This document shows, piece after piece, positions 1 through 64,000 of a stretch of DNA of 64,000 nt. Numbering within the stretch: the first letter of the stretch is position 1; the number at the start of each line of letters is the position of its first letter. Below the pieces are notes generated by a model that saw only the letters and a list, made by a program, of their open reading frames with translations, did not search any database and was not told the origin of the DNA. The translations under genes and the position numbers were made by a program. Origin of the DNA: Thiosulfatihalobacter marinus (GTDB lineage: Bacteria; Pseudomonadota; Alphaproteobacteria; Rhodobacterales; Rhodobacteraceae); contig NZ_JAECRZ010000003.1 of assembly GCF_016019955.1 (NCBI RefSeq), positions 294,892 through 358,891 of the forward strand. Reading direction: 5' to 3'.

Positions 1-122
1 TGGCCGGGCCAATCGCGGATGCCAGCGCGTTTCTGTTCAAGCACCCGCCAGAACAGATCGAAGACACTGATGCCCATGACGTGATCCTGAATTTCGTCAA
101 AGGGGACGGGGCAGGCGCCTGA
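1..122 (+). CDS. C-terminal fragment of an upstream gene, possibly an ABC-type ATPase
   Basis: This is an open frame entering from the left edge, with codons in phase from base 3 and a TGA at 120-122. The last 39 residues end in VILNFVKGDGAGA. The stop overlaps the ATG of the following reductase (TGATG), so the genes are translationally linked. The pattern 'DxxDVILNFVKGD' recalls the C-terminus of MlaF/LptB-like ABC ATPases, where a loose 'D..V..F..G' motif ends the protein. An ATPase would make sense beside the LptF/LptG-like permeases at 1835-4074. This is a weak inference from a short tail, because no Walker motif is in view. Confidence 0.35.
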   Translation, partial: AGPIADASAFLFKHPPEQIEDTDAHDVILNFVKGDGAGA

Positions 123-916
123 TGCGCCCGGCCTTTGTCACCGGCGGATCAAGCGGCATCGGACTTGCCGCTGCTGTACTGCTGGCGAAACGAGGCCATG
201 ACATTGCGCTTTTCGCCCGCGATCCGGGCCGGCTGGCGGCGGCGCGGCAGGTCATTCTTGACGCGGCGCCCGACATATCCGTGCGCGAGTTTCCCGTTGA
301 TGTCAGCGATCGCGCCGCGGTGGAAAGCGCCGTGGCCGAGGCCGTTGCGGCGATGGGCGTGCCGGGATTCGCCATTGCCAGCGCGGGCATAGCCGAACCG
401 GGCCTGTTTGCCGAACAGCCAGTCGACCTGCACGAACGCCATATGGCGATCAACTATTTCGGAGCGCTCTATTTCGTCAGAGCCCTGACCGGCCCGATGG
501 CCGATGCCGGCGGCGGCAAGGTCGGGCTGGTCTCGTCGGGGGCGGCATTTTTCGGGATCTACGGCTATTCCAGCTATGCGCCGTCGAAATTCGCGCTGCG
601 TGGATTGGGCGAAGTGCTGCATGTGGAACTGGAACCGCGGGGCATCGACGTGACGATCTGTTATCCACCCGATACCCAAACGCCAATGCTGGAGGCCGAG
701 ATGGCCACCAAGCCCGCCGCGACGGTCGAGATTACCAGGGGAGGCGGGCTTTGGCAGGCCGAGGCCGTGGCCGCCCGGCTGATCGCCGGGATGCAGGCCG
801 GACGGCTGGTGGTGGCGCCGGGTTTCCAGATGGCGGGGCTAAACCGGTTCACAAGCCTGATCGCGCCGATCCTGCGCTGGCATCAACGGCGGCTGATCCG
901 CAAGTTCAGCGAATGA
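122..916 (+). CDS. SDR-family reductase resembling 3-ketodihydrosphingosine reductase
   Basis: This is a 264-residue classical short-chain dehydrogenase. The NAD(P)-binding motif GGSSGIG lies at residues 8-14, an NAG-like 'ASAG' follows near residue 90, and the catalytic YxxxK is Y152/K156 after a serine in VSSGA. The segment CYPPDTQTPMLEAE near residue 180 matches the 'YPPDTDTP' signature of eukaryotic 3-ketodihydrosphingosine reductase (KDSR), which other SDRs usually lack. KDSR reduces the ketone of 3-ketosphinganine with NADPH. The C-terminus is basic and partly hydrophobic, as in membrane-associated KDSR. It overlaps both neighbours, and the ATGA at 913 couples it to the CdsA-like gene. 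A generic lipid-modifying SDR remains possible. Confidence 0.7.
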   Translation: MRPAFVTGGSSGIGLAAAVLLAKRGHDIALFARDPGRLAAARQVILDAAPDISVREFPVDVSDRAAVESAVAEAVAAMGVPGFAIASAGIAEPGLFAEQPVDLHERHMAINYFGALYFVRALTGPMADAGGGKVGLVSSGAAFFGIYGYSSYAPSKFALRGLGEVLHVELEPRGIDVTICYPPDTQTPMLEAEMATKPAATVEITRGGGLWQAEAVAARLIAGMQAGRLVVAPGFQMAGLNRFTSLIAPILRWHQRRLIRKFSE

Positions 917-1794
917 ACGGGCTGAGCGCCGAAGGTCTGGCGCTGACCGGGGCCGTGCTTTTGGCGGTGGGTTATGGCGTTTTGGGTGCGCTGTGGCTGA
1001 TCCCCGCGACCCGGGCGATTGCACGCGATCTGGCGCGGGTGTTTTTCAGTGCCACGATTGTGGCCGTGGTGCTGATCGCCGCCCTGCTGGCGGGCACGGC
1101 GGGGCTGGTTCTGTTGATGGTGGCCGTATCGCTGCGCGTCGGGTACGAGGCGGGCCATGTTCGTCTTGGCGCGGGGCGCCCAGCCTGGGGCATGGCGATT
1201 GTGGCATTTGGTGTGACAGCGGCGGCCATGGCAGAGCCACTGGCCGCGGTGGCGCTGGCCGGAGTGTGGCCGCTGTTATTGTTGCGCGCCCTTATGGCAC
1301 GAGGCGGCGGGACGGGACGGGGTTTGTTGGATTTGCTGGTCTTCCCGGTGATCCCGATGGCGTTGCTGGCGCATGGATTGACCGCGCCGGAATGGCGTAT
1401 TGCCAGCGCCGGGGCCTATGCGCTGGTCGAGATTTTCGACAGTTGCGCGCTGCTGGCGGGCAAGCTGTTCGGCCGGCGCAAGGCGTTTCCGGTGCTGTCA
1501 CCGGGCAAAACCGTCGAGGGGCTGATCGGTGGCGGGCTTGGGCTATTGGCGCTCAGCGCGGGGGGGGCGGTTCTGCTGGGGTTGGATGGTGGTGCGCTTA
1601 TCCTGACGGCATCGCTGGTTGCCGGGCTGGCGGTGGCGGGTGATCTGGCCGCCTCGCGGCTGAAACGCATGGCCGGGGTCAAGGATTACCCGGTCCTGAT
1701 GCGGCGCCAGGGCGGCGTGCTGGATTCGCTGGACAGCTGGATTGCCGCCGGCGCCGGGCTGGTGGCGTTGAATATTATCCTGACGTGGCTGTGA
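913..1794 (+). CDS. CdsA-like phosphatidate cytidylyltransferase family protein
   Basis: This is a 293-residue polytopic membrane protein with about eight hydrophobic segments. The C-terminal third carries the CDP-diglyceride synthase signature: SPGKTVEG, then 'SRLKRMAGVKDYP' and a terminal 'GGVLDSLDSW' in place of the usual GHGGxxDRxDS. Family members make CDP-diacylglycerol from CTP and phosphatidate at the inner membrane. The start overlaps the preceding reductase by ATGA. The position inside a lipid cluster, and the divergent signature (SLD where RxD is usual), suggest a specialised paralogue. Its substrate might be another lipid phosphate, although only the family assignment is secure. 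Confidence 0.75.
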   Translation: MNGLSAEGLALTGAVLLAVGYGVLGALWLIPATRAIARDLARVFFSATIVAVVLIAALLAGTAGLVLLMVAVSLRVGYEAGHVRLGAGRPAWGMAIVAFGVTAAAMAEPLAAVALAGVWPLLLLRALMARGGGTGRGLLDLLVFPVIPMALLAHGLTAPEWRIASAGAYALVEIFDSCALLAGKLFGRRKAFPVLSPGKTVEGLIGGGLGLLALSAGGAVLLGLDGGALILTASLVAGLAVAGDLAASRLKRMAGVKDYPVLMRRQGGVLDSLDSWIAAGAGLVALNIILTWL

Positions 1795-1834
1795 CGGGCT
1801 TGCACCGGGGGATCGCAGGGGGAATGGTTGCGCC

Positions 1835-2950
1835 ATGAGAGTTCTTCGCCCCCTCATACGGATTCTGGCGTGGCCGGTGCTGGCGCGATTGCTGGTGATC
1901 CTGGCGGTGGTCGAGGCGATTTTCCTGGCCGAGAGTTTCACGACGCTGCTGGAAGAGGCGCTGCGCAACGATGCGTTGGCGGCGGATGTGGGGATTTTGC
2001 TGGTGTTCCGAATGCCCCAGATCCTGGATCTGGCACTGGCGGTCGGGGTGTTGATCGCGGTCTATTTCGTGATCTCGGATGCGCGCAACCGGGGCGAATT
2101 GATCATCCTTGCCGCCAGCGGCATCCGGTGGCGGCAGGTGGTGATGCTGATGGTGCTGCTGGGCCTGATCGGCGGCGCGGTAAGCGTGGCGACGGCGGGA
2201 TATCTGTCGCCCTTGGCGCGCTATGCCAGCCGCATCAAGATGGCCGAGCTGAAAACCGAATACATCGTGTCGCGCATCGAACAGGCCGGGCCGTTGAACA
2301 GCCGGCAGACGATCCGCGATGTAACCTTCATTGCCACCCCGCCCAGGGATGAAAAATTCCGGCGCGGACAGTTGTTCGTGTTCCAGCCGGATGTGGACGG
2401 CCAGTGGCGCGCGGTGCAGTCCAGCAACTGGCGCGTGACCGATCCGGACAAGGACGGACAGCGCGCGATCGTTCTGGACTCGCTGTCGGCGCTGGAGGCG
2501 CGTTATCCGCGCGACGGCGCCCCCATGACCCATATCAACGCGTTCAACGTGAACCAGGCCGAGTTTGGATTTGGTCTGGCGGATGTGACCGAGGCGCCGG
2601 ACCGGGAGCGCAGCAAGGCCGAGCGGCTGCTGAATATCTCTCCGGCGCAAACCCCGCGCCTGACACGGATCGTGACGCGCGCCCTGATGGTGCCGATGGC
2701 GGCGCTGCTGGCGCTGGCGGCAATCGTGGCCGGCGGGGCCGGGATCAGGCGCTATGTGGCGCTGCCCATCGCGGCGGTGATCCTGATGGCGGGGGATGTG
2801 GCCGCGCGCTCGGTATTGGCGGGGGCGGTCGAGGCGATGTCGCCGTTCCTGCTTTTGGGGCTGGCCGTGGCGTTGTATCTTGGGCCGCCGCTGGCCTATC
2901 TGGGCTGGCGTGGCGAGGCGCTGATGATCCCGGCGGCGCGGCGGGCATGA
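1835..2950 (+). CDS. LptF/LptG-family (YjgP/YjgQ) permease, first copy
   Basis: This is a 371-residue membrane protein with the LptF/LptG layout. Three N-terminal transmembrane segments reach about residue 120, a periplasmic domain of about 140 residues follows, and three more segments lie near the C-terminus. The coupling-helix region 'SDARNRGELIILAASGIRWRQVV' (quoted in part; the core is GELIILAASG) matches the family's cytoplasmic loop, which contacts the LptB ATPase. LptF/LptG normally extract lipopolysaccharide from the inner membrane. Here the gene sits in an operon of lipid-headgroup enzymes, without lptA, lptC or an obvious lptB. A second, dedicated lipid exporter is therefore plausible. 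It overlaps the next gene by ATGA. Confidence 0.8.
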   Translation: MRVLRPLIRILAWPVLARLLVILAVVEAIFLAESFTTLLEEALRNDALAADVGILLVFRMPQILDLALAVGVLIAVYFVISDARNRGELIILAASGIRWRQVVMLMVLLGLIGGAVSVATAGYLSPLARYASRIKMAELKTEYIVSRIEQAGPLNSRQTIRDVTFIATPPRDEKFRRGQLFVFQPDVDGQWRAVQSSNWRVTDPDKDGQRAIVLDSLSALEARYPRDGAPMTHINAFNVNQAEFGFGLADVTEAPDRERSKAERLLNISPAQTPRLTRIVTRALMVPMAALLALAAIVAGGAGIRRYVALPIAAVILMAGDVAARSVLAGAVEAMSPFLLLGLAVALYLGPPLAYLGWRGEALMIPAARRA

Positions 2951-4074
2951 ACTGGCGCGCGCATACCGGCGTGGCGGTGCGCGCCATGGTGCGCGGTTAT
3001 CTTGCCGCTATCGGGTTTGTTCTGTTTGCGCTGCTTGTCATCGCGCTGTCGATCGACCTGACCGACAGCCTTGACGGGGTACGCGACCGCGCGGCGGCAA
3101 CGCAGACCCCGCTGTGGCGTGTGTTGATGCCCTATCTGGGCTATCGCGCGGTGGACATCGTGACCCGGCTTTTGGGAATGGCGGCGCTGATCGGTGCCGG
3201 GCTGGCGGCGTCGCTGCGACATCAGCGGCTGGAAGACGTTGTGTTGAGTGCCGCCGGGGCGACGCCGGGATTGATGCTGAGCGCATTGCTGATCGTGGGG
3301 GTGATCACCGGGGCGGTGCAGGCCTCGTTCCAGAACTGGCTGCGCCCGGCGGCGGTGGAACGCCAGATTGCGGCACAGTTGGGGCGGTATGGCCGTTGGT
3401 TCGGCAACACTGACCTGGAGTACCGCTGGATCACGGATGGCAGCCGCGCCATGCGGGCACAGGTAACGCGCGGTGCCGATCCGGCGTTGCGCGACATCCA
3501 GTATTTCGAGGGCATCGACACACCGGCGCTGAGCCGTGTCATCTTTGCCGAGCGGGCGGTTCCGGGCGCGCGCGACGGGGCGTGGGTTCTGGAAAACGCA
3601 ACCGAATGGGACAGCGACGCCGGGATCGGCATGGCCACGACGACGCGCGACCGGATCGGGATCGACCTGCCGCTGAACCGTGCGCGGGTGCGGTGGTTCG
3701 GGATCCATGGCTATTACATCCCCAACCCGGCCCTGAAGAAGATCGCCGGGATCGAAGGGCTGTTTGCCGCCAATGACGCGGCCACGTCGCTGGCGTTCCG
3801 GCGGATGTCCTTTTTCCTGCCCGGAATCTTTGCCTTGCTGGGCGCGAGCCTTGCGCTGGCGGGGCGGCGCGGGCGGCGCTGGGCGCCGTTTCGTCTTATG
3901 GTGCTGGCGACGGTGGGGTATGTGATCCTTGTATCGGTCAAGGTGTTCTGGGCCTTGGGGATTCACGGGCGGATTCCGCCCTACCCGGCGGCCACGATCC
4001 CGCTGGTGGTGGCGCTGTCCTTGTCGGCTTTGTTGCTGTTGCACCAGGGCGGGTATCTGCGGCGCCGCGATTAG
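2947..4074 (+). CDS. LptF/LptG-family permease, second copy
   Basis: This is a 375-residue partner of the preceding permease, starting at the overlapping ATG (ATGA at 2947-2950). It has three N-terminal transmembrane segments, a loop 'HQRLEDVVLSAAGATPG' matching the family's ATPase-contacting region, a large periplasmic domain (residues about 125-270), and three C-terminal segments. Pairs of this kind form the heterodimeric membrane core of an LPS-type ABC extractor. Its end overlaps by four bases the end of the convergent nucleotidyltransferase at 4071-4817. It is weakly similar to its neighbour apart from layout, as in LptF versus LptG. I infer a non-LPS lipid cargo from gene context alone. 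Confidence 0.75.
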   Translation: MNWRAHTGVAVRAMVRGYLAAIGFVLFALLVIALSIDLTDSLDGVRDRAAATQTPLWRVLMPYLGYRAVDIVTRLLGMAALIGAGLAASLRHQRLEDVVLSAAGATPGLMLSALLIVGVITGAVQASFQNWLRPAAVERQIAAQLGRYGRWFGNTDLEYRWITDGSRAMRAQVTRGADPALRDIQYFEGIDTPALSRVIFAERAVPGARDGAWVLENATEWDSDAGIGMATTTRDRIGIDLPLNRARVRWFGIHGYYIPNPALKKIAGIEGLFAANDAATSLAFRRMSFFLPGIFALLGASLALAGRRGRRWAPFRLMVLATVGYVILVSVKVFWALGIHGRIPPYPAATIPLVVALSLSALLLLHQGGYLRRRD

Positions 4075-4817
4075 GCGGGATCGCGGGACTGTATCACCGG
4101 CCAGACCGCTTCCACGGCACGTGCATACATTGCCTCGTTATCGATCTCGGTCCAGGCGAGATCCCTGAGCAGAACCGCCTCGATATCGGTATCCCTGGCA
4201 AGCGCGCAGACGGCATCTTCGTAATCGGCGCCGGGATTTTCGGCCAACACCGCCTGCCCGGCGGTACGCAAGGCCGCGACCTGGGGAGCGGCAAAACAGG
4301 TGATGCCCATCAGTTCGCCAAAATGCGCGCCGGTGCGCGCCGAAATGTCCTTGGACATGAAATCAAAGGCGGGTGTGCCATTCATCCCCTTGCGCGACCA
4401 GACGTAAACCTCGTCTGTGGCGCCTGTCTTGCCCGACACCATCAGCCGCGTGACACCGGGTTCCACGGGCGACAGGGCGCGCGATTCGTAGATCACGTCG
4501 GATTCCAGCAACACCACATGGCCCGTCAGCCCATCCAGCCCGGTCAACAGGGATTTCAGGCTGCCGGTTTCGGCATAGGCGGGGTTGTGGATCAATTCGA
4601 CATCCGGCTGCCCGCCAAAGTGATCGCGGTACTGATCGTCCAGATGTCCGGTCACGATGCGAATGCGGGGAATGCCGCGGGCGCGCAGCAAATTGATGGA
4701 GCGGGCCACCAGCGGCACCCCGTCGATTTCCAGCAGGCCCTTTGGCCTGAGTTGCCCCCGGGGCCCCATGCGGATGCCACGCCCGGCAGCAAGGATCAGT
4801 GCGCTCAAATCTACCAT
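4071..4817 (-). CDS. Sugar/alcohol-phosphate nucleotidyltransferase (LicC/PntC-like)
   Basis: This is a 248-residue NTP transferase with the nucleotide-binding N-terminal motif LILAAGRGIRMGPRG followed by RPKGLLEIDG. A mid-region 'NPAYAETGSLKSLL' and 'VLLESDVIYE' (metal-binding Asp) are typical of cytidylyltransferases acting on phosphocholine, aminoethylphosphonate or inositol-1-phosphate. Such enzymes make CDP-alcohols. The gene runs opposite to its neighbours and is divergent from a CDP-alcohol phosphotransferase (4907), whose donor it could supply. The exact alcohol phosphate cannot be read from the sequence. Caulobacter makes ceramide phosphoglycerate lipids with a cytidylyltransferase of this general kind, which is a useful precedent. 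Confidence 0.75.
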   Translation of the reverse strand: MVDLSALILAAGRGIRMGPRGQLRPKGLLEIDGVPLVARSINLLRARGIPRIRIVTGHLDDQYRDHFGGQPDVELIHNPAYAETGSLKSLLTGLDGLTGHVVLLESDVIYESRALSPVEPGVTRLMVSGKTGATDEVYVWSRKGMNGTPAFDFMSKDISARTGAHFGELMGITCFAAPQVAALRTAGQAVLAENPGADYEDAVCALARDTDIEAVLLRDLAWTEIDNEAMYARAVEAVWPVIQSRDPA

Positions 4818-4906
4818 GTTGCCCGTGTCCGAAAGCCAGTAAGAATGAGCCGGACCCTATGTGAGGCCGGTGGCATCCGCAAGCCACCCGAACCGGAGGA
4901 CTTTCC
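4818..4906. promoter_or_regulatory. Divergent promoter region with a hairpin
   Basis: These 89 bases separate the minus-strand nucleotidyltransferase from the plus-strand phosphotransferase and must hold both promoters or their leaders. An inverted repeat GGTGGC (4869-4874) / GCCACC (4883-4888) with an eight-base loop precedes the GGAGG ribosome-binding site of the 4907 gene. No clear -35/-10 pair stands out. Confidence 0.4.
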
Positions 4907-5575
4907 ATGGCCCATTCCCTGCGGCAGGTGGCCGCGGCCAATCGAGAAACCGCGCGGGCGGAGAAGCTCAGCAACTGGTCGGTCTATCTGTTGTATCGCC
5001 ACCCCGGAACGGTGTTGGCGTGGCTTCTGCTGAAGACACGGCTTAGCCCCACCAACGTGTCGGTCATCGGGCTGGGTGTGGCGGGTTTGATGCCGCTGGT
5101 TGCCGGGCTTTTGCCGATCGGCGCGGCGGGCATCGTGCTGTTCTGGCTGGCGGTGCTGTTCCAGATCCTGGATTGCAGCGACGGTGCCATGGCGCGCGCC
5201 GGGGGTACGGGCAGCGCGGCGGGCGCGCGCTATGATTTCCTGATCGATATGTTCCAGTGGGGTGTTCTTTATGCCTCGATGGGACTGCTGGCGGACCGGA
5301 TGGCGGATGGCGGCGCGTTCTGGACCATGCTGGGCTTTGCCGCCGGGTGGCTGCGGCTGTTTGCGCGGGTGTGCAACGACGCGGCCCCCGAAAAGACCAC
5401 CGCGCCGGAGGGGGCGAGCCTGCGATTGGGCAGCTTGATGTGGTTTCTCAATGGTCTGAGCGGGCTGATCCCCCTGTTGTTGCTTTCGGGGCCTTACATG
5501 TATGTGGCCGTTATCGCGGTGCTGGTTTACAGCATCGGCGACGTTCTGGATGCCTTGAGCCGGGTTGTTGAATGA
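4907..5575 (+). CDS. CDP-alcohol phosphatidyltransferase family protein, first copy
   Basis: This is a 222-residue integral membrane enzyme. The full CDP-alcohol phosphotransferase signature is visible: DCSDGAMAR, then GARYDFLID, which fits D-x2-D-G-x2-A-R ... G-x3-D-x3-D. The four aspartates bind two metals and the CDP moiety. About six transmembrane segments follow a soluble N-terminal helix of about 45 residues. The enzyme moves a phospho-alcohol from a CDP-alcohol, or a phosphatidyl group from CDP-diacylglycerol, to an acceptor. A strong GGAGG lies eight bases before the ATG. It overlaps the glycosyltransferase by ATGA. The second copy at 8321 indicates two transfer steps or two substrates. 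Confidence 0.85.
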   Translation: MAHSLRQVAAANRETARAEKLSNWSVYLLYRHPGTVLAWLLLKTRLSPTNVSVIGLGVAGLMPLVAGLLPIGAAGIVLFWLAVLFQILDCSDGAMARAGGTGSAAGARYDFLIDMFQWGVLYASMGLLADRMADGGAFWTMLGFAAGWLRLFARVCNDAAPEKTTAPEGASLRLGSLMWFLNGLSGLIPLLLLSGPYMYVAVIAVLVYSIGDVLDALSRVVE

Positions 5576-6705
5576 AAATCGTTCAGATCACACCCTATGC
5601 GATGGACCGCCCCGGCGGGGTGCAATCGCACATTCGCGACCTTGCCACCTGGCTGCGGCTTCGCGGCCATGACGTGCGCATCGTGGCGCCGCCGGGCGAC
5701 GCGGACGTACCGGGGCTGATGACGCTTGGCGCCTGCCGGTCGGTATCGTTGCATGGCACCCGGTTCGAGCTGACGCGGGCACGGCGGGCCGAACTGGCGG
5801 ATTGTGTCGAACGGTTGCGCGCCTGGGGCGCAGAGGTTACGCATCTGCACACACCCTGGACACCGATGCTGCCATGGCAGGTGTGGCGCGCGCTGGATCT
5901 GCCTTCGGTCGCGACATTCCACGCAACATTGCCCGCGACAACCGGGCTGGACCCGGTGGCGTGGTTCCTGCGCCAAAGCGCGCATCGCTTCAACAGGCAC
6001 CTGAAGGCGGTGGTGGTGCCATCGCGCGCACCGCTTGCGCAATGGCGTGCCGCCGGGGCCGATCCCCTGCCCCGCATCCTGCCCCCGGCGGTGGATCTGA
6101 CGGAGTGGCGCAAGGCGGCAGAGCAGGCCCGCCCGGGCACCGGTTTGCGGGCGATCTATATGGGGCGCCTTGAAGAGCGCAAGGGCGTTGCCGTCTTGCT
6201 GGAAGCGTGGAAGCGGGTGCACGAGGAGCGGCCTGACGCCAGGCTGACCATCGCCGGCAGCGGCCCCGAAGAAGGCCTGCTGCGCAACCGGGTGATCCAC
6301 TCCAACATCGGCGGCGTCAGCTTTGCGCCGCCGCCGGACAACGCGGCGGCGCGCGAAATGGTGGCGGCGGCGGATCTGTTCATCGCGCCGGCCCTGCATG
6401 GCGAGAGTTTCGGGCTGGTTCTGGCCGAAGCCATGGCGGCGGGCACGGTGCCCGTGGCGGCGGCCAATGCCGGGTTTGCGACGGTTCTGACGGGGGCGGG
6501 GCAGGGCCTGTTGGTACCACCGGGCGAAACCTGGCCACTGGCGCGCAGGATTCTGGATCTGGCAGAGCATCCGGCCAGGCTGGAGCAAATGCGGCGCTGG
6601 GCGATGAGCCAGGCGCAGCGGTTCGATATCGCGACCGTGGGACCGTCCTATGAGGCGCTGTTTGCCGAGGCTCTGGGCGGAACGCGGTTGCCAAATAAGC
6701 AATAA
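5572..6705 (+). CDS. GT4-family glycosyltransferase
   Basis: This 377-residue protein has a GT-B fold. The N-terminal glycine-rich acceptor loop is seen in 'MDRPGGVQSHIRDLATWL', with H at about residue 18. The C-terminal donor domain has 'YMGRLEERKGVAVLLEAW' and the E-x7-E motif in 'HGESFGLVLAEAMAAG' (near residues 275-290). GT4 enzymes use nucleotide sugars to glycosylate lipids, as in phosphatidylinositol mannosyltransferases. It overlaps the upstream CDP-alcohol phosphotransferase by four bases, so the pair probably acts in sequence: headgroup addition, then sugar transfer. There is no signal peptide, so it should act at the cytoplasmic face. Confidence 0.85.
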   Translation: MKIVQITPYAMDRPGGVQSHIRDLATWLRLRGHDVRIVAPPGDADVPGLMTLGACRSVSLHGTRFELTRARRAELADCVERLRAWGAEVTHLHTPWTPMLPWQVWRALDLPSVATFHATLPATTGLDPVAWFLRQSAHRFNRHLKAVVVPSRAPLAQWRAAGADPLPRILPPAVDLTEWRKAAEQARPGTGLRAIYMGRLEERKGVAVLLEAWKRVHEERPDARLTIAGSGPEEGLLRNRVIHSNIGGVSFAPPPDNAAAREMVAAADLFIAPALHGESFGLVLAEAMAAGTVPVAAANAGFATVLTGAGQGLLVPPGETWPLARRILDLAEHPARLEQMRRWAMSQAQRFDIATVGPSYEALFAEALGGTRLPNKQ

Positions 6706-6768
6706 CCGTGCCAGACCGATCAGGCGGGCCGTGGCGCATCCAGGGCAAAAGTAATTCGGAACAGGGTA

Positions 6769-8295
6769 TTGGTGCACGGCGATCTGGTGATTTCAGCGGA
6801 TTTCGGCACGTCGGGTGTCAAGGTCGGCGTGGTGGATGGCGATCTGCGGCTGTTGGCGCGCACGACCGAGAGTTATCCCTTGCATTTGTCGCCGCCGGGC
6901 GGTGCCGAGCAGGTGCCCGACGATTGGTGGGCCGCGCTGGTACGGGCGCTGGGCGTGCTGCACGCGCAGGTGCCGGATCTTGATACGCGCGCCGGGGCGC
7001 TGGTGTTCTGTGCCCAGGCCTGTGGCGTGATCTGCGTGGATGCGCGGGGCATGGTGCTGCGCAACTGCCTGACCTGGATGGACAAGCGCGCGGTGCGTCA
7101 GGGACGACGGATTGTGGGCGGCTGGCCCGCGGTGCGGGGCTATCGCGTTGACAAGGGGCTGACCTGGCTGGCGCTGGCCAATGGGGCGCCCGCGCAGAAC
7201 GGCATGGACCCGACCGCCAAGCTGGTATGGTTGCAGGAGAACGAGCCCGATCTGTTCGCCCGCACACGCTGGGTTCTGGATGTGCGCGACTGGCTGGTGT
7301 ATCGCGCCACCGGTGAAATCACGACCTGCCCCGAAAGCGCCAATCTGAGCTGGATCATGAACACGCGCGCCGGGCGCGAGGGCTGGTCGCCCAGGCTGGC
7401 GCGCATGGCGGGAATCCCGCTGGACAGGATGCCGCCGATCGTGATGGGGCATGTGCCGGTGGGCCTGTTGCGCCCCGACGCGGCGGCCGAACTGGGGCTG
7501 ACGGCGCCCGTCCAGGTGGCCGGCGGCACGGTGGATGTGACCGCCGCCGCGCTGGGCACTGGCGAGGTACAGGACGGGGCGCTGCATATCAGCGTGGCCA
7601 CAAGCGCGTGGATTGCGGGTTTTTTCGACGGGCGGCGCGTCAGCATCCCGCATGCCTATGCCACGATCACCTCGGGGCTGGACTATCGCCCGCTGCTGAT
7701 CGCAAGCCAGGAAAACGCCGGATCGGCGCTGGAATGGGCGGCGAGGGCCACGGCGGGCGCTTTCCCCCCCGACATGGCGGCGGATGGCGCGCTGCGGGCC
7801 GATGACCCGGTGTTCCTGCCCTGGATGACGGGCGAGCGGGTGCCGGTGGATGATGACCGGCTGAGAGGCACGTTCCACGGACTGGGGCTGGAGCATGACG
7901 GCGCGGCGCTGCGCCGGAGCGTGGCGGAAGGTGTGGCCCAGAACCTGCGCTGGGCCTTTGGCAAGGTGATCCGGGAACGCGGCGCGCGGCGCGACGGGCC
8001 GGTTGCGATGGTGGGTGGCGCGGCAGCCAATCCGGGCTTTGCCCAGCTGATGGCCGATACGCTGAACCGCGAAGTTCGCGTGGGCGCGGCGCGCCATGCC
8101 GGGGTATTGGGTGCGGCAACGCTGGCGGCGCCGATGATGGGCTGGGCAAATTCGCCGGAGGCGGCGGCGGAGCGTCTGCAAGGGCGGGTGACGGCCAGCT
8201 ATCACCCCGATGCGGCGCGCGCGGAACTGCTGGCAAACCGCGCCGCGCGTCTTGACAGGCTGCGGGGCGACGTGATCCGAAGCTATCGGCGCTGA
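6769..8295 (+). CDS. FGGY-family carbohydrate kinase
   Basis: This is a 508-residue protein of the usual FGGY length. The N-terminal phosphate loop is 'ISADFGTSGVKVGVVDG' (near residues 5-21), and the C-terminal domain ends with 'GGAAANPGFAQLMADTL', the adenosine-binding region. The family phosphorylates xylulose, glycerol, ribulose and related polyols with ATP. The start is TTG at 6769 or GTG at 6772; there is no ATG nearby. The gene is flanked by two CDP-alcohol phosphotransferases, so it may supply a polyol phosphate for activation by the cytidylyltransferase. Substrate identity is inferred only at the level of sugar or polyol. Confidence 0.85.
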   Translation: MVHGDLVISADFGTSGVKVGVVDGDLRLLARTTESYPLHLSPPGGAEQVPDDWWAALVRALGVLHAQVPDLDTRAGALVFCAQACGVICVDARGMVLRNCLTWMDKRAVRQGRRIVGGWPAVRGYRVDKGLTWLALANGAPAQNGMDPTAKLVWLQENEPDLFARTRWVLDVRDWLVYRATGEITTCPESANLSWIMNTRAGREGWSPRLARMAGIPLDRMPPIVMGHVPVGLLRPDAAAELGLTAPVQVAGGTVDVTAAALGTGEVQDGALHISVATSAWIAGFFDGRRVSIPHAYATITSGLDYRPLLIASQENAGSALEWAARATAGAFPPDMAADGALRADDPVFLPWMTGERVPVDDDRLRGTFHGLGLEHDGAALRRSVAEGVAQNLRWAFGKVIRERGARRDGPVAMVGGAAANPGFAQLMADTLNREVRVGAARHAGVLGAATLAAPMMGWANSPEAAAERLQGRVTASYHPDAARAELLANRAARLDRLRGDVIRSYRR

Positions 8296-8320
8296 CGCGG
8301 GGCACAGGAAGGGCAAGAGC

Positions 8321-8932
8321 ATGATCGACGGACTGTTGAAATCGAAGATCGATCCGATCTGGGAAGCGATGTCCACGCCGCTTGTGCGTGCCGGGCTGAC
8401 CCCCAATCAGGTGACATTTGCCGGGCTGGTCCTGATTCTTGTGGCCTCGGGCGCCTATCTTCTGCACGGGCTGGCATTGATATATGGCATCTCGCTTGCC
8501 TTTGCTTTTGCCTTTGACGCGCTGGATGGCGCGGTGGCGCGGCGCACGGGGCTTTCAAGCCGCGCCGGTGGCTATTTCGATGCCATGGTGGACCGGTATC
8601 AGGAATTGATCGTGCTGGCGGCGATTGCGCTGGTGAATGACCAGTGGCCGCTGGCGCTGGCCTGTTTTTCGGGCAGCGTCATTACATCCTATGCCAAGGC
8701 TCGCACGGCGCTTGAGATCGAGGTGAGCAACGATGACTGGCCCGATTTCTTCGAGCGGCTGGAGCGGGTGATCTACCTGTGCGCCATGCTGATCGGCGCC
8801 GGTGTGCTGGGCGGTTGGGTGATCACGCTTGGGCTGACGGGGTTCGCAATCCTGTCGCATTTGACCGCGCTGCAACGGATGCGCCGGGCCACCGCGCTTT
8901 TGCGCGCCGTCGACGATCAGGCGCGCAAATAG
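8321..8932 (+). CDS. CDP-alcohol phosphatidyltransferase family protein, second copy
   Basis: This is a 203-residue membrane protein carrying the signature as 'AFDALDGAVARRTG' followed by 'GGYFDAMVDRYQE'. It is closer to phosphatidylinositol-phosphate or archaetidylinositol synthase types (D-x2-D-G-x2-A-R-x8-G-x3-D-x3-D) than the first copy, and it has no extended N-terminus. About five to six transmembrane helices are visible. A GGAAGG site precedes the ATG. It lies 25 bases after the kinase and is the last plus-strand gene of the run. Its 3' end overlaps by 16 bases the convergent membrane-protein gene at 8917. The acceptor could be an inositol phosphate or another polyol phosphate. Confidence 0.85.
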   Translation: MIDGLLKSKIDPIWEAMSTPLVRAGLTPNQVTFAGLVLILVASGAYLLHGLALIYGISLAFAFAFDALDGAVARRTGLSSRAGGYFDAMVDRYQELIVLAAIALVNDQWPLALACFSGSVITSYAKARTALEIEVSNDDWPDFFERLERVIYLCAMLIGAGVLGGWVITLGLTGFAILSHLTALQRMRRATALLRAVDDQARK

Positions 8933-9669
8933 CGGCCCAGTGCCAGCACGCTTTCCGGGATCCATGCCAGAAAATACAACAGAAAGGACGAGATCAGCAG
9001 CAATTCGACCGAGACATAGGTTTGATACAGCAGGGGCGCGGCAGGGCCGGTATCAAGATCCTTGACGATAAAGAGCGCAAGATAGGCCACGCCCAACGCT
9101 GCCGGAACCAGGATCAGCCAACGCCGAAACCGGCAGGTGGCCACACCCAGGAGCCGGCCGCGCAGCGGCGGCGCATCGCAGCTGCGCGACAGCATTTCGC
9201 CAATGAACACCGCGAAGGCCTGGGAAAAGAAGAACAGATAGCTGCCGGCCATATGCAGGGCGTTGTGGGTGGGAAAGCGGAACTGGCTGAGCATCACCAT
9301 TCCGACCGAGGCCAGCGCCTGAAGCAGGATGACCACTCCGGACAGCCCCACGATCCATCCCAGCTGGCCACGTGGCATGGCCCCGGCCTGACGCCTGGCC
9401 GATCGCACGAGCACCGTCATAAGCACGGCAACGGCAATGAACAGCAAAGGCGCGCTTATCAACATCCAGTTGGCAAACGGCTCGCCCACCGCCGGTTCGG
9501 ATATGGCCCGGCTGATTGTGGGGGGCTTGCGCGCGACATAATCCGGGCGCAGCAGGGCAAAGCTCCACCGGGATGTATAGATCAGGTAGTTGACCACCGT
9601 GGCGACAAAGACCGTGAACACGATGGAACACACCAGCGCGACGGCACCAAGCCGGGATACCGGGCTCAT
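8917..9669 (-). CDS. Six-helix membrane protein, Frag1/DRAM/Sfk1-like
   Basis: This is a 250-residue protein with about six transmembrane segments. I chose the ATG at 9669 because it overlaps the upstream ABC gene stop as ATGA. The first periplasmic loop contains 'PTISRAISEPAVGEPFANW', which resembles the 'PYISDTG..P...iF' motif of the Frag1/DRAM/Sfk1 family. A later helix begins 'HNALHMAGSYLFFF', like that family's conserved His-containing helix. Eukaryotic members (PGAP2, Cwh43 N-terminus) act in lipid remodelling of GPI anchors, including ceramide exchange. That link is suggestive in this neighbourhood, but the assignment is by eye and the function is unknown. Confidence 0.5.
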   Translation of the reverse strand: MSPVSRLGAVALVCSIVFTVFVATVVNYLIYTSRWSFALLRPDYVARKPPTISRAISEPAVGEPFANWMLISAPLLFIAVAVLMTVLVRSARRQAGAMPRGQLGWIVGLSGVVILLQALASVGMVMLSQFRFPTHNALHMAGSYLFFFSQAFAVFIGEMLSRSCDAPPLRGRLLGVATCRFRRWLILVPAALGVAYLALFIVKDLDTGPAAPLLYQTYVSVELLLISSFLLYFLAWIPESVLALGRYLRA

Positions 9670-11426
9670 GCGAGGGCCTTTCGATTGGGTTGCCGTAGAT
9701 CGGAAATCACCTTGCCACCTTCCATCTTGATCAGCCGGTCGCATTTGGAAAACTGGTGGTCGTCATGGGTGACGGCCAGCACCAACCGCCCCGACGCGGA
9801 CAATTCCGGCACCAGCACGTCATAAAAGAACGCCCGGTTGGCCGGATCCTGATCGGCGGCGAATTCGTCCAGAACGATGATCGGGCGCTGCTCGGCCAGC
9901 GCCACGGCGAGCGCCAGCCGGCGGCTTTGCCCGGCGGAAAGCGACGTCGAGGAAAAACGGTCATCGTGCAGTTGCACCCGGCTGGACAGGCCCAGCTGGG
10001 CAATACGGGTTTCCAGCGCGCGCAGTTCGTCCGAGTTCATGCCATAGGCACGATCAAAGAGGTGAAACCCGCTGAAAACGCCCGAGAACAATTCGCGATA
10101 CACCGATGTTGTGTCCTCGGTCAGGGGGGCGCCGTCCAGCAGGATCTCGCCCTGCTCGGGGTGGCGCAAGCCGGTGATCAGCGACAGGAGCGTGGTCTTG
10201 CCCGACCCGTTGCCGCCACAGATGAACACGGTTTCGCCGGGGCGAAAGGACAGATCGATGGGACCAAGGTGAAACGCCTCGGCATCGGGTTTTTCCAGTT
10301 CGCGAACCGTCGCGGTGACGCCCTTGAGTTCGATACTGTCGAATCGTTGCTGCGGCGTGGCCGGGGTTTTGAGCGATTTCGATTGCGCGTTTTCCAGGGT
10401 CTCTTCGATCTTCTGGATCTTGTAATAGGCGTTTTCGGCCCGCGACAGGCGCGGCATCAGATTGAACAGCAGTTCGATTGGCCCGGTCGTAAGGAACACG
10501 ATGGTCAGGACCTGGAACATCACCGTGGTATCGCCGCCCTGGATCAGCGGGATTGCGATGACCACGAAACACAGCAGCATGATGACCGCGCTTTGGCTGA
10601 CGATGGCATTGCCCGCGAACAGCCGTTCGACCTTGCGCCGCACGGCCATGTGTTCGGCGATGGTGTCCAGCACTTCGGCCTCGAGCGCGGCACGGCGGGT
10701 GCCACGCTGACGCAATTCGCGCCAACCGGCAAGCATGTCCCCGACACGGTCGCAATACTGCGCGAAAAGCTGGGAAGAGCGCAGGTTGTGACGGCGGGCG
10801 GGCATATCAAGCACGAAATAGCTGATCATGCCCAGGACCACGGCGAAGATCGCGGCCATGCCCGCGCTCCAGGATACGTAGAACAGGTAGGGCACGGCGA
10901 TGGCCAGCACGATGACGGCCTCGACCGCTTCGATCACGTTGATGACCGAATTGGACAATTCGCCCACCTCGTTCGTCATCGCGGCATAAACCTGGCCATG
11001 CGGGCTGGACGACAGGAAATCGACATTGGCGCGCAGCAGGCGCCGCGCCATGCGGTTGCGCAGCGCGGCGACGATCCGTGTGGTCAGGATAAAGGCGCGC
11101 AGGCGTTTGTAATAGCCCGCCGCCAGCAAAGTTGCGGCCGACGCCAGCAAAAACAGCACCGACCATCCCATGCCCTGGTCCGCCGTGCGGGCGGTTTCGT
11201 TGATGGCAAATATCATGCCAGAGCGGCTGAAGCTGGCCAGCAGCGTGAGCACGACAATCGGGTCGCGGATCACGCCGCTTGTGACAAGCAGAAAGCGCAG
11301 CACGGTCACACGGCGCGCGATCATGGCCGAAAGGCCGCGTTCTTCGGGGTCGGGAATTTTCCTGAGGTCGATCTTCACGGCAGTCTCGGAGTGGTTCGGG
11401 GGCACGCTAGCGGCTTTGTCGCTCAT
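9666..11426 (-). CDS. SyrD/PvdE-like ABC exporter (fused permease-ATPase)
   Basis: This is a 586-residue half-transporter. Six transmembrane segments occupy residues about 45-320 and the ATPase about 365-586. The Walker A is GGNGSGKT, the signature is LSAGQSRR, and Walker B is IIVLDEFAADQDP. The segment 'ELFSGVFSGFHLFDRAYG' between Walker A and the signature is typical of the cyclic-peptide/siderophore exporters SyrD and PvdE. Such proteins work as homodimers, flipping amphipathic molecules across the inner membrane. It is coupled by ATGA to the glycosyltransferase upstream and the membrane protein downstream. No peptide synthetase is nearby, so a glycolipid or lipopeptide cargo is possible. 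Confidence 0.8.
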   Translation of the reverse strand: MSDKAASVPPNHSETAVKIDLRKIPDPEERGLSAMIARRVTVLRFLLVTSGVIRDPIVVLTLLASFSRSGMIFAINETARTADQGMGWSVLFLLASAATLLAAGYYKRLRAFILTTRIVAALRNRMARRLLRANVDFLSSSPHGQVYAAMTNEVGELSNSVINVIEAVEAVIVLAIAVPYLFYVSWSAGMAAIFAVVLGMISYFVLDMPARRHNLRSSQLFAQYCDRVGDMLAGWRELRQRGTRRAALEAEVLDTIAEHMAVRRKVERLFAGNAIVSQSAVIMLLCFVVIAIPLIQGGDTTVMFQVLTIVFLTTGPIELLFNLMPRLSRAENAYYKIQKIEETLENAQSKSLKTPATPQQRFDSIELKGVTATVRELEKPDAEAFHLGPIDLSFRPGETVFICGGNGSGKTTLLSLITGLRHPEQGEILLDGAPLTEDTTSVYRELFSGVFSGFHLFDRAYGMNSDELRALETRIAQLGLSSRVQLHDDRFSSTSLSAGQSRRLALAVALAEQRPIIVLDEFAADQDPANRAFFYDVLVPELSASGRLVLAVTHDDHQFSKCDRLIKMEGGKVISDLRQPNRKALA

Positions 11427-12406
11427 GTGCCACCCGCCTTCATTGTCGGCCCGCCCACCTGCCAGCGATCGCCATAGTGGCGAATGGCACGGGTGTTGTT
11501 GCGGTCTTCGGGATCTCCGCCGCCATTGTTGATACGCGACAGGGCAGTCAGCCGGTAATGCGCGGCACGCGCCTTGGGCAGGCAGCTCAGGCCGCGATTG
11601 GGAATGACATCGATCGGTGCCAGGCAGAGCGCGCTGGAGCGCACATCGTCCACCAGGAACGCGGCGCGGGGGGTATCGGAAAAATCGGCAAGATCGGTCT
11701 GGTCGAAGAACCGCGGGCGCACGGCATAGCCGAACACACCCAGGAACACATCCACGGTGCGCGCCCGACGCAGCCGGTGGCCGCGCAGCGGCGCGGGCGG
11801 GCGTTGCAGCAGGTTGGACAGGACAGTGGTGGGCCGGTCGGTCAGATCGGCGGGCACGATCCAGCCAGCCATGGTCAGCGCCCTGTCCGGGGTTTCGGCG
11901 GCGGCGCGTTCGAAGGTTTCCAGGAAATCCGCCGGGTAGATCCGATCATCGTCCACAACCACGATCAGCTGGTCGGGATCGGCGGTCAGCACCGTGGGGA
12001 TCAGCTTGGTCGCCGGGCCCCAATCCCTGCCCCGCCGGATTTCCACCGAGGCAAGGCCCGCCAGATGCGCGGGAATGTCATAGCCGGTTTCCTCGCGCAG
12101 GGAATGGTCCGGCACGTTCAGCACGATACGGGCCGGTGGGCGGGTCTGGGCCAGCAGCCCCTTGAGCACCGTATCGATATGGGCGATGCGGCTGGGGATC
12201 GTGGTGAGCGACACGACGATGTCGGCCTTGTCAGCCGAGGCCCAGAACGACTCGAGCGTGGCCAGATCAACCCGGGACAGGCGCCATTCGCGGATCAGGT
12301 CCGGCAGGAACCGCTCGCCTTCGAACAGGTGGTGCAGCCAATAGGCGGCGGCAAGGGCCGCCAGCACCGCTGCGAAAAAAATCAACACGTTGTCGCCGTC
12401 CGCCAT
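11423..12406 (-). CDS. Membrane-anchored GT-A type glycosyltransferase-like protein
   Basis: This is a 327-residue protein starting at the ATG at 12406, followed at once by one transmembrane anchor (residues 5-25). The soluble part opens with 'DIVVSLTTIPSRI' (near residue 63), has 'DWGPATKLIPTV', and then 'VVVDDDRIYPADFLETF', an acidic DDD motif that could bind a metal and nucleotide sugar. This matches an uncharacterised glycosyltransferase family with the 'SLTTiPsR..GP.tK....DDD..Y' pattern. Its stop overlaps the ABC exporter start (ATGA at 11423-11426), so sugar addition and export are probably coupled. Donor and acceptor are unknown. A start at 12475 would add a basic leader without further support. 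Confidence 0.6.
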   Translation of the reverse strand: MADGDNVLIFFAAVLAALAAAYWLHHLFEGERFLPDLIREWRLSRVDLATLESFWASADKADIVVSLTTIPSRIAHIDTVLKGLLAQTRPPARIVLNVPDHSLREETGYDIPAHLAGLASVEIRRGRDWGPATKLIPTVLTADPDQLIVVVDDDRIYPADFLETFERAAAETPDRALTMAGWIVPADLTDRPTTVLSNLLQRPPAPLRGHRLRRARTVDVFLGVFGYAVRPRFFDQTDLADFSDTPRAAFLVDDVRSSALCLAPIDVIPNRGLSCLPKARAAHYRLTALSRINNGGGDPEDRNNTRAIRHYGDRWQVGGPTMKAGGT

Positions 12407-12495
12407 GATTTCGTGGCGCGTGGGCTTGGCAACTGGCCAATCGCGCCCGGCACCGGTTAAATGGGTCCAGAGCAATTAACCGCTGGACCCCGCCA
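12407..12495. promoter_or_regulatory. Divergent promoter region with two interleaved inverted repeats
   Basis: This region lies between the divergent genes at 12406 (minus) and 12496 (plus). The dyad CGGTTAA (12454-12460) / TTAACCG (12476-12482) interleaves with a second dyad GGGTCCAG (12463-12470) / CTGGACCC (12483-12490). The second arm pair ends five bases before the ATG of the plus gene. Both dyads are perfect. They could be operators, or two mutually exclusive hairpins in the plus-strand leader. Confidence 0.55.
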
Positions 12496-14061
12496 ATGCA
12501 AAGGCCCAATGACGCTATTTTCGTGACCGGCGCCGATGCGGGGTTCGCGCGCTGCCTGTATCAGCAGCTGCGCGGTGTCGCGCGCATCGGCTGGCACACC
12601 GGTGCGCGCTGGATTGTTTTCGACATGGGCATGACACCCGCGCAGGTGGCCGATCTGCAAGCCCGGTTCGGCTGGGCAGAGTGGCGGCGCCTGCCGCTTG
12701 AGGATCTGCCACCGCATTATGTGCCGTCCAGTGGATCTTATGCGTTCAAGCCCCATATCCTGCGCGAGGTGATGGCCGAGGCAGGCGGCCCGGTGATCTG
12801 GAGCGACAGCGCCAACCTGCCGCGCGGAGCGCCTGACGCGATGCTGGACCATGTGCGCCGCCACGGGTTCTACATCCTGCGGGGGCAAGCCCCGTTGCAG
12901 GAGCGTTGTGACCCGTCCATCCTGGAACGGATCGGCACCCCGCGATGGACATGGGGGATGCGCGAATGCGTCGCCTGTTTCCTGGGGTTTGACGCGGGCA
13001 ACCCGCAAATGCGTGCCCTGATCGACAGCTGGGCGGACTGGGCTACGCATGAGGACGTGCTGTGCCCGCCCAACAGCATTCCCCGGCACATGAACGATCA
13101 GGCGGTGCTGAACGCGCTGCTGGCCGGGCCGGTCTGCAAGGGCGAGATCGTGCTGCCCGAACGCGACGTGGATATCAGCTCGGGCAATCCGGCGCGGTTC
13201 CTGTCCACGCGCAACAAGGTCAAACCCGGCCTGCCCCATTGGTGCGATCCGCTGGCGCGGCTTTACTGGCGCGTTTACAAGGTGGCGGATCAGGCCGCGC
13301 ATCGGCGCGCGGCCCGCGCGCGCGCCCGTACACCGGCGGCGGCAACGCGCATCACCGTACAGACGCGCGATGGCGGGCAGTATGAAGTACCGCTACCCGC
13401 CGGGACACCATGGTCGCATCCGGTTTTGGCACCCGGCCATGTCTTGCTGCGGGAAGGGGCCGGATCGGTCGCCGTTTCGTTGCCCGATGGTAATGCGCAG
13501 CCGGTGCCGCTGGCCGGTCTGGCGGCGGTTTTTCACCATGAAGGCAGGATATGTGCGGTGACAGAGCCACAGGGACGGGGCGACGTTACGCTTTGGCGGT
13601 GTGACGATTTTCCCGGAAAGTGGCGGCAATGGAAAACCGTGGTGAACAATGTTTCGTGCCGGGGCAGCAGCGTTTTCGGGCATGACGGGCGCTGGTGGCT
13701 GATCACGGCGATGGAAAGCCCGTTCAGCGACGGCAGCTATCGCTATCTTGCCCTGTTTCACACGGACGACCCGGTCAACGGCACCTGGCAGGCCCATCCG
13801 GTGAACGCGGACGGGCCGGGCATCACCGCGCGGGACGGTGTTGGCGAGACCGTGGGGGCGGTGTTTCATTGGCAAGGCAGGTTGCTGCGCTGTGCGCGTG
13901 CACCGGGCGGCGGGATCACGCCATACGCCATGACGCTGACCCCGGACCGGTTCACGCAAAGCACCCTGCCCCCGCCACCCCGCCTTGAAGCCGCGTGCGG
14001 CGCCGGGGCCATCCGCGTGGCCGTCAGCGACGAACTGGTGGTCTGGGAACACGCCATCTAG
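12496..14061 (+). CDS. Two-domain protein: DUF1647-like glycosyltransferase plus GINT1_N-like beta-propeller
   Basis: This is a 521-residue protein. The N-terminal half (about 1-260) starts 'DAIFVTGADAGF', has 'ARWIVFDMGMTP', 'SYAFKPHILREVM' and 'VIWSDSANLP', and resembles the DUF1647 group of glycosyltransferase-like proteins. The C-terminal half (about 290-521) is rich in W, D and G: 'NVSCRGSSVFGHDGRWWL', 'FHTDDPVNGTWQAHPVN', 'GAVFHWQGRLLRCAR'. This fits the five-bladed propeller found at the N-terminus of plant glucosamine inositolphosphorylceramide transferase (GINT1_N). No transmembrane segment is seen. In this lipid locus it may add or recognise the headgroup sugar of an inositol-type sphingolipid. 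Domain calls are by pattern only. Confidence 0.55.
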   Translation: MQRPNDAIFVTGADAGFARCLYQQLRGVARIGWHTGARWIVFDMGMTPAQVADLQARFGWAEWRRLPLEDLPPHYVPSSGSYAFKPHILREVMAEAGGPVIWSDSANLPRGAPDAMLDHVRRHGFYILRGQAPLQERCDPSILERIGTPRWTWGMRECVACFLGFDAGNPQMRALIDSWADWATHEDVLCPPNSIPRHMNDQAVLNALLAGPVCKGEIVLPERDVDISSGNPARFLSTRNKVKPGLPHWCDPLARLYWRVYKVADQAAHRRAARARARTPAAATRITVQTRDGGQYEVPLPAGTPWSHPVLAPGHVLLREGAGSVAVSLPDGNAQPVPLAGLAAVFHHEGRICAVTEPQGRGDVTLWRCDDFPGKWRQWKTVVNNVSCRGSSVFGHDGRWWLITAMESPFSDGSYRYLALFHTDDPVNGTWQAHPVNADGPGITARDGVGETVGAVFHWQGRLLRCARAPGGGITPYAMTLTPDRFTQSTLPPPPRLEAACGAGAIRVAVSDELVVWEHAI

Positions 14062-14157
14062 CGGCGTCGTTTCCTGCATCGCCAGTTCGGTTTCCGGTCA
14101 GTGGCGGCATGGACACGCGGCCTAGACTGGCATCAACTCAACATCTGGAGAGAGCCT

Positions 14158-15705
14158 ATGGCCCTGGATTCCCGCCGCCGCGCCGGGGGGCGCGCCGCTC
14201 GTCGTGCTGTGCGTACCGCCCATGATTTTTCGATGCTGCCCGGCCTGGAAAACACCCTGCCCCATTGCGAGATCATGTCCGGCGCGCAGGTAGAACGCAT
14301 CGACGCGGCCTCGATGGATATTCTTGAAAACGTGGGCGTGGTGTTCCGCGACGATATCGCGCTGGACGACTGGCGCCGCGCCGGGGCCAGGGTGATCGGC
14401 GAGACCGTCTTTCCCGACCGGGGGCTGATCCGCGACCTGATCGCGACGATCCCGTCGGATTTCACCTATACGGCCCGTAACCCGGCCCGAAATCTGCGGC
14501 TGGGAGGGCGACACGCGATGTTCATCCCGATGACCGGGGCGCCCTTTCTGCGCGACCTGGACGATGTGCGCCGCAACCCGACGCTGGACGACCTGGCGAT
14601 GTTTCACAAGCTCAGTCACATGTTGCCGGCGCTGCATTCTTCGGCCCATCACATTGTCGAGCCTTACGATCATCCGATCAGCCAGCGGCATCTGCGGATC
14701 ACCTATTCGTCGATGAAACATTCCGACAAGACCTTCATGGGCATGACCACCAGCCCGAAGAACGCCGAAGACGTGATCGCGATGTGCGCCATCCTGTTCG
14801 GAGAGGATTTCATCGATACGCACCCCGTCGTCACCGGCAATATCAATGGCAATTCGCCGCTTGTCTGGGACGAAACCATGCTGGGTGCCATGCGCGCGTT
14901 TTGCCGGCGCAACCAGCCGGTGCTGTGCTCGCCCTTTGTGCTGGGCGGGGCCAATACGCCGGCGTCTGTTGCGGCGTCAGTGGCACAGTTGAACGCCGAG
15001 GCGCTGAGCGCGCTGGCCTATAGCCAGCTGATCCGCAAGGGCGCCCCGGCGATCTATGGCCACTACCTGTCAACCGTCAGCATGAAGTCGGGCGCGCCGA
15101 TGGCGGGAACGCCGGAAATCAGCCTGATGAATTTCATGATCGGCCAGATGGCGCGGCATTACGGGGTGCCCTGGCGCACGTCGAACACGTTGGGCGGGGC
15201 AAAGACGTTTGACGCACAGGCAGGATATGAAAGCGCCACGACGCTGAGCGCGGTGATGCACGCCGGAGCGAATTATATCTGGCATTCCGCCGGCTGGAAC
15301 GAGGCCGGGATGCATTGTTCGACGGCCAAATTCATCGTGGATGCCGAGCAATGCGCAATGGCCTATCGCATGGCGCAGGGTGTGCAGTGGGACGATTTCG
15401 ATACCGCGCTGGCGGCGGTGCCGGATGTGGGGCCGGGCGGGCATTACCTGGGCCACCCGCACACGCAGGACAATTTCCAGACGGCATTTTTCATGCCCGG
15501 GATGTTCGACAACAACGCGATCGAACAATGGATGGCCGAGGGCAGCAAGGAGATCACCGCGCGCGCGCTGACCCATGCGCGAAACCTGCTGGATGCCTAT
15601 GAAGAGCCGCTGCTGGACCCGGCCAGGGACGAGGCGCTGCGGGACTATATCGCGCGGCGCGAACGCGAGATTCCGGCGGCGGATGCGTTGAACCAGGAAT
15701 TCTGA
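14158..15705 (+). CDS. MttB-family (trimethylamine methyltransferase-like) protein, non-pyrrolysine type
   Basis: This is a 515-residue protein that matches the MttB superfamily over its whole length: 'ASMDILENVGVVFRDD', 'SSAHHIVEPYDHP', 'TGNINGNSPLVWDETM', and a glycine-rich C-terminal barrel region. Archaeal MttB needs pyrrolysine at an in-frame TAG. Here the frame has no internal stop, so it belongs to the non-Pyl branch that demethylates quaternary amines such as glycine betaine or carnitine through a corrinoid protein. No corrinoid protein or activase lies nearby. I chose the ATG at 14158 because GGAGAG lies eight bases upstream. The GlxA-type regulator next door fits a betaine-like substrate. 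Confidence 0.8.
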   Translation: MALDSRRRAGGRAARRAVRTAHDFSMLPGLENTLPHCEIMSGAQVERIDAASMDILENVGVVFRDDIALDDWRRAGARVIGETVFPDRGLIRDLIATIPSDFTYTARNPARNLRLGGRHAMFIPMTGAPFLRDLDDVRRNPTLDDLAMFHKLSHMLPALHSSAHHIVEPYDHPISQRHLRITYSSMKHSDKTFMGMTTSPKNAEDVIAMCAILFGEDFIDTHPVVTGNINGNSPLVWDETMLGAMRAFCRRNQPVLCSPFVLGGANTPASVAASVAQLNAEALSALAYSQLIRKGAPAIYGHYLSTVSMKSGAPMAGTPEISLMNFMIGQMARHYGVPWRTSNTLGGAKTFDAQAGYESATTLSAVMHAGANYIWHSAGWNEAGMHCSTAKFIVDAEQCAMAYRMAQGVQWDDFDTALAAVPDVGPGGHYLGHPHTQDNFQTAFFMPGMFDNNAIEQWMAEGSKEITARALTHARNLLDAYEEPLLDPARDEALRDYIARREREIPAADALNQEF

Positions 15706-15790
15706 CCAGTGCTCAAGAGAGCTTGCGCGATGCCACGCTCCGGCGCAGAGTGACTGTGGAAACCCGCGCCCCTTGCAAAGATCTGCGCCC

Positions 15791-16741
15791 ATGGATCGCC
15801 CCGAACGATTTGCCTTTCTTCTGGTTCCGGAATTCACGCATATCGCGTTTTCCTGCGCGATCGAACCACTGCGCATCGCCAATCTGATCACGGGGGAAAC
15901 CCTGTATGAATGGGTGCTGGCCAGCGGGGATGGCGCCAGCGCCACCTGCTCGAACGGGATCGTGTCGCTGGTGGATTGCCGCTATCGCGATGTACCGCCC
16001 AGTGACCGGCTGTTTGTTCTGTCCGGCATCAATGTGCACAACCATTTCGATCCCGATCTGTTGGCCACGGTGCGGCGCGAACGCGTGCGGGGCGCGCGGA
16101 TCGGGGCGTTGTGCTCGGCGGCGTTCATCCTGGCAAAGGCGGGGATGCTGGAAGGAATGCGCGCGGCGATCCACTGGGATTTCCACGACGGATTCATGGA
16201 GGACTTTCCCGGCGTCGATCTTGTCAGCAGCGTGTTCGTGGCCGATGAGCCGATCATCACCGCCTCGGGCGGGACCGCAACGGCGGATCTGATGCTGCAC
16301 CTGATCGGGCAGACCCACGGCGACGACCTGGCCATCGCGGTGGCCGACCAGATGGTTTACAATGCCGTACGCGAGGGTACGGCGGAACAACGCGTGTCGC
16401 TGCAATCGCGTTACGGGATGCGCAATCCGCATCTTGTCAAGGCAATCCAGATCATGAATGACAGTATCGAACGGCCCCGGTCCCCGGCGGTGATCGCCGC
16501 CGAGATCGGCATTTCCACCCGCCAGCTGGAGCGGCTGTTCGGAAGGCATCTGAATTGTTCACCCAAGAAATACCTGATGGATTTGCGCCTGCAACGGGCG
16601 CGCAACCTGCTGGTCCAGACCGATCAGAGCGTGACCGAGGTGGCGCTGGCTTGTGGTTTTGAAAGCCCGGGCCATTTTGCGCGCGTCTACCGCACGCGAT
16701 TTGGCATCACCCCCACGGCGCAACAGGCCAGGCTACGCTAG
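15791..16741 (+). CDS. GlxA-family AraC-type transcriptional regulator
   Basis: This is a 316-residue regulator. The N-terminal DJ-1/PfpI-like domain (about 8-190) has 'GALCSAAFILAKAGMLEG' and 'IHWDF', and the nucleophile-elbow cysteine is present in ALCSAAF. The C-terminal AraC helix-turn-helix pair (about 215-312) includes 'ISTRQLERLFGRHLNCSP' and 'VALACGFESPGHFARVYR'. Relatives include GbdR and CdhR, which sense glycine betaine and carnitine catabolism. It starts 85 bases after the MttB-like gene on the same strand and probably controls it. The ATG at 15791 fits the usual domain start better than a TTG six codons upstream. Confidence 0.85.
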   Translation: MDRPERFAFLLVPEFTHIAFSCAIEPLRIANLITGETLYEWVLASGDGASATCSNGIVSLVDCRYRDVPPSDRLFVLSGINVHNHFDPDLLATVRRERVRGARIGALCSAAFILAKAGMLEGMRAAIHWDFHDGFMEDFPGVDLVSSVFVADEPIITASGGTATADLMLHLIGQTHGDDLAIAVADQMVYNAVREGTAEQRVSLQSRYGMRNPHLVKAIQIMNDSIERPRSPAVIAAEIGISTRQLERLFGRHLNCSPKKYLMDLRLQRARNLLVQTDQSVTEVALACGFESPGHFARVYRTRFGITPTAQQARLR

Positions 16742-16743
16742 CA

Positions 16744-18750
16744 TCAGCTATCGGCCGCCCCGGTATCGGCACGTTCCAGCGGGAACCACACGACAAAGCG
16801 CGTTCCCTCCCCCGGTATGCTGTCGGCGGTGATTGTCCCGGAATACAGCTCTACCAGCTTGCGGGTGATCGACAGGCCCAGACCGGTGCCTTCGCCCTGT
16901 TTGGTGGTGTAGAATGGATCGAAAATGCGCTCCAGCACCTTGGGCGGCATACCGGTGCCGGTATCCTGAACACAGATGGCCACCCCGGTTGCGCCGTCTT
17001 CCGCCGCCGTGCGCACCGACAGCGTGAGCGCGCCGCCGTCGGGCATGGCGTGAATTGCGTTGACGATCAGGTTGATCAGCACCTGTTGCAGTTCGGTGCG
17101 GTTTATGGCGATGGCGGCGTCACAGTTCAGATCCAGCGCCAGATCGATCTCGGCCTTGTTCAGAAGGTGCTGCACAAGCGGGATCGTATCGGCCAGCACC
17201 TCGGACGGGCGGTGATGCTCCATGCTGTCGGCATATTCGTCGGGGCGGGTGAATTGCAGCAGCTTGTTGACGATCAGGAACACCGTGTGCACCTGTTCAT
17301 CGATCAGGCGCAGTTCGGTGCGGACCGCTTCGGCCTTGTCGCCCAGTTCGGCGCGGATCACATCAAGATTGCCCTGGATCACCTGAATCGGGTTGTTGAC
17401 CTCATGCGCGATACCGGCGGCAATCTCGCCCACGGCGGCAAGTTTTTCAGAGACCACCAGTTGTTTGGTCGTCGCCTCCAGCCGCTGGTTGGCCTCCTTC
17501 AAGTCACGGGTGCGTTCGGCGACGCGGCGGTTCAGCTCGCGGTCGCGCTCCTGAATCTGGTCCAGCAACTCGTCCATCTGCGCCGCCACGCGGCCAATCT
17601 CGTCTCCCGCATTGTGCACCCCGGTGCGCGCGCCCAGATCGCCGCCTTCGACCCGGACAATGGTGCCCAGCATCCGTTCAAGCGGGTGGAATATCTGGCG
17701 CGCCCAGCGCAGAAAGATCGGCACCGAGATCGCCACGATCACGGCAAAGGCAATCGCGAATGTCAGGATCGTCGAGAACTTGGCATCGCGAAACGGCTGA
17801 TCGAGAAAGCCGACATACAGCATCCCCACCCGGTTGCCGAAACTGTCCACGATCGGTTCATAGGCCGAAATGTACCAGTCGTTGACCACGAAGGCCCGGT
17901 CCAGCCAGACCTCGCCCCGCTCCAGCACCGTGTCGCGCACCACCGCCGACACCCGCGTGCCCAGGGCGCGTTCGTCGCGAAACAGGCGCACATTGGTGGA
18001 CACGCGCACGTCTTCAAGGAACAGGGTCGCGGTGCCCTGGCTGCCCTCTGTCAGGCTGGCCGTGGGATAAACAAGATCGTTGATCGTGTCGATGAATTCC
18101 AGGTTGCGGTTAAGCAGCAGACCGCCCACCAGAACGCCGCCCGCCTGCACGGGCGTGGCGGTGTGCACGACCATGCCGCTGGTTTCCTCGGTGCGGTCGG
18201 TGGGGACGGCGGCCTCTGTCGGGACAAGGCGGATGCGGGCCCGGTTGGCCAGATCTTCGGAAATGGCCATCAGATCGTCACGCGCGAAAATGTCGATCTG
18301 CGCGCCTCCCTGCCCGGCCAGCGCATCGCGCACCACCGGCCACTTGACGATATCGCCCAGGCCCGCCATGCGAGGAGAGGACAGAACCCGGCCATCGGGT
18401 GCCATGTAGTTCAGGAAATCCAGCCCCAGAGCGGCGCGCCGTGCATCAAGCATATCAAGGATCTCGATGGGCGCACCGGTTTCCGTTCGCGCCACGAACT
18501 CGGCCGAATTGGCCACCGCGCGCACCTGAAGCTCGCTGTTCTCCAGGATCCGCGACAGGTATTGGTGGGCAATGGTCAACTCGCCATTGACCTTGGCGAT
18601 CAGCAGGTTGTCAAAGCGCGACGACCAGTTGACCGCCGTGACCATGAAGAACAGCGGCATCACCACCAGCGTGGGCAGCAGCGCGATGGACAACAGCCGG
18701 ATGCGCACGGAATTGGTGCGCCTTGTGCGGGTCACGGTCCGGTCAGACAT
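16744..18750 (-). CDS. Sensor histidine kinase with periplasmic Cache-like domain
   Basis: This is a 668-residue kinase. A transmembrane helix lies at about 20-40 and a periplasmic sensing domain at about 40-325. A second helix comes next, then HAMP ('LGTIVRVEGGDLGART') and a coiled coil ('ERDRELNRRVAERTRDLKEANQRLE', quoted only as its position, about 410-435). The dimerisation/phosphorylation box contains H449 in IAHEVNNP. The ATPase part carries N ('LINLIVNAIHAM'), G1 'DTGTGMPP' and G2 'GEGTGLGLSI'. The start ATG at 18750 overlaps the 3' end of the response-regulator gene by eight bases, so they form a two-component pair. Its place at the end of the formate dehydrogenase unit suggests it senses formate or a respiratory cue. 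Confidence 0.9.
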   Translation of the reverse strand: MSDRTVTRTRRTNSVRIRLLSIALLPTLVVMPLFFMVTAVNWSSRFDNLLIAKVNGELTIAHQYLSRILENSELQVRAVANSAEFVARTETGAPIEILDMLDARRAALGLDFLNYMAPDGRVLSSPRMAGLGDIVKWPVVRDALAGQGGAQIDIFARDDLMAISEDLANRARIRLVPTEAAVPTDRTEETSGMVVHTATPVQAGGVLVGGLLLNRNLEFIDTINDLVYPTASLTEGSQGTATLFLEDVRVSTNVRLFRDERALGTRVSAVVRDTVLERGEVWLDRAFVVNDWYISAYEPIVDSFGNRVGMLYVGFLDQPFRDAKFSTILTFAIAFAVIVAISVPIFLRWARQIFHPLERMLGTIVRVEGGDLGARTGVHNAGDEIGRVAAQMDELLDQIQERDRELNRRVAERTRDLKEANQRLEATTKQLVVSEKLAAVGEIAAGIAHEVNNPIQVIQGNLDVIRAELGDKAEAVRTELRLIDEQVHTVFLIVNKLLQFTRPDEYADSMEHHRPSEVLADTIPLVQHLLNKAEIDLALDLNCDAAIAINRTELQQVLINLIVNAIHAMPDGGALTLSVRTAAEDGATGVAICVQDTGTGMPPKVLERIFDPFYTTKQGEGTGLGLSITRKLVELYSGTITADSIPGEGTRFVVWFPLERADTGAADS

Positions 18751-20128
18751 TCCACATGGCGCATTTGCGATCAATCGTCTTGCGCGACACGCCCAGCCGC
18801 CGCGCGGCCTCGGCGCGGTTGCCTTCGCAGGCATCCAGAACGGTAAGGATATGGCGGCGCTCGATCGCGGCCAGGCTGTCGGCGGCCTCGATTTCCTCGC
18901 CCGAATTGGACGACGTGAATTCAGCGGGCCATTCCCCCACGATCAGCGAGCGTTCGATCAGGTTGCGCAGTTCGCGCACATTGCCGGGCCAGTCATAGCG
19001 CGACATGTTCAGCAACACACCTTCGGTCAGCGTCAGCGGCGGCACCCCCAGCGAGCGCGAAATCTGCTGGATGAACATCAGCGCCAGTTCCCGGATATCG
19101 CCCGCGCGGTCGCGCAGCACCGGCATCGCGATATTGAGCACGTTGATGCGGTGATACAGGTCTTCGCGAAAGCGGCCATTGGCCACCGCCTCTTGCAGGT
19201 TGCCGTTGGTGGCAAAGATGAAGCGCAGGTCCAGCGGCACCTCGCGGGCCGATCCCACCGGGCGGACACGGTGGTTTTCGATAACCCGCAAAAGCGCGGC
19301 CTGCACCGGGGGCGGAAGCTCGATGATTTCATCCATGTAAAGCGTGCCGCCATTGGCATTCATGAACACCCCGTCCTGACGCAGGGTGCGCCCGGCAGGA
19401 TCCTGCCGGATCTGGCCAAACAGCTCATGTTCGACGCGCTCCACCGAAATCGTGGCGCAGTTGATCGGCACGAACGGCTTTTCCGCGCGGTCCGACATGA
19501 TATGCAGCGCGCGTGCGGCGACCTCCTTGCCGGTGCCGGTATCGCCGGTCAGCAGGATCGGCGTGGGCAGCGGCGCGGCGCGTTCCAGCGTGGCGCGGAT
19601 GTTCTCGATCACCGCCGACTGGCCCAGAAGCCGCGCGCGCACCTGGGTATTGCCCGAGGCCAGTTCATATTTCAGAAGATAGTTCTCGCGGCGCAGATTC
19701 ACCTTGTCGACACAGCGTGCCACGGCATTCAGGATCTGGTTTGACCGGAACGGTTTCAGCACGAAATCCACGGCCCCGGCGCGCATGGCCTCGATCGCGG
19801 TGTCCATATCGGCAAAGGCGGTGATCAGGATCGTATCGGCGAAAAAGCCCAGCCTGCGCTGTTCGGTCAGCCATTCAAGCCCGGTGGTGCCGGGCATGAC
19901 ATTGTCCAGGATGACGATATCGAAATGGTTGGCATCCAGCAGGCGGGAGGCGATTTCGGTATTGGCGGCCTGTTCGATCCGGCCCACGAGCGGTTGCAGG
20001 ATCTTGACGATGAAATTGCGGATGCCGGGTTCGTCGTCCACCACCAGCACCGATGCCGTTTTCAGGCCGATACCGAATTCCGACTGCCCCTTGGGCGAGG
20101 GCGCGAATTTGCGCTGGGCCTGCTGCAT
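18743..20128 (-). CDS. NtrC-type response regulator lacking the GAFTGA motif
   Basis: This 461-residue protein has a receiver domain (acidic D31/D32, phospho-acceptor D75, conserved K in FVLKPF), an AAA+ domain (Walker A GDTGTGKE near 192, Walker B GGTLYMDEI near 261) and a C-terminal Fis-type helix-turn-helix (NRAEAARRLGVSRKTI). The sigma54-contacting loop should read GAFTGA after ELFG. Here the sequence runs ELFGQIRQDPAGRTLRQDG, so that loop is missing. Rhodobacter NtrC and HupR are known members of this type that work without sigma54. It is therefore probably a sigma70-type activator or repressor of the formate dehydrogenase unit. Confidence 0.9.
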   Translation of the reverse strand: MQQAQRKFAPSPKGQSEFGIGLKTASVLVVDDEPGIRNFIVKILQPLVGRIEQAANTEIASRLLDANHFDIVILDNVMPGTTGLEWLTEQRRLGFFADTILITAFADMDTAIEAMRAGAVDFVLKPFRSNQILNAVARCVDKVNLRRENYLLKYELASGNTQVRARLLGQSAVIENIRATLERAAPLPTPILLTGDTGTGKEVAARALHIMSDRAEKPFVPINCATISVERVEHELFGQIRQDPAGRTLRQDGVFMNANGGTLYMDEIIELPPPVQAALLRVIENHRVRPVGSAREVPLDLRFIFATNGNLQEAVANGRFREDLYHRINVLNIAMPVLRDRAGDIRELALMFIQQISRSLGVPPLTLTEGVLLNMSRYDWPGNVRELRNLIERSLIVGEWPAEFTSSNSGEEIEAADSLAAIERRHILTVLDACEGNRAEAARRLGVSRKTIDRKCAMWNV

Positions 20129-20133
20129 TCGGA

Positions 20134-20259
20134 TCAGTCCAGCCGTACCGAAGCACCGGTTGTGGCATCGGCGGTGGAAAAGCCGACCGCGTTGAGGCCG
20201 TAATAGGCGCCAACCGCGACTACGACGATGGCGACGCAGGACAGGAGAAAGGCTTTCAT
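20134..20259 (-). CDS. 41-residue single-pass membrane peptide
   Basis: This short gene starts at the ATG at 20259, which overlaps the stop of the WD40-cytochrome gene (ATGA at 20256-20259), and ends five bases before the response-regulator start. The product begins MKAFLLSCVAIVVVAVGAYY. This is one hydrophobic helix or an uncleaved signal, with a short polar tail ending in VRLD. Tight packing and coupling on both sides support a real gene. Its function is unknown. It could be a small subunit or stabiliser of the formate dehydrogenase/cytochrome complex. Confidence 0.65.
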   Translation of the reverse strand: MKAFLLSCVAIVVVAVGAYYGLNAVGFSTADATTGASVRLD

Positions 20260-21560
20260 TGTAGGTTTTCCTTGGTTTCGCTGAAGTGACTCAGATATTC
20301 GATCAGATCGGCGCGGTCCCCGGGGCGCGTGATGCGCTGCACCGGCATCTTGGTCCCGCGAATATACACGTCCGGCCCCTGATCAAAAAGGGCATCGATG
20401 GTCGCGGCGCTCCAGATGATCCTGGATTGTTGCAGGGTCTGGGAATAGCTGTAATCCGGGACACTGCCCGCCCTGCGGCCAAACAGGTTCGCAAGCGATG
20501 GCCCGGCGCGGCGCGCGCTGTCGCCGGTGAGCGTGTGGCAGATCGCGCATCTTCGGTGGAACAGGTCTTCGCCATTGGCGGCGCTATGGGTGCCCGACGC
20601 CGGACTGCGGTCCTGAAGTTCCATTTTCGGCGCGTCGCGCGGATCGGCCAGAGGCCAGGAATAGAGGGTATCGTCCAGCCCGCCTGCGTGGATGTTTTCG
20701 CCATCCGCGGAAAAGGCCAGCGCCCAGATCGGGCCGCGCAGGGTGGCGCGGAAATCGGCGTGAACGGACCAGTCGGCGCTGTCCAGCAGCATGATGTAGC
20801 CTTCGCCATCACCAATGGCGAGGTAGCGGCCGTCGCCGCTGGAAGCCAGGGCCAGGATCGGGCGGCGGCCCAGCGTGACATCCCTGATCAGTTCGCCAGT
20901 CACCAGATCGACGATCTGCGCGCCCCCGTCCACCGCCCCGAAGACCAGCGTGCCGCGCGCCTCGTCCACCAGCAGCCGGTTCACACCGAACCCGTTGGAC
21001 AGGACCAGACGAAGCGGCGCGCCGGTGATGGTATCCCAGCTGCGAATGCGCCCATCCGCCGACGCCGACAGAATCGACCTGCCGCCGTCCAGAAAGGCCA
21101 CATCGTTTACATTGGCGCCAGTATCGATAAAGCGCGGTGCAGAGCCGTCCAACGGCCAGAGGCCGATGCGCCCGTCCCAGCTGGCACTGGCCACGGTACG
21201 GCCATCCGGCGAAACCCGCAGCGACAGAATCTTTCCCTTGTGGCGGCCCAGCCTTTCGCCCTGCCCCGTGGCCAGATCCCAGAGGATCACGGCAAAATCA
21301 TCACCGGCGGACACGGCGCGCAGATTGTCCACGAACCGCACCGTGGTGACGGCGGCCTCATGGCCTTCGAACCAACGCGGCGCGCCGCCGGCCCACAGGC
21401 CCAGCGACGTGTCAAAGCTGGCCGTCAGGATGCGCTGGCCATCAGGTGATACAGCAATATCCCGGATCGGGCCGCCGTGACCCTTGAGGGTAAAGAACTC
21501 TCCCGCCAGCGCCAGGGCGGGCACCAGCCAGAAGCCAAGGATCAAGCCGCCCAGCCACAT
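20256..21560 (-). CDS. WD40-repeat protein fused to a C-terminal cytochrome c domain
   Basis: This 434-residue exported protein has a signal peptide (1-20, ending ALAG). Seven WD40-like repeats follow (for example 'VSPDGQRILTASFDTSLGLW' and 'VSPDGRTVASASWDGRIGLW'). From about residue 330 comes a class I cytochrome c domain with the heme site CAICH and a distal 'GTKMP' methionine ligand. The start lies directly after the gamma-subunit stop with no gap, so it is co-transcribed with formate dehydrogenase. The protein should be periplasmic, where it could accept electrons from the formate dehydrogenase or dock it to another partner through the propeller. The fusion is unusual for formate dehydrogenase loci. 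Confidence 0.85.
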   Translation of the reverse strand: MWLGGLILGFWLVPALALAGEFFTLKGHGGPIRDIAVSPDGQRILTASFDTSLGLWAGGAPRWFEGHEAAVTTVRFVDNLRAVSAGDDFAVILWDLATGQGERLGRHKGKILSLRVSPDGRTVASASWDGRIGLWPLDGSAPRFIDTGANVNDVAFLDGGRSILSASADGRIRSWDTITGAPLRLVLSNGFGVNRLLVDEARGTLVFGAVDGGAQIVDLVTGELIRDVTLGRRPILALASSGDGRYLAIGDGEGYIMLLDSADWSVHADFRATLRGPIWALAFSADGENIHAGGLDDTLYSWPLADPRDAPKMELQDRSPASGTHSAANGEDLFHRRCAICHTLTGDSARRAGPSLANLFGRRAGSVPDYSYSQTLQQSRIIWSAATIDALFDQGPDVYIRGTKMPVQRITRPGDRADLIEYLSHFSETKENLQ

Positions 21561-22748
21561 CTATTCAGCGGGCGCCGCCCGTTCCGGCGGGGCCGTCTTG
21601 CGGGCCATTTCCTCTTCGTACCAGATCGAATGGTGCTCTTTGGCCCATTGCTCCTCGACTTCCCCCGAGCCCATGGCATCAAAGGCGCCCTCCATACCGA
21701 CGCTCCCAAGATAGATATGGGCGATCACAATGGCGATAAAGACAAAAGCCACGATTGCGTGCCAGGCCTGGGCAAGCTGCATCTCCTGGTACGGGGTCAA
21801 CATCTCGGGCAGCGGCGCACCCAGGATCAGATTGGGCAGGCCGGTGGCGTTAAGCGCGATAAACGTCTTGGCAAAGACCGGCAATTCAAAAGGAAACAGC
21901 AGCGACAGCCCGGACAGCGAGATTGAAAATCCAAGCAGCACAACGGACCAGAACACCACCTTTTGACCGGCGTTGAATTTTTTCGCGGGCGGGTGGACAC
22001 CTTTGGAAAACAATCCGCCCGCCTTGGCCATCCAGCGCAGATCGGTCATGTTGGGAATGTTGTGGGCGACCCACAGGACGAACACCAGGACCAGCGCCAG
22101 CATGAAAGCCCAGGACACGTTGTTGTGCACCCATTTTCCAGCCAGCGCCACGACGGAAAAGGCCTCTTTGCCCATCCATGGAATGATGAAGGCGCGCCCG
22201 GCGATCAGCACCAGACCGGTTGTCCCCAGAAGGATAAAGGATACACCCAGCGTCCAGTGCGCAAACCGTTCAATGCCGATAAAGCGCGTGATCTTGTGCC
22301 CGGATTTCTCGCCGTCGATACGGATCTTGCCGCGCAGCAGCCAGAACAGCGCAATGACGACGATCATGGCGCCCAGCACATAAAAGCCATAGCGGGTCAG
22401 AGGGCCTTCGCGAAAGGCCATCCAGGTCATGCCGCTGTCCTGGATCAGCATCCCCACAGCGGGGCCGTTGGCATTTGTGGTCGTGGCCGCCGATCCGTAG
22501 CGCAGTGCCCGGTATATTTCGGAATCCGACGCCACGCCGCGCGTGCCAAGCTCGCCGATCAGGGCCTCGACATTGCCCTGCCCGGTTGCGTTCCGGCGGA
22601 AATTGTCATCGATCTTTTCGCCCCGCTGACGGGCCATGATATCTTCGAGTGTTTGCGCCCCGCCAGTGGCGGAACGGTCTGGGGTTTGCTGTGCCGTGGC
22701 GGGCAACGCCAGGGCAAGGCACATGACGAGCCAGAGAAGAGCGCGCAT
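21561..22748 (-). CDS. fdoI: Formate dehydrogenase gamma subunit (cytochrome b556)
   Basis: This 395-residue protein has a signal peptide, about 110 residues of periplasmic N-terminal extension, and then a four-helix diheme cytochrome b domain. Expected family features include 'ERFAHWTLGVSFILLGTTG' (heme His), 'KWVHNNVSWAFML' (second His), and 'QAWHAIVAFVFIAIVIAH' near residue 335. The subunit anchors the catalytic dimer to the membrane and passes electrons to quinone. The Rhodobacterales-type N-terminal extension is longer than that of E. coli FdoI. It is followed without a gap by the WD40-cytochrome gene, and a 128-base spacer separates it from the beta subunit. Confidence 0.92.
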   Translation of the reverse strand: MRALLWLVMCLALALPATAQQTPDRSATGGAQTLEDIMARQRGEKIDDNFRRNATGQGNVEALIGELGTRGVASDSEIYRALRYGSAATTTNANGPAVGMLIQDSGMTWMAFREGPLTRYGFYVLGAMIVVIALFWLLRGKIRIDGEKSGHKITRFIGIERFAHWTLGVSFILLGTTGLVLIAGRAFIIPWMGKEAFSVVALAGKWVHNNVSWAFMLALVLVFVLWVAHNIPNMTDLRWMAKAGGLFSKGVHPPAKKFNAGQKVVFWSVVLLGFSISLSGLSLLFPFELPVFAKTFIALNATGLPNLILGAPLPEMLTPYQEMQLAQAWHAIVAFVFIAIVIAHIYLGSVGMEGAFDAMGSGEVEEQWAKEHHSIWYEEEMARKTAPPERAAPAE

Positions 22749-22876
22749 CGGGTCCTCGATCTGTCTTAAGGTTCAAAGGGCCGTTTCCCGACGGGAATAC
22801 GGACCGGGGAGTCAAATTCAATTCCAAAGGGGTGCATCGGCGGCCACAAACCGGGCCGCCGAAACACCAGGCAGCG
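22749..22876 (-). other. Intergenic spacer between beta and gamma subunit genes
   Basis: This is 128 bases of non-coding sequence inside the formate dehydrogenase unit. I see no strong terminator or promoter. The sequence TCAAATTCAATTCC (22813-22826) makes it locally AT-richer than the genes. An internal promoter is possible but unsupported. Confidence 0.4.
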
Positions 22877-23470
22877 TCAGCCGCCCTTTTGCTCATAGGC
22901 CGTGCCCCAGCCCCAGGCGCCCGAGCCGAAGCCGCGGGCGACAATGCGTTCGCGGTAGATGGCAGACACCACGTCGCCATCCCCCGCCAGCAGGGCCTTG
23001 GTGGAACACATCTCGGCACAGATCGGCAGTTTGCCCTCTGCAATCCGGTTGCGGCCGTATTTCGAGAACTCCGCCGCCGAATTGTTTTCCTCGGGGCCGC
23101 CGGCGCAGAAGGTACATTTGTCCATCTTGCCGCGCGATCCGAAATTGCCTGCCTGCGGATATTGCGGCGCGCCGAAGGGGCACGCAAAGAAACAATAGCC
23201 GCAGCCGATGCAAAGATCCTTGGAGTGCAGCACGATGCCCTCCTCGGTCTGGTAGAACACGTCCACCGGACAGACCGCCATACAAGGCGCATCCGAACAA
23301 TGCATACAGGCCACCGAAATCGAGCGTTCACCCGGCTTGCCGTCCTGGATCGTCACCACCCTGCGGCGGTTGATGCCCCAGGGCACTTCGTTCTCGTTTT
23401 TACAGGCCGTCACACAAGCGTTGCATTCGATGCAGCGCTCGGCGTCGACGAGAAACTTCGCTCTTCCCAT
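22877..23470 (-). CDS. fdhB: Formate dehydrogenase beta subunit, four [4Fe-4S] clusters
   Basis: This 197-residue iron-sulfur protein has sixteen cluster cysteines in the usual arrangement: CIECNACVTAC (C13, C16, C19, C23), then 'CMHCSDAPCMAVCP', 'CIGCGYCFFACPFG', 'CTFCAGG' and 'CAEMC'. It conducts electrons from the alpha subunit towards the cytochrome b gamma subunit. It lacks the C-terminal transmembrane helix of E. coli FdoH and is shorter, as in Rhodobacterales and epsilonproteobacterial enzymes. It probably rides with the alpha subunit through the Tat pathway, having no signal of its own. It starts 12 bases after the alpha-subunit stop. Confidence 0.93.
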   Translation of the reverse strand: MGRAKFLVDAERCIECNACVTACKNENEVPWGINRRRVVTIQDGKPGERSISVACMHCSDAPCMAVCPVDVFYQTEEGIVLHSKDLCIGCGYCFFACPFGAPQYPQAGNFGSRGKMDKCTFCAGGPEENNSAAEFSKYGRNRIAEGKLPICAEMCSTKALLAGDGDVVSAIYRERIVARGFGSGAWGWGTAYEQKGG

Positions 23471-23482
23471 GGTTTGTTCTCC

Positions 23483-26377
23483 TTACGCTGGCATGATCTT
23501 GCAGAGAGTCACTTTGGTCTCCTGCATTTGCGTGACGCTGTCATAGCCGTAGGTCTGGGCGGTGTTGGAAGATTCACCCAGCACATAGGGATCCGCGCCC
23601 TCGGGATATTTCGACCGAAGATCCTCTCCCTGGAAGTGGCCCCCGAAATGGAACGGCATGAAGGCAACACCTTCGCCGACCCGTTCCGTGACCATCGCCA
23701 TGACCTTGACCTTGCCGCCCTCGGGGCCTTCGACCCAGACCTGAGATCCATCGCGCACCCCGATATTGTTGGCGTCACGCGGGTGGATTTCAACGAACAT
23801 GTCCTGCTGAAGCTCGGCCAACCAACGGTTGGACCGGGATTCTTCGCCGCCGCCCTCGTATTCAACAAGGCGCCCCGAAGTCAGGATCATAGGATAGTCC
23901 TTGCTGAAATCCTGTTTCTGGATCGAGGCGTACATCGTCGGAAGACGATAGAACTTGCGGTCCTCGTAGGTCGGGTAGTCGGCCACCAGATCGCGCCGCG
24001 GCGTATAGAGCGGCTCGCGGTGCAGCGGGATCGGGTCCGGGAATGTCCACACGACGGCACGGGCCTTGGCATTGCCGAAGGGCGCGCATTCATGCTTGAT
24101 CGCAACCCGCTGGATACCGCCTGAAAGGTCGGTTTTCCAGTTGGTCTTGGGACCGGCCACCGCATCGATCGCGGCGCGTTCGTCGTCGGTCAGGTCCTTG
24201 TCCCACCCAAGGTCCATCAGCATCTGCATGGTGAATTCCGGGTAGCCGTCCTGGATTTCGGAACCGACCGAATAGACACCTTCGGCCAGAAGGTTGTCGC
24301 CATCCCGCTCGACGCCGAAACGCGCACGGAAGGTCAACCCGCCCTCGCTGACACGTTTGGACATGTCATAAAGGTTGGGCGTACCCGGATGGCCCATTTC
24401 TGCCGTGCCCCAGCATGGCCATGGCAGGCCGTAATATTCGCCGTCCACCGGCCCGCCAACGGCGCGCAGCGTGGTGCGGTCGAACGTATGCTGGTTGGCC
24501 ATGTGGGCCTTGATCCGCTCGGGTGACTGGCCGGTATAGCCGATCGTCCACAAGCCCTTGTTGAATTCGCGGGTAATGCTTTCAACATTGGGGGTGTTTT
24601 CGTCTTCCATTTCGATATTGCGGAAGAGGCGATCAGCCCAGCCGAACTTGTTCGCGAACAGGCCCATGATTTCATGGTCAGTCTTGCACTCGAACAGAGG
24701 TTCTACAACACGGTCACGCCACTGGAACGACCGGTTGGATGCCGTGACAGAGCCGCGGGTTTCGTACTGGGTCGCGGCCGGTAGCAGATAAACGCCATCG
24801 GTCCGGTCGTGCAGTACGGCGGAAACGGTGGGATACGGGTCAACCACGACCAGCATGTCCAGCATCTCCATCGCCTTCTTCATCTCGACCCCACGGGTCT
24901 GCGAGTTCGGCGCGTGCCCCCAGAGAACCATGGCCCGGACGTTATTGGGCTGGTCCATGTTCTCCTTGTCTTCAAGGACACCGTCAATCCAGCGCGATAC
25001 CGGGATGCCGGTAAGATTCTGGAGGGGCTTTTCCTTGCCATCGGCGCCGGTGATGCTGTCGAACTGGCCGGCAAGCCATTCGGGATCTTCCTCCCATACG
25101 CGCGCCCAATGTGCCCAGGCGCCCTTGGACAGACCATAATAGCCAGGCAGCGTGTGCGACAGAACACCAAGGTCGGTCGCGCCCTGCACGTTGTCATGGC
25201 CGCGGAAGATGTTGGTGCCGCCGCCAGTCGTACCCATGTTGCCCAGCGCCAGCTGGAGGATACAATACGCACGCGTATTGTTGTTGCCGTTGGTGTGCTG
25301 CGTACCACCCATGCACCAGATTACGGTGCCGGGGCGGTTGTTCACCAAGGTCCGGGCCACGCGGCGCAGCTGGGTGCCGGGTGTGCCGGTAACGCGCTCG
25401 ACCTCTTCCGGGGTCCACTTGGCCACTTCGGTGCGGATCTGATCCATGCCCCACACCCGGGTGCGGATGAATTCCTTGTCTTCCCACCCGTTCTCAAAGA
25501 TGTGCCACAGGATACCCCAGATCAGCGCGACATCCGTACCCGGACGGAAACGCACATATTCGTCGGCATGGGCTGCGGTGCGTGTGAAACGCGGGTCACA
25601 CACGATCAGCGGCGCGTTGTTCTGTTCCTTCGCACGCAGAACATGCAGCAACGAAACGGGGTGCGCCTCGGCGGGGTTGCCTCCGATAATAAAGATCGCG
25701 CGGCTGTTGTGGATGTCGTTGTAGCTGTTGGTCATGGCGCCGTAGCCCCATGTATTGGCAACACCCGCAACGGTGGTCGAGTGACAGATCCGGGCCTGGT
25801 GATCCACGTTGTTCGTGCCCCAATAGGCGGCGAACTTGCGGAACAGATAGGCCTGTTCGTTGGAATGCTTGGCCGAGCCGAGCCAGTAGACGCTGTCAGG
25901 TCCGCTTTCTTCGCGGATTTTCATCATGCCGTCGCCGATCTCGTTGATCGCCTGTTCCCAGCTGATGCGCTTCCACTCGCCGCCCTCTTTCTTCATCGGG
26001 TATTTCAGACGGCGCTCGCCATGGGCATGTTCACGAACCGATGCCCCCTTGGCGCAATGGGCGCCCAGATTGAACGGGCTGTCCCAGCCGGGCTCTTGCC
26101 CGATCCAGACGCCGTTGCGCACCTCGGCCACGACGGTACAGCCGACCGAGCAATGCGTACAAATGGATTTCACGGTGTCCACGGCCGTGTTCGCGGCGTC
26201 CTGCGCCTGGGCCTGTGTTACCGTGCCGCCGGTCACACCGATCGCGGCCAATCCGCCAATGGCGAGGCCCGATCCGCGCAGGAACGTACGGCGATCGACA
26301 GCTGTCTCGGCTGCCGCAGACAGGATACTTGTCCGCTGGGGGCGTCGCGCAACCCCGTTGGTCTTTTTCCTAAGCAT
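23483..26377 (-). CDS. fdhA: Formate dehydrogenase alpha (catalytic) subunit, cysteine type
   Basis: This 964-residue molybdopterin enzyme oxidises formate to CO2 in the periplasm. The Tat signal is RRTFLRG at residues 29-35. The first [4Fe-4S] is held by C73, C76, C80 and C108. The metal ligand is C198 in 'ARICHS', where E. coli FDH-N has selenocysteine, so no UGA recoding is needed. His199 follows it as in the family. C-terminal molybdopterin-binding motifs include 'HPRDANNIGVRDGSQVWV'. Tungstate transport genes lie 10 kb away, so the metal may be tungsten or molybdenum. The order TAT-target peptide, alpha, beta, gamma matches other proteobacterial loci. Confidence 0.95.
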   Translation of the reverse strand: MLRKKTNGVARRPQRTSILSAAAETAVDRRTFLRGSGLAIGGLAAIGVTGGTVTQAQAQDAANTAVDTVKSICTHCSVGCTVVAEVRNGVWIGQEPGWDSPFNLGAHCAKGASVREHAHGERRLKYPMKKEGGEWKRISWEQAINEIGDGMMKIREESGPDSVYWLGSAKHSNEQAYLFRKFAAYWGTNNVDHQARICHSTTVAGVANTWGYGAMTNSYNDIHNSRAIFIIGGNPAEAHPVSLLHVLRAKEQNNAPLIVCDPRFTRTAAHADEYVRFRPGTDVALIWGILWHIFENGWEDKEFIRTRVWGMDQIRTEVAKWTPEEVERVTGTPGTQLRRVARTLVNNRPGTVIWCMGGTQHTNGNNNTRAYCILQLALGNMGTTGGGTNIFRGHDNVQGATDLGVLSHTLPGYYGLSKGAWAHWARVWEEDPEWLAGQFDSITGADGKEKPLQNLTGIPVSRWIDGVLEDKENMDQPNNVRAMVLWGHAPNSQTRGVEMKKAMEMLDMLVVVDPYPTVSAVLHDRTDGVYLLPAATQYETRGSVTASNRSFQWRDRVVEPLFECKTDHEIMGLFANKFGWADRLFRNIEMEDENTPNVESITREFNKGLWTIGYTGQSPERIKAHMANQHTFDRTTLRAVGGPVDGEYYGLPWPCWGTAEMGHPGTPNLYDMSKRVSEGGLTFRARFGVERDGDNLLAEGVYSVGSEIQDGYPEFTMQMLMDLGWDKDLTDDERAAIDAVAGPKTNWKTDLSGGIQRVAIKHECAPFGNAKARAVVWTFPDPIPLHREPLYTPRRDLVADYPTYEDRKFYRLPTMYASIQKQDFSKDYPMILTSGRLVEYEGGGEESRSNRWLAELQQDMFVEIHPRDANNIGVRDGSQVWVEGPEGGKVKVMAMVTERVGEGVAFMPFHFGGHFQGEDLRSKYPEGADPYVLGESSNTAQTYGYDSVTQMQETKVTLCKIMPA

Positions 26378-26527
26378 GTTTCCCTCCCTTGCTCCCCGTT
26401 CCGGGGTGGCTGGGTTAGATTTCGAAGACCCGACCGGTGGGCGTCACGCAACCGGTGGTCGGGGGCGGGGGTGTCAGTGTCCGTTTCCGGGCGTCGGTCC
26501 CGTGATGCCACGAGACCCGAACCGCGT

Positions 26528-26722
26528 TCAGAAGCGGGCGCTGTCGTAGTAGGCGCGGGTATGCGCGGTGTCCTGCATCTTGTCGCTGGACAGATCGACG
26601 GGCTGTGCCTCGGCGCTTTCAGGTGCCATCACGGCCACGGCCGCGGCGGCAGGCGCTGCGGTGGTGGCGATTTTCAGAAAATCACGCCGCGATGTGCCCT
26701 TGTCTTCGGTTGGTTTGCCCAT
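26528..26722 (-). CDS. Formate dehydrogenase region Tat-target small protein
   Basis: This 64-residue protein is made almost wholly of a twin-arginine signal: SRRDFLKIATTAAPAAAAVA (SRRDFLK at 11-17), followed by a short acidic and polar tail ending YYDSARF. It matches the small 'formate dehydrogenase region TAT target' family always found beside fdhA. Its role is not established, and a Tat-exported chaperone or assembly partner for the catalytic subunit is the usual guess. A strong GGAGGAAG site lies upstream of the ATG. It is read between the TorD-like chaperone and the alpha subunit. Confidence 0.85.
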   Translation of the reverse strand: MGKPTEDKGTSRRDFLKIATTAAPAAAAVAVMAPESAEAQPVDLSSDKMQDTAHTRAYYDSARF

Positions 26723-26775
26723 GGCTTCCTCCTTGGTTCTGGCCGGTCCGGGGCCCGGCGATTTCTTGAACGCGC

Positions 26776-27384
26776 TTAGTCCGCCCCCATGCGGAACGCC
26801 TGAGTCTCGATCTCCAGAAACGCCTTGCCGACAGTGCCGACCGGCGCATAGAACACCGAAGATTTCGCGCCTTCGAGATCCGAGAAGAAATGCTCGGCCC
26901 AGGGTGCGATATGTTTGAAGAAAAAGTCCTTTTGCCGTTGCAACGGCACCGGCGCGCCGAAACGGCCCCGGATCATGCCCGCCATCATTTCCAGAAGCGA
27001 GGCGATGTTGTCCTCGGGTTCGTAGACATTGGGCGCGCGGGTGATGCGCAGCGCCGCCATGTCGCCGCGCAGCGTGGCCAGCGGCTTTTCGTTCAGGAAC
27101 CCGGTCAGATAATAGCTGGCATAGGGCATCAGCTCGCCACGGGCGAGACCGATGAACAGGGCATTGAACTCGCGTTCAGCCCCGATTTCATTGGTCACTT
27201 TCGCCACCCGCGCCAGCGTGGCGATGGCCTTGCCCAGATCGCTGTCATCCCCCGTCAGCCCGGCGGCCTGACTTAGCAATGCCTTGGCGGGCGGCCCCGC
27301 GAGAAGGGCCGAAAGAAAATCGTATAGATCGGCGCGCAGCGCGTCTTCTTCGGCGATCAGGGTTTCGGGTGCAGCGTCGGTCAT
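26776..27384 (-). CDS. TorD/DmsD-family chaperone for formate dehydrogenase
   Basis: This 202-residue, largely helical protein has features of the TorD family: 'LRADLYDFLSALLAGPP' at the N-terminus, 'EFNALFIGLARGELMPYASYYLTG' in the middle (positions about 72-95) and 'FFFKHIAPWAEHFFSDLE' near 150. These chaperones bind the Tat signal of molybdoenzymes and hold them until the cofactor is inserted. The start overlaps the DUF3306 gene stop (27381-27384) as ATGA. Its client is almost certainly the catalytic subunit encoded two genes downstream. Confidence 0.88.
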   Translation of the reverse strand: MTDAAPETLIAEEDALRADLYDFLSALLAGPPAKALLSQAAGLTGDDSDLGKAIATLARVAKVTNEIGAEREFNALFIGLARGELMPYASYYLTGFLNEKPLATLRGDMAALRITRAPNVYEPEDNIASLLEMMAGMIRGRFGAPVPLQRQKDFFFKHIAPWAEHFFSDLEGAKSSVFYAPVGTVGKAFLEIETQAFRMGAD

Positions 27385-28034
27385 CCCGCCTCCGTCATGG
27401 TTGGGGTCGCGCCGGGCTTGCCGGCAAAATCAAAACGCAGCCTGCGGCGGCGTGGTTGCGCGGGCGTATCATCTTTGGTCGGGGGGGCAACGGGGGCCCG
27501 GGAAGCGGTGGCAGGGGCGATATGTTCCAACGGCATGTCGGGGGCGTCAGCTTCGGATCCACCTTCGGACGACGCGGCGGTTTCAACCTCTGGCTGGTCC
27601 GGATTCTGGCCCTCGTCGTGATCCCGGTCCTGATCGGTATCCTCATGCGTGAGATGCTTCAGCATCCCCTTGCCGACCTGATAGGCGGTCTGCATTCCCT
27701 CAACGACCATGGCCTTGTCGGTGAAGTCCTCGCCGTAATCGACCAGCTCGTCGACATTGGCCAGGATCGGGTTGCTCAGCCACAGCTTGCGCAAGGCCCG
27801 GCGACGAATGCGTTCGGGCACGGCCTTGGCCAGAAAGGCGGAAAAATCGTCACCCTGTTCCAGAGTGTCCGGGTCCGGCAGGTTCAGTTCCTCCAGGATC
27901 TCGGCCTCGGTCCGGTCCTCCAGCGACGCCTGTTCGGCGACGGCTTCGGCCTGCGCAACGGCACGGCTCTCGGCCTCGGCCTCGGCGGCAACGGCGGCCT
28001 TGCGGCGCGCCCAGAAATCAGACCGCGCGCTCAA
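27381..28034 (-). CDS. DUF3306 family protein
   Basis: This 217-residue soluble protein begins 'SDFWARRKAAVAAEAE', the typical start of DUF3306 proteins. A charged alanine-rich stretch follows, then the conserved core 'FLAKAVPERIRRRALRKLWLSNPILANVD' (positions about 65-95). The last third is acidic, proline-rich and probably disordered. Members are found with formate dehydrogenase genes in proteobacteria, but their biochemical role is unknown. It is coupled by ATGA to both the DUF3305 gene upstream and the TorD-like gene downstream, consistent with an assembly function. Confidence 0.82.
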   Translation of the reverse strand: MSARSDFWARRKAAVAAEAEAESRAVAQAEAVAEQASLEDRTEAEILEELNLPDPDTLEQGDDFSAFLAKAVPERIRRRALRKLWLSNPILANVDELVDYGEDFTDKAMVVEGMQTAYQVGKGMLKHLTHEDTDQDRDHDEGQNPDQPEVETAASSEGGSEADAPDMPLEHIAPATASRAPVAPPTKDDTPAQPRRRRLRFDFAGKPGATPTMTEAG

Positions 28035-28588
28035 TTTGCCCTCCGTACGCGCGGGGCGCGATACACATCTGTCAGCTGGGAAATCCGCGGATCGCCGCGC
28101 CCGTCCTCGACAAGGTCGACTCGCTTCTTGTCGCGGCGGCGTTTGACGAACACTTCGTCTTGGTGATGCTCCTGTGCAAAATCGCGGATCAGGGCCACCA
28201 GACCTTCGGGCATGGGAACAAGTTCGACGAACTCCTCGCCGCTGTCGGCATAATCCTGGTATTCGTAGGGCGAGGCCGTGGCCAGCACCACCTCGAAAGG
28301 GTGGTCATCGTTGCGGTCGGTTGTTTCACGCATTACCACGCCGATCGAGGGCACGCGCGCCGCCAGGCCGGTCAGGTACGCTTCGGTATCGGTATGCCAG
28401 AGTTCAAGCGACACGGTGGCGGCATGGAATTCGATCACGTCGCCCTCTTGCCGGAGCACCTGCCAATCCGCCTGTGCCGCACCGGGCAGAACACCCACGG
28501 CTTTCCACGCCCACCGCGCCCACCGACTGGTCGATGGGGTACGGCGGATCACGATGCCCAAAGGCAGGGATACCGGCGCGTGCCGCAT
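28031..28588 (-). CDS. DUF3305 family protein
   Basis: This 185-residue protein has 'LPLGIVIRRTPSTSRWARWAWKA' near the N-terminus (positions about 7-30) and 'LELWHTDTEAYLTGL', both characteristic of DUF3305. The partner DUF3306 follows with a four-base overlap. It is the first gene of the formate dehydrogenase transcription unit, so the promoter should lie in 28589-28926. I chose the ATG at 28588; a GTG twelve codons further up is possible but adds an arginine/glycine-rich leader not expected for the family. Its function is unknown. Confidence 0.8.
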   Translation of the reverse strand: MRHAPVSLPLGIVIRRTPSTSRWARWAWKAVGVLPGAAQADWQVLRQEGDVIEFHAATVSLELWHTDTEAYLTGLAARVPSIGVVMRETTDRNDDHPFEVVLATASPYEYQDYADSGEEFVELVPMPEGLVALIRDFAQEHHQDEVFVKRRRDKKRVDLVEDGRGDPRISQLTDVYRAPRVRRAN

Positions 28589-28926
28589 GTTTGCGTATGT
28601 CCTCCCGTTTCCGCGACCTGGCACAAGTCAATGCCGGTTCGCGGTTATGTCCTGATGATCGACCCACCAGCCCGAATTGCCAAAGGTTTTTGCAACCATG
28701 TCGCATTGGGATGCGCAAATTGGACATTTTGGACCGGTTGACCGGCTGACGCGGGGTCAAACGGACAGATTGTCCACAAACCACAATTCCCAAGCGATTC
28801 TCTTGGTTTCCCCTGTGGTCGATTCGCCGAATCACGCTAAGCCGCAGGGGTTTACGCGGCTGGGAAATTCTGCATTGCTGAGCGGTGCGGGACAGATGAC
28901 ACGCCGCGAGGCATTTGGGGGGAAAC
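28589..28926. promoter_or_regulatory. Divergent control region of the formate dehydrogenase unit and polyferredoxin
   Basis: This is a 338-base gap between divergent genes. It contains the dyad GGACAGATTGTCC (28763-28775), a related half-site in TTGGACATTTTGGACC just upstream, and GCAT-TGGG-ATGC (around 28703-28714). These could be sites for the two-component regulator encoded at the end of the unit. I see no FNR box (TTGAT-N4-ATCAA) and no convincing sigma54 promoter. The polyferredoxin has a GGGGGGAAAC leader before its ATG. Confidence 0.5.
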
Positions 28927-30888
28927 ATGTCCAAGTCATTGATATTGTGCAGCTGTTCAGGCAGTTTGCCAGTGGATCACGACGCATTGTCCACGGTTGC
29001 GGGCCTCACCTGTTCCAAGCTGCACAGCGGGTTGTGCACGCACCAGGCAGAGCAAGCCGCCACAGCGATCCGCCAGGGTGACGCGGTGATCGCCTGCCAG
29101 CAGGAGCGCGATTTCTTTTCCGAACTGGCGGCCGATCTGGACGCGCCAGAGCCGCAGTTTGTCGATTTGCGTGACCGGGCGGGATGGTCGGATGAGGGCA
29201 CCATGGCGGGGCCGAAGATGGCTGCGCTGGTGTCCGATTCGCTGCTTATTACCCCGGCCACAAAGTCATTCGACATTACATCCGATGGCCGGTGCCTTGT
29301 TCTTGGCCCCCCGGATGTGGCCCTGGACGCGGCCCGGCGGCTTTCGGACCACCTGAGCGTGACCGTGTTGCTGGAGCCCGGCAGCGAGCCGCCGATGGAG
29401 CGGGGATTTGACACGATTGCCGGACAGCTCGGAACAGCAGCAGGGGCCCTGGGCAACTTCACGTTGCGCATCGACGCCTTGCAGCAGGTGGATCCTGCGG
29501 GGCGCGGGGCGCTGGCATTCGGCCCCCCGCGTGACGGCGGCCAGACGATCTGTGACATCATCCTGGATCTGCGCCGCGACGCGCCGCTGTTTCCGGCGCC
29601 CGAAAAGCGCGAAGGCTATCTGAGGGCCGATCCGAACCGCCCCGATGCCGTAAGCGACGCGATCACGACCGCGTCGCATCTGATCGGGACATTCGAAAAG
29701 CCTCTGTACCTGAATCTGAACCCGGCCATATGCGCCCATTCGCGGGCAAGACAGACCGGGTGCAGCAAATGCCTGGATGTCTGTCCGACATCCGCAATCC
29801 GCCCCGACGGCGATCACGTGGACATTGACCCGTCGATCTGCGCCGGGTGCGGCAGCTGCGCCGCGCTGTGCCCTTCGGGGGCAATCACCTATGACGATCC
29901 ACCGGCAGACTTTCTGTTCCAGCGTATTGCGGGCATGGCCGGGGCCTATCGCGCGGCGGGCGGCAGCGCCCCGCGCCTGTTGGTACATGACCACAGCTTT
30001 GGCGCCGAGATGATCGCGCTGGCGGCCCGGTTCGAACGCGGCCTGCCCGCCGACGTGATCCCGATCGGTCTGGAACGGGTGTCCGGCTTTGGCCATGCCG
30101 AGTTCCTGGCCGCGCTGGGCTGTGGTTTCGTGGGTGTTGATGTGCTGGTGTCGCCAACGACCGAGCGCACGGCGCTGGACAGCGAACTGGCGCTGGCCCG
30201 GGCCTTGTGCGGCGCGCCGGATCACCTGCGGCTGATCGAACCACAAGAGCCCGCCCAGCTTTGCGATCTGTTGTACGGCGGCGCGACCGGGCCGGAAGTG
30301 GCCGCCCCGATCCTGCCCCTGGGCACGCGTCGGCAAGTGACGCGGCTGGCGGTCAAGGCGCTGCAACCGGATCTGGACGCGCCCATCGCGCTGCCGGACG
30401 CGGCGCCCTATGGCGCCGTGCTGGTGGATACCGATGCCTGTACCCTGTGCCTCTCTTGTGTGTCGCTGTGCCCGGCGGGCGCGCTGGGCGACAACCCGGA
30501 CCTGCCGCAGCTGCGGTTCCAAGAAGATGCCTGTTTGCAATGCGGACTGTGCACCCGGATCTGCCCGGAGAACGCGATCACGCTGACACCCCGGTTCGAT
30601 ACCTCCGATGCGGCGTTCGAACAGCGCGTGGTGCATGAGGAAGAGCCGTTCGACTGTGTGGAATGCGGCAAGCCTTTCGGCGTGCGGTCAACCATCGAAA
30701 GGATCGAGGAAAAGCTGGCCGGCAAGCACGCGATGTTCGCCACTTCGCAAGCCGCGCGCATGATCCGCATGTGTGACGATTGCCGTGTCAGGGCGCAGTT
30801 CCACCAGAAAGACAATCCGTTTACAGTGGGCGAGCGCCCCCGCGTCCGCACGACAGACGATTATCTGTCAAAGCGGCGCGATCACTGA
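28927..30888 (+). CDS. Polyferredoxin-like 4Fe-4S protein
   Basis: This 653-residue cytoplasmic protein has four ferredoxin-type cluster sites in two pairs. The first pair lies near residues 270-320: a variant C-x8-C-x2-C-x3-CP with C279/C282/C286, then the standard CAGCGSCAALCP from C305. The second pair, near 505-555, has CTLCLSCVSLCP from C505 and CLQCGLCTRICP. Two extra CxxC pairs (DCVECGK and CDDCR) close the protein. It is divergent from the formate dehydrogenase unit and conserved beside it in Rhodobacterales, as far as I recall. It may carry electrons for enzyme maturation or link formate oxidation to a cytoplasmic acceptor. The start at 28927 follows a purine-rich site. Confidence 0.85.
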   Translation: MSKSLILCSCSGSLPVDHDALSTVAGLTCSKLHSGLCTHQAEQAATAIRQGDAVIACQQERDFFSELAADLDAPEPQFVDLRDRAGWSDEGTMAGPKMAALVSDSLLITPATKSFDITSDGRCLVLGPPDVALDAARRLSDHLSVTVLLEPGSEPPMERGFDTIAGQLGTAAGALGNFTLRIDALQQVDPAGRGALAFGPPRDGGQTICDIILDLRRDAPLFPAPEKREGYLRADPNRPDAVSDAITTASHLIGTFEKPLYLNLNPAICAHSRARQTGCSKCLDVCPTSAIRPDGDHVDIDPSICAGCGSCAALCPSGAITYDDPPADFLFQRIAGMAGAYRAAGGSAPRLLVHDHSFGAEMIALAARFERGLPADVIPIGLERVSGFGHAEFLAALGCGFVGVDVLVSPTTERTALDSELALARALCGAPDHLRLIEPQEPAQLCDLLYGGATGPEVAAPILPLGTRRQVTRLAVKALQPDLDAPIALPDAAPYGAVLVDTDACTLCLSCVSLCPAGALGDNPDLPQLRFQEDACLQCGLCTRICPENAITLTPRFDTSDAAFEQRVVHEEEPFDCVECGKPFGVRSTIERIEEKLAGKHAMFATSQAARMIRMCDDCRVRAQFHQKDNPFTVGERPRVRTTDDYLSKRRDH

Positions 30889-31655
30889 TGCTTGATCGGC
30901 GCCCCAAGATCGGCCGGCGCGATTTCAGCCGCGAAGGCCACGATGTCGTCCAGATCATCCAGGGTCAGGGTGATGGGATGAATGGGCGGTGGCCGGGACT
31001 GATCAAAGGGCAGCGACACATCGGGGATCACGGTAAAGGCCGGATGCGGGTTGCGCACATAGAAGGTTTCGAACCGTTCCTGCCAGTCGCCCAGCGCGCG
31101 CAGCACGGCAAAGGACGGGGTAGACCCGATGCCGGCCATGCGGTTGATCTCGCCGATGACATGACAGCGCCCGCAGGCGCGCAGCGAAGCGGCCTGCCCG
31201 CGCAGGGCGTTGCCGGACAGTGCCACGGGGGCCGCCACCACCTCTGTCACGTCAGGTTCGCGATACAGCGGTTGTCCGTCAGGCTGAAAGCCAAGCACGG
31301 TGCGCAGGCCGATCTCCGAGCGCAGCCAGTCGGAGAATTTCGCCACATGCGGATTATCGCCCAGGGCGGTGATGCCAAAGGTTTGCGCGCCTTGCGCAAA
31401 GACCGGCACCGCCCCGCCCACGGCCAGTTCGGCATCGGCGTCGGCTCCCGGCGCGACCGGCGTGACACGAACCCCGTGTTTCAGCATGAAACGCGGCAGG
31501 ATATGTTGCAGAAAGCCGTTTTCCTGCATCTCGACAGGGGCGGCCAGCGTGATGCCCTTGCCTTGGGCGCGGGTTTCCGCGACGCTCAGGACAAACCCGG
31601 CAAGGGCGACCAACAGGACCGCCAACAGGCGGTCGGGAAGGGCTTGAATCGACAT
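30882..31655 (-). CDS. Exported protein: tungstate-binding-like domain fused to cytochrome c
   Basis: This 257-residue protein has a signal peptide (about 1-30, ending TRAQG). Residues about 33-125 resemble the TupA/ModA binding fold: 'ITLAAPVEMQENGFLQHILPRF', 'FSDWLRSEIGL' and 'VLGFQPDGQPLY' match the start and end of that family, but the middle is missing. A class I cytochrome c site, CGRCH, lies near residue 163, followed by a region ending in a helix. The gene converges with the polyferredoxin, overlapping by seven bases. The role is unknown, but a periplasmic electron carrier that senses or delivers a metal oxyanion to formate dehydrogenase is one possibility. Confidence 0.6.
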   Translation of the reverse strand: MSIQALPDRLLAVLLVALAGFVLSVAETRAQGKGITLAAPVEMQENGFLQHILPRFMLKHGVRVTPVAPGADADAELAVGGAVPVFAQGAQTFGITALGDNPHVAKFSDWLRSEIGLRTVLGFQPDGQPLYREPDVTEVVAAPVALSGNALRGQAASLRACGRCHVIGEINRMAGIGSTPSFAVLRALGDWQERFETFYVRNPHPAFTVIPDVSLPFDQSRPPPIHPITLTLDDLDDIVAFAAEIAPADLGAPIKHQ

Positions 31656-31742
31656 CCCCAAAGACTAGGCGCGGGCTTTGCGCGGCGTCAATGGGCAGAT
31701 TTCCGGCTTTGAAAACAACAGGTTTTGCAAGAGGATGACACG

Positions 31743-31943
31743 ATGAGTGACGATTTCAACATGACGATGCGCAAGTTCCTGAAACAGGTGGGCGTGACAT
31801 CTCAGCAAGCCATCGAGGATGCGATGCGCGCCGCCGGGACCGAGGCGACAGACGGGCGGACTTTCGATGCAAGGGTGGTTCTGACCATCGACGGGCTGGA
31901 CATCGAACATGTCGTGACCGGCAAGATCGCGGGGCGCGGCTGA
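31743..31943 (+). CDS. DUF6494-like small protein
   Basis: This 66-residue protein begins 'MSDDFNMTMRKFLKQVGVTSQ' (quoted by position 1-21), the typical start of the DUF6494 family. A helical stretch and a short beta region 'DARVVLTIDGLDIEH' follow. I chose the ATG at 31743, which has GAGGA upstream. The stop abuts the ATG of the Mrp-like gene with no gap, so they are co-transcribed. The family has no known function; linkage to an Fe-S scaffold ATPase suggests a cofactor-assembly role. Confidence 0.75.
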   Translation: MSDDFNMTMRKFLKQVGVTSQQAIEDAMRAAGTEATDGRTFDARVVLTIDGLDIEHVVTGKIAGRG

Positions 31944-33004
<1,061 letters not shown>

Positions 33005-33008
<4 letters not shown>

Positions 33009-33730
33009 CCGAAGCACCGCAGTTTCCGCCTCTTTTTCAAGGACTTGCGCTGGATGGCGGGGCCGATCCCTTTGCCAAGGCACAGGTGCAGGCGGTGATG
33101 GGATGCGACGCCGGGCTGGTGGTGTACAACCTGGCCGCCGACCAGATGCGCGCCGCGATCGTGTTCGCGCCCGAGGTGCCCTTGCGCGCGGCGATGCCGG
33201 TGCTTGTAGCCTGTGGAATAGGTTTCCAGAACGCGCTGGGGGCGCTGGCGCCGCCGGAAGTGGCGGTGCATCTGGACTGGACCGGCGGCATCCGCGTGAA
33301 CGGGGCGGGATGCGGGCGGCTGCGGGTGGCGGCATCAGGGGACGATCCGGATGCGGTGCCTGACTGGATCGTGGTGGGGCTGGAACTGCCGTTGATCCCG
33401 TTTGACCCGGAGGCGCCGGGGGCATTGCCGGACCAGACCTGTCTTTACGAAGAAGGCTGTGTGGAGGTGGCGCCGGAGGATTTGCTGGAGGCCTGGGTGC
33501 GCCATACGCTGATCTGGATCAACCGGCTGATGGACGAGGGTACGAAGCCGCTGAATGACGGCTGGCGCGGGCTGGCCAGGGGGCTGGGCGAAGAGATCGC
33601 ATGGACCATCCAAGGCCTTGAGGAAAAAGGGATTTTCATGGGTACTGACGAGCATTTCGGGGCGTTGCTGCGAACCGGAGAGGATACCCGGCTGGTGCCG
33701 CTCACAACGCTGTTGGACAAAGGGGAATGA
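33005..33730 (+). CDS. Biotin/lipoate ligase-like protein (DUF4444 type)
   Basis: This 241-residue protein has the overall pattern of the short biotin/lipoate ligase-like family with a C-terminal DUF4444 region. Visible landmarks are 'HLDWTGGIRVNGAGCGRLRVA' (positions about 92-112), where ligases have 'KWPNDI..NG.K..G', and the C-terminal 'GEDTRLVPLTTLLDKG'. The usual catalytic lysine of 'WPNDI' is not obvious. It may therefore bind a cofactor or act as a non-catalytic relative. It is coupled by ATGA to Mrp upstream and to the DUF6505 gene downstream. Confidence 0.7.
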
Positions 33731-34212
33731 CCATGTTTCTGGCGCGCGCCATACATTTCGACGAGAGCGACCAGAGGGTCTATTTCAATCCGGCGCGCAC
33801 CGGGGAATGGGCGATCAGCGGCGGATTCGAATTCTCGAACTGGGGCGAGGCCGATCTGACCGGCAAGGCGCGGCAGGCCTTTGCCAATGGCTGGCTGGGG
33901 ATCGAGACCTTTGGCCGGGTTACGTTTGTGGCGGTCACACAGATCGAGCCACCCGAGATGGAGCGGCTGGAACAGGCGCTGGCACAACATTTTGTGGATG
34001 TCTATGGCGCGCCCGATGCCGAGGCGGCGCTGCCCGTCGCGCGCGAGGAACTGCGGCACATGGCGGAACTGTGCGCGGAACACGATCCGAACACTTTGCT
34101 GACCGTCGCGCGCGAACTGACCGAAGCAGGAGTACGCGAGCAATATCACGCGATCAAACCCGCCGAGGCCGAGCTGGAACAGTTCGCGATTCACGCCACG
34201 CCGGACAGCTGA
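33727..34212 (+). CDS. DUF6505-like protein
   Basis: This 161-residue soluble protein has a conserved-looking N-terminal part 'AIHFDESDQRVYFNPARTGEW' (positions about 8-28) and 'GGFEFSNW'. It resembles DUF6505, a family I recall only from alphaproteobacteria next to Mrp and DUF4444 genes. The C-terminal half is helical and acidic. It overlaps the preceding gene by ATGA; a second ATG two codons later is also possible. Function unknown. The conserved four-gene run suggests a shared role in protein cofactor handling. Confidence 0.7.
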   Translation: MTMFLARAIHFDESDQRVYFNPARTGEWAISGGFEFSNWGEADLTGKARQAFANGWLGIETFGRVTFVAVTQIEPPEMERLEQALAQHFVDVYGAPDAEAALPVAREELRHMAELCAEHDPNTLLTVARELTEAGVREQYHAIKPAEAELEQFAIHATPDS

Positions 34213-34380
34213 TCGGGCGACTCAGGTTAACGGCCTTGTTTTACACGGCGCCCCGCCTTGGCAGCACAGCGGTATCACGTCGGTATTGCGTCGGTATCGC
34301 AGCCGCGAAACGGCCCAAATCGCGATGATGAACGCAGCGGGCGCCATGACGCGAGGGAAAGGCAACGGCGCGGCGCGGCG
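34213..34380. repeat. Intergenic region with a three-copy 11-base tandem repeat
   Basis: In this 168-base gap between convergent genes, bases 34270-34302 hold three imperfect 11-base units beginning CGGTAT (CGGTATCACGT, CGGTATTGCGT, CGGTATCGCAG). No clear terminator with a T-run is visible on either strand. Confidence 0.5.
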
Positions 34381-35349
34381 CTATCCCGCGGCCCAAAGAT
34401 AAAGCGGCAGGCCAATGGTGATGTTGAAGGGGAAGGACACCCCCAGCGACAGGGTAAGGTAGACCCCGCTTTCGGCCTGTGGCAGGGCGATCTTCATCGC
34501 GGCAGGAACGGCGATATACGAAGCCGAGGCCGACAAACCCATCAACAGGAAAAGGCTGCCCGGCCCAAGACCGATGACGCTTCCGGTGATCCAGCCCAGC
34601 GTGGCGCCAACCAAGGGCATGACCAGCCCGAAGGCGAACAAACCCGCCGACAGCATGTGCCGGTTCCCGAGCAGGCTGCGCCCCGCGGACAGACCCATGT
34701 CCAGCAGGAACAGGCAAAGAATACCGGTGAAGGGCGTGACGATGAAGGGAGCAATCATTTCCATCCCCTCGCCCCCTGTCACCGCGCCGATGGCAAAGGC
34801 CCCGGTCAGCAGGACGATCGAGCCATTGGCCAGCAGGTCGCGCCACAAACGGCTGTCGGAACCGGGCGCCGCGCCGCCCTTGACCCGATGCGCCAGCCAC
34901 AGCGCGGACAGAATGGCGGGCACCTCCATCGCGGCGGCAACGGCCACCATGTAGCCATCATGGGCCAGCCCGACGAGATCCAGAAGGCTGGTGGCGGTGA
35001 CGAAGGTGACGATCGAGATCGAGCCATAATGCCCGGCGACGGCCGCGGCATTGAGCGCATCGAGCCGGGTCATGGCGCGCAGCAGGGCAAAGGCCACAAA
35101 CGGGATGGCAAAGGACAGCGCCACCCCGGCCGCGATGGCGACGAAGAGATCGGGGGTGATGCCGTGGGCCGCCAGGCTGGCGCCGCCTTTGAAGCCAATG
35201 GCCAGAAGCAGGTAGAGCGACATGAACCTGGCCGCGCCCTCGGGGATCGAAAGGTCCGAGCGGACAAAGGCGGCAAGCAGCCCCAGAGCGAAAAACAGGA
35301 TCGTGGGTACCAGCAGGCTGCTGGCCAGCGTGTCGAGAATATGCGGCAT
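34381..35349 (-). CDS. SbtA-like sodium-dependent bicarbonate transporter family protein
   Basis: This 322-residue protein has about ten transmembrane helices in the duplicated five-helix pattern of the SbtA/DUF897 family. 'AAVAGHYGSISIVTFVTA' near residue 105 and 'GLSASASYIAVPAAMKIALPQA' near 275 (family motif 'ASASYIAVPAA') are well conserved. Cyanobacterial SbtA imports bicarbonate with sodium. No SbtB (PII-like) partner gene is present. The gene is divergent from a LysR regulator, which probably controls it. Bicarbonate supply would fit a CO2-producing formate oxidiser or an anaplerotic need, but the substrate is not proven here. Confidence 0.8.
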   Translation of the reverse strand: MPHILDTLASSLLVPTILFFALGLLAAFVRSDLSIPEGAARFMSLYLLLAIGFKGGASLAAHGITPDLFVAIAAGVALSFAIPFVAFALLRAMTRLDALNAAAVAGHYGSISIVTFVTATSLLDLVGLAHDGYMVAVAAAMEVPAILSALWLAHRVKGGAAPGSDSRLWRDLLANGSIVLLTGAFAIGAVTGGEGMEMIAPFIVTPFTGILCLFLLDMGLSAGRSLLGNRHMLSAGLFAFGLVMPLVGATLGWITGSVIGLGPGSLFLLMGLSASASYIAVPAAMKIALPQAESGVYLTLSLGVSFPFNITIGLPLYLWAAG

Positions 35350-35447
35350 GGACCACCCGTTTCTTAATGTTCCGGGGGCAATGCCTTGAGTTCCAGATTT
35401 TTGGAAATACTATGTTACTAAGTATTAAATAGGTATAGGCTATGTAA
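35350..35447. promoter_or_regulatory. Divergent promoter with a LysR-type operator
   Basis: These 98 bases are distinctly AT-rich compared with the flanks. The interrupted dyad ATACT (35407-35411) - nine bases - AGTAT (35421-35425) contains the T-N11-A pattern of LysR-type boxes and lies 23 bases before the LysR start. It probably serves both the LysR gene and the SbtA-like gene. Confidence 0.6.
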
Positions 35448-36395
35448 ATGCGCCCCACCCTGCGCCAGCTTGAATATGTCGTGACCGTGCATCGGCTGGG
35501 CCGGTTCGGGCTGGCGGCCGAAATGCTGAATGTCAGCCAACCCAGCCTGTCAGCGCAGATCGCGACGGTAGAGGCCGAGATGGGTTTGCGGATTTTCAAG
35601 CGGGATCGCGGAGGAGTGCAGACCACGGCGCGGGGTGAGGAATTCGTGCGCCGCGCGCGGCGCATTCTGCGCGAGTTCGAGAATCTGCGCAGCGCCATGT
35701 CGAGCGACCTGCCCTTTGCCGGGCGGCTGCGGCTGGGTGTGCTACCGTCGATCGGGCCTTACCTGTTGCCGCCTGCCGTCAAGGACATTCACGCGCAGGT
35801 GCCGGGTCTGCGGGTGGTGGTGCGCGAAGAAAACACCCGCGACCTGGAACTGGGGCTGAAATCGGGGCGGTTCGACGTGATCATCTCGACCCCCGAGGAT
35901 CACCCGAACACGCATCAGCGCCGCCTGTTCAACGAGCGGCTTTGGATCGCGGTGGCCACGGATGATCCGCTGGCCACGCTGGCCCGCGACGCGCTGGCCG
36001 CCGATCTGGAAGGGCGGCTTTTTCTGACGCTGGACCAGAGTCACCGGCTTTCGCGGATCGCCTATGCGCTGGCGGCGGAATGCGGCGGCGTGGTGTCGGA
36101 CGACTATGAGGGCACGACGCTGGATTCGATTCTGCTGATGGCGGCGTCGGGCACCGGCGTGGCGATTCTGCCGGAACTGTTCGCAAGGCGGCAGGCGGTG
36201 CATCGCGACGAGGTTGTGGTGCGGCGGCTTGACGTAGCCAATGCCAATCGCGATCTGGCACTGCTGGTGCGGCGCGAGGACAGCGCCGATTCCGGGCACG
36301 ACCTGTTGACTACCGCCCTGCGCCGGGTGGCGCGGAAGTATGGGCTTGGGGCCGTGCCCGCGCCCGACACCGGCGGGATCACGGCGCGGCGTTGA
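35448..36395 (+). CDS. LysR-family transcriptional regulator
   Basis: This 315-residue regulator has a winged helix-turn-helix at residues 1-60 ('MRPTLRQLEYVVTVHRLGRF', 'AAEMLNVSQPSLSAQIATVE') and an effector-binding domain from about 90 to 295, of OxyR/CysB-like type. It is divergent from the SbtA-like gene across a short AT-rich region with an ATACT-N9-AGTAT dyad, the usual LysR arrangement. The last 17 bases overlap the end of the convergent tupA gene. The coinducer is not predictable from sequence. Confidence 0.9.
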   Translation: MRPTLRQLEYVVTVHRLGRFGLAAEMLNVSQPSLSAQIATVEAEMGLRIFKRDRGGVQTTARGEEFVRRARRILREFENLRSAMSSDLPFAGRLRLGVLPSIGPYLLPPAVKDIHAQVPGLRVVVREENTRDLELGLKSGRFDVIISTPEDHPNTHQRRLFNERLWIAVATDDPLATLARDALAADLEGRLFLTLDQSHRLSRIAYALAAECGGVVSDDYEGTTLDSILLMAASGTGVAILPELFARRQAVHRDEVVVRRLDVANANRDLALLVRREDSADSGHDLLTTALRRVARKYGLGAVPAPDTGGITARR

Positions 36396-37185
36396 AGGTA
36401 AAGAGCGTTTCGCCGTTCAGTTTGTAGCCGTCAATCAGCGCCTTGGCGCGGTCGCTGGTCAGCCAGGTTTCCAGCCTGGCGGCGAGATCGGATTTCACAT
36501 GGGGATGTTTGGCCGGGTTCACCGGCAGGTAGGCATATTGGTTGAACAACACCGGATCGCCCGCGTACAGCAGCGCCAGATCGCCCTTGTTGCCGAAATT
36601 CAGCCAGCTGGCGCGGTCCGACAGGATATAGGTGTTCAGGCCCGAGGCGGTGTTGAGCGCCGCGCCCATGCCCGCGCCGACCTCTTTGTACCAGGCCACG
36701 TCGCGCGCATCCGCGCCTACGCCTGCCGCATCCCACAGGGATTTCTCTTTCTTGTGGGTGCCGCTGTCATCGCCCCGGCTGACGAAGGGTGCCTGCGCGG
36801 CGGCAATCCGGCCCAGCGCGTCGGCGGCAGAGCTGGCGGATGCGATCCCGGCCGGGTCGGCGGCGGGGCCGATCAGGACAAAATCGTTATACATGATCTC
36901 GGTCCGATGGGTGCCGTTGCCGGCGGCGATGAAATCCTCTTCGGCCTTTCTGGAATGCACGAGGATGGCATCCACGTCACCCGACGCACCCAGGCGGATG
37001 GCCTGGCCGGTGCCCACGACAAGCAACTGCACCTCAAGCCCAAGATCCTTGCGGATCTCCGGCAGCAGCACCTCGGCCAGCCCCGAATTGTGGAACGACG
37101 TGGTCACGGCCAGTTTCATCTGATCGGCAAGGGCGCCGGTGGCGGCCAGTGACAAGAGGGCGACAAGCAGGGTTCGTAGCATCAT
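36379..37185 (-). CDS. tupA: Tungstate ABC transporter substrate-binding protein
   Basis: This 268-residue periplasmic protein has a signal peptide (1-20). The TupA hallmarks are 'TTSFHNSGLAEVLLP' (the TTT/S..SGL motif), 'VVGTGQAIRLGASGDVDAILVHS' (positions about 56-78) and 'FVSRGDDSGTHKKE' near 130, where arginine and serine side chains bind the oxyanion. TupA proteins prefer tungstate to molybdate. The start at 37185 overlaps the ATPase gene stop as ATGA. The three-gene set reads permease, ATPase, binding protein on the minus strand. Confidence 0.9.
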   Translation of the reverse strand: MMLRTLLVALLSLAATGALADQMKLAVTTSFHNSGLAEVLLPEIRKDLGLEVQLLVVGTGQAIRLGASGDVDAILVHSRKAEEDFIAAGNGTHRTEIMYNDFVLIGPAADPAGIASASSAADALGRIAAAQAPFVSRGDDSGTHKKEKSLWDAAGVGADARDVAWYKEVGAGMGAALNTASGLNTYILSDRASWLNFGNKGDLALLYAGDPVLFNQYAYLPVNPAKHPHVKSDLAARLETWLTSDRAKALIDGYKLNGETLFTFNAAP

Positions 37186-37901
37186 TCGACAATATCTCCG
37201 TTGATGAACGCGGCGGCCTCGCGGGTTCGCGGGGCGGCAAAGAATTGATCGGCGGGGGCGGTTTCGTGCAGGGCGCCGCGATAGACGAACCACACGTCGC
37301 CCGCCAGGCGACGGGCCTGGCCGATGTCATGCGTGGCCATGACAACGCGGGTGCCACCGGCATGGGCGGCGGTCAGGATCTCTTCGAATTCGCGGGTGGC
37401 GCGACCGTCGAGATTGGCACAGGGTTCGTCCAGGAACAGGATTTCCGGGTCACGGATCAGGGCGCGGGCCAGCGCGAGTTTCTGGCGCTCGCCGCCGGAC
37501 AGGACGGTGGCAAGCTTGGTCGCGCTGTCCGCAAGGCCAACCCGGTCCAGCCAGGTGGCGGCCCGGGCGCGGGCGTCCTTGCGCGGGGTGCCGTGCACGA
37601 TCAGCGGATAGGCGACATTGTCCAGCGCAGAGCGGCGCATCATGATCGGGGTCTGAAAGACAAAGGCCTGGCGGCGGCGCGCCTGGGCCTCGGGCACCTG
37701 CCAGGCGAGCGTGCCGCGCGCCACCCGTTCCATGCCGTGCAGCAGGCGCAGAAGCGTGGATTTGCCCGCGCCGTTGGGGCCCATGACGATGGTCAGCCCC
37801 GAAGGCGATACCGACAGCGAAACCGGGCCGACCAGCACCTTGCCCCGGCGGCGCACGGTGGCATCGGTGACGGTGAGCGGCAGGATAGAGGGATTTACCA
37901 T
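37182..37901 (-). CDS. tupC: Tungstate ABC transporter ATP-binding protein
   Basis: This 239-residue ATPase has Walker A GPNGAGKST, Q-loop 'FVFQTPIMMRRSALDNV', signature LSGGERQKLALARA, Walker B ILFLDEPCANLD and the H-loop 'ATHDIGQA'. It energises tungstate import through the neighbouring permease. The ATG at 37901 overlaps the permease stop by seven bases, and the stop overlaps the binding-protein start by four, so the three proteins are translationally coupled. Confidence 0.92.
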   Translation of the reverse strand: MVNPSILPLTVTDATVRRRGKVLVGPVSLSVSPSGLTIVMGPNGAGKSTLLRLLHGMERVARGTLAWQVPEAQARRRQAFVFQTPIMMRRSALDNVAYPLIVHGTPRKDARARAATWLDRVGLADSATKLATVLSGGERQKLALARALIRDPEILFLDEPCANLDGRATREFEEILTAAHAGGTRVVMATHDIGQARRLAGDVWFVYRGALHETAPADQFFAAPRTREAAAFINGDIVE

Positions 37902-38599
37902 CGGTCGCTGACCTCTGTGCGCGACAGGCTGTGCACGCCGAGATTCACCAGCACGGCCAGCCCGATCAGGATAAAGCCCAGCGCCAGCGCCAGCGCGAAA
38001 TTGCCCTTGCCGGTTTCCAGCGCGATGGCGGTGGTCAGCACGCGGGTGGCGTTGTCGATATTGCCGCCCACGATCATGATCGCGCCAACCTCTCCGATGC
38101 CGCGCCCGAATCCGGCCAGCGCCGCCGTCAGCAGCGCCCGCCGCCCGTCCCAGAGCAGCGTGGCGATGCGCTGGAACCGGGTGGTGTTCAGCGAGATCAG
38201 CAGATCGTGATATTCGGCCCAAAGCTCGCGAATGGCCTGATGCGCGATCGAGGCGATCAGGGGGGTGAGGATGATCACCTGTGCGATGATCATGGCGGTG
38301 GGGGTGAACAGCAGGCCAAACACCCCGAATGGCCCGGAGCGCGACAGGAAAAGATAGACGATCAGCCCCACCACCACCGGCGGCAGGCCCATCAGCGCGT
38401 TCAGCGTGGCGATGACGAACCGGCGCCAGCGGAACCGGCGCACCGCCAGCCAGCACCCCAAAGGCAGGCCGATGGCGCTGGCGATCACCACCGCCGAAAG
38501 GGTGACGCGCAGCGACCGCAGCGAAATCTCGATGAGATCACTGTCCAGTGTGACGATGAGCCGGCCTGCCTGAAGCAGCCCCTGGAGTATTTCGTTCAT
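37895..38599 (-). CDS. tupB: Tungstate ABC transporter permease
   Basis: This 234-residue membrane protein has five to six transmembrane helices and the binding-protein-dependent permease loop 'GFGRGIGEVGAIMIVGGNI' near residue 165 (EAA-like). It forms the homodimeric channel for tungstate with TupC. It is the first gene of the tup unit. I chose the ATG at 38599; a much longer in-frame extension upstream lacks features and covers the promoter region. Confidence 0.92.
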   Translation of the reverse strand: MNEILQGLLQAGRLIVTLDSDLIEISLRSLRVTLSAVVIASAIGLPLGCWLAVRRFRWRRFVIATLNALMGLPPVVVGLIVYLFLSRSGPFGVFGLLFTPTAMIIAQVIILTPLIASIAHQAIRELWAEYHDLLISLNTTRFQRIATLLWDGRRALLTAALAGFGRGIGEVGAIMIVGGNIDNATRVLTTAIALETGKGNFALALALGFILIGLAVLVNLGVHSLSRTEVSDRW

Positions 38600-39011
38600 G
38601 GGTTCAGTCTGGCCGTTCTGTCCCGTTGTTGCGCGGTCCGGTTCGTCCGGTTCCGGTCGAAAACCGGCAGCCGCGGCTGTTTTCTTCTTGATTGTTACAT
38701 TTTCGCGGTTTGACAAGGGGGGAAAGGAAATTGCGCGAACAGGGGCGGGATACGCATGTTTCAGACCCAAAATGTCCGTGCCGCCCGGGGTGGCGCGCCA
38801 AAAAGTCCCGCACGGGGCTGCATTGAATTTGGGGTTACAAGATTGGAAAGGCGTCGGCTGGCTTGCGTGCAAAGGGGTTCCCGGCTTTGATGGCGGAACC
38901 CATGTCGGCGCAGGAATAACCGGTACTGACACAAAAATAGTGCTTGGCATTATTATGCACATCATGCAATAAATTGGCATTATATTGCCAATGGTCATTT
39001 GGGAGGAAATC
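38600..39011. promoter_or_regulatory. Divergent control region: tup promoter side and TRAP/box-type operators
   Basis: This is a 412-base gap. Near the tup side the perfect palindrome CAGCCGCGGCTG (38668-38679) is preceded by a CCGGT...ACCGG stem, and the 38640-38720 stretch could hold the tup leader. Near the TRAP gene lie TGCA-N5-TGCA (38956-38968), the perfect dyad TTGGCA-N6-TGCCAA (38974-38991), and two GCATTAT words (38947-38953 and 38977-38983). The same words occur before the benzoate-ligase and boxC genes, which suggests BoxR control of the TRAP gene. A GGGAGGAAA ribosome site precedes the ATG at 39012. Confidence 0.6.
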
Positions 39012-40055
39012 ATGACCACTCGCAGAACAGTTCTTAGTCTCATCGGTGGGGTCGCCGCCGCGGCAATCACCGCAGGCGCAGCCATGGCTCAGGAAGTCAC
39101 GCTGCGGATGCACCAGTTCCTGCCGCCACAGGCCAATGTGCCCAAGCTGGTGCTGGATGTCTGGGCCGACGCGGTCGAAGAGGATTCGGGCGGCCGGATC
39201 AAGGTTGAACGCTACCCGTCGATGCAGCTGGGCGGCAAGCCGCCCGAATTGATGGATCAGGCGATTGACGGCGTGGCCGACATCGTGTGGACCGTGGTCG
39301 GCTATACGCCGGGCCGCTACCCGTCGACCGAAGTGTTCGAACTGCCCTTCATGGTCGAGGATGCCCGCGCGGCGTCTTATGCCTATTGGACGATGTTCGA
39401 CAAATACATGAAGGACGACGAGTTCAGGAATGTGAAGATCCTGGGCACCTGGGTGCACGGGCCGGGCATGTTCCACACCAACAAGCCGGTCGAGAAACCC
39501 GCCGACCTGCAAGGCATGAAGATCCGGGGCGGTTCGCGCCTGGTGAACGAATTGCTGACGCTGGTGGGCGCAACTCCGGTCGGGATGCCTGTGCCGGCGG
39601 TGCCAGAAGGCCTGTCCAAGGGCGTGATCGACGGCACCACCATCCCGTGGGAAGTGACCGCCGCGCTGAAAGTGCCGGAACTGGTAAGCAACCACACCGA
39701 ATTCGAAGGCCCGGCGCTGTATAACCTGACCTTCGTTCTGGCGATGAACAAACCGCGCTATGATGCCCTGCCCGACGACCTGAAGGCGGTGATCGATCAA
39801 AACTCGGGGCTGGAATTCTCGGTCTTTGCCGGGGGCACCCAGGCCGATGCCGATGGCCCGGCGCGGGAACTGGCCGTGAAGCGCGGCAACAACATCATCA
39901 CCGTGTCCAAGGAAGACGCGCAGGAATGGGTTGACCTGGTACAGCCGATCTATGCCAGCTGGATTTCGGACATGGCCAAGCGTGGCAAGGACGGTCAGGC
40001 GCTGATCGACGAGGCCAGGGCGCTGATGGAAGAATACGAAAAGAACAACATGTGA
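39012..40055 (+). CDS. TRAP transporter DctP-type substrate-binding protein (orphan)
   Basis: This 347-residue periplasmic protein has a signal peptide (1-26, ending AMAQ) and the DctP fold: 'RMHQFLPPQANVPKLVLDVW', 'QLGGKPPELMDQAIDGVADI', and 'GMKIRGGSRLVNELLTLVG', with the conserved arginine that binds a carboxylate. TRAP systems import organic acids together with DctQ and DctM membrane subunits, which are absent here. The operator-like repeats upstream match those of the box genes, so the ligand is probably benzoate or another aromatic acid. A strong terminator follows the gene. Confidence 0.88.
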   Translation: MTTRRTVLSLIGGVAAAAITAGAAMAQEVTLRMHQFLPPQANVPKLVLDVWADAVEEDSGGRIKVERYPSMQLGGKPPELMDQAIDGVADIVWTVVGYTPGRYPSTEVFELPFMVEDARAASYAYWTMFDKYMKDDEFRNVKILGTWVHGPGMFHTNKPVEKPADLQGMKIRGGSRLVNELLTLVGATPVGMPVPAVPEGLSKGVIDGTTIPWEVTAALKVPELVSNHTEFEGPALYNLTFVLAMNKPRYDALPDDLKAVIDQNSGLEFSVFAGGTQADADGPARELAVKRGNNIITVSKEDAQEWVDLVQPIYASWISDMAKRGKDGQALIDEARALMEEYEKNNM

Positions 40056-40079
40056 TCCGGACCGGATTGGACATGGACG

Positions 40080-40110
40080 GGGGCCGCGACGGATGTCGCG
40101 GCCCCTTTTT
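40080..40110 (+). terminator. Rho-independent terminator of the TRAP binding-protein gene
   Basis: A perfect 11-base-pair stem GGGGCCGCGAC (40080-40090) / GTCGCGGCCCC (40095-40105) with a GGAT loop is followed by five T. It lies 25 bases after the stop codon, so the TRAP gene is a separate transcription unit from the box genes. Confidence 0.93.
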
Positions 40111-40307
40111 GTTGGGGCAAGACACCGGGACGCTGCGCGGCCACAGACTTTCGAAATCGCATCTTCCGGCCCTGAATGTTGCATTATTTTGCCTATATGA
40201 GGCAAATTTTGCTACAAACACCTGCACAAATGTGCATTATCAAGCATAGGCGCGTTGGCCCGTCCGGGGAGGGATGTGCCGATTCGCAGCGCGAGGGAGG
40301 ACCAGCC
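40111..40307 (+). promoter_or_regulatory. Benzoate-CoA ligase promoter with BoxR-type operators
   Basis: Two GCATTAT words (40181-40187 and 40234-40240), the dyad TTGCC (40189-40193) / GGCAA (40201-40205), and the near-perfect dyad TGCACAAATGTGCA (40223-40236; TGCA-N6-TGCA) lie in an AT-rich stretch. I recall that BoxR/BzdR regulators bind TGCA-containing repeats. A purine-rich site (GAGGGAGG) precedes the ATG at 40308. Confidence 0.65.
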
Positions 40308-41846
40308 ATGCCAGACAACGCAAACGCCGCACTGTATTTCGTGGACCGCCATATTGCCGAGGGGCGCGCCGACAAGGTGGCCTTTCGCGAAGCCGACGGT
40401 GCCCGGCGCAGCCTGACATACGGGCGGTTGGCGGATGAGGCCGCGCGGTTTGCCGGGGCGCTGTATGCCCATGGGGTGCGGCGCGAGGAACGCATCGCGA
40501 TGATCGTGCGGGACCAGATCGAATTCCCGGTGATCTTCTGGGGCGCGATGAAGGCGGGGGCGATTCCGGTGCCGCTGAACACATTGCTGGCGGCCCCGGT
40601 CTATGACGCCATCCTGAGCGACAGCCGCGCCACGATCCTTGTGGTGTCGCAGCAGCTTTGGGAAACAGTCAAACCGGCGGTGCAGGACAATCGTCACCTG
40701 CGCGCGATCCTGGTGATCGGCGAGGCGCCCGAGGGCACCGAGAGCTATACCGCCTTTACCGCCGGCGCCCAGCCGATGGAGACCGTGGACGCGCATGAGG
40801 ACGAGCTGGCGTTCTGGCTGTACAGTTCGGGATCGACCGGCACGCCCAAGGGTGTGCGGCACGTGCATTCCAGCCTGAAGGCCACCGCCGACACGTTTGG
40901 CGCGCAGGTTCTGGACATCCGCGAGGACGACACGGTGTTTTCGGTGGCCAAGATGTTCTTTGCCTACGGGCTGGGCAATGCGATGTCCTTTCCGATGTCG
41001 GTGGGCGCCACCACGGTGTTGCTGGGCGGGCGGCCCACGCCCGGCGGGGTGCTGGAGATCATGGCCGAAGAAAAGCCCACGATCTTTTGCGGCGTGCCGA
41101 CGCTGTTCGCCGCGCTGGTCGCCGAGCAGGAATCCCGGGGCGGGGCACCCGACCACATGGTGCGGCTGTGCACCAGCGCGGGCGAGGCGCTGCCGCGCGA
41201 GATCGGCGAGCGGTGGGAAACGCTGTGGGGCTGTGGGATTGTCGATGGGGTTGGCTCGACCGAGATGCTTCACATTTTCCTGAGCAACGCGCCGGGTGAT
41301 ATCGTTTATGGCACCTCCGGCAAGCCGGTGCCCGGATACGAAGTGCGGCTGGTGGACGAGCATGACGAGGACGTGGCCGAGGGCGACGTGGGCGAATTGC
41401 TGGTGCGCGGCCCGTCCAGCGCCGAAGGGTACTGGAACCGGCGGCACAAATCGCAATCCACGTTCGAAGGACACTGGACCCGCACAGGCGATAAATACGA
41501 ACGCGACGCGGCGGGACGATATGTCTATTGCGGGCGCACGGACGACATGTTCAAAGTCTCCGGTATCTGGGTCAGCCCGTTCGAAGTGGAACAGGCGCTG
41601 ATCGAGCATCCGGCGGTGCTGGAAGCGGCCGTGGTGGCCCGCACGGATGATGACAACCTGATCAAGCCGGCCGCGTTTATCGTGATCAAGGACGGCGCCG
41701 ACGCGCCCGAGGAGCAGGTTTTGAAGGATTTCGTGAAGGACAGGATCGGCATGTGGAAATATCCGCGCTGGATTTCGGTGGTCGGGGATCTGCCCAAGAC
41801 CGCGACCGGCAAGATCCAGCGGTTCAGGCTGCGGGAGATTGCGTGA
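40308..41846 (+). CDS. bclA: Benzoate--CoA ligase
   Basis: This 512-residue acyl-CoA synthetase of the benzoate branch makes benzoyl-CoA from benzoate, ATP and CoA. Motifs visible are the phosphate loop 'LYSSGSTGTPKGV' near residue 180, 'GSTEMLHIFLSN' near 315 (aromatic-acid specific region), and 'YVYCGRTDDMFKVSGIWVSP', where the hinge follows GRTDD, near 405. The adenylation lysine is in 'KTATGKIQR' at the C-terminus. It is the first gene of the box run and overlaps the hydrolase gene by one base (TGATG). Its promoter carries TGCA dyads. Confidence 0.93.
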   Translation: MPDNANAALYFVDRHIAEGRADKVAFREADGARRSLTYGRLADEAARFAGALYAHGVRREERIAMIVRDQIEFPVIFWGAMKAGAIPVPLNTLLAAPVYDAILSDSRATILVVSQQLWETVKPAVQDNRHLRAILVIGEAPEGTESYTAFTAGAQPMETVDAHEDELAFWLYSSGSTGTPKGVRHVHSSLKATADTFGAQVLDIREDDTVFSVAKMFFAYGLGNAMSFPMSVGATTVLLGGRPTPGGVLEIMAEEKPTIFCGVPTLFAALVAEQESRGGAPDHMVRLCTSAGEALPREIGERWETLWGCGIVDGVGSTEMLHIFLSNAPGDIVYGTSGKPVPGYEVRLVDEHDEDVAEGDVGELLVRGPSSAEGYWNRRHKSQSTFEGHWTRTGDKYERDAAGRYVYCGRTDDMFKVSGIWVSPFEVEQALIEHPAVLEAAVVARTDDDNLIKPAAFIVIKDGADAPEEQVLKDFVKDRIGMWKYPRWISVVGDLPKTATGKIQRFRLREIA

Positions 41847-42667
41847 TGGCATTGGACTGGAACGCGGGATCGGGGCGGCTGACGGCGGGCGGCAAATCGC
41901 TGGAATGGGCCTGTTGGGGGCCGGCACCGGGGGACGGCCCGGTGATCGTGATGCTGCACGAGGGGCTGGGATGCGTCGCCTTGTGGCGCGATTTTCCGGC
42001 CCGGGTGGCCGAGGCCACGGGCCTGCCGGTATTCGCGTATTCGCGCGCGGGCTATGGGCAATCCGAACGCGCCAAGCTGCCGCGCCCGCTTGACTACATG
42101 ACGCGCGAGGCCGTGGATGTGCTGCCCGAACTGCTTGACGATCTGGGCGCGGCGCGGGTGATCCTGCTGGGCCATTCCGACGGCGCGACAATCGCCGCCG
42201 AATATGCCGGGCGCGTGGCGGATCACCGGGTGCGCGGGCTGATCCTGATGGCGCCGCATGTATTTGCCGAGCCCGAAGGGCTGGCCGCGATCGTCGAGGC
42301 CAAGCGGCTGTATCTGACATCCGATCTGCCGGGCAAGATGGCACAGTTTCACGCCCATCCCGACAATGCGTTCTGGGGCTGGAACGGCGCCTGGCTGCAC
42401 CCGCATTTCCGCAAGTGGAACGTGGCCGAGGTGATCGATTATCTGCGTGTGCCGTCGCTGGTGATTCAGGGCCGGCAGGACCAGTATGGCACGCTGGCGC
42501 AGGTGGCGGAGTTCGAGGAACGCTCTTACGCGCCGGTGGATACGCTGATCCTGGAGGACTGCCAGCACGCCCCGCATCTGGAACACCCCGAGGCGGTGCT
42601 TGAGGCGGTGACGGATTTTGCCGCGCGCCTGGTGCGGATCGAGGCGGCCGAGGTCGAAACCGGATGA
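41846..42667 (+). CDS. Alpha/beta hydrolase of the box cluster
   Basis: This 273-residue hydrolase has the nucleophile elbow GHSDGA (S111), the acid in 'IQGRQDQYGT' and the histidine in 'EDCQHAPHLE'. 'HEGLGCVALWRDFP' near residue 35 is the oxyanion-hole region. It lies between the benzoate-CoA ligase and a DUF309 gene with one- and four-base overlaps, so it is part of the benzoate operon. Similar hydrolases in other box clusters are thought to remove benzoyl-CoA or ring-cleavage esters and protect the CoA pool. The substrate is inferred from context. Confidence 0.82.
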   Translation: MALDWNAGSGRLTAGGKSLEWACWGPAPGDGPVIVMLHEGLGCVALWRDFPARVAEATGLPVFAYSRAGYGQSERAKLPRPLDYMTREAVDVLPELLDDLGAARVILLGHSDGATIAAEYAGRVADHRVRGLILMAPHVFAEPEGLAAIVEAKRLYLTSDLPGKMAQFHAHPDNAFWGWNGAWLHPHFRKWNVAEVIDYLRVPSLVIQGRQDQYGTLAQVAEFEERSYAPVDTLILEDCQHAPHLEHPEAVLEAVTDFAARLVRIEAAEVETG

Positions 42668-43095
42668 CGGCGGCGCCCCGGTGGCGCCCCGCCTACGCCT
42701 ATCTCCCCGGCAAGACCCCACGCCATGCCGAGGGCACGTTTGACAGGTTTGCCTTTGATCGCGCGGATCTTGCCGGTTCGGAACGCTGGCAACTGGCCCT
42801 GGCCTGTCTGCGCGAGGGGTATTTCTGGGAAGCGCATGAGTTGCTGGAACCGGTCTGGATGGACCTGCCCGAAGACGCGCCCGAGCGGGCGCTGGTGCAG
42901 GGGCTGATCCAGCTGGCCAATGCCGGGCTGAAACGGCGCATGGGCCGGGCCGGGGCGGTGGCGCGGCTGGAGATCATGGCGCGGGATTTGCTGCGCGGGG
43001 GGCTGGCGGCGGGCGCGGTGATTCCCGGGCTGGACCACGCCGGGATCGCCGAGCTTTGGCAGGCGGTGCTGGGCACGGAAATGGTGCCCAGGTAA
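42664..43095 (+). CDS. DUF309 family protein
   Basis: This 143-residue helical protein has the DUF309 core 'REGYFWEAHELLEPVWMDLPE' (positions about 49-70), where the HE pair is conserved, and 'LVQGLIQLANAGLKRRMGR'. The family is widespread and uncharacterised; the HE and following Glu residues could bind a metal. It overlaps the hydrolase gene by ATGA and ends 164 bases before boxC, across a separate operator region. Why a DUF309 protein sits in a benzoate operon is unknown. Confidence 0.82.
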   Translation: MTAAPRWRPAYAYLPGKTPRHAEGTFDRFAFDRADLAGSERWQLALACLREGYFWEAHELLEPVWMDLPEDAPERALVQGLIQLANAGLKRRMGRAGAVARLEIMARDLLRGGLAAGAVIPGLDHAGIAELWQAVLGTEMVPR

Positions 43096-43259
43096 CTCAT
43101 GTTTGCAATTTAATGCATATTTTCGCGCCGCCCTGCTAAGATTTCGCCAGCTTTGCCCCACTAATCTTGCGATTTATCGCATTATTGTGCACCAACGGGG
43201 TTTACCCGTCCTGCGATTGGCATTATCGTGCACCTTGTCTTTTGACTCGAGGAAGCGCC
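43096..43259 (+). promoter_or_regulatory. boxC promoter with clustered BoxR-type operators
   Basis: This AT-rich stretch contains TGCAATTTAATGCA (43104-43117; TGCA-N6-TGCA), the perfect dyad TGCGATTTATCGCA (43168-43181), and two GCATTAT words (43179-43185 and 43220-43226), each followed by GTGCAC within a few bases. It is the densest operator cluster in the window. A GAGGAAG ribosome site precedes the ATG at 43260. Confidence 0.7.
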
Positions 43260-44921
43260 ATGACCAAGCGGATTGATTTTCAGACCGACCCTTCGCATTA
43301 CCGCCACTGGAAGGTGGACTATGACGGCCCGGTTGCCAGCCTTTACATGGATGTGGACGAGGATGGCGGGCTGTTTGACGGCTATCAGCTCAAGCTGAAT
43401 TCCTATGATCTGGGCGTGGATATCGAACTGGCCGATGTGGTGCAGCGGATGCGGTTCGAACATCCCGAAGTGAAGGTGGTGGTGATGAAATCCGCCAGGG
43501 ACAAGGTGTTTTGTGCCGGTGCCAACATCCGCATGCTGGGCGGCGCGGCGCATGGCCACAAGGTGAATTTCTGCAAGTTCACCAACGAGACCCGCAATGC
43601 GTTCGAGGCCGCCGAGGAAGATTCGGGCCAGAAATACATGGCCGCCGTCAAGGGCGCCTGTGCCGGGGGGGGCTATGAGCTGGCGCTGGCCTGCAACCAC
43701 ATCATGCTGACCGATGACAGCGCCTCGTCGGTGGCGCTGCCCGAGGTGCCGCTGTTGGCGGTGCTGCCGGGCACCGGCGGGCTGACCCGCGTGACCGACA
43801 AGCGCAAGGTGCGGCGGGACCGGGCGGATATTTTCTGCACCATCGAGGAAGGCGTGCGCGGCAAGCGGGCCAGGGAGTGGCGCTTGGTGGACGAGGTGAT
43901 TTCCAACGCGAAATTCGACGAGGCTGTCGAGGAGCGCGCCAGGGAATTTGCCGCGGCGTCGCCCAAGCCGGACGTGGAAAAGGGCATCGCTCTGACCCCG
44001 CTGGCCCGCGAATTCGGCGAGGATGGCAGCGTGGCCTATTCGCTGGTCGAGGTGGCCGTGGACAGGAACGGGCGCACCGCGACAATCACGCTGCATGGCC
44101 CGGAAGACGATGCGCCGTCGGATATGGACGCGTTCACGGCGCAAGGGGCCGGGGCCTATATGCTGCGGCTGGCGCGCGAACTGGACGACGCGATCCTGCA
44201 TCTGCGGCTGAACGAGATGGAGCTTGGCTTTTTGATCTTCCGCAGCCAGGGCGACCCCGCAAAACTGCTGGCGCATGAAAAGCTGTTGCTGGACAATGCC
44301 GATCACTGGCTGGCCAACGAGGTGTTGCAATACTGGAAACGGCTGCTCAAGCGGGTCGATGTCACGTCGCGCTCGATGATGGCGCTGGTCGAGCACGGAT
44401 CCTGCTTTGCCGGCGTGCTGGCGGAACTGCTGTTCGCGGTGGACCGATCCTACATGATGGAGGACGCGTTCGAGGGCGACAATCGCCCGATGGCGGCGGT
44501 AACGCTGAGCGAAGCGAATTTCGGGCCGATGCCGATGGGCAACGGGCTGACGCGGCTGGAAACCCGGTTTCTGGGCGAGCCAGAGAGCGTGGACAAGGCC
44601 AAAGCCGCCATTGGCGCGGCGCTGGAGGCGGACGAGGCCGATGCCTTGGGCCTGGTGACGGAGATTCTGGACGATATCGACTGGGAAGACGAGATCCGCA
44701 TCGTGACCGAGGAGCGCGCCAGCTTCAGCCCGGATGCGATGACCGGGCTGGAAGCGAACCTGCGCTTTGCCGGACCGGAAACCATGGAAACCCGGATATT
44801 CGGCCGCCTGACGGCCTGGCAGAACTGGATCTTCAACCGCCCGAACGCGGTGGGGGCCGAGGGCGCGTTGCAGCGCTATGGCACCGGCGTGCGCGGCAAG
44901 TACGACATGGAACGTGTGTGA
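43260..44921 (+). CDS. boxC: 2,3-epoxybenzoyl-CoA dihydrolase
   Basis: This 553-residue member of the crotonase superfamily opens the ring of 2,3-epoxybenzoyl-CoA to give 3,4-dehydroadipyl-CoA semialdehyde and formate. The first crotonase domain has the CoA-binding/oxyanion segments 'KVFCAGANIRMLGG' (near 83-96) and 'KGACAGGGYELALAC' (near 130-145). The second half is a degenerate crotonase-like domain, as is normal for BoxC. The length matches known BoxC. Formate released by this step could feed the formate dehydrogenase encoded in the same window. It is followed by a hairpin and boxB. Confidence 0.95.
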   Translation: MTKRIDFQTDPSHYRHWKVDYDGPVASLYMDVDEDGGLFDGYQLKLNSYDLGVDIELADVVQRMRFEHPEVKVVVMKSARDKVFCAGANIRMLGGAAHGHKVNFCKFTNETRNAFEAAEEDSGQKYMAAVKGACAGGGYELALACNHIMLTDDSASSVALPEVPLLAVLPGTGGLTRVTDKRKVRRDRADIFCTIEEGVRGKRAREWRLVDEVISNAKFDEAVEERAREFAAASPKPDVEKGIALTPLAREFGEDGSVAYSLVEVAVDRNGRTATITLHGPEDDAPSDMDAFTAQGAGAYMLRLARELDDAILHLRLNEMELGFLIFRSQGDPAKLLAHEKLLLDNADHWLANEVLQYWKRLLKRVDVTSRSMMALVEHGSCFAGVLAELLFAVDRSYMMEDAFEGDNRPMAAVTLSEANFGPMPMGNGLTRLETRFLGEPESVDKAKAAIGAALEADEADALGLVTEILDDIDWEDEIRIVTEERASFSPDAMTGLEANLRFAGPETMETRIFGRLTAWQNWIFNRPNAVGAEGALQRYGTGVRGKYDMERV

Positions 44922-44930
44922 CGAAGGAGC

Positions 44931-44951
44931 GGTGCGCAGGATCTGCGCACC
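44931..44951 (+). other. Hairpin between boxC and boxB
   Basis: The eight-base-pair stem GGTGCGCA (44931-44938) / TGCGCACC (44944-44951) with a GGATC loop lies ten bases after the boxC stop. There is no T-run, so it is more likely an RNA-processing or stabilising element than a full terminator. Confidence 0.6.
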
Positions 44952-45008
44952 CTGCGACAGCCTGTAGGGTGTGCCCGGGGGCGCACCATCCCAATGAGGA
45001 GACCCCAA

Positions 45009-46460
45009 ATGCTTGATTTGATCAATGTAAGCTACGACACCCAGATTCCCAACAACGTTGGGCTGTCGTCGGACAAGAAGGTATTGAAGGCGCTGGAGAA
45101 ATGGCATCCCGGCTATATCAACTGGTGGAACGACCTGATCCCGCAGCAGTTCCAGAAATCGATGGTCTATCTGCGCACCGCCGTGAGCGTGGATCCCAAG
45201 GGATGGGCCAAGTTCGACTATGTGAAGATGCCGGAATACCGCTGGGGCGTGCTGCTGGCACCCGAGGTCGAAGGCCGCACCATTCCCTGTGGCGAGCATA
45301 GGGGCCAGCCTGCCTGGCAGGAAGTTCCCGGCGAATACCGCAACCTGATGAAGCGCCTGATCGTGATCCAGGGCGACACCGAGCCGGGATCGGTGGAACA
45401 GCAGCGTTTCCTGGGTCTGACCGCGCCGTCGTTGTATGACATGCGCAACCTGTTCCAGGTGAATGTCGAAGAGGGCCGTCACCTGTGGGCGATGGTTTAC
45501 CTGCTTCAGAAATACTTTGGCCGCGACGGGCGCGAAGAGGCGGATGACATGCTGCGCCGCTCGTCGGGCAGTGAAGAGGCACCGCGGATGCTGGGCGCGT
45601 TCAACGAGGAAACGCCGGACTGGCTGTCGTTCTTCATGTTCACCTATTTCACCGACCGGGACGGCAAGATGCAGCTGGAATCGCTGGCACAATCGGGTTT
45701 TGACCCGCTAAGCCGCACCTGCCGTTTCATGCTGACCGAAGAGGCGCACCACATGTTCGTGGGTGAAACCGGAGTGGGCCGCACGATCGAGCGCACCTGC
45801 CAGGTGATGAACGAGCATGGCATCACCGACCCCTACGACACCGACCGCATTCGCGGTCTGGGGGTGATCGACCTGCCGCTGATCCAGAAGAAGCTGAACC
45901 TGCATTACACGCTTAGCCTGGACCTGTTCGGACAGGAGGTTTCGACCAACGCCGCCAACGCGTTCAACGCGGGCATCAAGGGGCGGTATCAGGAGAACAG
46001 GATCGATGACGACCACATGTTGCAGAGCGACACCTATGTCGTGTGGGACATGGTGGACGGCAAGGCGGTACAGCGCGAAGTGCCCGCGCTGACGGCGATC
46101 AACATGCGCCTGCGCGACGATTATACCCGTGACGCGGCGGGCGGTGTGGGCCGCTGGAACAAGATCATTGCCAAGGCGGGGATTGATTTCGAGCTGAAGC
46201 TGCCGCACGAGGCGTTCCACCGCAAGATCGGCGTTTTCTCGGGCCACAATTTCGATCCCGAGGGCCAGATCGTAACGGGTGCGGACTATGATGCGGGCCT
46301 GCCGGGCTGGCTGCCGACCCATGCGGATGGCGATTTCATCCAGTCGTTGATGAAACCCTGCCTGGAGCCGGGCCAGTATGCCCGCTGGATCGCGCCGCCC
46401 AAGGTGGGGATCGACAACAAGCCGGGCGACTTTGAATATGTAAAGTTGCATATGGCATAA
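45009..46460 (+). CDS. boxB: Benzoyl-CoA 2,3-epoxidase, oxygenase component
   Basis: This 483-residue class I diiron enzyme inserts one oxygen atom into benzoyl-CoA to make the 2,3-epoxide. The metal site is seen in 'EEAHHMFVGETG' (E244, H247 and neighbours), with further acidic ligands upstream in 'VEEGRHLWAMVY' near residue 155. The length and the C-terminal 'WIAPPKVGIDNKPGDFEYV' match BoxB. The start ATG at 45009 has GAGGAGA upstream. It works with the reductase BoxA encoded 280 bases downstream, beyond a small Cys-rich gene. Confidence 0.96.
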   Translation: MLDLINVSYDTQIPNNVGLSSDKKVLKALEKWHPGYINWWNDLIPQQFQKSMVYLRTAVSVDPKGWAKFDYVKMPEYRWGVLLAPEVEGRTIPCGEHRGQPAWQEVPGEYRNLMKRLIVIQGDTEPGSVEQQRFLGLTAPSLYDMRNLFQVNVEEGRHLWAMVYLLQKYFGRDGREEADDMLRRSSGSEEAPRMLGAFNEETPDWLSFFMFTYFTDRDGKMQLESLAQSGFDPLSRTCRFMLTEEAHHMFVGETGVGRTIERTCQVMNEHGITDPYDTDRIRGLGVIDLPLIQKKLNLHYTLSLDLFGQEVSTNAANAFNAGIKGRYQENRIDDDHMLQSDTYVVWDMVDGKAVQREVPALTAINMRLRDDYTRDAAGGVGRWNKIIAKAGIDFELKLPHEAFHRKIGVFSGHNFDPEGQIVTGADYDAGLPGWLPTHADGDFIQSLMKPCLEPGQYARWIAPPKVGIDNKPGDFEYVKLHMA

Positions 46461-46513
46461 AACCGGCGCCGGACGGGGATGACCTGTCCGGCGAAACCGT
46501 GTAGGGTGAAGAC

Positions 46514-46684
46514 ATGAGAATCGATCGCAATATCGGACATGCCCCGCGCGTCCAGGCCATTGGCCGCAAGCTGATGGAAACGCCGCTGCGCTGTGTGGAT
46601 TGTACCGAATGCAAGGGCCTGTGCCAGGAGCTGATTGACGTTCTGATGCTGCCCGACATGGTTCTGAAGGCAAAGGACGGCTGA
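46514..46684 (+). CDS. 56-residue CxxCxxCxxxC protein between boxB and boxA
   Basis: This short gene sits between boxB and boxA on the same strand. The product has C27, C30, C33 and C37 in CVDCTECKGLC, which is the exact C-x2-C-x2-C-x3-C spacing of a [4Fe-4S] site, although the usual proline after the last cysteine is missing. The flanks are helical: 'RVQAIGRKLMETP' before and 'LIDVLMLPDMVLKAK' after. A GTGAAG leader precedes the ATG. I do not recognise the family. It might be a small electron carrier or assembly factor for the BoxA/BoxB system. A zinc site is the alternative. Confidence 0.7.
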   Translation: MRIDRNIGHAPRVQAIGRKLMETPLRCVDCTECKGLCQELIDVLMLPDMVLKAKDG

Positions 46685-46741
46685 CACCGCTCTGCGCCCT
46701 GCCCCACACTCTGACAGACCTTTGACCTGGAGCGCCCTTTC

Positions 46742-47929
46742 GTGACCCAGCCGATAAAACAACACCTGATCGACCCGGAAATCTGCATTCGCTGTTACAC
46801 CTGCGAGATGACCTGTCCCGTCGGTGCGATCCAGCATGACGACACCAATGTCGTTGTCGATCCCGACATTTGTGAATTCTGCATGGATTGCATTCCGGTC
46901 TGTCCCACCGGGTCGATCGACGAATGGCGGGTGGTGGACACGGCCTATTCGCTGGAAGCGCAATATGGCTGGGACGAACTGCCCGAACAGGCCGAGATCG
47001 GCGGCGGTGACACCGACGAGGCCGAGGCGCTGGACCCGGCGATTGCCGCGTTGCTGGAGGATGCCCACAAGGGCGCGGGCGGCAAGGCGCGCGCGCCGGC
47101 CAGCGCGGCGCGGCCCAGCATCAACCTGTATACCATCGCCAGGCCGGCGACGGCGACGGTGCAGGGCAATTTCCGGCTGACGGCGCGCGATGCCGGAACC
47201 GATATCCGGCTGGTGATCCTGAATGTCGACGGGCAGGCCTTTCCGGTGCTGGAGGGCCAGACCATCGGCATTATCCCCCCCGGAACGGATGCGACCGGCA
47301 AGCCGCACCTGCCGCGCCTGTATTCCGTATCCAGCCCGCGCGACGGCGAGCGGCCGAATTATGGCAATGTCTCGCTGACCGTAAAGCGCGAGGCGCATGG
47401 CGTTGCTTCGAATTTCATCTGCGATCTGAAGGCGGGCGACAGGGTGCAGGTGACAGGGCCGTTTGGCGCGACCTTCCTGATGCCGGATGATCCCGAGGCG
47501 CGGCTGCTGATGATCTGCACCGGCACCGGATCGGCGCCGATGCGGGCCTTTACCCAGCGCAGGGCGCGCACGGTGGGCAACAGATCGGGCGGCATGACCA
47601 TGTTCTTTGGCGCGCGCTCGCCCGAGGAACTGCCGTATTTCGGCCCGCTCAAGAAGCTGCCGGAAACGCTTTTGAAAACCCATATGGTGTTTTCGCGCCT
47701 GCCGGATCAGCCAAAGGAATACGTGCAGGACCGGATGATGGCCGAGGAAGAGGCGGTGGCCGCATTGTTGGCCGATCCCAGGACCCACATTTACATCTGC
47801 GGGCTGCGCGGCATGGAGGAAGGGGTGGAAAAGACCCTGACCAATATCGCCGAAAGCATCGGCACGCCCTGGGCGGCGTTGCGGGACACGATGCGCGAAG
47901 AAGGCCGGTATCACGTGGAGACCTATTGA
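46742..47929 (+). CDS. boxA: Benzoyl-CoA epoxidase, reductase component
   Basis: This 395-residue flavoprotein takes electrons from NADPH for BoxB. The N-terminal ferredoxin domain has two clusters: CIRCYTCEMTCP near residue 16 and CEFCMDCIPVCP near 45. The C-terminal FAD/NADPH domain (about 125-395) has 'RLYSVSSPRDGE' (FAD), 'MICTGTGSAPMRAF' (NADPH pyrophosphate) and a terminal 'REEGRYHVETY'. The start is GTG at 46742 with GGAG upstream. The thioesterase gene begins on the base after its stop. Confidence 0.95.
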   Translation: MTQPIKQHLIDPEICIRCYTCEMTCPVGAIQHDDTNVVVDPDICEFCMDCIPVCPTGSIDEWRVVDTAYSLEAQYGWDELPEQAEIGGGDTDEAEALDPAIAALLEDAHKGAGGKARAPASAARPSINLYTIARPATATVQGNFRLTARDAGTDIRLVILNVDGQAFPVLEGQTIGIIPPGTDATGKPHLPRLYSVSSPRDGERPNYGNVSLTVKREAHGVASNFICDLKAGDRVQVTGPFGATFLMPDDPEARLLMICTGTGSAPMRAFTQRRARTVGNRSGGMTMFFGARSPEELPYFGPLKKLPETLLKTHMVFSRLPDQPKEYVQDRMMAEEEAVAALLADPRTHIYICGLRGMEEGVEKTLTNIAESIGTPWAALRDTMREEGRYHVETY

Positions 47930-48364
47930 ATGGGCGCGGCACCGGCGTTCACCCATGAGATCCGCGTGACATGGGGCGACTGTGATCCCGCGAAAATCGT
48001 CTATACCGCGCGCATCCCGTGGTTCGCGCTGGATGCGATCAACGCCTGGTGGGAGGCGCATCTGGGCGGCGACGGCTGGTTCCAGATGGAGCTTGACCGC
48101 AATGTCGGCACGCCCTTTGTGCATATGAGCCTGGATTTTCACAGCCCGATCACACCGCGCCACCGGCTGAAGTGCCAGGTGGATCCGATCGCGCTTGGCG
48201 AAAGCTCGATCCGGTTCCGGGTGCTGGGCCGGCAGGACGGTGTCTTGTGTTTCTCCGGTGAATTTGTTTGTGTGTTCATTGTGGCGGACCAGTTTCGGAA
48301 ACAGGCCGTGCCAGGCGACATCCGGGAGATCGTGACGCCTTTTTTGGTGGCGAAAAACGCATGA
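47930..48364 (+). CDS. Hotdog-fold acyl-CoA thioesterase (4-hydroxybenzoyl-CoA thioesterase-like)
   Basis: This 144-residue thioesterase has the 4HBT signature 'TWGDCDPAKIVYTARIPWF' near residues 14-32, with the catalytic aspartate at D17. 'GTPFVHMSLDFHSPITPRHRL' follows near 63-83. It abuts boxA without a gap, so it belongs to the box operon, where it could release CoA from benzoyl-CoA or stalled intermediates. It is the last structural gene before boxR, 105 bases away. Confidence 0.9.
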   Translation: MGAAPAFTHEIRVTWGDCDPAKIVYTARIPWFALDAINAWWEAHLGGDGWFQMELDRNVGTPFVHMSLDFHSPITPRHRLKCQVDPIALGESSIRFRVLGRQDGVLCFSGEFVCVFIVADQFRKQAVPGDIREIVTPFLVAKNA

Positions 48365-48469
48365 TATTGCAGCTTTGCCCCTGATCTGCGCCCAATTTGA
48401 TTGATTGCCCGGCATTTCCGCGCTAATTTTTGCACTATCTTACACCCTTCAGGGCACGAGCGCGGGACG
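48365..48469 (+). promoter_or_regulatory. boxR promoter region with a degenerate operator
   Basis: This AT-rich 105-base gap contains TGCACTATCTTACA (48431-48444), an imperfect TGCA-N6-TGCA, and GCACTAT, one base off the GCATTAT word seen before the other box promoters. This fits autoregulation by BoxR. No strong ribosome site precedes the ATG beyond GCGGGAC. Confidence 0.5.
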
Positions 48470-49387
48470 ATGGCGGAGATCACCAATTTCAGGGGCGACA
48501 CCCAGCCGGTGGAACAGATGTCGTCGATCGACCGGGCGGTGCAACAGCTGATCCTGCGGGTGGGCGACCGGGTGCGCAAGGCGCGCGAGCGCAAGGGCAT
48601 TCCGCGCCGGGTTCTGTCAGAGCGGTCCGGCGTCAGCCCGCGCTATCTGGCGCAGCTGGAGGCCGGGGCCGGGAATATCTCCATCGGACTGTTGGAACGG
48701 GTGGCGATCGCGCTGGATCACCGGATCGAGTGGTTCGTGGGCGAGGAAGACCCGTGGACATCCGAGGTGGTGAAGATGGCGAGCCAGTTCCAGACCGCCG
48801 ACAAGGCCACGCAACAGGCGGTTATGGCGCTGCTGAGCAGTTCCGGGCCGGGCCAGCAAAAGGCACAGCGTATCTGCCTGCTGGGGCTGCGCGGGGCGGG
48901 AAAATCCACGCTGGGGCGAATGACGGGCGAAGCGCTGGACCTGCCGTTCCTGGAACTGAACCGCGAGATCGAGGATCACAGCGGGATGCCGGTTTCCGAG
49001 GTGATGGCACTGTATGGGCAGGAAGGGTATCGCAAGCTGGAGTCGCAGGCGTTGCAGCGGGTGATCGCCACCCATGACAGCGTGATCCTGGCGGTTGCGG
49101 GCGGCATCGTGGCCGAACCGATGACGTATAACGCGCTGCTCAGCCATTTCCACACGGTCTGGCTCAAGGCCAGCCCGGAAGAGCATATGGGGCGGGTACA
49201 GGCGCAGGGCGATGACCGGCCGATGGCGGGCAATCCCGAGGCGATGGAACAGCTGCGCGCCCTGCTGAGCAGCCGCGAGCCGCTGTATGACCGGGCCGAT
49301 GCGCGGCTGGACACCACTGGCAACACGTTGCAGCAATCGACGCAGGCGCTGGTGGCGCTGATCGAAAGCGAAGGTTTTTTGGGATAG
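48470..49387 (+). CDS. boxR: BoxR-type regulator: XRE domain fused to a shikimate-kinase-like domain
   Basis: This 305-residue regulator has an N-terminal XRE helix-turn-helix (about 28-90; 'RVLSERSGVSPRYLAQLEAG' is the recognition region). It is joined to a shikimate-kinase-like domain with P-loop GLRGAGKST near 140 and 'GGIVAEP' near 208. In Azoarcus and Magnetospirillum BoxR/BzdR, benzoyl-CoA binds the kinase-like domain and lifts repression. The gene sits at the end of the box run, and TGCA dyads occur before four transcription units here. I chose the ATG at 48470. Confidence 0.94.
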   Translation: MAEITNFRGDTQPVEQMSSIDRAVQQLILRVGDRVRKARERKGIPRRVLSERSGVSPRYLAQLEAGAGNISIGLLERVAIALDHRIEWFVGEEDPWTSEVVKMASQFQTADKATQQAVMALLSSSGPGQQKAQRICLLGLRGAGKSTLGRMTGEALDLPFLELNREIEDHSGMPVSEVMALYGQEGYRKLESQALQRVIATHDSVILAVAGGIVAEPMTYNALLSHFHTVWLKASPEEHMGRVQAQGDDRPMAGNPEAMEQLRALLSSREPLYDRADARLDTTGNTLQQSTQALVALIESEGFLG

Positions 49388-49417
49388 GTCGGGCCGGGCG
49401 CTGCCGGGGGTTTACCG

Positions 49418-50203
49418 CTACTCGAAGACCGGCTTGCGCTTTTCCAGAAAGGACAGCACCCCTTCGGCATAGTCGGGGTGCGACCCGGCGATGCCCTGCA
49501 AGGCGGCCTCCTGTTTCAGATAGTCATCCAGATCGGTTGCCGTGGCAACGGCGGTCATCGCCTGCTTGATACAGGCCAGCGCGGTGCGCGGCGTGGCGGC
49601 CAGCCTGGCGCAAAGCGCCGCCGTTTCGTCGCGCAGCGCCGGGTCCGGCACGGCCTTCCAGATCATGCCCATCGCGGCGGCCTCGTCCGCCGGGATCGCC
49701 TCGCCCAGCATCAGCGCCGCCTTGGCGCGCGGCAGACCGAGGCTGTTCACCAGCGCCAGACCACCGCCGGCATCCACCGACAGCCCGACCCTGGAAAAGG
49801 ACTGGATGAACTTTGCCGATTGCGCGGCGACCACGATATCGCAGGCCAGCGCAAACGAGGCCCCTGCCCCGGCGGCAACGCCATTGACGCTGGCGACCAC
49901 GGGTTTGGGTGTATTGGCGATGGCGCGCACGATCGGGTGGAACAGTTCGATCTGGATCGCCTCGACATCAAAGGGCTCGGTGCGCCCGCGCGGATCGCGC
50001 TCGCCCAGATCCTGCCCGGCACAAAAGCCGCGCCCGGCCCCGGTGAGGCAGATCACGCGGACCGCGTCGTCGGTGGCGACGGTTTCGAATGCGCCGCGCA
50101 GCGCCAGCAGCAGGTCGCGGGTGATGGCGTTCAGCCGGTCGGGCCGGTTGAGCGTGAGCGTGGCGACACCATCGGCGACGCGGATCAATACGGGTTCGGT
50201 CAT
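49418..50203 (-). CDS. Enoyl-CoA hydratase/isomerase family protein (PaaG-like)
   Basis: This 261-residue crotonase has oxyanion-hole segments 'GRGFCAGQDLGERDP' (near 58-72) and 'NGVAAGAGASFALACD' (near 106-121), and 'LSVDAGGGLAL' with the catalytic aspartate near 140. The pattern resembles PaaG, the 1,2-epoxyphenylacetyl-CoA isomerase, or PaaF. It converges on boxR with a 30-base gap and is on the opposite strand, so it is not in the box operon. It may serve phenylacetate or later steps of aromatic breakdown. Confidence 0.88.
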   Translation of the reverse strand: MTEPVLIRVADGVATLTLNRPDRLNAITRDLLLALRGAFETVATDDAVRVICLTGAGRGFCAGQDLGERDPRGRTEPFDVEAIQIELFHPIVRAIANTPKPVVASVNGVAAGAGASFALACDIVVAAQSAKFIQSFSRVGLSVDAGGGLALVNSLGLPRAKAALMLGEAIPADEAAAMGMIWKAVPDPALRDETAALCARLAATPRTALACIKQAMTAVATATDLDDYLKQEAALQGIAGSHPDYAEGVLSFLEKRKPVFE

Positions 50204-50269
50204 GTCGGCTCCTCTTGTCTACGCGATAGCGCAGATTGGCGGAGGCACAAAGCCAAAATGGCGCGCCGC

Positions 50270-50962
50270 TCAGCCAAGATAGGCACGCAGCGCCGGGGGC
50301 GGGTTGTCCAGAAGCGTGGCGGTGTCCTGTGGCGGCAGGGCCTGCCCCCGGGCGACCAGCACGGTGTGCGGGGCGATGCGGCGGGCATCGGCGGGATCGT
50401 GGCTGACCATCAGCAGCGTGGCGCCGGACCCCTCCAGAAGCGCCGCCACCAGATCCAGCATCTCGCGCTTCAGCGCCGGGCCAAGCGCGGCAAAGGGTTC
50501 GTCCAGCAGGACCAGCGGGCGATCCTGTACCAGCACGCGGGCCAGCGCGACGCGGCTTTGCTGCCCCCCCGACAGCGCGGCGGGCCTGCGTGCGCCCATG
50601 CCCGTCAGGCCAACCCGGTCGAGCGCCCGAGCGACATGGCGGGTGTCGCCGGCGTCAAGCCGCAGATCGGGGCGCAGGCCCAGGCCGACATTCTGTGTCA
50701 CCGTCAGGTGCGGGAACAGGTTGTTGTCCTGAAACAGCATCGCCACGGGGCGCGCGCCCGGCGCGGCGTCGGTGATGTCGGCGCCGTTCCACAAAACGCG
50801 CCCTCCCGAGGGATCGAAAAACCCGGCAATCACCGACAAAAGCGTGGACTTGCCCGCCCCGGATGGCCCGATCACCGCGACGCGCGCGCCGGTCGGGACC
50901 GTCAGGTTGGCGGCCAGGTGAAAATCGCCCTGGTCGATGCGCAGGTTGTCAAGCGTCAGCAA
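50270..50962 (-). CDS. thiQ: Thiamine ABC transporter ATP-binding protein
   Basis: This 230-residue ATPase has Walker [11 protein letters not shown]-loop '[21 protein letters not shown]', signature [14 protein letters not shown], Walker [14 protein letters not shown] and H-loop 'VSHDPADA'. The length and the '[10 protein letters not shown]' segment are typical of ThiQ. It powers thiamine or thiamine-phosphate import with ThiP and ThiB. The gene overlaps thiP by 14 bases and is the last of the thiBPQ operon. Confidence 0.93.
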
Positions 50963-52502
50963 AACCGCGCCCTCCCTTGTCCATCAGCCAGAACAGGCCG
51001 AAGCTGAGTGTCAGAAGCAGCACCGCCGCGCCGGCGGCCGCCTCGATCCGGTAGGCGCCCATGAGGCGGTACATCTGTAGCGGCAGGGTGGCGGTTTCGG
51101 GATCGGCAAACAGCGCGATCACCCCAAGGTCGCCCATCGACATCGCCGCCGTGAGCCCGCAGGCAAAGCCAAGGCTGCGGCGGATGCGGGGCAGCAGCAC
51201 AAGGCGCAGCCAGAGCAGCCCGGTCAGGCCCAGCGACGCGCTGAGCCGCCCGTAGCCCTGAACCACGTCGCGGGTGGCGGGCACAAGGATGCGCAGGGCA
51301 AAGGGCAGCGCCATGATCGCGTTGACCACGCCGGTCACGGGCAAGGCCAGCGCGACGGGATCGGCGACCGGATAGATCACGATGAACAGTCCGGTGCCGA
51401 TCACCAGCGGCGACGCGGCGATGCCCAGCAGGCCAATCGCCTCCAGCCATCCGCGCCCGGTGGCGGCGGCGACAGCCATGGGCAGGGCCAGGGCCAGCAT
51501 GAGGCCGGTCGAGCCAAGGGCCACCAGAAGCGAGACCCCGGCTGCGCGCCAGACGGCGGAAGGCAACCGGGCCAGACCGGGCAGCCCGTCGGCCAGCACC
51601 AGCGCGATTGGCAGAATGAGAAACAGCGCGGCCAGCGCGATCCAAAGCGTGTCGGTGACGCGCAGCGTGGCGGTTTGGGCGTCCCAGCGGCGCGCAGGGC
51701 GGTCCAGCCCCGCGCCAAACGTGTCGCGGCGCGACAAGCGCAGCGCGATCAGCGCCGCCATGCCCACAAGCGCGATCTGCACACTGGCCAGCAGCGCCGC
51801 GCGCCCCAGATCGAAATCGAAGCGGAACGCCTGATAGATGGCAAGTTCTACGGTGGTGGCCCGTGGCCCGCCTCCCAGGGTAAGCGCGACGGCAAAGCTG
51901 GACAGGCAGATGGCAAAGATCACCGCCCCCGCGCCGGGGAGCACGCGGGCCAGCATGGGCCGTTCCAGCGTGCGAAAGATGTCGCGCGGGCCAAAGCCCA
52001 GCTGCGCGGCAAGGCGGAAGCGTTCGGCGGGGATGTCCTGCCAGCCTTGCAGGATCAGCCGGGTGGCCAGCGGCAGGTTGAAGAACACATGCGCCAGCAC
52101 CACCCCGTGCAGACCGTAGATGCTGATTTCCGCCAGCCCGGCCCAGCGCAGGGCAACATTGACAAGCCCGGACCGCCCAAACACGGCGATCAGCCCCATG
52201 ACGGCCACGATCACCGGCAGGATGAAGGGCGCGCCCAGAAGGGTGATCAGCAGGCCGCGCCCGGCAAAGCGCCGCCGCGCCAGCGCGCGCGCCACGGGGA
52301 TCGCCAGCGCCACGCTGATCACGGCCGACAGCACGGCCTGCACCAGGGTAAAGCGGATGGCGGCCCATTCCGCCGGGCCCAGCCCGCGTCCGGCCTCGGC
52401 CCGAAGGACCACGGCCAGCAGCGTGCCCAGCACGAGCGCGGCAACCAGCGCCGCCGCGACCGCGCCGGGCCAGCGATTTATCGCGACAGCGCGCTCAGCC
52501 AT
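50949..52502 (-). CDS. thiP: Thiamine ABC transporter permease
   Basis: This 517-residue membrane protein has a duplicated permease domain of about twelve helices. Two EAA loops are visible: 'AERFRLAAQLGFGPRDIFR' in the first half and 'VQGYGRLSASLGLTGLLWL' in the second. The fused double permease is the usual ThiP form. It overlaps thiB upstream by 25 bases and thiQ downstream by 14, so the operon is tightly coupled. Confidence 0.93.
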   Translation of the reverse strand: MAERAVAINRWPGAVAAALVAALVLGTLLAVVLRAEAGRGLGPAEWAAIRFTLVQAVLSAVISVALAIPVARALARRRFAGRGLLITLLGAPFILPVIVAVMGLIAVFGRSGLVNVALRWAGLAEISIYGLHGVVLAHVFFNLPLATRLILQGWQDIPAERFRLAAQLGFGPRDIFRTLERPMLARVLPGAGAVIFAICLSSFAVALTLGGGPRATTVELAIYQAFRFDFDLGRAALLASVQIALVGMAALIALRLSRRDTFGAGLDRPARRWDAQTATLRVTDTLWIALAALFLILPIALVLADGLPGLARLPSAVWRAAGVSLLVALGSTGLMLALALPMAVAAATGRGWLEAIGLLGIAASPLVIGTGLFIVIYPVADPVALALPVTGVVNAIMALPFALRILVPATRDVVQGYGRLSASLGLTGLLWLRLVLLPRIRRSLGFACGLTAAMSMGDLGVIALFADPETATLPLQMYRLMGAYRIEAAAGAAVLLLTLSFGLFWLMDKGGRGFADA

Positions 52503-53455
52503 TCCGACAGCGCCTCTTCGCGCAGCGCCTGAACCTTGTCCGGCGCCACAAGCAGGCCCTTGTCGGGCACCACGAGGGTTTCAAAGCCCTTGGGAAGGCC
52601 CGAGGCCGGGGTGACGGCCGGGTACATCCAGTTGGTGGTGGGGATGATCGACTGGAACCTGTCGGAGACCATGAAGTCCAGGAACCGATCCGCGAGTTCG
52701 GGGTGGTCGGAGGTTTTCAGTTTCCCGGCCACCTCGATCTGCATGTAGTGGCCTTCGCTGAATTTCACCGCGTCCTTGGAGGCGTCTTGCTCGGCGATCA
52801 GGTGATAGGCCGGGGAGGTGGTGTAGGAGAGCACCATGTCGGCCTCGCCTTCCAGGAACAGGCCATAGGATTCCGACCAGCCCTTGGTCACGGTGACGAT
52901 ATTGTCGGCCAGCGCCTCCCAGATTTCCGGGGCCTGGTCGCCATAGGCGGTCTTGATCCACATCAGCAGGCCGAGGCCGGGCGTGGAGGAGCGGGGATCC
53001 TGGATGACAATCCTGAGATCGGAGGCGCCCAGATCGCGGAAATTGGTGGGCGCGTCGAGATCGGCATTTTTCACGAAGGCAAAGACGCCCCAGTCAAAGG
53101 GCACGAATTGCGGGTCGTTCCAGCCCAAAGGAAAGGCATAGTCCGCCGACACGGAATGTTCGGCGAACAGCCCGGTATCGCGTGCCGCCGCCGTCAGGTT
53201 CGTATCGAGACCCAGCACGATGTCGGCCTGGCTGCGTTCACCTTCGAGCCTGATGCGGGCCAGCAGCGCCGCGCCGTCGCCCGCGCCGACGAATTTCACG
53301 TCGCAGGCGCAGGTTTCCTCGAAGGCTTTTTCCACCGCCGGGCCGGGGCCCCAGTCGGAGACAAAGCTGTCATAGGTGTAGATGGTCAGTTCTGGAGTGT
53401 CGGCCAGCGCAGTCGTGGCGGCAAACAATCCCGTGGCAATACTCAGATACTTCAT
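52478..53455 (-). CDS. thiB: Thiamine ABC transporter substrate-binding protein
   Basis: This 325-residue periplasmic protein has a signal peptide (1-18, ending ALA). The mature part begins 'TPELTIYTYDSFVSDWGPG', the ThiB hallmark, with the aromatic thiamine-binding residues in 'DWGVFAF' and 'WMYPAVTPASGLP'. I chose the ATG at 53455 because GGAGG lies just upstream and the TPP riboswitch ends 48 bases before it. A longer in-frame start would translate the riboswitch itself. Confidence 0.94.
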   Translation of the reverse strand: MKYLSIATGLFAATTALADTPELTIYTYDSFVSDWGPGPAVEKAFEETCACDVKFVGAGDGAALLARIRLEGERSQADIVLGLDTNLTAAARDTGLFAEHSVSADYAFPLGWNDPQFVPFDWGVFAFVKNADLDAPTNFRDLGASDLRIVIQDPRSSTPGLGLLMWIKTAYGDQAPEIWEALADNIVTVTKGWSESYGLFLEGEADMVLSYTTSPAYHLIAEQDASKDAVKFSEGHYMQIEVAGKLKTSDHPELADRFLDFMVSDRFQSIIPTTNWMYPAVTPASGLPKGFETLVVPDKGLLVAPDKVQALREEALSEWLSALSR

Positions 53456-53503
53456 GGCATCCTCCATTTGCGACGGGCGGAGCAAGTCGGAGCCATGTCC
53501 GTA

Positions 53504-53595
53504 CCTTCCCTCCGCCGGTCTTAACCGGTTCAGGTTCAACGGGTTCGCGAACATCGCATCTCAGCCTTGCCGGACCGGCAGGGCACCCCGAGGTA
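53504..53595 (-). promoter_or_regulatory. TPP riboswitch (THI element) upstream of thiBPQ
   Basis: Read on the minus strand, the conserved parts are CGGGGTGCC, GGCTGAGATG, ACCCGTTGAACCTGA and GGCGGAGGGA in the order of the thiamine pyrophosphate aptamer. Binding of TPP should lower expression of the transporter. The aptamer lies 48 bases before the thiB start, which leaves room for control of the GGAGG site. A separate terminator stem is not obvious, so control of translation is the likelier mode. Confidence 0.95.
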
Positions 53596-53640
53596 GGGCG
53601 GGTTTTAGGTGGGCGGGCGGTGTGTGGCAAGCGGAATCGG

Positions 53641-53712
53641 TGGGGGCGCTGCCCCCATCGCGCGCCGGGGCGCGCGATTCCCCCGGAGTATTTCGGGCAA
53701 AATGAAGAAATG
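53641..53712. repeat. Hairpin-rich intergenic repeat of Rhodobacterales type
   Basis: Two adjacent stems, GGGGGC-GCT-GCCCCC (53642-53656) and ATCGCGCGCC-GG-GGCGCGCGAT (53657-53678), are followed by CCCCCGGAGTATTTCGGGC and a purine-rich run. I recall that 'CCCGGAGTATTT' blocks after GC-rich stems are abundant near gene ends in Roseobacter genomes. It may act as a terminator for the convergent or flanking genes. It lies just after the COQ9 stop on the minus strand. Confidence 0.6.
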
Positions 53713-53715
53713 GGC

Positions 53716-54408
53716 CTATTTGGCCGGGGTATGCCATTGTCCGGGCATGTCGCGGGTGTCTTCGGGTGCGCGGATGCTGTCGAGGATCGCCAGCGGCGCG
53801 GTGAGCGCCTTGCCCAGCGGGTGCTGGCGGACCCGGGCCTTGAATTTTTCGAACTGCATGACGTTTTCGATGCGCCGGTCCAGAAAGGCCCAGGTGGCGG
53901 CGTGGCCTTCGCTGTCATCGCCGAGCCAGTAGAGCAGCGTTGCGCTGTAGACGCCCGACAGGGTGGCGCGTTTGGTGTACCAGTTCACATCGCGCGAGCT
54001 GTCACCGATGGCGTTCCAGATCGCGTCTGCCGTGCCCCAGATCAGTTCGGCCCCGGTGGGGGCGTGGGCGGGCAGGGAAAACAGGGTGGAGCCGCGACGC
54101 ACGATCTCGCGGTCGGGGCAGATTTCCAGCCGGGTGCGCAGGGCGTGGGTGATCTTTTCGCGGATCCTGAGTTCGGAAAGGTCTTCGGCGGCGAGCCGTT
54201 CCAGCATCAGGGCATCGCCCTGTTTGTGAAAGGCAATGGCAAGATCCACGGCGCCGCGCGGGAACAGCGCCCGCGCCACCACCGGATCGACGCCCGATTC
54301 GGCCACGGCGGCGTCGAACGTGGCCTGCGACCAGCCATCGAAGGGCACATGCGGTTCGGCGGCGTTCACAAGACGCTGTGTCGGGTCGGGCGTGTCGGTG
54401 GCACTCAT
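53716..54408 (-). CDS. COQ9 family ubiquinone biosynthesis protein
   Basis: This 230-residue protein has the COQ9 core: a TetR-like N-terminal helical bundle ('FDAAVAESGVDPVVARALFP'), then 'WGTADAIWNAIGDSSRDVNWYTKRATLSGVYS' (positions about 125-155) and 'TWAFLDRRIENVMQFEKFKA', the lipid-binding C-terminal region. COQ9 binds lipid and helps COQ7 in ubiquinone synthesis. It is divergent from rpsU across 108 bases, an arrangement common in Rhodobacterales. I chose the ATG at 54408, which has AAGGAG upstream. Confidence 0.93.
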   Translation of the reverse strand: MSATDTPDPTQRLVNAAEPHVPFDGWSQATFDAAVAESGVDPVVARALFPRGAVDLAIAFHKQGDALMLERLAAEDLSELRIREKITHALRTRLEICPDREIVRRGSTLFSLPAHAPTGAELIWGTADAIWNAIGDSSRDVNWYTKRATLSGVYSATLLYWLGDDSEGHAATWAFLDRRIENVMQFEKFKARVRQHPLGKALTAPLAILDSIRAPEDTRDMPGQWHTPAK

Positions 54409-54516
54409 GAATGGCTCCTTTGCGGGGTGCATACTAGACAAAGCGAAAGGGCTTTGCTATAGGCCGGGTTCCTGCAATTCCTTGCAACTCCAACTTAGAA
54501 AGGTGGTGAAAACCAC

Positions 54517-54723
54517 ATGCAGGTTAGTGTTCGCGACAACAATGTCGATCAGGCGCTTCGTGCCCTGAAGAAAAAGCTCCAGCGTGAGGGTGTCTTTCGC
54601 GAAATGAAGCTCAAGCAGCATTTCGAGAAACCGTCCGAGAAAAAAGCACGCGAGAAGGCTGAAGCGATCCGTCGTGCCCGTAAACTGGCGCGCAAGAAAG
54701 CCCAGCGCGAAGGTTTGCTGTAA
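54517..54723 (+). CDS. rpsU: 30S ribosomal protein S21
   Basis: This 68-residue basic protein starts '[20 protein letters not shown]' and ends with the lysine/arginine-rich helix '[12 protein letters not shown]'-like tail typical of alphaproteobacterial S21. The ribosome site GAAAGGTGG lies just before the ATG. It is a monocistronic housekeeping gene, followed by a GC-rich hairpin. Confidence 0.98.
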
Positions 54724-54812
54724 GCGCGGCCCGAATGGCGGGCAGCGGATTTCGGATCAAGCCACGCGCGATTCGAAACTGGCCTTTGATCCAGCTTTGG
54801 ACACAAGAATTG

Positions 54813-54850
54813 ACGACCCCCGTGGCCCGGCCCCGGGGGTTTGTCGTTTT
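54813..54850 (+). terminator. Probable terminator between rpsU and the APC permease gene
   Basis: The stem CCCCCG (54817-54822) / CGGGGG (54834-54839) encloses a GGCCCGGCC-like loop, with outer ACGA/TCGT pairing and a trailing TTTG...TTTT. It lies 90 bases after rpsU, between convergent genes, and could work for rpsU. Confidence 0.55.
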
Positions 54851-54876
54851 CCGGGGCCGGAAATTTGCAGGGCGCG

Positions 54877-56205
54877 TCAGTGTTCGTGCGCGGCCTGCGG
54901 TGCCAGCCAGCGGGACAGGTACAGGCGTTCGAGGGCAAAAACCGCGACAATGCCTGTGGCCGCGTAAATCACGATCAGGGGATCGCTTTCGAGTTTCATC
55001 GCGGTGAACGCCGCCAGCACCACCGCGTCAAACGTCAGGGCCGTCAGCAATACGATCCCGGAGGCGCCGATGTCCTTGCGGCGATAGCGGAAGACGCCCC
55101 AGTGCACCACCATGTCCATGATGAGATAGAAGAAGGCGCCCAGCGAGGCGATCCGGCCCAGATCGAAGAACACCGCCAGTGTAGAGGCGATCACGACCGT
55201 ATAGACCAGCGTGTGGCGCTGGATCGGGCCGGACATACCGAAATGGCTGTGCGGGATCATCTTCATGTCGGTCAGCATGGCCAGCATCCGCGACACTGCG
55301 AACACGCTGGCCAGAACGCCCGACGCGGTGGCGACGGCGGCGAGGATCACGGTCAGGAAAAACCCGGTTCGCCCCAGCGCGGGCTGTGCCGCTTCGGCCA
55401 GGGAATAGTCGCGCGCGGCAACGATCTGATCGATGGTCAGGCTGGATCCGACGCCGAAGGCGACCAGCAGGTAGACCGCCACGCAGATGCCGATGGAGAG
55501 CATGATCGCCCGGCCGACATTGCGGTTCGGGTGGGTGATCTCGGAACCGCTGTTGGTGATGGTGGTGAAGCCCTTGAAGGCGAGGATGGCAAAGGCCATG
55601 GACGCGATGAACCCGGTCAGGCCATAGGTTTGCGGGGTTTCCGAGGCGGCGGAGAAGCTGAAGCCGCTGGACCAGATCGCGGCAATGCCGAACAGCGCGA
55701 TGCCGCCGATCTTGATCGCAGCCATGACCAGCGAGAACAGTCCGACCGAGCGATTGCCGGCGATGTTCACGAGAAACGCGAAAACGATCACCCCGACCGC
55801 AAGTATGGGCACCAGCGGACCGCCGTCGATGTCAAACGGGCGCAGGACATAGGTGGCGAATGTGCGCGCCACCAGGCTTTCGGCGATCACCATGCTGAGC
55901 GCCATCAAGAGCGCGGCCCCTGCCGCGATCGCGCCAGAGCCATAGCATTTCTGGAGGATCATCGCGATGCCGCCGGACGAGGGCCATTTGTTCGACATCC
56001 GGATATAGCTGTAGGCGCTGAAGCTGGTGACAACCGCGCCTGCGATGAACGCCAGTGGAAAGAGCGGCCCGGCCAGCTGGGCAACCTGTCCGGTCAGGGC
56101 AAAGATGCCCGCTCCGATCATCACGCCGGTGCCCATGGCGACCGCCCCGCCAAGGGTGATCGAGCCTTTCTGATAGGCGTCGTCGTCGTTCTTCATGTTC
56201 TGCAT
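54877..56205 (-). CDS. APC-family amino acid permease
   Basis: This 442-residue protein has about twelve transmembrane helices. The substrate-binding first helix 'GVMIGAGIFALTGQVA' near residue 30 matches the family's 'G..IG.GIF' motif, and 'GGIAMILQKCYG' and 'FKGFTTITNSGSEI' match later motifs. The family exchanges or imports amino acids and polyamines. I chose the ATG at 56205 because AAGG lies upstream; a TTG at 56241 would add twelve polar residues. The substrate is unknown. The gene converges with rpsU. Confidence 0.87.
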   Translation of the reverse strand: MQNMKNDDDAYQKGSITLGGAVAMGTGVMIGAGIFALTGQVAQLAGPLFPLAFIAGAVVTSFSAYSYIRMSNKWPSSGGIAMILQKCYGSGAIAAGAALLMALSMVIAESLVARTFATYVLRPFDIDGGPLVPILAVGVIVFAFLVNIAGNRSVGLFSLVMAAIKIGGIALFGIAAIWSSGFSFSAASETPQTYGLTGFIASMAFAILAFKGFTTITNSGSEITHPNRNVGRAIMLSIGICVAVYLLVAFGVGSSLTIDQIVAARDYSLAEAAQPALGRTGFFLTVILAAVATASGVLASVFAVSRMLAMLTDMKMIPHSHFGMSGPIQRHTLVYTVVIASTLAVFFDLGRIASLGAFFYLIMDMVVHWGVFRYRRKDIGASGIVLLTALTFDAVVLAAFTAMKLESDPLIVIYAATGIVAVFALERLYLSRWLAPQAAHEH

Positions 56206-56395
56206 GTCGTTCTGCCTTGTTCGGTTATGCGCGTTCGCCAAGCCTGCCCGAGGGGATTTTGGCGCGTGTGGGCAAAGATAGAGATGTTCCAGATTGCCGG
56301 GCCGCCACGTGTGCGGCCCGGTCTTGCTGTGTCGCGCTGAAAGGCACTGCGGGCCCGCGCGCTGGCGGGCCCGAAAGGCTGGAACAAGCGTCCTG
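56206..56395. other. Intergenic region with two strong GC hairpins
   Basis: This is a 190-base gap. Stem one is CCGGGCCGC (56297-56305) / GCGGCCCGG (56313-56321). Stem two is GGGCCCGC (56351-56358) / GCGGGCCC (56365-56372). Neither is followed by a clear T-run on the minus strand, but together they probably end transcription of the heme-protein gene at 56396. Confidence 0.5.
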
Positions 56396-57097
56396 TTATT
56401 GGGCGGGCACGCCGCCGGATCGCCGGGTGCGTTGCATCCGCCATGTCGTTGTCATGGCGGCGGCTTGCAGCACGAGCACGACCCCGACAAGCCCCACAAA
56501 GGGCCACTGCGCCCAATTCGGTTCGGGAGTTTGCCGGTGGAAATCCAGGAAATGGAAGAACAGGAAATAGGCGGTGTGAAGCACCACCAGCCACCACAGC
56601 ACATAGGCGCCTTGCTGGATGTATTTCCAGACCGAAGCACCCAGCCGTTTCTGGCTGAAATCGTTCGATGTTGCGGCAAGGACAAGCCCATAGACCAGCG
56701 CCGCGATCCCAAGCACATTGGCCAGGGCAAACCCGTGCTGCACCATCACATAGCGCCGCAGCTGGGGATGGAACTCGAAGCCGAACAGGCGGGCGAAGTC
56801 AAGCTCGACCCAGCCAATCAGGATGATCACGGTATGCACGATCGCGGCAACAACGGCATAGATGCCCAGTTCGCGCCGATATGGCAGGAGTTTCCTGAAA
56901 ATCCGGGCGGACGACAGGCGTGCAAGCGGGCCAAGCGCCATGGCCACGGCCACAAGCACCATCGAAAGATCGCCCAGCGCCCGGTTGTAGCGGTGCATTT
57001 CCGACCATTCGGCCCGCGATAGCAACAGCAGATAGCCCAGCCCCGCGGATATCGCGATGACGAGAAGATGTCTGGTTAGCGTCGGCCTTTTTCTCAT
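56396..57097 (-). CDS. Ferric-reductase-like transmembrane heme protein
   Basis: This 233-residue protein has about six transmembrane helices. Histidines placed for heme b binding lie in 'IVHTVIILIGWVEL', 'YVMVQHGFALANV' and 'VLHTAYFLFFHF', which recalls the ferric reductase-like/MsrQ domain. No flavin or NAD-binding domain is fused. It lies 20 bases downstream of a dehydrogenase-like gene on the same strand and could move electrons across the membrane with the two nearby cytochromes c. The function is otherwise unknown. Confidence 0.7.
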   Translation of the reverse strand: MRKRPTLTRHLLVIAISAGLGYLLLLSRAEWSEMHRYNRALGDLSMVLVAVAMALGPLARLSSARIFRKLLPYRRELGIYAVVAAIVHTVIILIGWVELDFARLFGFEFHPQLRRYVMVQHGFALANVLGIAALVYGLVLAATSNDFSQKRLGASVWKYIQQGAYVLWWLVVLHTAYFLFFHFLDFHRQTPEPNWAQWPFVGLVGVVLVLQAAAMTTTWRMQRTRRSGGVPAQ

Positions 57098-57116
57098 GAC
57101 TCCGATTTCTCCGTTT

Positions 57117-58259
57117 TTAGTGATTCAGTGGGTGATGTGCCGTGATTTTTCCGGCCTTGGCGCCAGCCGGGCGACGCGGGCCGCCAGACCAGGTTTCGAT
57201 CTCCATGCCGGGCAGAAAATGGCGCAGGCTTTCGATTGCGTCCGGCAGGGTCAGGTGATCCACGATCGTGGTGGCCCCGCGCGGCGGTGTTGCCGCCTCA
57301 TGAACGGCGCGCAGGGTCGCGAGGATCATCGCGGCGGTGATTTCGGCCTGGTCTCCGGCGGCGAAATGCCGGGAGGCCAGAACATTGCCATCCCCCCCTC
57401 GGGCCTCGACCGCGATCCGGCTGTTGGTACGACCCATGGACGGCAAGCGCATCAGATTACGCGCGAGGCCGCGCTTGTTCCGCGCCAGCACCGGCCCGAG
57501 GCCGAGCCGCAGGAGCAGCCAGACAAGGCGTGTCGCGACGGGCGGATCAAAGGCCAGAAATGTGTGCGCGCGGACAGGCGCGCGGGCGTCCGGGGAGGAT
57601 GCGATGCCCTGATGTGCAAAACCGATGCCAAACGCGAACCGCGCCCGGTCGCCTTGCCCAAAGGCAAAAGATTGGCTCAGCTCTCCCGGCTGCACCGTCG
57701 CGCTGTTCCCGTCGGCGGCCCGATAGGGCGCGCCCAGTGCGCCGATTGACCATTCCGTGGCGGCCACGCCATAGTGGCGCCCCATGCCCAGCTCGATACC
57801 GATATCGAGTGTTTCGCAGCCCTCGGTCCTGGCGGCGTCCGCGGCCAGAAGCGTGCTGAGCCCGGGCGCGGCCCCGACACACACCACCCCTGTGCCCGGA
57901 CCACCGGCCTGTGCCATCGCCTGCTCTATCGCGGACACGTATTCAGGCGAAGCCGAAGTTTCCAGAAACAGCCCGCCCGTGCGTACGACATGGGCCGCAA
58001 TGGAGGGTGGCGTGGCTTCGGTCAGGTTCACCACGGTGGCCCCCTCCGGAAGCCCGGCGGCGGCATCGGCTGCCGTGATATCGAGTTTCAGCGGGGTGAC
58101 GCGATCATCGGGCGCCTGACCACGGCGCGACACGACGCGTATGTCGGTCCCGGCGTGGTCCAGAAGCAATGCCACAAGCCGGCTGCCGACATCGCCGGAC
58201 CCGCCGATCAGCACGACCGGCCCCGGATTTGCCGGCGCAGGATCACCGCTGGAGGACAT
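57117..58259 (-). CDS. Saccharopine-dehydrogenase-like NAD(P)-binding protein
   Basis: This 380-residue protein has a Rossmann motif 'VVLIGGSGDVGSRLVALLL' near residues 15-33 and 'VVCVGAAPGLSTLLAADAAR' near 125, typical of the saccharopine dehydrogenase-like superfamily. The C-terminal half lacks strong motifs. Such proteins include reductases with unknown substrates. Its start overlaps the stop of the upstream cytochrome c gene by one base, so the two are co-transcribed. A direct redox link is an inference. Confidence 0.75.
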   Translation of the reverse strand: MSSSGDPAPANPGPVVLIGGSGDVGSRLVALLLDHAGTDIRVVSRRGQAPDDRVTPLKLDITAADAAAGLPEGATVVNLTEATPPSIAAHVVRTGGLFLETSASPEYVSAIEQAMAQAGGPGTGVVCVGAAPGLSTLLAADAARTEGCETLDIGIELGMGRHYGVAATEWSIGALGAPYRAADGNSATVQPGELSQSFAFGQGDRARFAFGIGFAHQGIASSPDARAPVRAHTFLAFDPPVATRLVWLLLRLGLGPVLARNKRGLARNLMRLPSMGRTNSRIAVEARGGDGNVLASRHFAAGDQAEITAAMILATLRAVHEAATPPRGATTIVDHLTLPDAIESLRHFLPGMEIETWSGGPRRPAGAKAGKITAHHPLNH

Positions 58260-58711
58260 CAGTCGATACCATTGGCGCGTTGCAGTTCACGGACATAGGC
58301 CGCGATCAGAGTGACGGTTTCGGGGGTGATCCCCTCGACGGGCGGCATGTCGCCAAAGCCCCAGTGATGCGCCTGAACACCGCCCAGCGCGGCGCGCTGG
58401 AACGCCGTATCGCCATGGTGGCCGGGTTCGTAGATCGGATGCACAAGCGGTGGGCCGTTGCCGGTGCTGCCGGCTGCGTTCTTTCCATGGCAGGCCGAGC
58501 ATTGCTGATCAAACGCGATCTGGCCGAAATAGGCGGGCGCGCTGAAGGTTTCTGGCACGATGATCGTGTCCGGGTCGGGGGCCGCCTGGCCGGCATTGGC
58601 GCCGTGCATTTGCGTGTTGACCCTTGGCTGGTCGCGCTCTTGGTCGGATGCGGCCACGGCTGTTGTGGCCAGCCCGCCTATGACGAGCAACACGGTTGCG
58701 AACGTCTTCAT
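58259..58711 (-). CDS. Small exported cytochrome c
   Basis: This 150-residue protein has a signal peptide (1-20) and one heme site CSACHGKNAAG near residue 71. A distal methionine is in 'WGFGDMPPVEG' near 116. The pattern is a class I cytochrome c with a 35-residue N-terminal linker. It is the first gene of a run with the dehydrogenase-like and heme-membrane proteins. I chose the ATG at 58711, which has AAGGAAA upstream. Confidence 0.88.
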   Translation of the reverse strand: MKTFATVLLVIGGLATTAVAASDQERDQPRVNTQMHGANAGQAAPDPDTIIVPETFSAPAYFGQIAFDQQCSACHGKNAAGSTGNGPPLVHPIYEPGHHGDTAFQRAALGGVQAHHWGFGDMPPVEGITPETVTLIAAYVRELQRANGID

Positions 58712-58827
58712 GGTATTTCCTTGCACTTCTCGCGATCCTTTTGGTTTCTTCGCACTAGTTTTCATTGATTTGCACCCCGGTCCTACAAGGTAGGCGGATG
58801 AACGCCGGAACCCGGGCTAACCCGGCA

Positions 58828-59265
58828 TCAAACCGCGCGCCGATCCGCGAACGGCCCGTCGCCATAAAGGAACCAGCCATACAGCGCGCCCCCGACAATG
58901 GCGGGAATGACGCCTCCGGCGATGAACAGGGCGGTATATTCCAAACCGCCAAAATATCCCAGCCGGGCGTCGATCGTGCTGCACAGCCAAGCACAGTAGC
59001 CGCCCACCACAACCACCACACCCGCCGCGCGCCAGAGCGCCGCGCGATGCCCGCGCAACGGTTCGGCCAGCAGCAAGGTGCCAACGCCGATGACGGACCC
59101 CATGGCGATGCCGCAGGTCATTGTCCAGATCGTCTTGCCGGTCCAGCTGCCCGCCGGAAACAGCCACATGCCCCAGACCACGAGATAGGCCAGTTCAGCC
59201 GCCGTGGTCAGGGCCACGGCCACGCCGATGACCGCGTACAGGCGGTTTCTGGGGATCGCGGTCAT
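58828..59265 (-). CDS. Four-helix membrane protein of unknown function
   Basis: This 145-residue protein has four hydrophobic helices with short loops. A 'YCAWLCSTIDARLGYFGGLEY' segment near residues 86-106 places two cysteines at the membrane surface. I do not recognise the family. It lies between two cytochrome c genes on the same strand and may be a small membrane partner for them. The start at 59265 is chosen over an upstream in-frame extension with no features. Confidence 0.6.
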   Translation of the reverse strand: MTAIPRNRLYAVIGVAVALTTAAELAYLVVWGMWLFPAGSWTGKTIWTMTCGIAMGSVIGVGTLLLAEPLRGHRAALWRAAGVVVVVGGYCAWLCSTIDARLGYFGGLEYTALFIAGGVIPAIVGGALYGWFLYGDGPFADRRAV

Positions 59266-59400
59266 TGCGGGATTATCCCCTGTCCCGGTTCCCGCCGTGC
59301 ATGGGGGCGAAGGCCCCCACACACAGCGACAGGGGCTGCCGGATCAGATATCCGCGCGCCGAACGCATGTCAGGCATCCGTATCGGCGGCGCAGCGGATA

Positions 59401-59883
59401 TCAGTCATGTTCCTTTCCTTCCTCTTCCTCTGCTTCCCCATGGGCCATCAGCGCCGCGATGTCTTCGGGGATATCCTCTTCGGAGAACTTGGCCTGTTCC
59501 GCCGGATCATGCACGAAGGCGATGATCGCGGCGAGTTCGTCCCCTTCCAGGCTGATCACATCGCCCAGTTCTTCACGCTGCATGGACACCATTGCCTCGG
59601 CACCGGCCCACATGCGGGCGGCGAAATCAAAGGGGTTCATCGGGTTGTCCATGAATTCCGCGTCCAGCATCGGTGCGTCTTCACCGCCGACGCCATTGAC
59701 CGCGTGGCACACGACGCAGCCCTTTGCAGCAAAGAGTTCGCGTCCCGCGGCGGCATCCATCTGGGGTATGACCAGACCTCTGGGCATGATCGGCGCCGCG
59801 GCGTCACCGTGGCTGGATGCGTAAACAGGCGCGCCAATCGCAAGCGTTGCTGCGGCCGTAAGCAGGATTGCAAGATTTTTCAT
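59401..59883 (-). CDS. Exported cytochrome c with acidic C-terminus
   Basis: This 160-residue protein has a signal peptide (1-22) and the heme site CVVCHAVNGVGG near residue 56. Several methionines follow ('APMLDAEFMDNPMNPFDFAARMW'), and the tail ends in a run of glutamates. 'GDELAAIIAFVHDPAEQAKF' near 116-135 gives the C-terminal helix. A class I cytochrome c is certain; its partner is not. The methionine- and glutamate-rich segments could also bind copper. It is followed by a spacer with a GGGGGC-GAAG-GCCCCC hairpin (59303-59318). Confidence 0.85.
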   Translation of the reverse strand: MKNLAILLTAAATLAIGAPVYASSHGDAAAPIMPRGLVIPQMDAAAGRELFAAKGCVVCHAVNGVGGEDAPMLDAEFMDNPMNPFDFAARMWAGAEAMVSMQREELGDVISLEGDELAAIIAFVHDPAEQAKFSEEDIPEDIAALMAHGEAEEEEGKEHD

Positions 59884-59967
59884 TATGTCCTCCGTTTTTG
59901 TTTTGTTCAGGGTCCGCGCGTTTTCGTTGTTGTTCCGGGAACCGGCATTGGCATTGGCATTCTTGTG

Positions 59968-60258
59968 TCAGTCGCCACCCTTGTCGCCGTGTCCACCGTG
60001 CCTGCCATGCATGAAGAAATGCATCCCCGCGCATAGCAGCAGAGGCAGCCAGATGATCAATCCGCTTGTCAGAATGACGGCCCGGTATTCGTATCCAAGA
60101 AGCAGACCGCTGGCGGCCAGTGCCACAATCAGGTAAAGGCCGGACCTGGACCGCCAGAATGACCGTCCATCGGCCCCAACCCCGTCACGTTGCCGCGCCG
60201 ACCGATCGCCAGATCCATTCATGTTGTCAGTCACAACCTGTGTCGGACGTTCCGTCAT
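59968..60258 (-). CDS. DUF2933-like small His-rich membrane protein
   Basis: This 96-residue protein has a polar N-terminal half, two transmembrane helices (about 41-57 and 63-80), and a C-terminal 'MHFFMHGRHGGHGDKGGD' rich in His and Met. The pattern fits DUF2933, small membrane proteins often beside copper ATPases. It overlaps the preceding periplasmic protein gene by ATGA and is the last gene of the copper operon. A copper-binding or regulatory role is likely but unproven. Confidence 0.7.
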   Translation of the reverse strand: MTERPTQVVTDNMNGSGDRSARQRDGVGADGRSFWRSRSGLYLIVALAASGLLLGYEYRAVILTSGLIIWLPLLLCAGMHFFMHGRHGGHGDKGGD

Positions 60259-60848
60259 CGTAGAGCCTCCTGCCAATCGACGCCACTGTCGGTTTCCCCC
60301 AGGGCGGATATCAGCCCCGCGCGCGGGGTGATCCCATCCAGCGGGCGGATAGCGAGATCCAGACGCCGCGCGGCGTTATAGCCCTGCGCCGCCGCCACGG
60401 TGGGCATCACGCCATAGGCATCCCGGTAGCGCGCGGCAAAAGACCCGGCCCTGTCCGGGCTGGCCCAGCTGTCCGGCAGGGCACCGGGGCGCAGCACAAC
60501 GCTGTCGGGATCAAGATCGGCGGGTTCCGGCCCCGGCCCGAAGACAACCACGACACCGGGCGGATTCCGGGGTGTGCCGACAAGCCCGGAAACGCGCCCT
60601 GCCGCCGCCACGGGCAGCGGCAGAACCTGCACGTCGACCCCGCCAAGATGGCCGTCGGACGTTTCGTCGGAATGCCCGTCACGTTCATCGGCGGCCAACA
60701 GGAACCCGTTGACCGCCTCGGCAAGACGCGCCTCGCGCATCTCGCCTGTCATGTAAAGCGCCGCCGTGAACTCGTGCGCTGCCGCCGCATTCGCCGCGAG
60801 GATGGCCGCTGTTGCGGCCACCCCTGCAAGGGCACGCGCCGCCCTCAT
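60255..60848 (-). CDS. Exported protein resembling a shortened type 1 periplasmic binding protein
   Basis: This 197-residue protein has a signal peptide (1-24, ending AHA-like AAAAHE). '[22 protein letters not shown]' near 38-59 and '[30 protein letters not shown]' near 138-168 recall the start and end of type 1 binding proteins of the branched-chain amino-acid kind. The family's central part is missing, so it is half the usual length. It is coupled by ATGA to the copper ATPase upstream and to the DUF2933-like gene downstream. Its function is unknown. Confidence 0.55.
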
Positions 60849-63214
60849 ATTTTCGCGGCCCTCAGCCGCAACGAATTGAGCACGACCGAGAGGGACGAGG
60901 CGCTCATGGCAAAGGCGGCAAAGATCGGCCCGATCAGGATGCCGAAGAACGGGAACAGGATGCCCGCCGCAATCGGAACGCCGGACGCGTTGTAGATCAG
61001 GGCGAAGAACAGGTTCTGGCGGATGTTGCGCATGGTGGCGCGCGCCAGCCGGCGGGCCCGCACGATGCCGTCCAGATTGCCCCTGACCAGCGTGATCCCG
61101 GCGCTTTCGATGGCCACATCGGCACCCGTGCCCATGGCGATACCGACATCGGCCTGCGCCAGCGCCGGTGCGTCGTTCACGCCGTCGCCCGCCATGGCCA
61201 CCTTGGAACCCTTTTCCTGCAATTCGCGAATGATCCGCGCCTTGTCTTCGGGCAACACGTCGGCGCGGATTTCATCGATCCCCAGCCGGGCCGCGATAGC
61301 CTTGGCGGTGCGCTCGTTATCGCCTGTGGCCATGATGATCTTGAAGCCAAGCTCGTGCAGATCGCGGATCGCCGCCGGTGTGGTTTCCTTGACCGGGTCG
61401 GCAACCCCGACGAGCCCGGCAATGGCCCCGTCAAGCACGACGAACATGACGGTTTCGCCCTCGTCGCGGCGGGCATTGGCCTTGTCGGTCAGATCGCCCG
61501 CTTCAAGGCCCAGCTCACGGATCATCGCCAGATTGCCCAGCGCCACGGCCTTGCCGTCAACGGTGCCTTTCACACCCTTGCCGGTCACGGCCTCGAAATC
61601 CTTGGCTTCGACCATGTCGACACCGCGCTCTTCGGCGCCGCGCACAATGGCCTCGGCCAGCGGGTGTTCCGAACCGCGTTCCAGCGAGGCCGCAAGCCGC
61701 AGCACCTCGGCCTCGTCATGGCCTGCTTCCGGCAGGACGGCGACGAGTTTGGGTTTGCCTTCGGTCAGTGTACCGGTCTTGTCGACGATCAGCGTGTCGA
61801 TCTTTTCAAACCGTTCCAGCGATTCGGCGTTCTTGATCAGCACACCGACCTGCGCACCGCGCCCCGTTGCCGTCATGATCGACATCGGCGTGGCAAGGCC
61901 CAGCGCACAGGGGCAGGCGATGATCAGCACCGCAACGGCAGAGACCAGAGCATAGGACAATGCCGGATCCGGCCCCCAGAGTGCCCAGGAGATAAAGGAA
62001 AGGATCGCGATTCCGATTACGGCCGGCACAAAGAACCCGGCAACCTTGTCGGCATATTTCTGGATCGGCGCCCGCGACCGCTGGGCGTTTGCAACCATTT
62101 CGACGATCTGGCTGAGCATCGTGTCGGCCCCAACGCGGGTGGCCTCCATGATCAGGCTGCCGGTGCCGTTGATCGTGGCCCCGGTCACGGGATCGCCCTC
62201 GACCTTTTCGACCGGGACAGGCTCGCCCGAGATCATCGATTCGTCGATCGACGAGCGGCCATCCACAACGACGCCATCGACCGGCACCTTGTCGCCCGGG
62301 CGCACGCGCAGCCGGTCGCCCACCTGCACATCCTCCAGCGAAATCTCTTCTTCCGTGCCATCGTCGCGGATCACTCGGGCGGTTTTCGCCGCCATGTCCA
62401 GCAGCGCGCGGATCGCCTTGCCCGTGCCTTCGCGGGCGCGCAATTCCATCACCTGGCCCAGAAGGACCAGCGTGACAATCACTGCGGCGGCTTCGAAATA
62501 GACACCCACCTGCCCGGTTTCAGGATTGCGAAAGCCCTCGGGGAATATCTGTGGCGCGATCACAGCGACCATGGAAAAGGCATAGGCCGCCGCGACACCC
62601 ATGCCGATCAGCGAGAACATGTTGAGGTTCATGGTGCGGAACGAATTCCAGCCGCGCACGAAGAATGGCCAGCCAGACCACAGGATCACCGGCGAGCCCA
62701 GCGCCACCTCGATCCAGAGCGTGGCGCGTTCGCCGAAGATTTCGCGCAGTTCCGGGAAACCCAGATAGGGTGACATGGTCAGGATCAGCAGCGGAATGGT
62801 GAGTGCCGCGCCAACCCAAAAGCGGCGGGTGAAATCCACCAGTTCGGGATTCGGCCCCTCGTCGGCCATGGCGCCGGATTCAAGTTCCAGCCCCATGCCG
62901 CAAAGCGGGCAGGAGCCGTGATCGGTCTGGCGGACCTGCGGGTGCATCGGACAGGTATAGACGGCGCCCGTCCAGCCTTTGGGGACAGTGTTGTATTTGC
63001 CGTCATCCGGTGCCGCGACCCCGTGATGGTCATGTCCATGGTGGCCGTGACCGTGCTGGCCGTGCCCGTGGCTTTCAACTTCGTTTTCGGGGACAAGGTG
63101 CATCCCGCATTTCGGGCAATCCCCCGGCCCGTCCTGGCGCACCTCGGGGTGCATCGGGCAGGTGTAGGTCACTGCCTCGGCTTCATGTGCGTTTATGCTT
63201 GCTCGGTCGTCCAT
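60845..63214 (-). CDS. copA: Copper-translocating P-type ATPase with two heavy-metal-binding modules
   Basis: This 789-residue P1B-type ATPase starts with two 'YTCPMHP' heavy-metal-binding modules: C19/C33/C36, and C88 with the second 'CPLCGM'. A His-rich linker [17 protein letters not shown] (49-65) joins them. The membrane metal site is CPC (C434-P-C436), the phosphorylation motif is DKTGT (D478), and the hinge is [12 protein letters not shown]-type pumps export Cu(I). The ATG at 63214 has AAGGA upstream and lies 30 bases from a MerR-type promoter. The gene heads an operon with the binding-protein-like and DUF2933-like genes. Confidence 0.92.
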
Positions 63215-63242
63215 TTGATGGTCCTTTTGAAGACGTTGGTTT

Positions 63243-64000
63243 CTATCTAGTCCTTCCAGCAACTGGAAGGTCAAGCCCTGTGGCCAGAGATCGGAGCGTC
63301 TCGGCAAGAATACCGGAAGTCCCGATCGCGTTTGTCGGATGAGGGATCGTGTCGGTTGATATGAGCCTTGCGGCACCGGCGGAATAGATCGTGTTCTGGG
63401 CGCCCGGCGCAAAGACCGCATGGATGACCACGCAGACCGGCGGCGACGTCCCGGCGTCAAGCAACCGTTCGACGGCACGCGCCATGGTCATGCCCGAAGA
63501 GGCGATATCATCCAGAATCACCGGCGTTCCCGCGCGCAGCGCCGGGCTTTCGGGCACGCTGACATCCACTTTGCGGTCGCCCGACCTGATCTTGCGCAAG
63601 ACCTCGTAGGGGCGACCGGCCAGCCGCGCCACTTCGGCCACCCATTGCTGGCTTTCGCTGTCGGGGCCAAGCAGGACGGCATCGGGCAGGGTTTCCCGGA
63701 TCCAGCCCGCCAGCAAGGGGGCGGCCACCACGCGCGTTGCGGGGATCGGGAAGACATCGTCCAGTCGCGCGATGCGGTGCAGATGCGGATCCACCGTAAC
63801 CAGCCAGTCGAAACTTTGCCCCAGGAATCGGGCAAACAGCGGGGCGCTGACCGCCTGACCTTCCCGGAACCGGCGGTCCTGGCGCATATAGCCAAGATAG
63901 GGCGCGATCAGCCCGACACGGCGGGCGCCTTTTTCGCGCGCCGTCGCGGCGGCGAACACCAGCGGCAGCGCCAGACGGTCGGGATCGCGCAATGTTGCCA
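63243..64000 (-). CDS. Ribose-phosphate pyrophosphokinase-like protein, 5' end outside the window
   Basis: This gene enters from the right edge, and the last 252 residues are visible. Motifs of PRPP synthetase are present: '[12 protein letters not shown]' (ATP site), '[17 protein letters not shown]', '[11 protein letters not shown]' and the PRPP-binding loop '[18 protein letters not shown]'. It would make phosphoribosyl pyrophosphate or act as a related phosphoribosyltransferase. The residue pattern differs from the housekeeping enzyme (ASSG for the usual DTGGT), so this may be a divergent paralogue carried with the copper operon. The stop TAG lies in the -10 element of the copA promoter. Confidence 0.85.
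63244..63274 (-). promoter_or_regulatory. CueR/HmrR-type copper-responsive promoter
   Basis: On the minus strand, TTGACC (63269-63274) and TAGATA (63244-63249) are separated by 19 bases, the over-long spacer used by MerR-family activators. The spacer contains the dyad CCTTCCAGCAACTGGAAGG (63252-63270), nearly identical to CueR operators at copA promoters. The -10 element overlaps the stop codon of the upstream PRPP-synthetase-like gene. No CueR gene is in the window. Confidence 0.88.

Follow-up and report, generated by a model that had tools for sequence, protein, structure and literature searches.

Among the described systems closest to the locus analysed here, the Bacteroides thetaiotaomicron cluster BT_1522-1526 shares with it MIPS (myo-inositol-phosphate synthase), a PIP-synthase-type CDP-alcohol phosphotransferase and a link to sphingolipids, according to the available excerpt of its description (PMC9246714); the same excerpt names a PgpA-type protein as the likely PIP phosphatase of Bacteroides, and such a phosphatase is common to that cluster and some relatives of ours. 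Set against the excerpted description, our locus adds a CdsA copy, a PimA-like GT4, Frag1, FGGY, DUF4833, an ABC exporter and LptF/LptG and, unlike the Bacteroides-type cluster, gave no Pfam match to an AUR1-like inositolphosphoceramide synthase among its 17 proteins. Mycobacterial phosphatidylinositol mannoside (PIM) synthesis also uses PIP-synthase-like and PimA-like enzymes and MIPS; here the host is Gram-negative, Lpt-type export genes are present and the anchor is possibly sphingoid.

The Caulobacter cluster CC_1168-CC_1152 likewise has a cytidylyltransferase, an alpha-oxoamine synthase (AOS) and, next to its lipid head-group genes, a second LptF/LptG pair (PMC11324152; CpgD, PMC12275187). 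Phosphoglycerate head groups made with a ceramide kinase, and LptC2, are features of Caulobacter, whereas MIPS and a PimA-like enzyme are found here and none is described for the Caulobacter cluster (PMC11324152); the AOS here, moreover, falls outside the curated alphaproteobacterial serine palmitoyltransferase (SPT) family (205.4 of 670 bits). Eukaryotic GPI remodelling by PGAP2 and CWH43 has in common, as far as the available excerpt goes (PMC7125958), a glycosylated inositol phospholipid and a Frag1/PGAP2-family protein, and the plant GIPC glycosyltransferase GINT1 a GINT1_N-like domain; the likeness to GPI and GIPC systems is at family level only and does not imply protein anchoring. Read from genes alone, the predicted chemistry resembles that of mycobacteria and of eukaryotic GPI anchors. 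On balance, we consider a glycosyl-inositol phospholipid, possibly sphingoid-based, to be the probable product of the locus, which would also export it. No paper describing this gene combination was found, each part having precedent, and the literature searched held no lipid data for these strains.

Gene content and conservation

The window, i.e., the whole stretch of DNA analysed, comprises 64,000 nucleotides of Thiosulfatihalobacter marinus (contig NZ_JAECRZ010000003.1, C33); the cluster (locus L004) continues for about 3.5 kb upstream, where AOS, a DUF4833 protein and MIPS are encoded (Table 1).

Table 1 Features of the locus. Coordinates are those of the window unless C33 or L004 is given.
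Feature	Coordinates	Strand	Family or match
Methyltransferase-like gene	L004:564-1055, upstream of window		PF12692
AOS, SPT-like	L004:1235-2458, upstream of window; listed frame from 1109		PF00155
DUF4833 protein	L004:2464-3096, upstream of window		PF16117, 85.6 bits (cut-off 23.1)
MIPS, complete gene	C33:293892-295013 = L004:3093-4214		Adjoins window's first gene
MIPS, 3' end	1..122	+	PF01658
Short-chain dehydrogenase/reductase, candidate 3-keto-base reductase	122..916	+	PF00106, 122.8 bits
CdsA-like CTP-dependent cytidylyltransferase, divergent second copy	913..1794	+	PF01148 (CTP_transf_1), 91.7 bits
LptF-like permease, second copy	1835..2950	+	PF03739, 48.5 bits (cut-off 27.9)
LptG-like permease, second copy	2947..4074	+	PF03739, 92.3 bits (cut-off 27.9)
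PntC/LicC-type cytidylyltransferase, accessory	4071..4817	-	NTP_transf_3; PDB best match PntC 6pd1
CDP-alcohol phosphotransferase 1, accessory	4907..5575	+	PF01066, 19.1 bits (cut-off 22)
PimA-like GT4 glycosyltransferase	5572..6705	+	GT4-type Pfam; PDB PimA match
FGGY-family kinase	6769..8295	+	PF00370, PF02782
CDP-alcohol phosphotransferase 2, PI-phosphate-synthase-like	8321..8932	+	CDP-OH_P_transf; PDB 6h53
Frag1/DRAM/Sfk1 (PGAP2) family membrane protein	8917..9744, start possibly 9669	-	PF10277, 39 bits (cut-off 30.3)
Fused ABC exporter, candidate flippase	9666..11426	-	PF00005, PF00664
Unclassified protein, glycosyltransferase by eye only	11423..12475	-	Relatives in L017, L052, L053, L056, L115
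Glycosyltransferase, GT8-like N-terminal half and GINT1_N-like C-terminal part	12496..14061	+	PF24793, 37.4 bits (cut-off 27)

All 13 reading frames of the preliminary description are present where it had placed them, most with Pfam families above cut-off, and its tightly packed gene set is confirmed; the CdsA-like frame starts at 913, within a longer listed frame. Four-base overlaps occur at 913/916, 2947/2950, 5572/5575 and 11423/11426 and between the upstream DUF4833 and MIPS genes, and the Frag1 frame, if started at codon 26 (9669), would form the same kind of overlap with the ABC stop. Some assignments stood in part. Of the two CDP-alcohol phosphotransferases proposed, the second holds, and the first lies under its Pfam cut-off yet retains the intact motif DxxDGxxAR..GxxxDxxxD; the gene named as a second glycosyltransferase (11423-12475) is real, but no family in Pfam or NCBIfam matched its product; the gene described as KDSR-like encodes a short-chain dehydrogenase, for which no specific NCBIfam equivalog was reached. 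The serine-palmitoyltransferase-like gene to be looked for upstream is there, in the form of an AOS scoring under every curated SPT cut-off, whereas the acyl carrier protein (ACP), ceramide synthase and LptB-like ATPase to be looked for as well were not recognised in the locus, nor were a lipid kinase or LptC.

Synteny in relatives, as anticipated, extends across Rhodobacteraceae and beyond, so the gene set is more than chance, and the cluster is conserved in marine Shimia-type bacteria as judged by sequence. DUF4833, MIPS, CdsA, LptF, LptG, GT4, FGGY, phosphotransferase 2, Frag1 and ABC are present in all 13 fully covered loci and AOS and the dehydrogenase in 12; the 4071 cytidylyltransferase (6/13) and phosphotransferase 1 (3/13) are thus accessory. 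Of 149 family genomes, the same 6 have a close MIPS (E<=2.1e-166), a close phosphotransferase 2 (E<=1e-77) and Frag1, and five of these also carry a close AOS (>=55% identity); in one genome (G126) the two halves of the cluster are on separate contigs. In a genome of another group (L141), phosphotransferase 2, GT4, Frag1 and CdsA lie side by side. PgpA genes were found in six cluster loci and none in the window; PlsC-type acyltransferase genes occur at some related loci, as do ketoacyl synthase genes, the latter at six. A literature search for DUF4833 found nothing.

Predicted head group, glycan, anchor and export

MIPS matches PF01658 above cut-off (120.8 bits, cut-off 27) and does not reach the mycothiol-type equivalog TIGR03450 (374.8 bits vs 638). 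Since its gene lies directly upstream of the dehydrogenase gene, the first of the window, inositol is the likely head group, and the PIP-synthase-like enzyme and the PimA-like GT4 point to the same polyol. Phosphotransferase 2 most resembles PIP synthases (PDB best match 6h53, with which it can be aligned); DxxDGxxAR..GxxxDxxxD, SYAKAR and ERxER are invariant in 6/6 aligned relatives, and SYxKAR and ERxER we take to be PIP synthase motifs. It is called PIP-synthase-like rather than filed as a member because it stays below the NCBIfam cut-offs (NF040950, 117/180; NF045883, 77.5/170; NF052561, 68.8/350 bits). The FGGY kinase is xylulokinase-like (235 of 380 bits, NCBIfam) and adjoins phosphotransferase 2 wherever both are seen; it would be superfluous if inositol phosphate comes from MIPS.

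The GT4 is PimA-like across its length by sequence comparison (PDB match PimA, 133.0 bits, residues 1-359; best non-PIM enzyme, 53.3 bits). For the 12496-14061 protein, whose structure model is reliable mainly in about residues 5-215, the best Foldseek match was LgtC (E 1.4e-7). The 4071 enzyme appears nearest to PntC and not clearly CDP-inositol-forming: PntC 6pd1 is its best PDB match (91.5 bits; 172.9 bits in a full-length profile match), while the inositol-phosphate cytidylyltransferase 2xme scores 33.3 bits and aligns only with residues 4-115, the N-terminal half. PntC E104 and E196, the glutamates named for the AEP amine in the available excerpt of PMC6697681, align with E105 and E200, which are invariant in 5/5 relatives.

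With respect to the anchor, the AOS may still act like an SPT, but none of the curated NCBIfam SPT models was reached (271.7/640 and 264.5/500 bits, besides the alphaproteobacterial family mentioned above), while a Prevotella SPT used as a check does pass (659.7 of 640). The cluster AOS fall among PKS-linked AOS and not with SPT (FastTree, 19 sequences, one SPT). The anchor need not be sphingoid, because no close AOS was found in 8 of the 20 genomes examined around related loci; as read from these genes, a sphingoid anchor is plausible, unproven. A stronger CdsA copy elsewhere in the genome (C64, 164.4 bits) makes that of the window a second copy.

The proposed LptF/LptG-type permease pair is likewise upheld as a second pair, a feature shared with the Caulobacter cluster (PMC11324152): both proteins score below the canonical LPS-export equivalogs (TIGR04407/TIGR04408; LptF, 75.1 of 230 bits; LptG, 91.8 of 240 bits), and a stronger pair on C11 (207.4 and 201.8 bits) identifies those of the window as divergent second copies. 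For Frag1, 10 of 12 aligned relatives match PF10277 on their own, and no solved structure was matched when searched with a profile; at family level, by sequence, it is assigned to Frag1/DRAM/Sfk1 (PGAP2), which takes in PGAP2/Cwh43 GPI-lipid remodelling. The ABC exporter exceeds the cut-off of TIGR01194, 'cyclic peptide export' (299.1 vs 286.2). This score, and those of phosphotransferase 2 and MIPS below curated equivalog cut-offs, speak against the main reading, as do the AOS results above, the sphingolipid and Lpt genes not recognised in the locus, the lack of PgpA in the window and an FGGY kinase for which the route has no need if MIPS supplies inositol phosphate.

Proposed pathway and its alternatives

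From these families we infer the following substrates and order of steps. MIPS would supply inositol phosphate and the cluster's own CdsA-like enzyme a CDP-activated lipid, with the sphingoid-type base probably coming from AOS and the dehydrogenase; phosphotransferase 2 would join them to lipid-phospho-inositol-phosphate, to be dephosphorylated by a PgpA-type phosphatase such as those in the clusters of several relatives, outside this window. The PimA-like GT4 would add the first sugar to inositol and the remaining transferases lengthen the glycan; the 4071 cytidylyltransferase and phosphotransferase 1, where present, may attach a further phospho-alcohol. Exchange or remodelling of the lipid anchor may be the task of the Frag1/PGAP2-family protein. 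Once flipped by the ABC exporter, the lipid would reach the outer membrane through the second LptF/LptG pair, working with housekeeping LptB and bridge. The glycosylated, outward-moved phospho-polyol lipid of the preliminary description is supported in this form, with inositol as the likely polyol; its CDP-polyol step is not, the inositol step looking like CDP-lipid plus inositol phosphate and the 4071 enzyme being nearest PntC.

It is possible, at a clearly lower probability, that the product is an ordinary diacylglycerol-based, PIM-like phosphatidylinositol glycolipid, with AOS and dehydrogenase serving a separate product or being passengers. The genomes with the inositol core and no close AOS, the PlsC-type acyltransferase and ketoacyl synthase genes of some loci, and the lack of a recognised lipid kinase in the locus to give the CdsA-like enzyme a phosphorylated sphingoid base are consistent with this, but AOS and dehydrogenase are present in nearly all fully covered loci and belong here to the same run of overlapping genes, and ketoacyl synthase is not a clean AOS replacement because three of the six genomes with it also carry a close AOS. 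A route in which the MIPS product is turned into CDP-inositol by the 4071 enzyme, and phosphotransferase 1 passes phosphoinositol directly to a ceramide-like acceptor, is improbable: such a route is proposed for Prevotella in the available excerpt of PMC9246714, inositol-phosphate cytidylyltransferase belongs to the 4071 enzyme's family, and the cluster unites MIPS with an NTP transferase and a CDP-alcohol phosphotransferase, yet the whole-length PntC match far outscores the N-terminal one to that cytidylyltransferase, and both enzymes are accessory where MIPS is in every fully covered locus.

A Caulobacter-type ceramide phosphoglycerate (CPG2-like) pathway, which second LptF/LptG copies and a cytidylyltransferase would also fit (PMC11324152, PMC12275187), is very unlikely, as CPG2 synthesis as described has no place for MIPS, PIP-synthase-like or PimA-like enzymes, and the locus showed no recognisable ceramide kinase, CerR or CerS (CpgB and CpgD were compared by description only). 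We give hardly any credence to a phosphonolipid or phosphonoglycan pathway on CMP-aminoethylphosphonate, which the PntC likeness and the conserved glutamates would favour, but for which no PEP mutase (TIGR02320) was matched at E<=0.001 in the 99.8% complete genome. Mycothiol synthesis also starts with MIPS and a GT4, and the ABC score would suit an exported cyclic peptide; a soluble product of either kind, or a di-inositol-phosphate solute, is nonetheless extremely improbable, given a PimA-like GT4 that reaches only 59.8 of 462.5 bits with the MshA model, nothing peptide-synthetase-like in the Pfam scan of the 17 locus proteins, and LptF/LptG and CdsA-like genes that indicate a lipid. We also raise, tentatively and as rather unlikely, a Gram-negative counterpart of GPI and GIPC lipids: an inositol glycophospholipid built on a diacylglycerol-type CDP-lipid, its anchor then swapped by the PGAP2/Cwh43-family protein for a sphingoid lipid from the PKS-lineage AOS, and carried to the surface by the second Lpt permease pair.

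Significance

If marine Rhodobacteraceae have a dedicated cluster of this kind, a new class of surface glycolipid would be predicted, and one more second LptF/LptG pair would be linked to a lipid other than LPS. It would also offer a simple bacterial system for the function of PGAP2/Cwh43-family proteins, and DUF4833 gains a testable setting.

Gene content and conservation of the cluster

In the window, C33:294892-358891 of the host genome (4.16 Mb, 99.8% complete), all 13 genes of the preliminary description, which had proposed a glycolipid assembly-and-export locus with sphingolipid features, were present, and family profile scans supported the family names given to most of them. Further genes lie upstream in the order, going in towards the dehydrogenase, PF12692 protein, alpha-oxoamine synthase (AOS), DUF4833 protein and myo-inositol-phosphate synthase (MIPS), the last base of MIPS being the first base of the dehydrogenase start codon; beyond the PF12692 gene, oligopeptide-transporter-like genes were recognized by eye on the opposite strand. 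In place of the serine palmitoyltransferase (SPT) anticipated upstream, an SPT-like AOS was found, matching no curated SPT model. LptB, LptC and ceramide synthase were not recognized among the 17 locus proteins scanned, and inspection by eye of the surroundings of the AOS showed no small frame resembling an acyl carrier protein. PF04339, which we take to be the family tied to Caulobacter CerS, gave one strong match, approximately 86 kb off the cluster and indistinguishable from a housekeeping relative.

Features of the cluster and of related loci (bare positions, window; C, contig; L, fetched locus)
Feature	Location	Family or content
Methyltransferase-family protein, 163 aa	upstream of window	PF12692
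AOS	upstream of window	PF00155
DUF4833 protein, 210 aa, N-terminus hydrophobic	upstream of window	PF16117
MIPS	upstream, directly before dehydrogenase	
Dehydrogenase	122	
CdsA-like	913	
LptF	1835	
LptG	2947	
Cytidylyltransferase	4071	
Phosphotransferase 1	4907	
GT4	5572	
FGGY kinase	6769	
Phosphotransferase 2	8321	
Frag1	8917	
ABC exporter	9666-11426	TIGR01194
GT8-/GINT1_N-like protein	12496	
PF06253 gene	3' of position 14061	PF06253
PF04339 match	C33:205048	PF04339
Stealth-family phosphotransferase (example)	L020:13922-14893	PF11380
MIPS neighborhoods, Hyphomonadaceae MAG and unclassified alphaproteobacterium	L061:9977-16830; L079:9974-20345	
MIPS neighborhood, Altererythrobacter	L068:7476-11904	
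Acidisoma plasmid dehydrogenase, AOS and hydroxylase	L148:13157-15942	
Frag1 group of genome G571	L141:8086-11906	

Co-occurrence was counted in a single set of 149 family genomes. MIPS was matched in seven at E<=0.001 (six at E<=2.1e-166, one partial at 7.2e-5), phosphotransferase 2 at E<=1e-6 in 23 (the six MIPS genomes at E<=1e-77, 17 others at E>=3e-9), and Frag1 in exactly the six with close MIPS. AOS-superfamily proteins occur in 145 at E<=1e-40; identity of at least 55% is confined to five of the six cluster genomes (next best 45% in the 149), the AOS of G100 being split across two contig ends and the best relative in the sixth genome, G095, reaching 42%.

Apart from the window's own, close MIPS is thus carried by five genomes, which have in common the basic order AOS, DUF4833, MIPS, dehydrogenase, CdsA-like, LptF, LptG, cytidylyltransferase (opposite strand), phosphotransferase 1, GT4, FGGY, phosphotransferase 2, Frag1, ABC, with losses: the G095 stretch is without AOS, dehydrogenase, cytidylyltransferase and phosphotransferase 1, G100 is without phosphotransferase 1, and the FGGY-to-ABC part is absent from the stretch fetched for G126. 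In G126, MIPS lies on one contig and phosphotransferase 2 with Frag1 on another; joint presence there does not amount to close linkage, because the MIPS contig continues with other genes. The synteny comparison proposed in the preliminary description therefore finds the order kept, with losses, in five further family genomes and beyond.

Among the best 80 MIPS matches in named genomes, 33 loci hold at least three other cluster genes (Shimia, Pseudooceanicola, Stappia, Maritimibacter, Salinihabitans, Psychromarinibacter; rearranged in Aestuariivirga and other alphaproteobacteria), most of the nearest being from Shimia; in the remaining 47, archaea, Aquificota and Omnitrophota among them, MIPS stands elsewhere in context or on short contigs. 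Thirteen fully covered loci (L023-L027, L029 with L017, L030, L032, L019, L020, L021, L142, and the window's own L004) were chosen post hoc from 41 rows as having both cluster ends inside the fetched stretch. DUF4833, MIPS, CdsA, LptF, LptG, GT4, FGGY, phosphotransferase 2, Frag1 and ABC are present in 13/13, AOS and dehydrogenase in 12/13, cytidylyltransferase in 6/13 and phosphotransferase 1 in 3/13; gene absences outside these 13 are not proof, because many stretches stop 10 kb from MIPS. The 41 rows include duplicate records (L017/L029, L018/L035, L020/L038) and L143, on the contig of L033; further gene families were counted in 35 loci, with L035, L038, L050, L053, L054 and L057 left out. 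A Stealth-family phosphotransferase, absent from the window, occurs in 12 of these 35.

MIPS also has other neighborhoods. A second recurrent one (L061, L079) comprises, as read by eye, MIPS, a 299-aa CDP-alcohol-phosphotransferase-like protein, a flippase-like membrane protein and an RND-like exporter of approximately 816 aa; in Altererythrobacter, MIPS adjoins a nucleotidyltransferase and a CDP-alcohol-phosphotransferase-like gene, among polysaccharide export genes.

Probable inositol head group and its decoration

Phosphotransferase 2 scored 117 bits against archaetidylinositol-phosphate synthase, 77.5 against phosphatidylinositol phosphate (PIP) synthase and 68.8 against the BT1523 family, all under cut-off; its closest solved structure is a PIP synthase, and six relatives all keep its CDP-alcohol motif, SYAKAR and ERxER unchanged. 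GT4 and PimA align over 359 residues with a score of 133 bits, against 53 for the best enzyme other than a PIM transferase. Together with MIPS, these PIP-synthase-like and PimA-like sequences point to a glycosylated inositol phospholipid as the likely product. PIP-synthase-type enzymes take inositol phosphate, and the leftover phosphate then needs removal. In Bacteroides, a PgpA-family protein most probably removes it (PMC9246714). Six cluster loci contain a PgpA gene (L033, L039, L045, L046, L047, L052); the window is without one. FGGY, a predicted kinase, adjoins phosphotransferase 2 wherever both were seen in the best 80 MIPS loci of named genomes, and may feed it inositol phosphate or polyol phosphate.

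Other products were weighed against the glycosylated inositol phospholipid. CDP-inositol as the main route is disfavored by a cytidylyltransferase that is PntC-like and present in just six of the fully covered loci. This enzyme retains both glutamates reported to face the amine of aminoethylphosphonate, as a phosphonolipid pathway would have it; no PEP mutase was found in the genome, which weakens a phosphonolipid and makes phosphoethanolamine or another phospho-alcohol the better guess for its substrate. Caulobacter CpgD, which belongs to the same broad family, makes CDP-glycerate (PMC12275187). The PimA-like GT4 speaks against a mycothiol-like product. Despite its lipid-gene neighbors, the ABC exporter scores above the curated threshold of a model for cyclic-peptide exporters; the absence of a peptide synthetase among the 17 locus proteins scanned argues against cyclic-peptide export.

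The front half of the protein at 12496 is GT8-like by predicted-structure comparison (LgtC, E 1.4e-7), with a GINT1_N-like part behind it; model quality is poor beyond roughly residue 270.

Possible lipid anchor and proposed export

The nearest PDB entry to the AOS is serine palmitoyltransferase (3a2b, 218.5 bits), and the AOS falls under the cut-off of every curated SPT model. Surroundings were fetched for eight relatives (40-50% identity). Seven (L108-L114) adjoin a protein of 2,391-2,542 aa resembling a type I polyketide synthase (PKS), called by eye and length; in L113 the AOS frame itself is absent from the frame listing. In L115, the eighth, the neighbors are MIPS, dehydrogenase, GT4 and FGGY. 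In a small tree the cluster AOS lies inside the PKS-linked radiation and separately from Kbl, BioF, an ALAS-like protein and one from Prevotella scoring above the SPT cut-off. PKS-like and AOS pairs are recurrent in alphaproteobacteria (L108-L114); the one pair whose PKS is annotated as such lies on a Caballeronia plasmid.

An Acidisoma plasmid AOS (47.6% identity) has no PKS and is flanked by a short-chain dehydrogenase and a fatty-acid hydroxylase, within a capsule gene region; this arrangement is as expected for sphingoid-base synthesis, although its dehydrogenase is just 27% identical to that of the window. A fatty-acid-desaturase-family gene occurs in six loci. A ketoacyl synthase occurs in six (L021, L045-L049), in some cases together with MaoC or PlsC-type genes. 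Half of these six genomes (G436, G437, G439) also encode an AOS at 54-58% identity and the other half no close one, which disfavors replacement of the AOS by ketoacyl synthase and PlsC. An AOS of at least 54% identity was found in 12 of 20 genomes around cluster or MIPS loci, and not in eight. A sphingoid anchor appears plausible in Shimia, and the inositol core is independent of it.

Stronger copies of LptF/LptG (C11) and of CdsA (C64) exist elsewhere in the genome, so that the cluster's copies look specialized. In Caulobacter, the phosphosphingolipid cluster has a second LptC, LptF and LptG, for which a role in moving those lipids was proposed rather than tested (PMC11324152). Export here would proceed, we infer, via housekeeping LptB and bridge proteins; DUF4833 as such a bridge found no support, neither LptA nor LptC being among its matches listed.

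Frag1 and the overall reading

PF10277 unites Frag1, DRAM and Sfk1 in one family, and Frag1 is presumably PGAP2; its profile matched nothing meaningful among solved structures. GPI-lipid reacylation requires PGAP2, whether or not PGAP2 is itself the acyltransferase, and in yeast the exchange of diacylglycerol for ceramide depends on CWH43, which corresponds to PGAP2 in its N-terminal part (PMC7125958). Among 398 phylum genomes, Frag1 was matched at E<=0.001 in ten and over its own cut-off in five. Three of the five (the host G000, G170, G686) have it within this cluster; in G571, of the same phylum and not listed as of the same class, phosphotransferase 2, GT4, Frag1 and CdsA-like genes lie adjacent to one another at the end of a contig and may form a minimal core. 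No phosphotransferase 2, GT4 or CdsA-like neighbors were found in the 3.6 kb examined of G509, the fifth, nor in G603, the one inspected of five below cut-off. That Frag1 co-occurs so tightly with inositol-lipid genes is consistent with a putative role in inositol-lipid remodeling, with or without AOS.

Bacteroides, mycobacteria and Caulobacter offer precedents for individual parts; no description of their combination, or of its tie to Frag1 and DUF4833, was found in the openly licensed literature searched. The cluster is real, conserved and coherent, and is best read, from its sequences, as one that makes and exports a glycosyl-inositol phospholipid.
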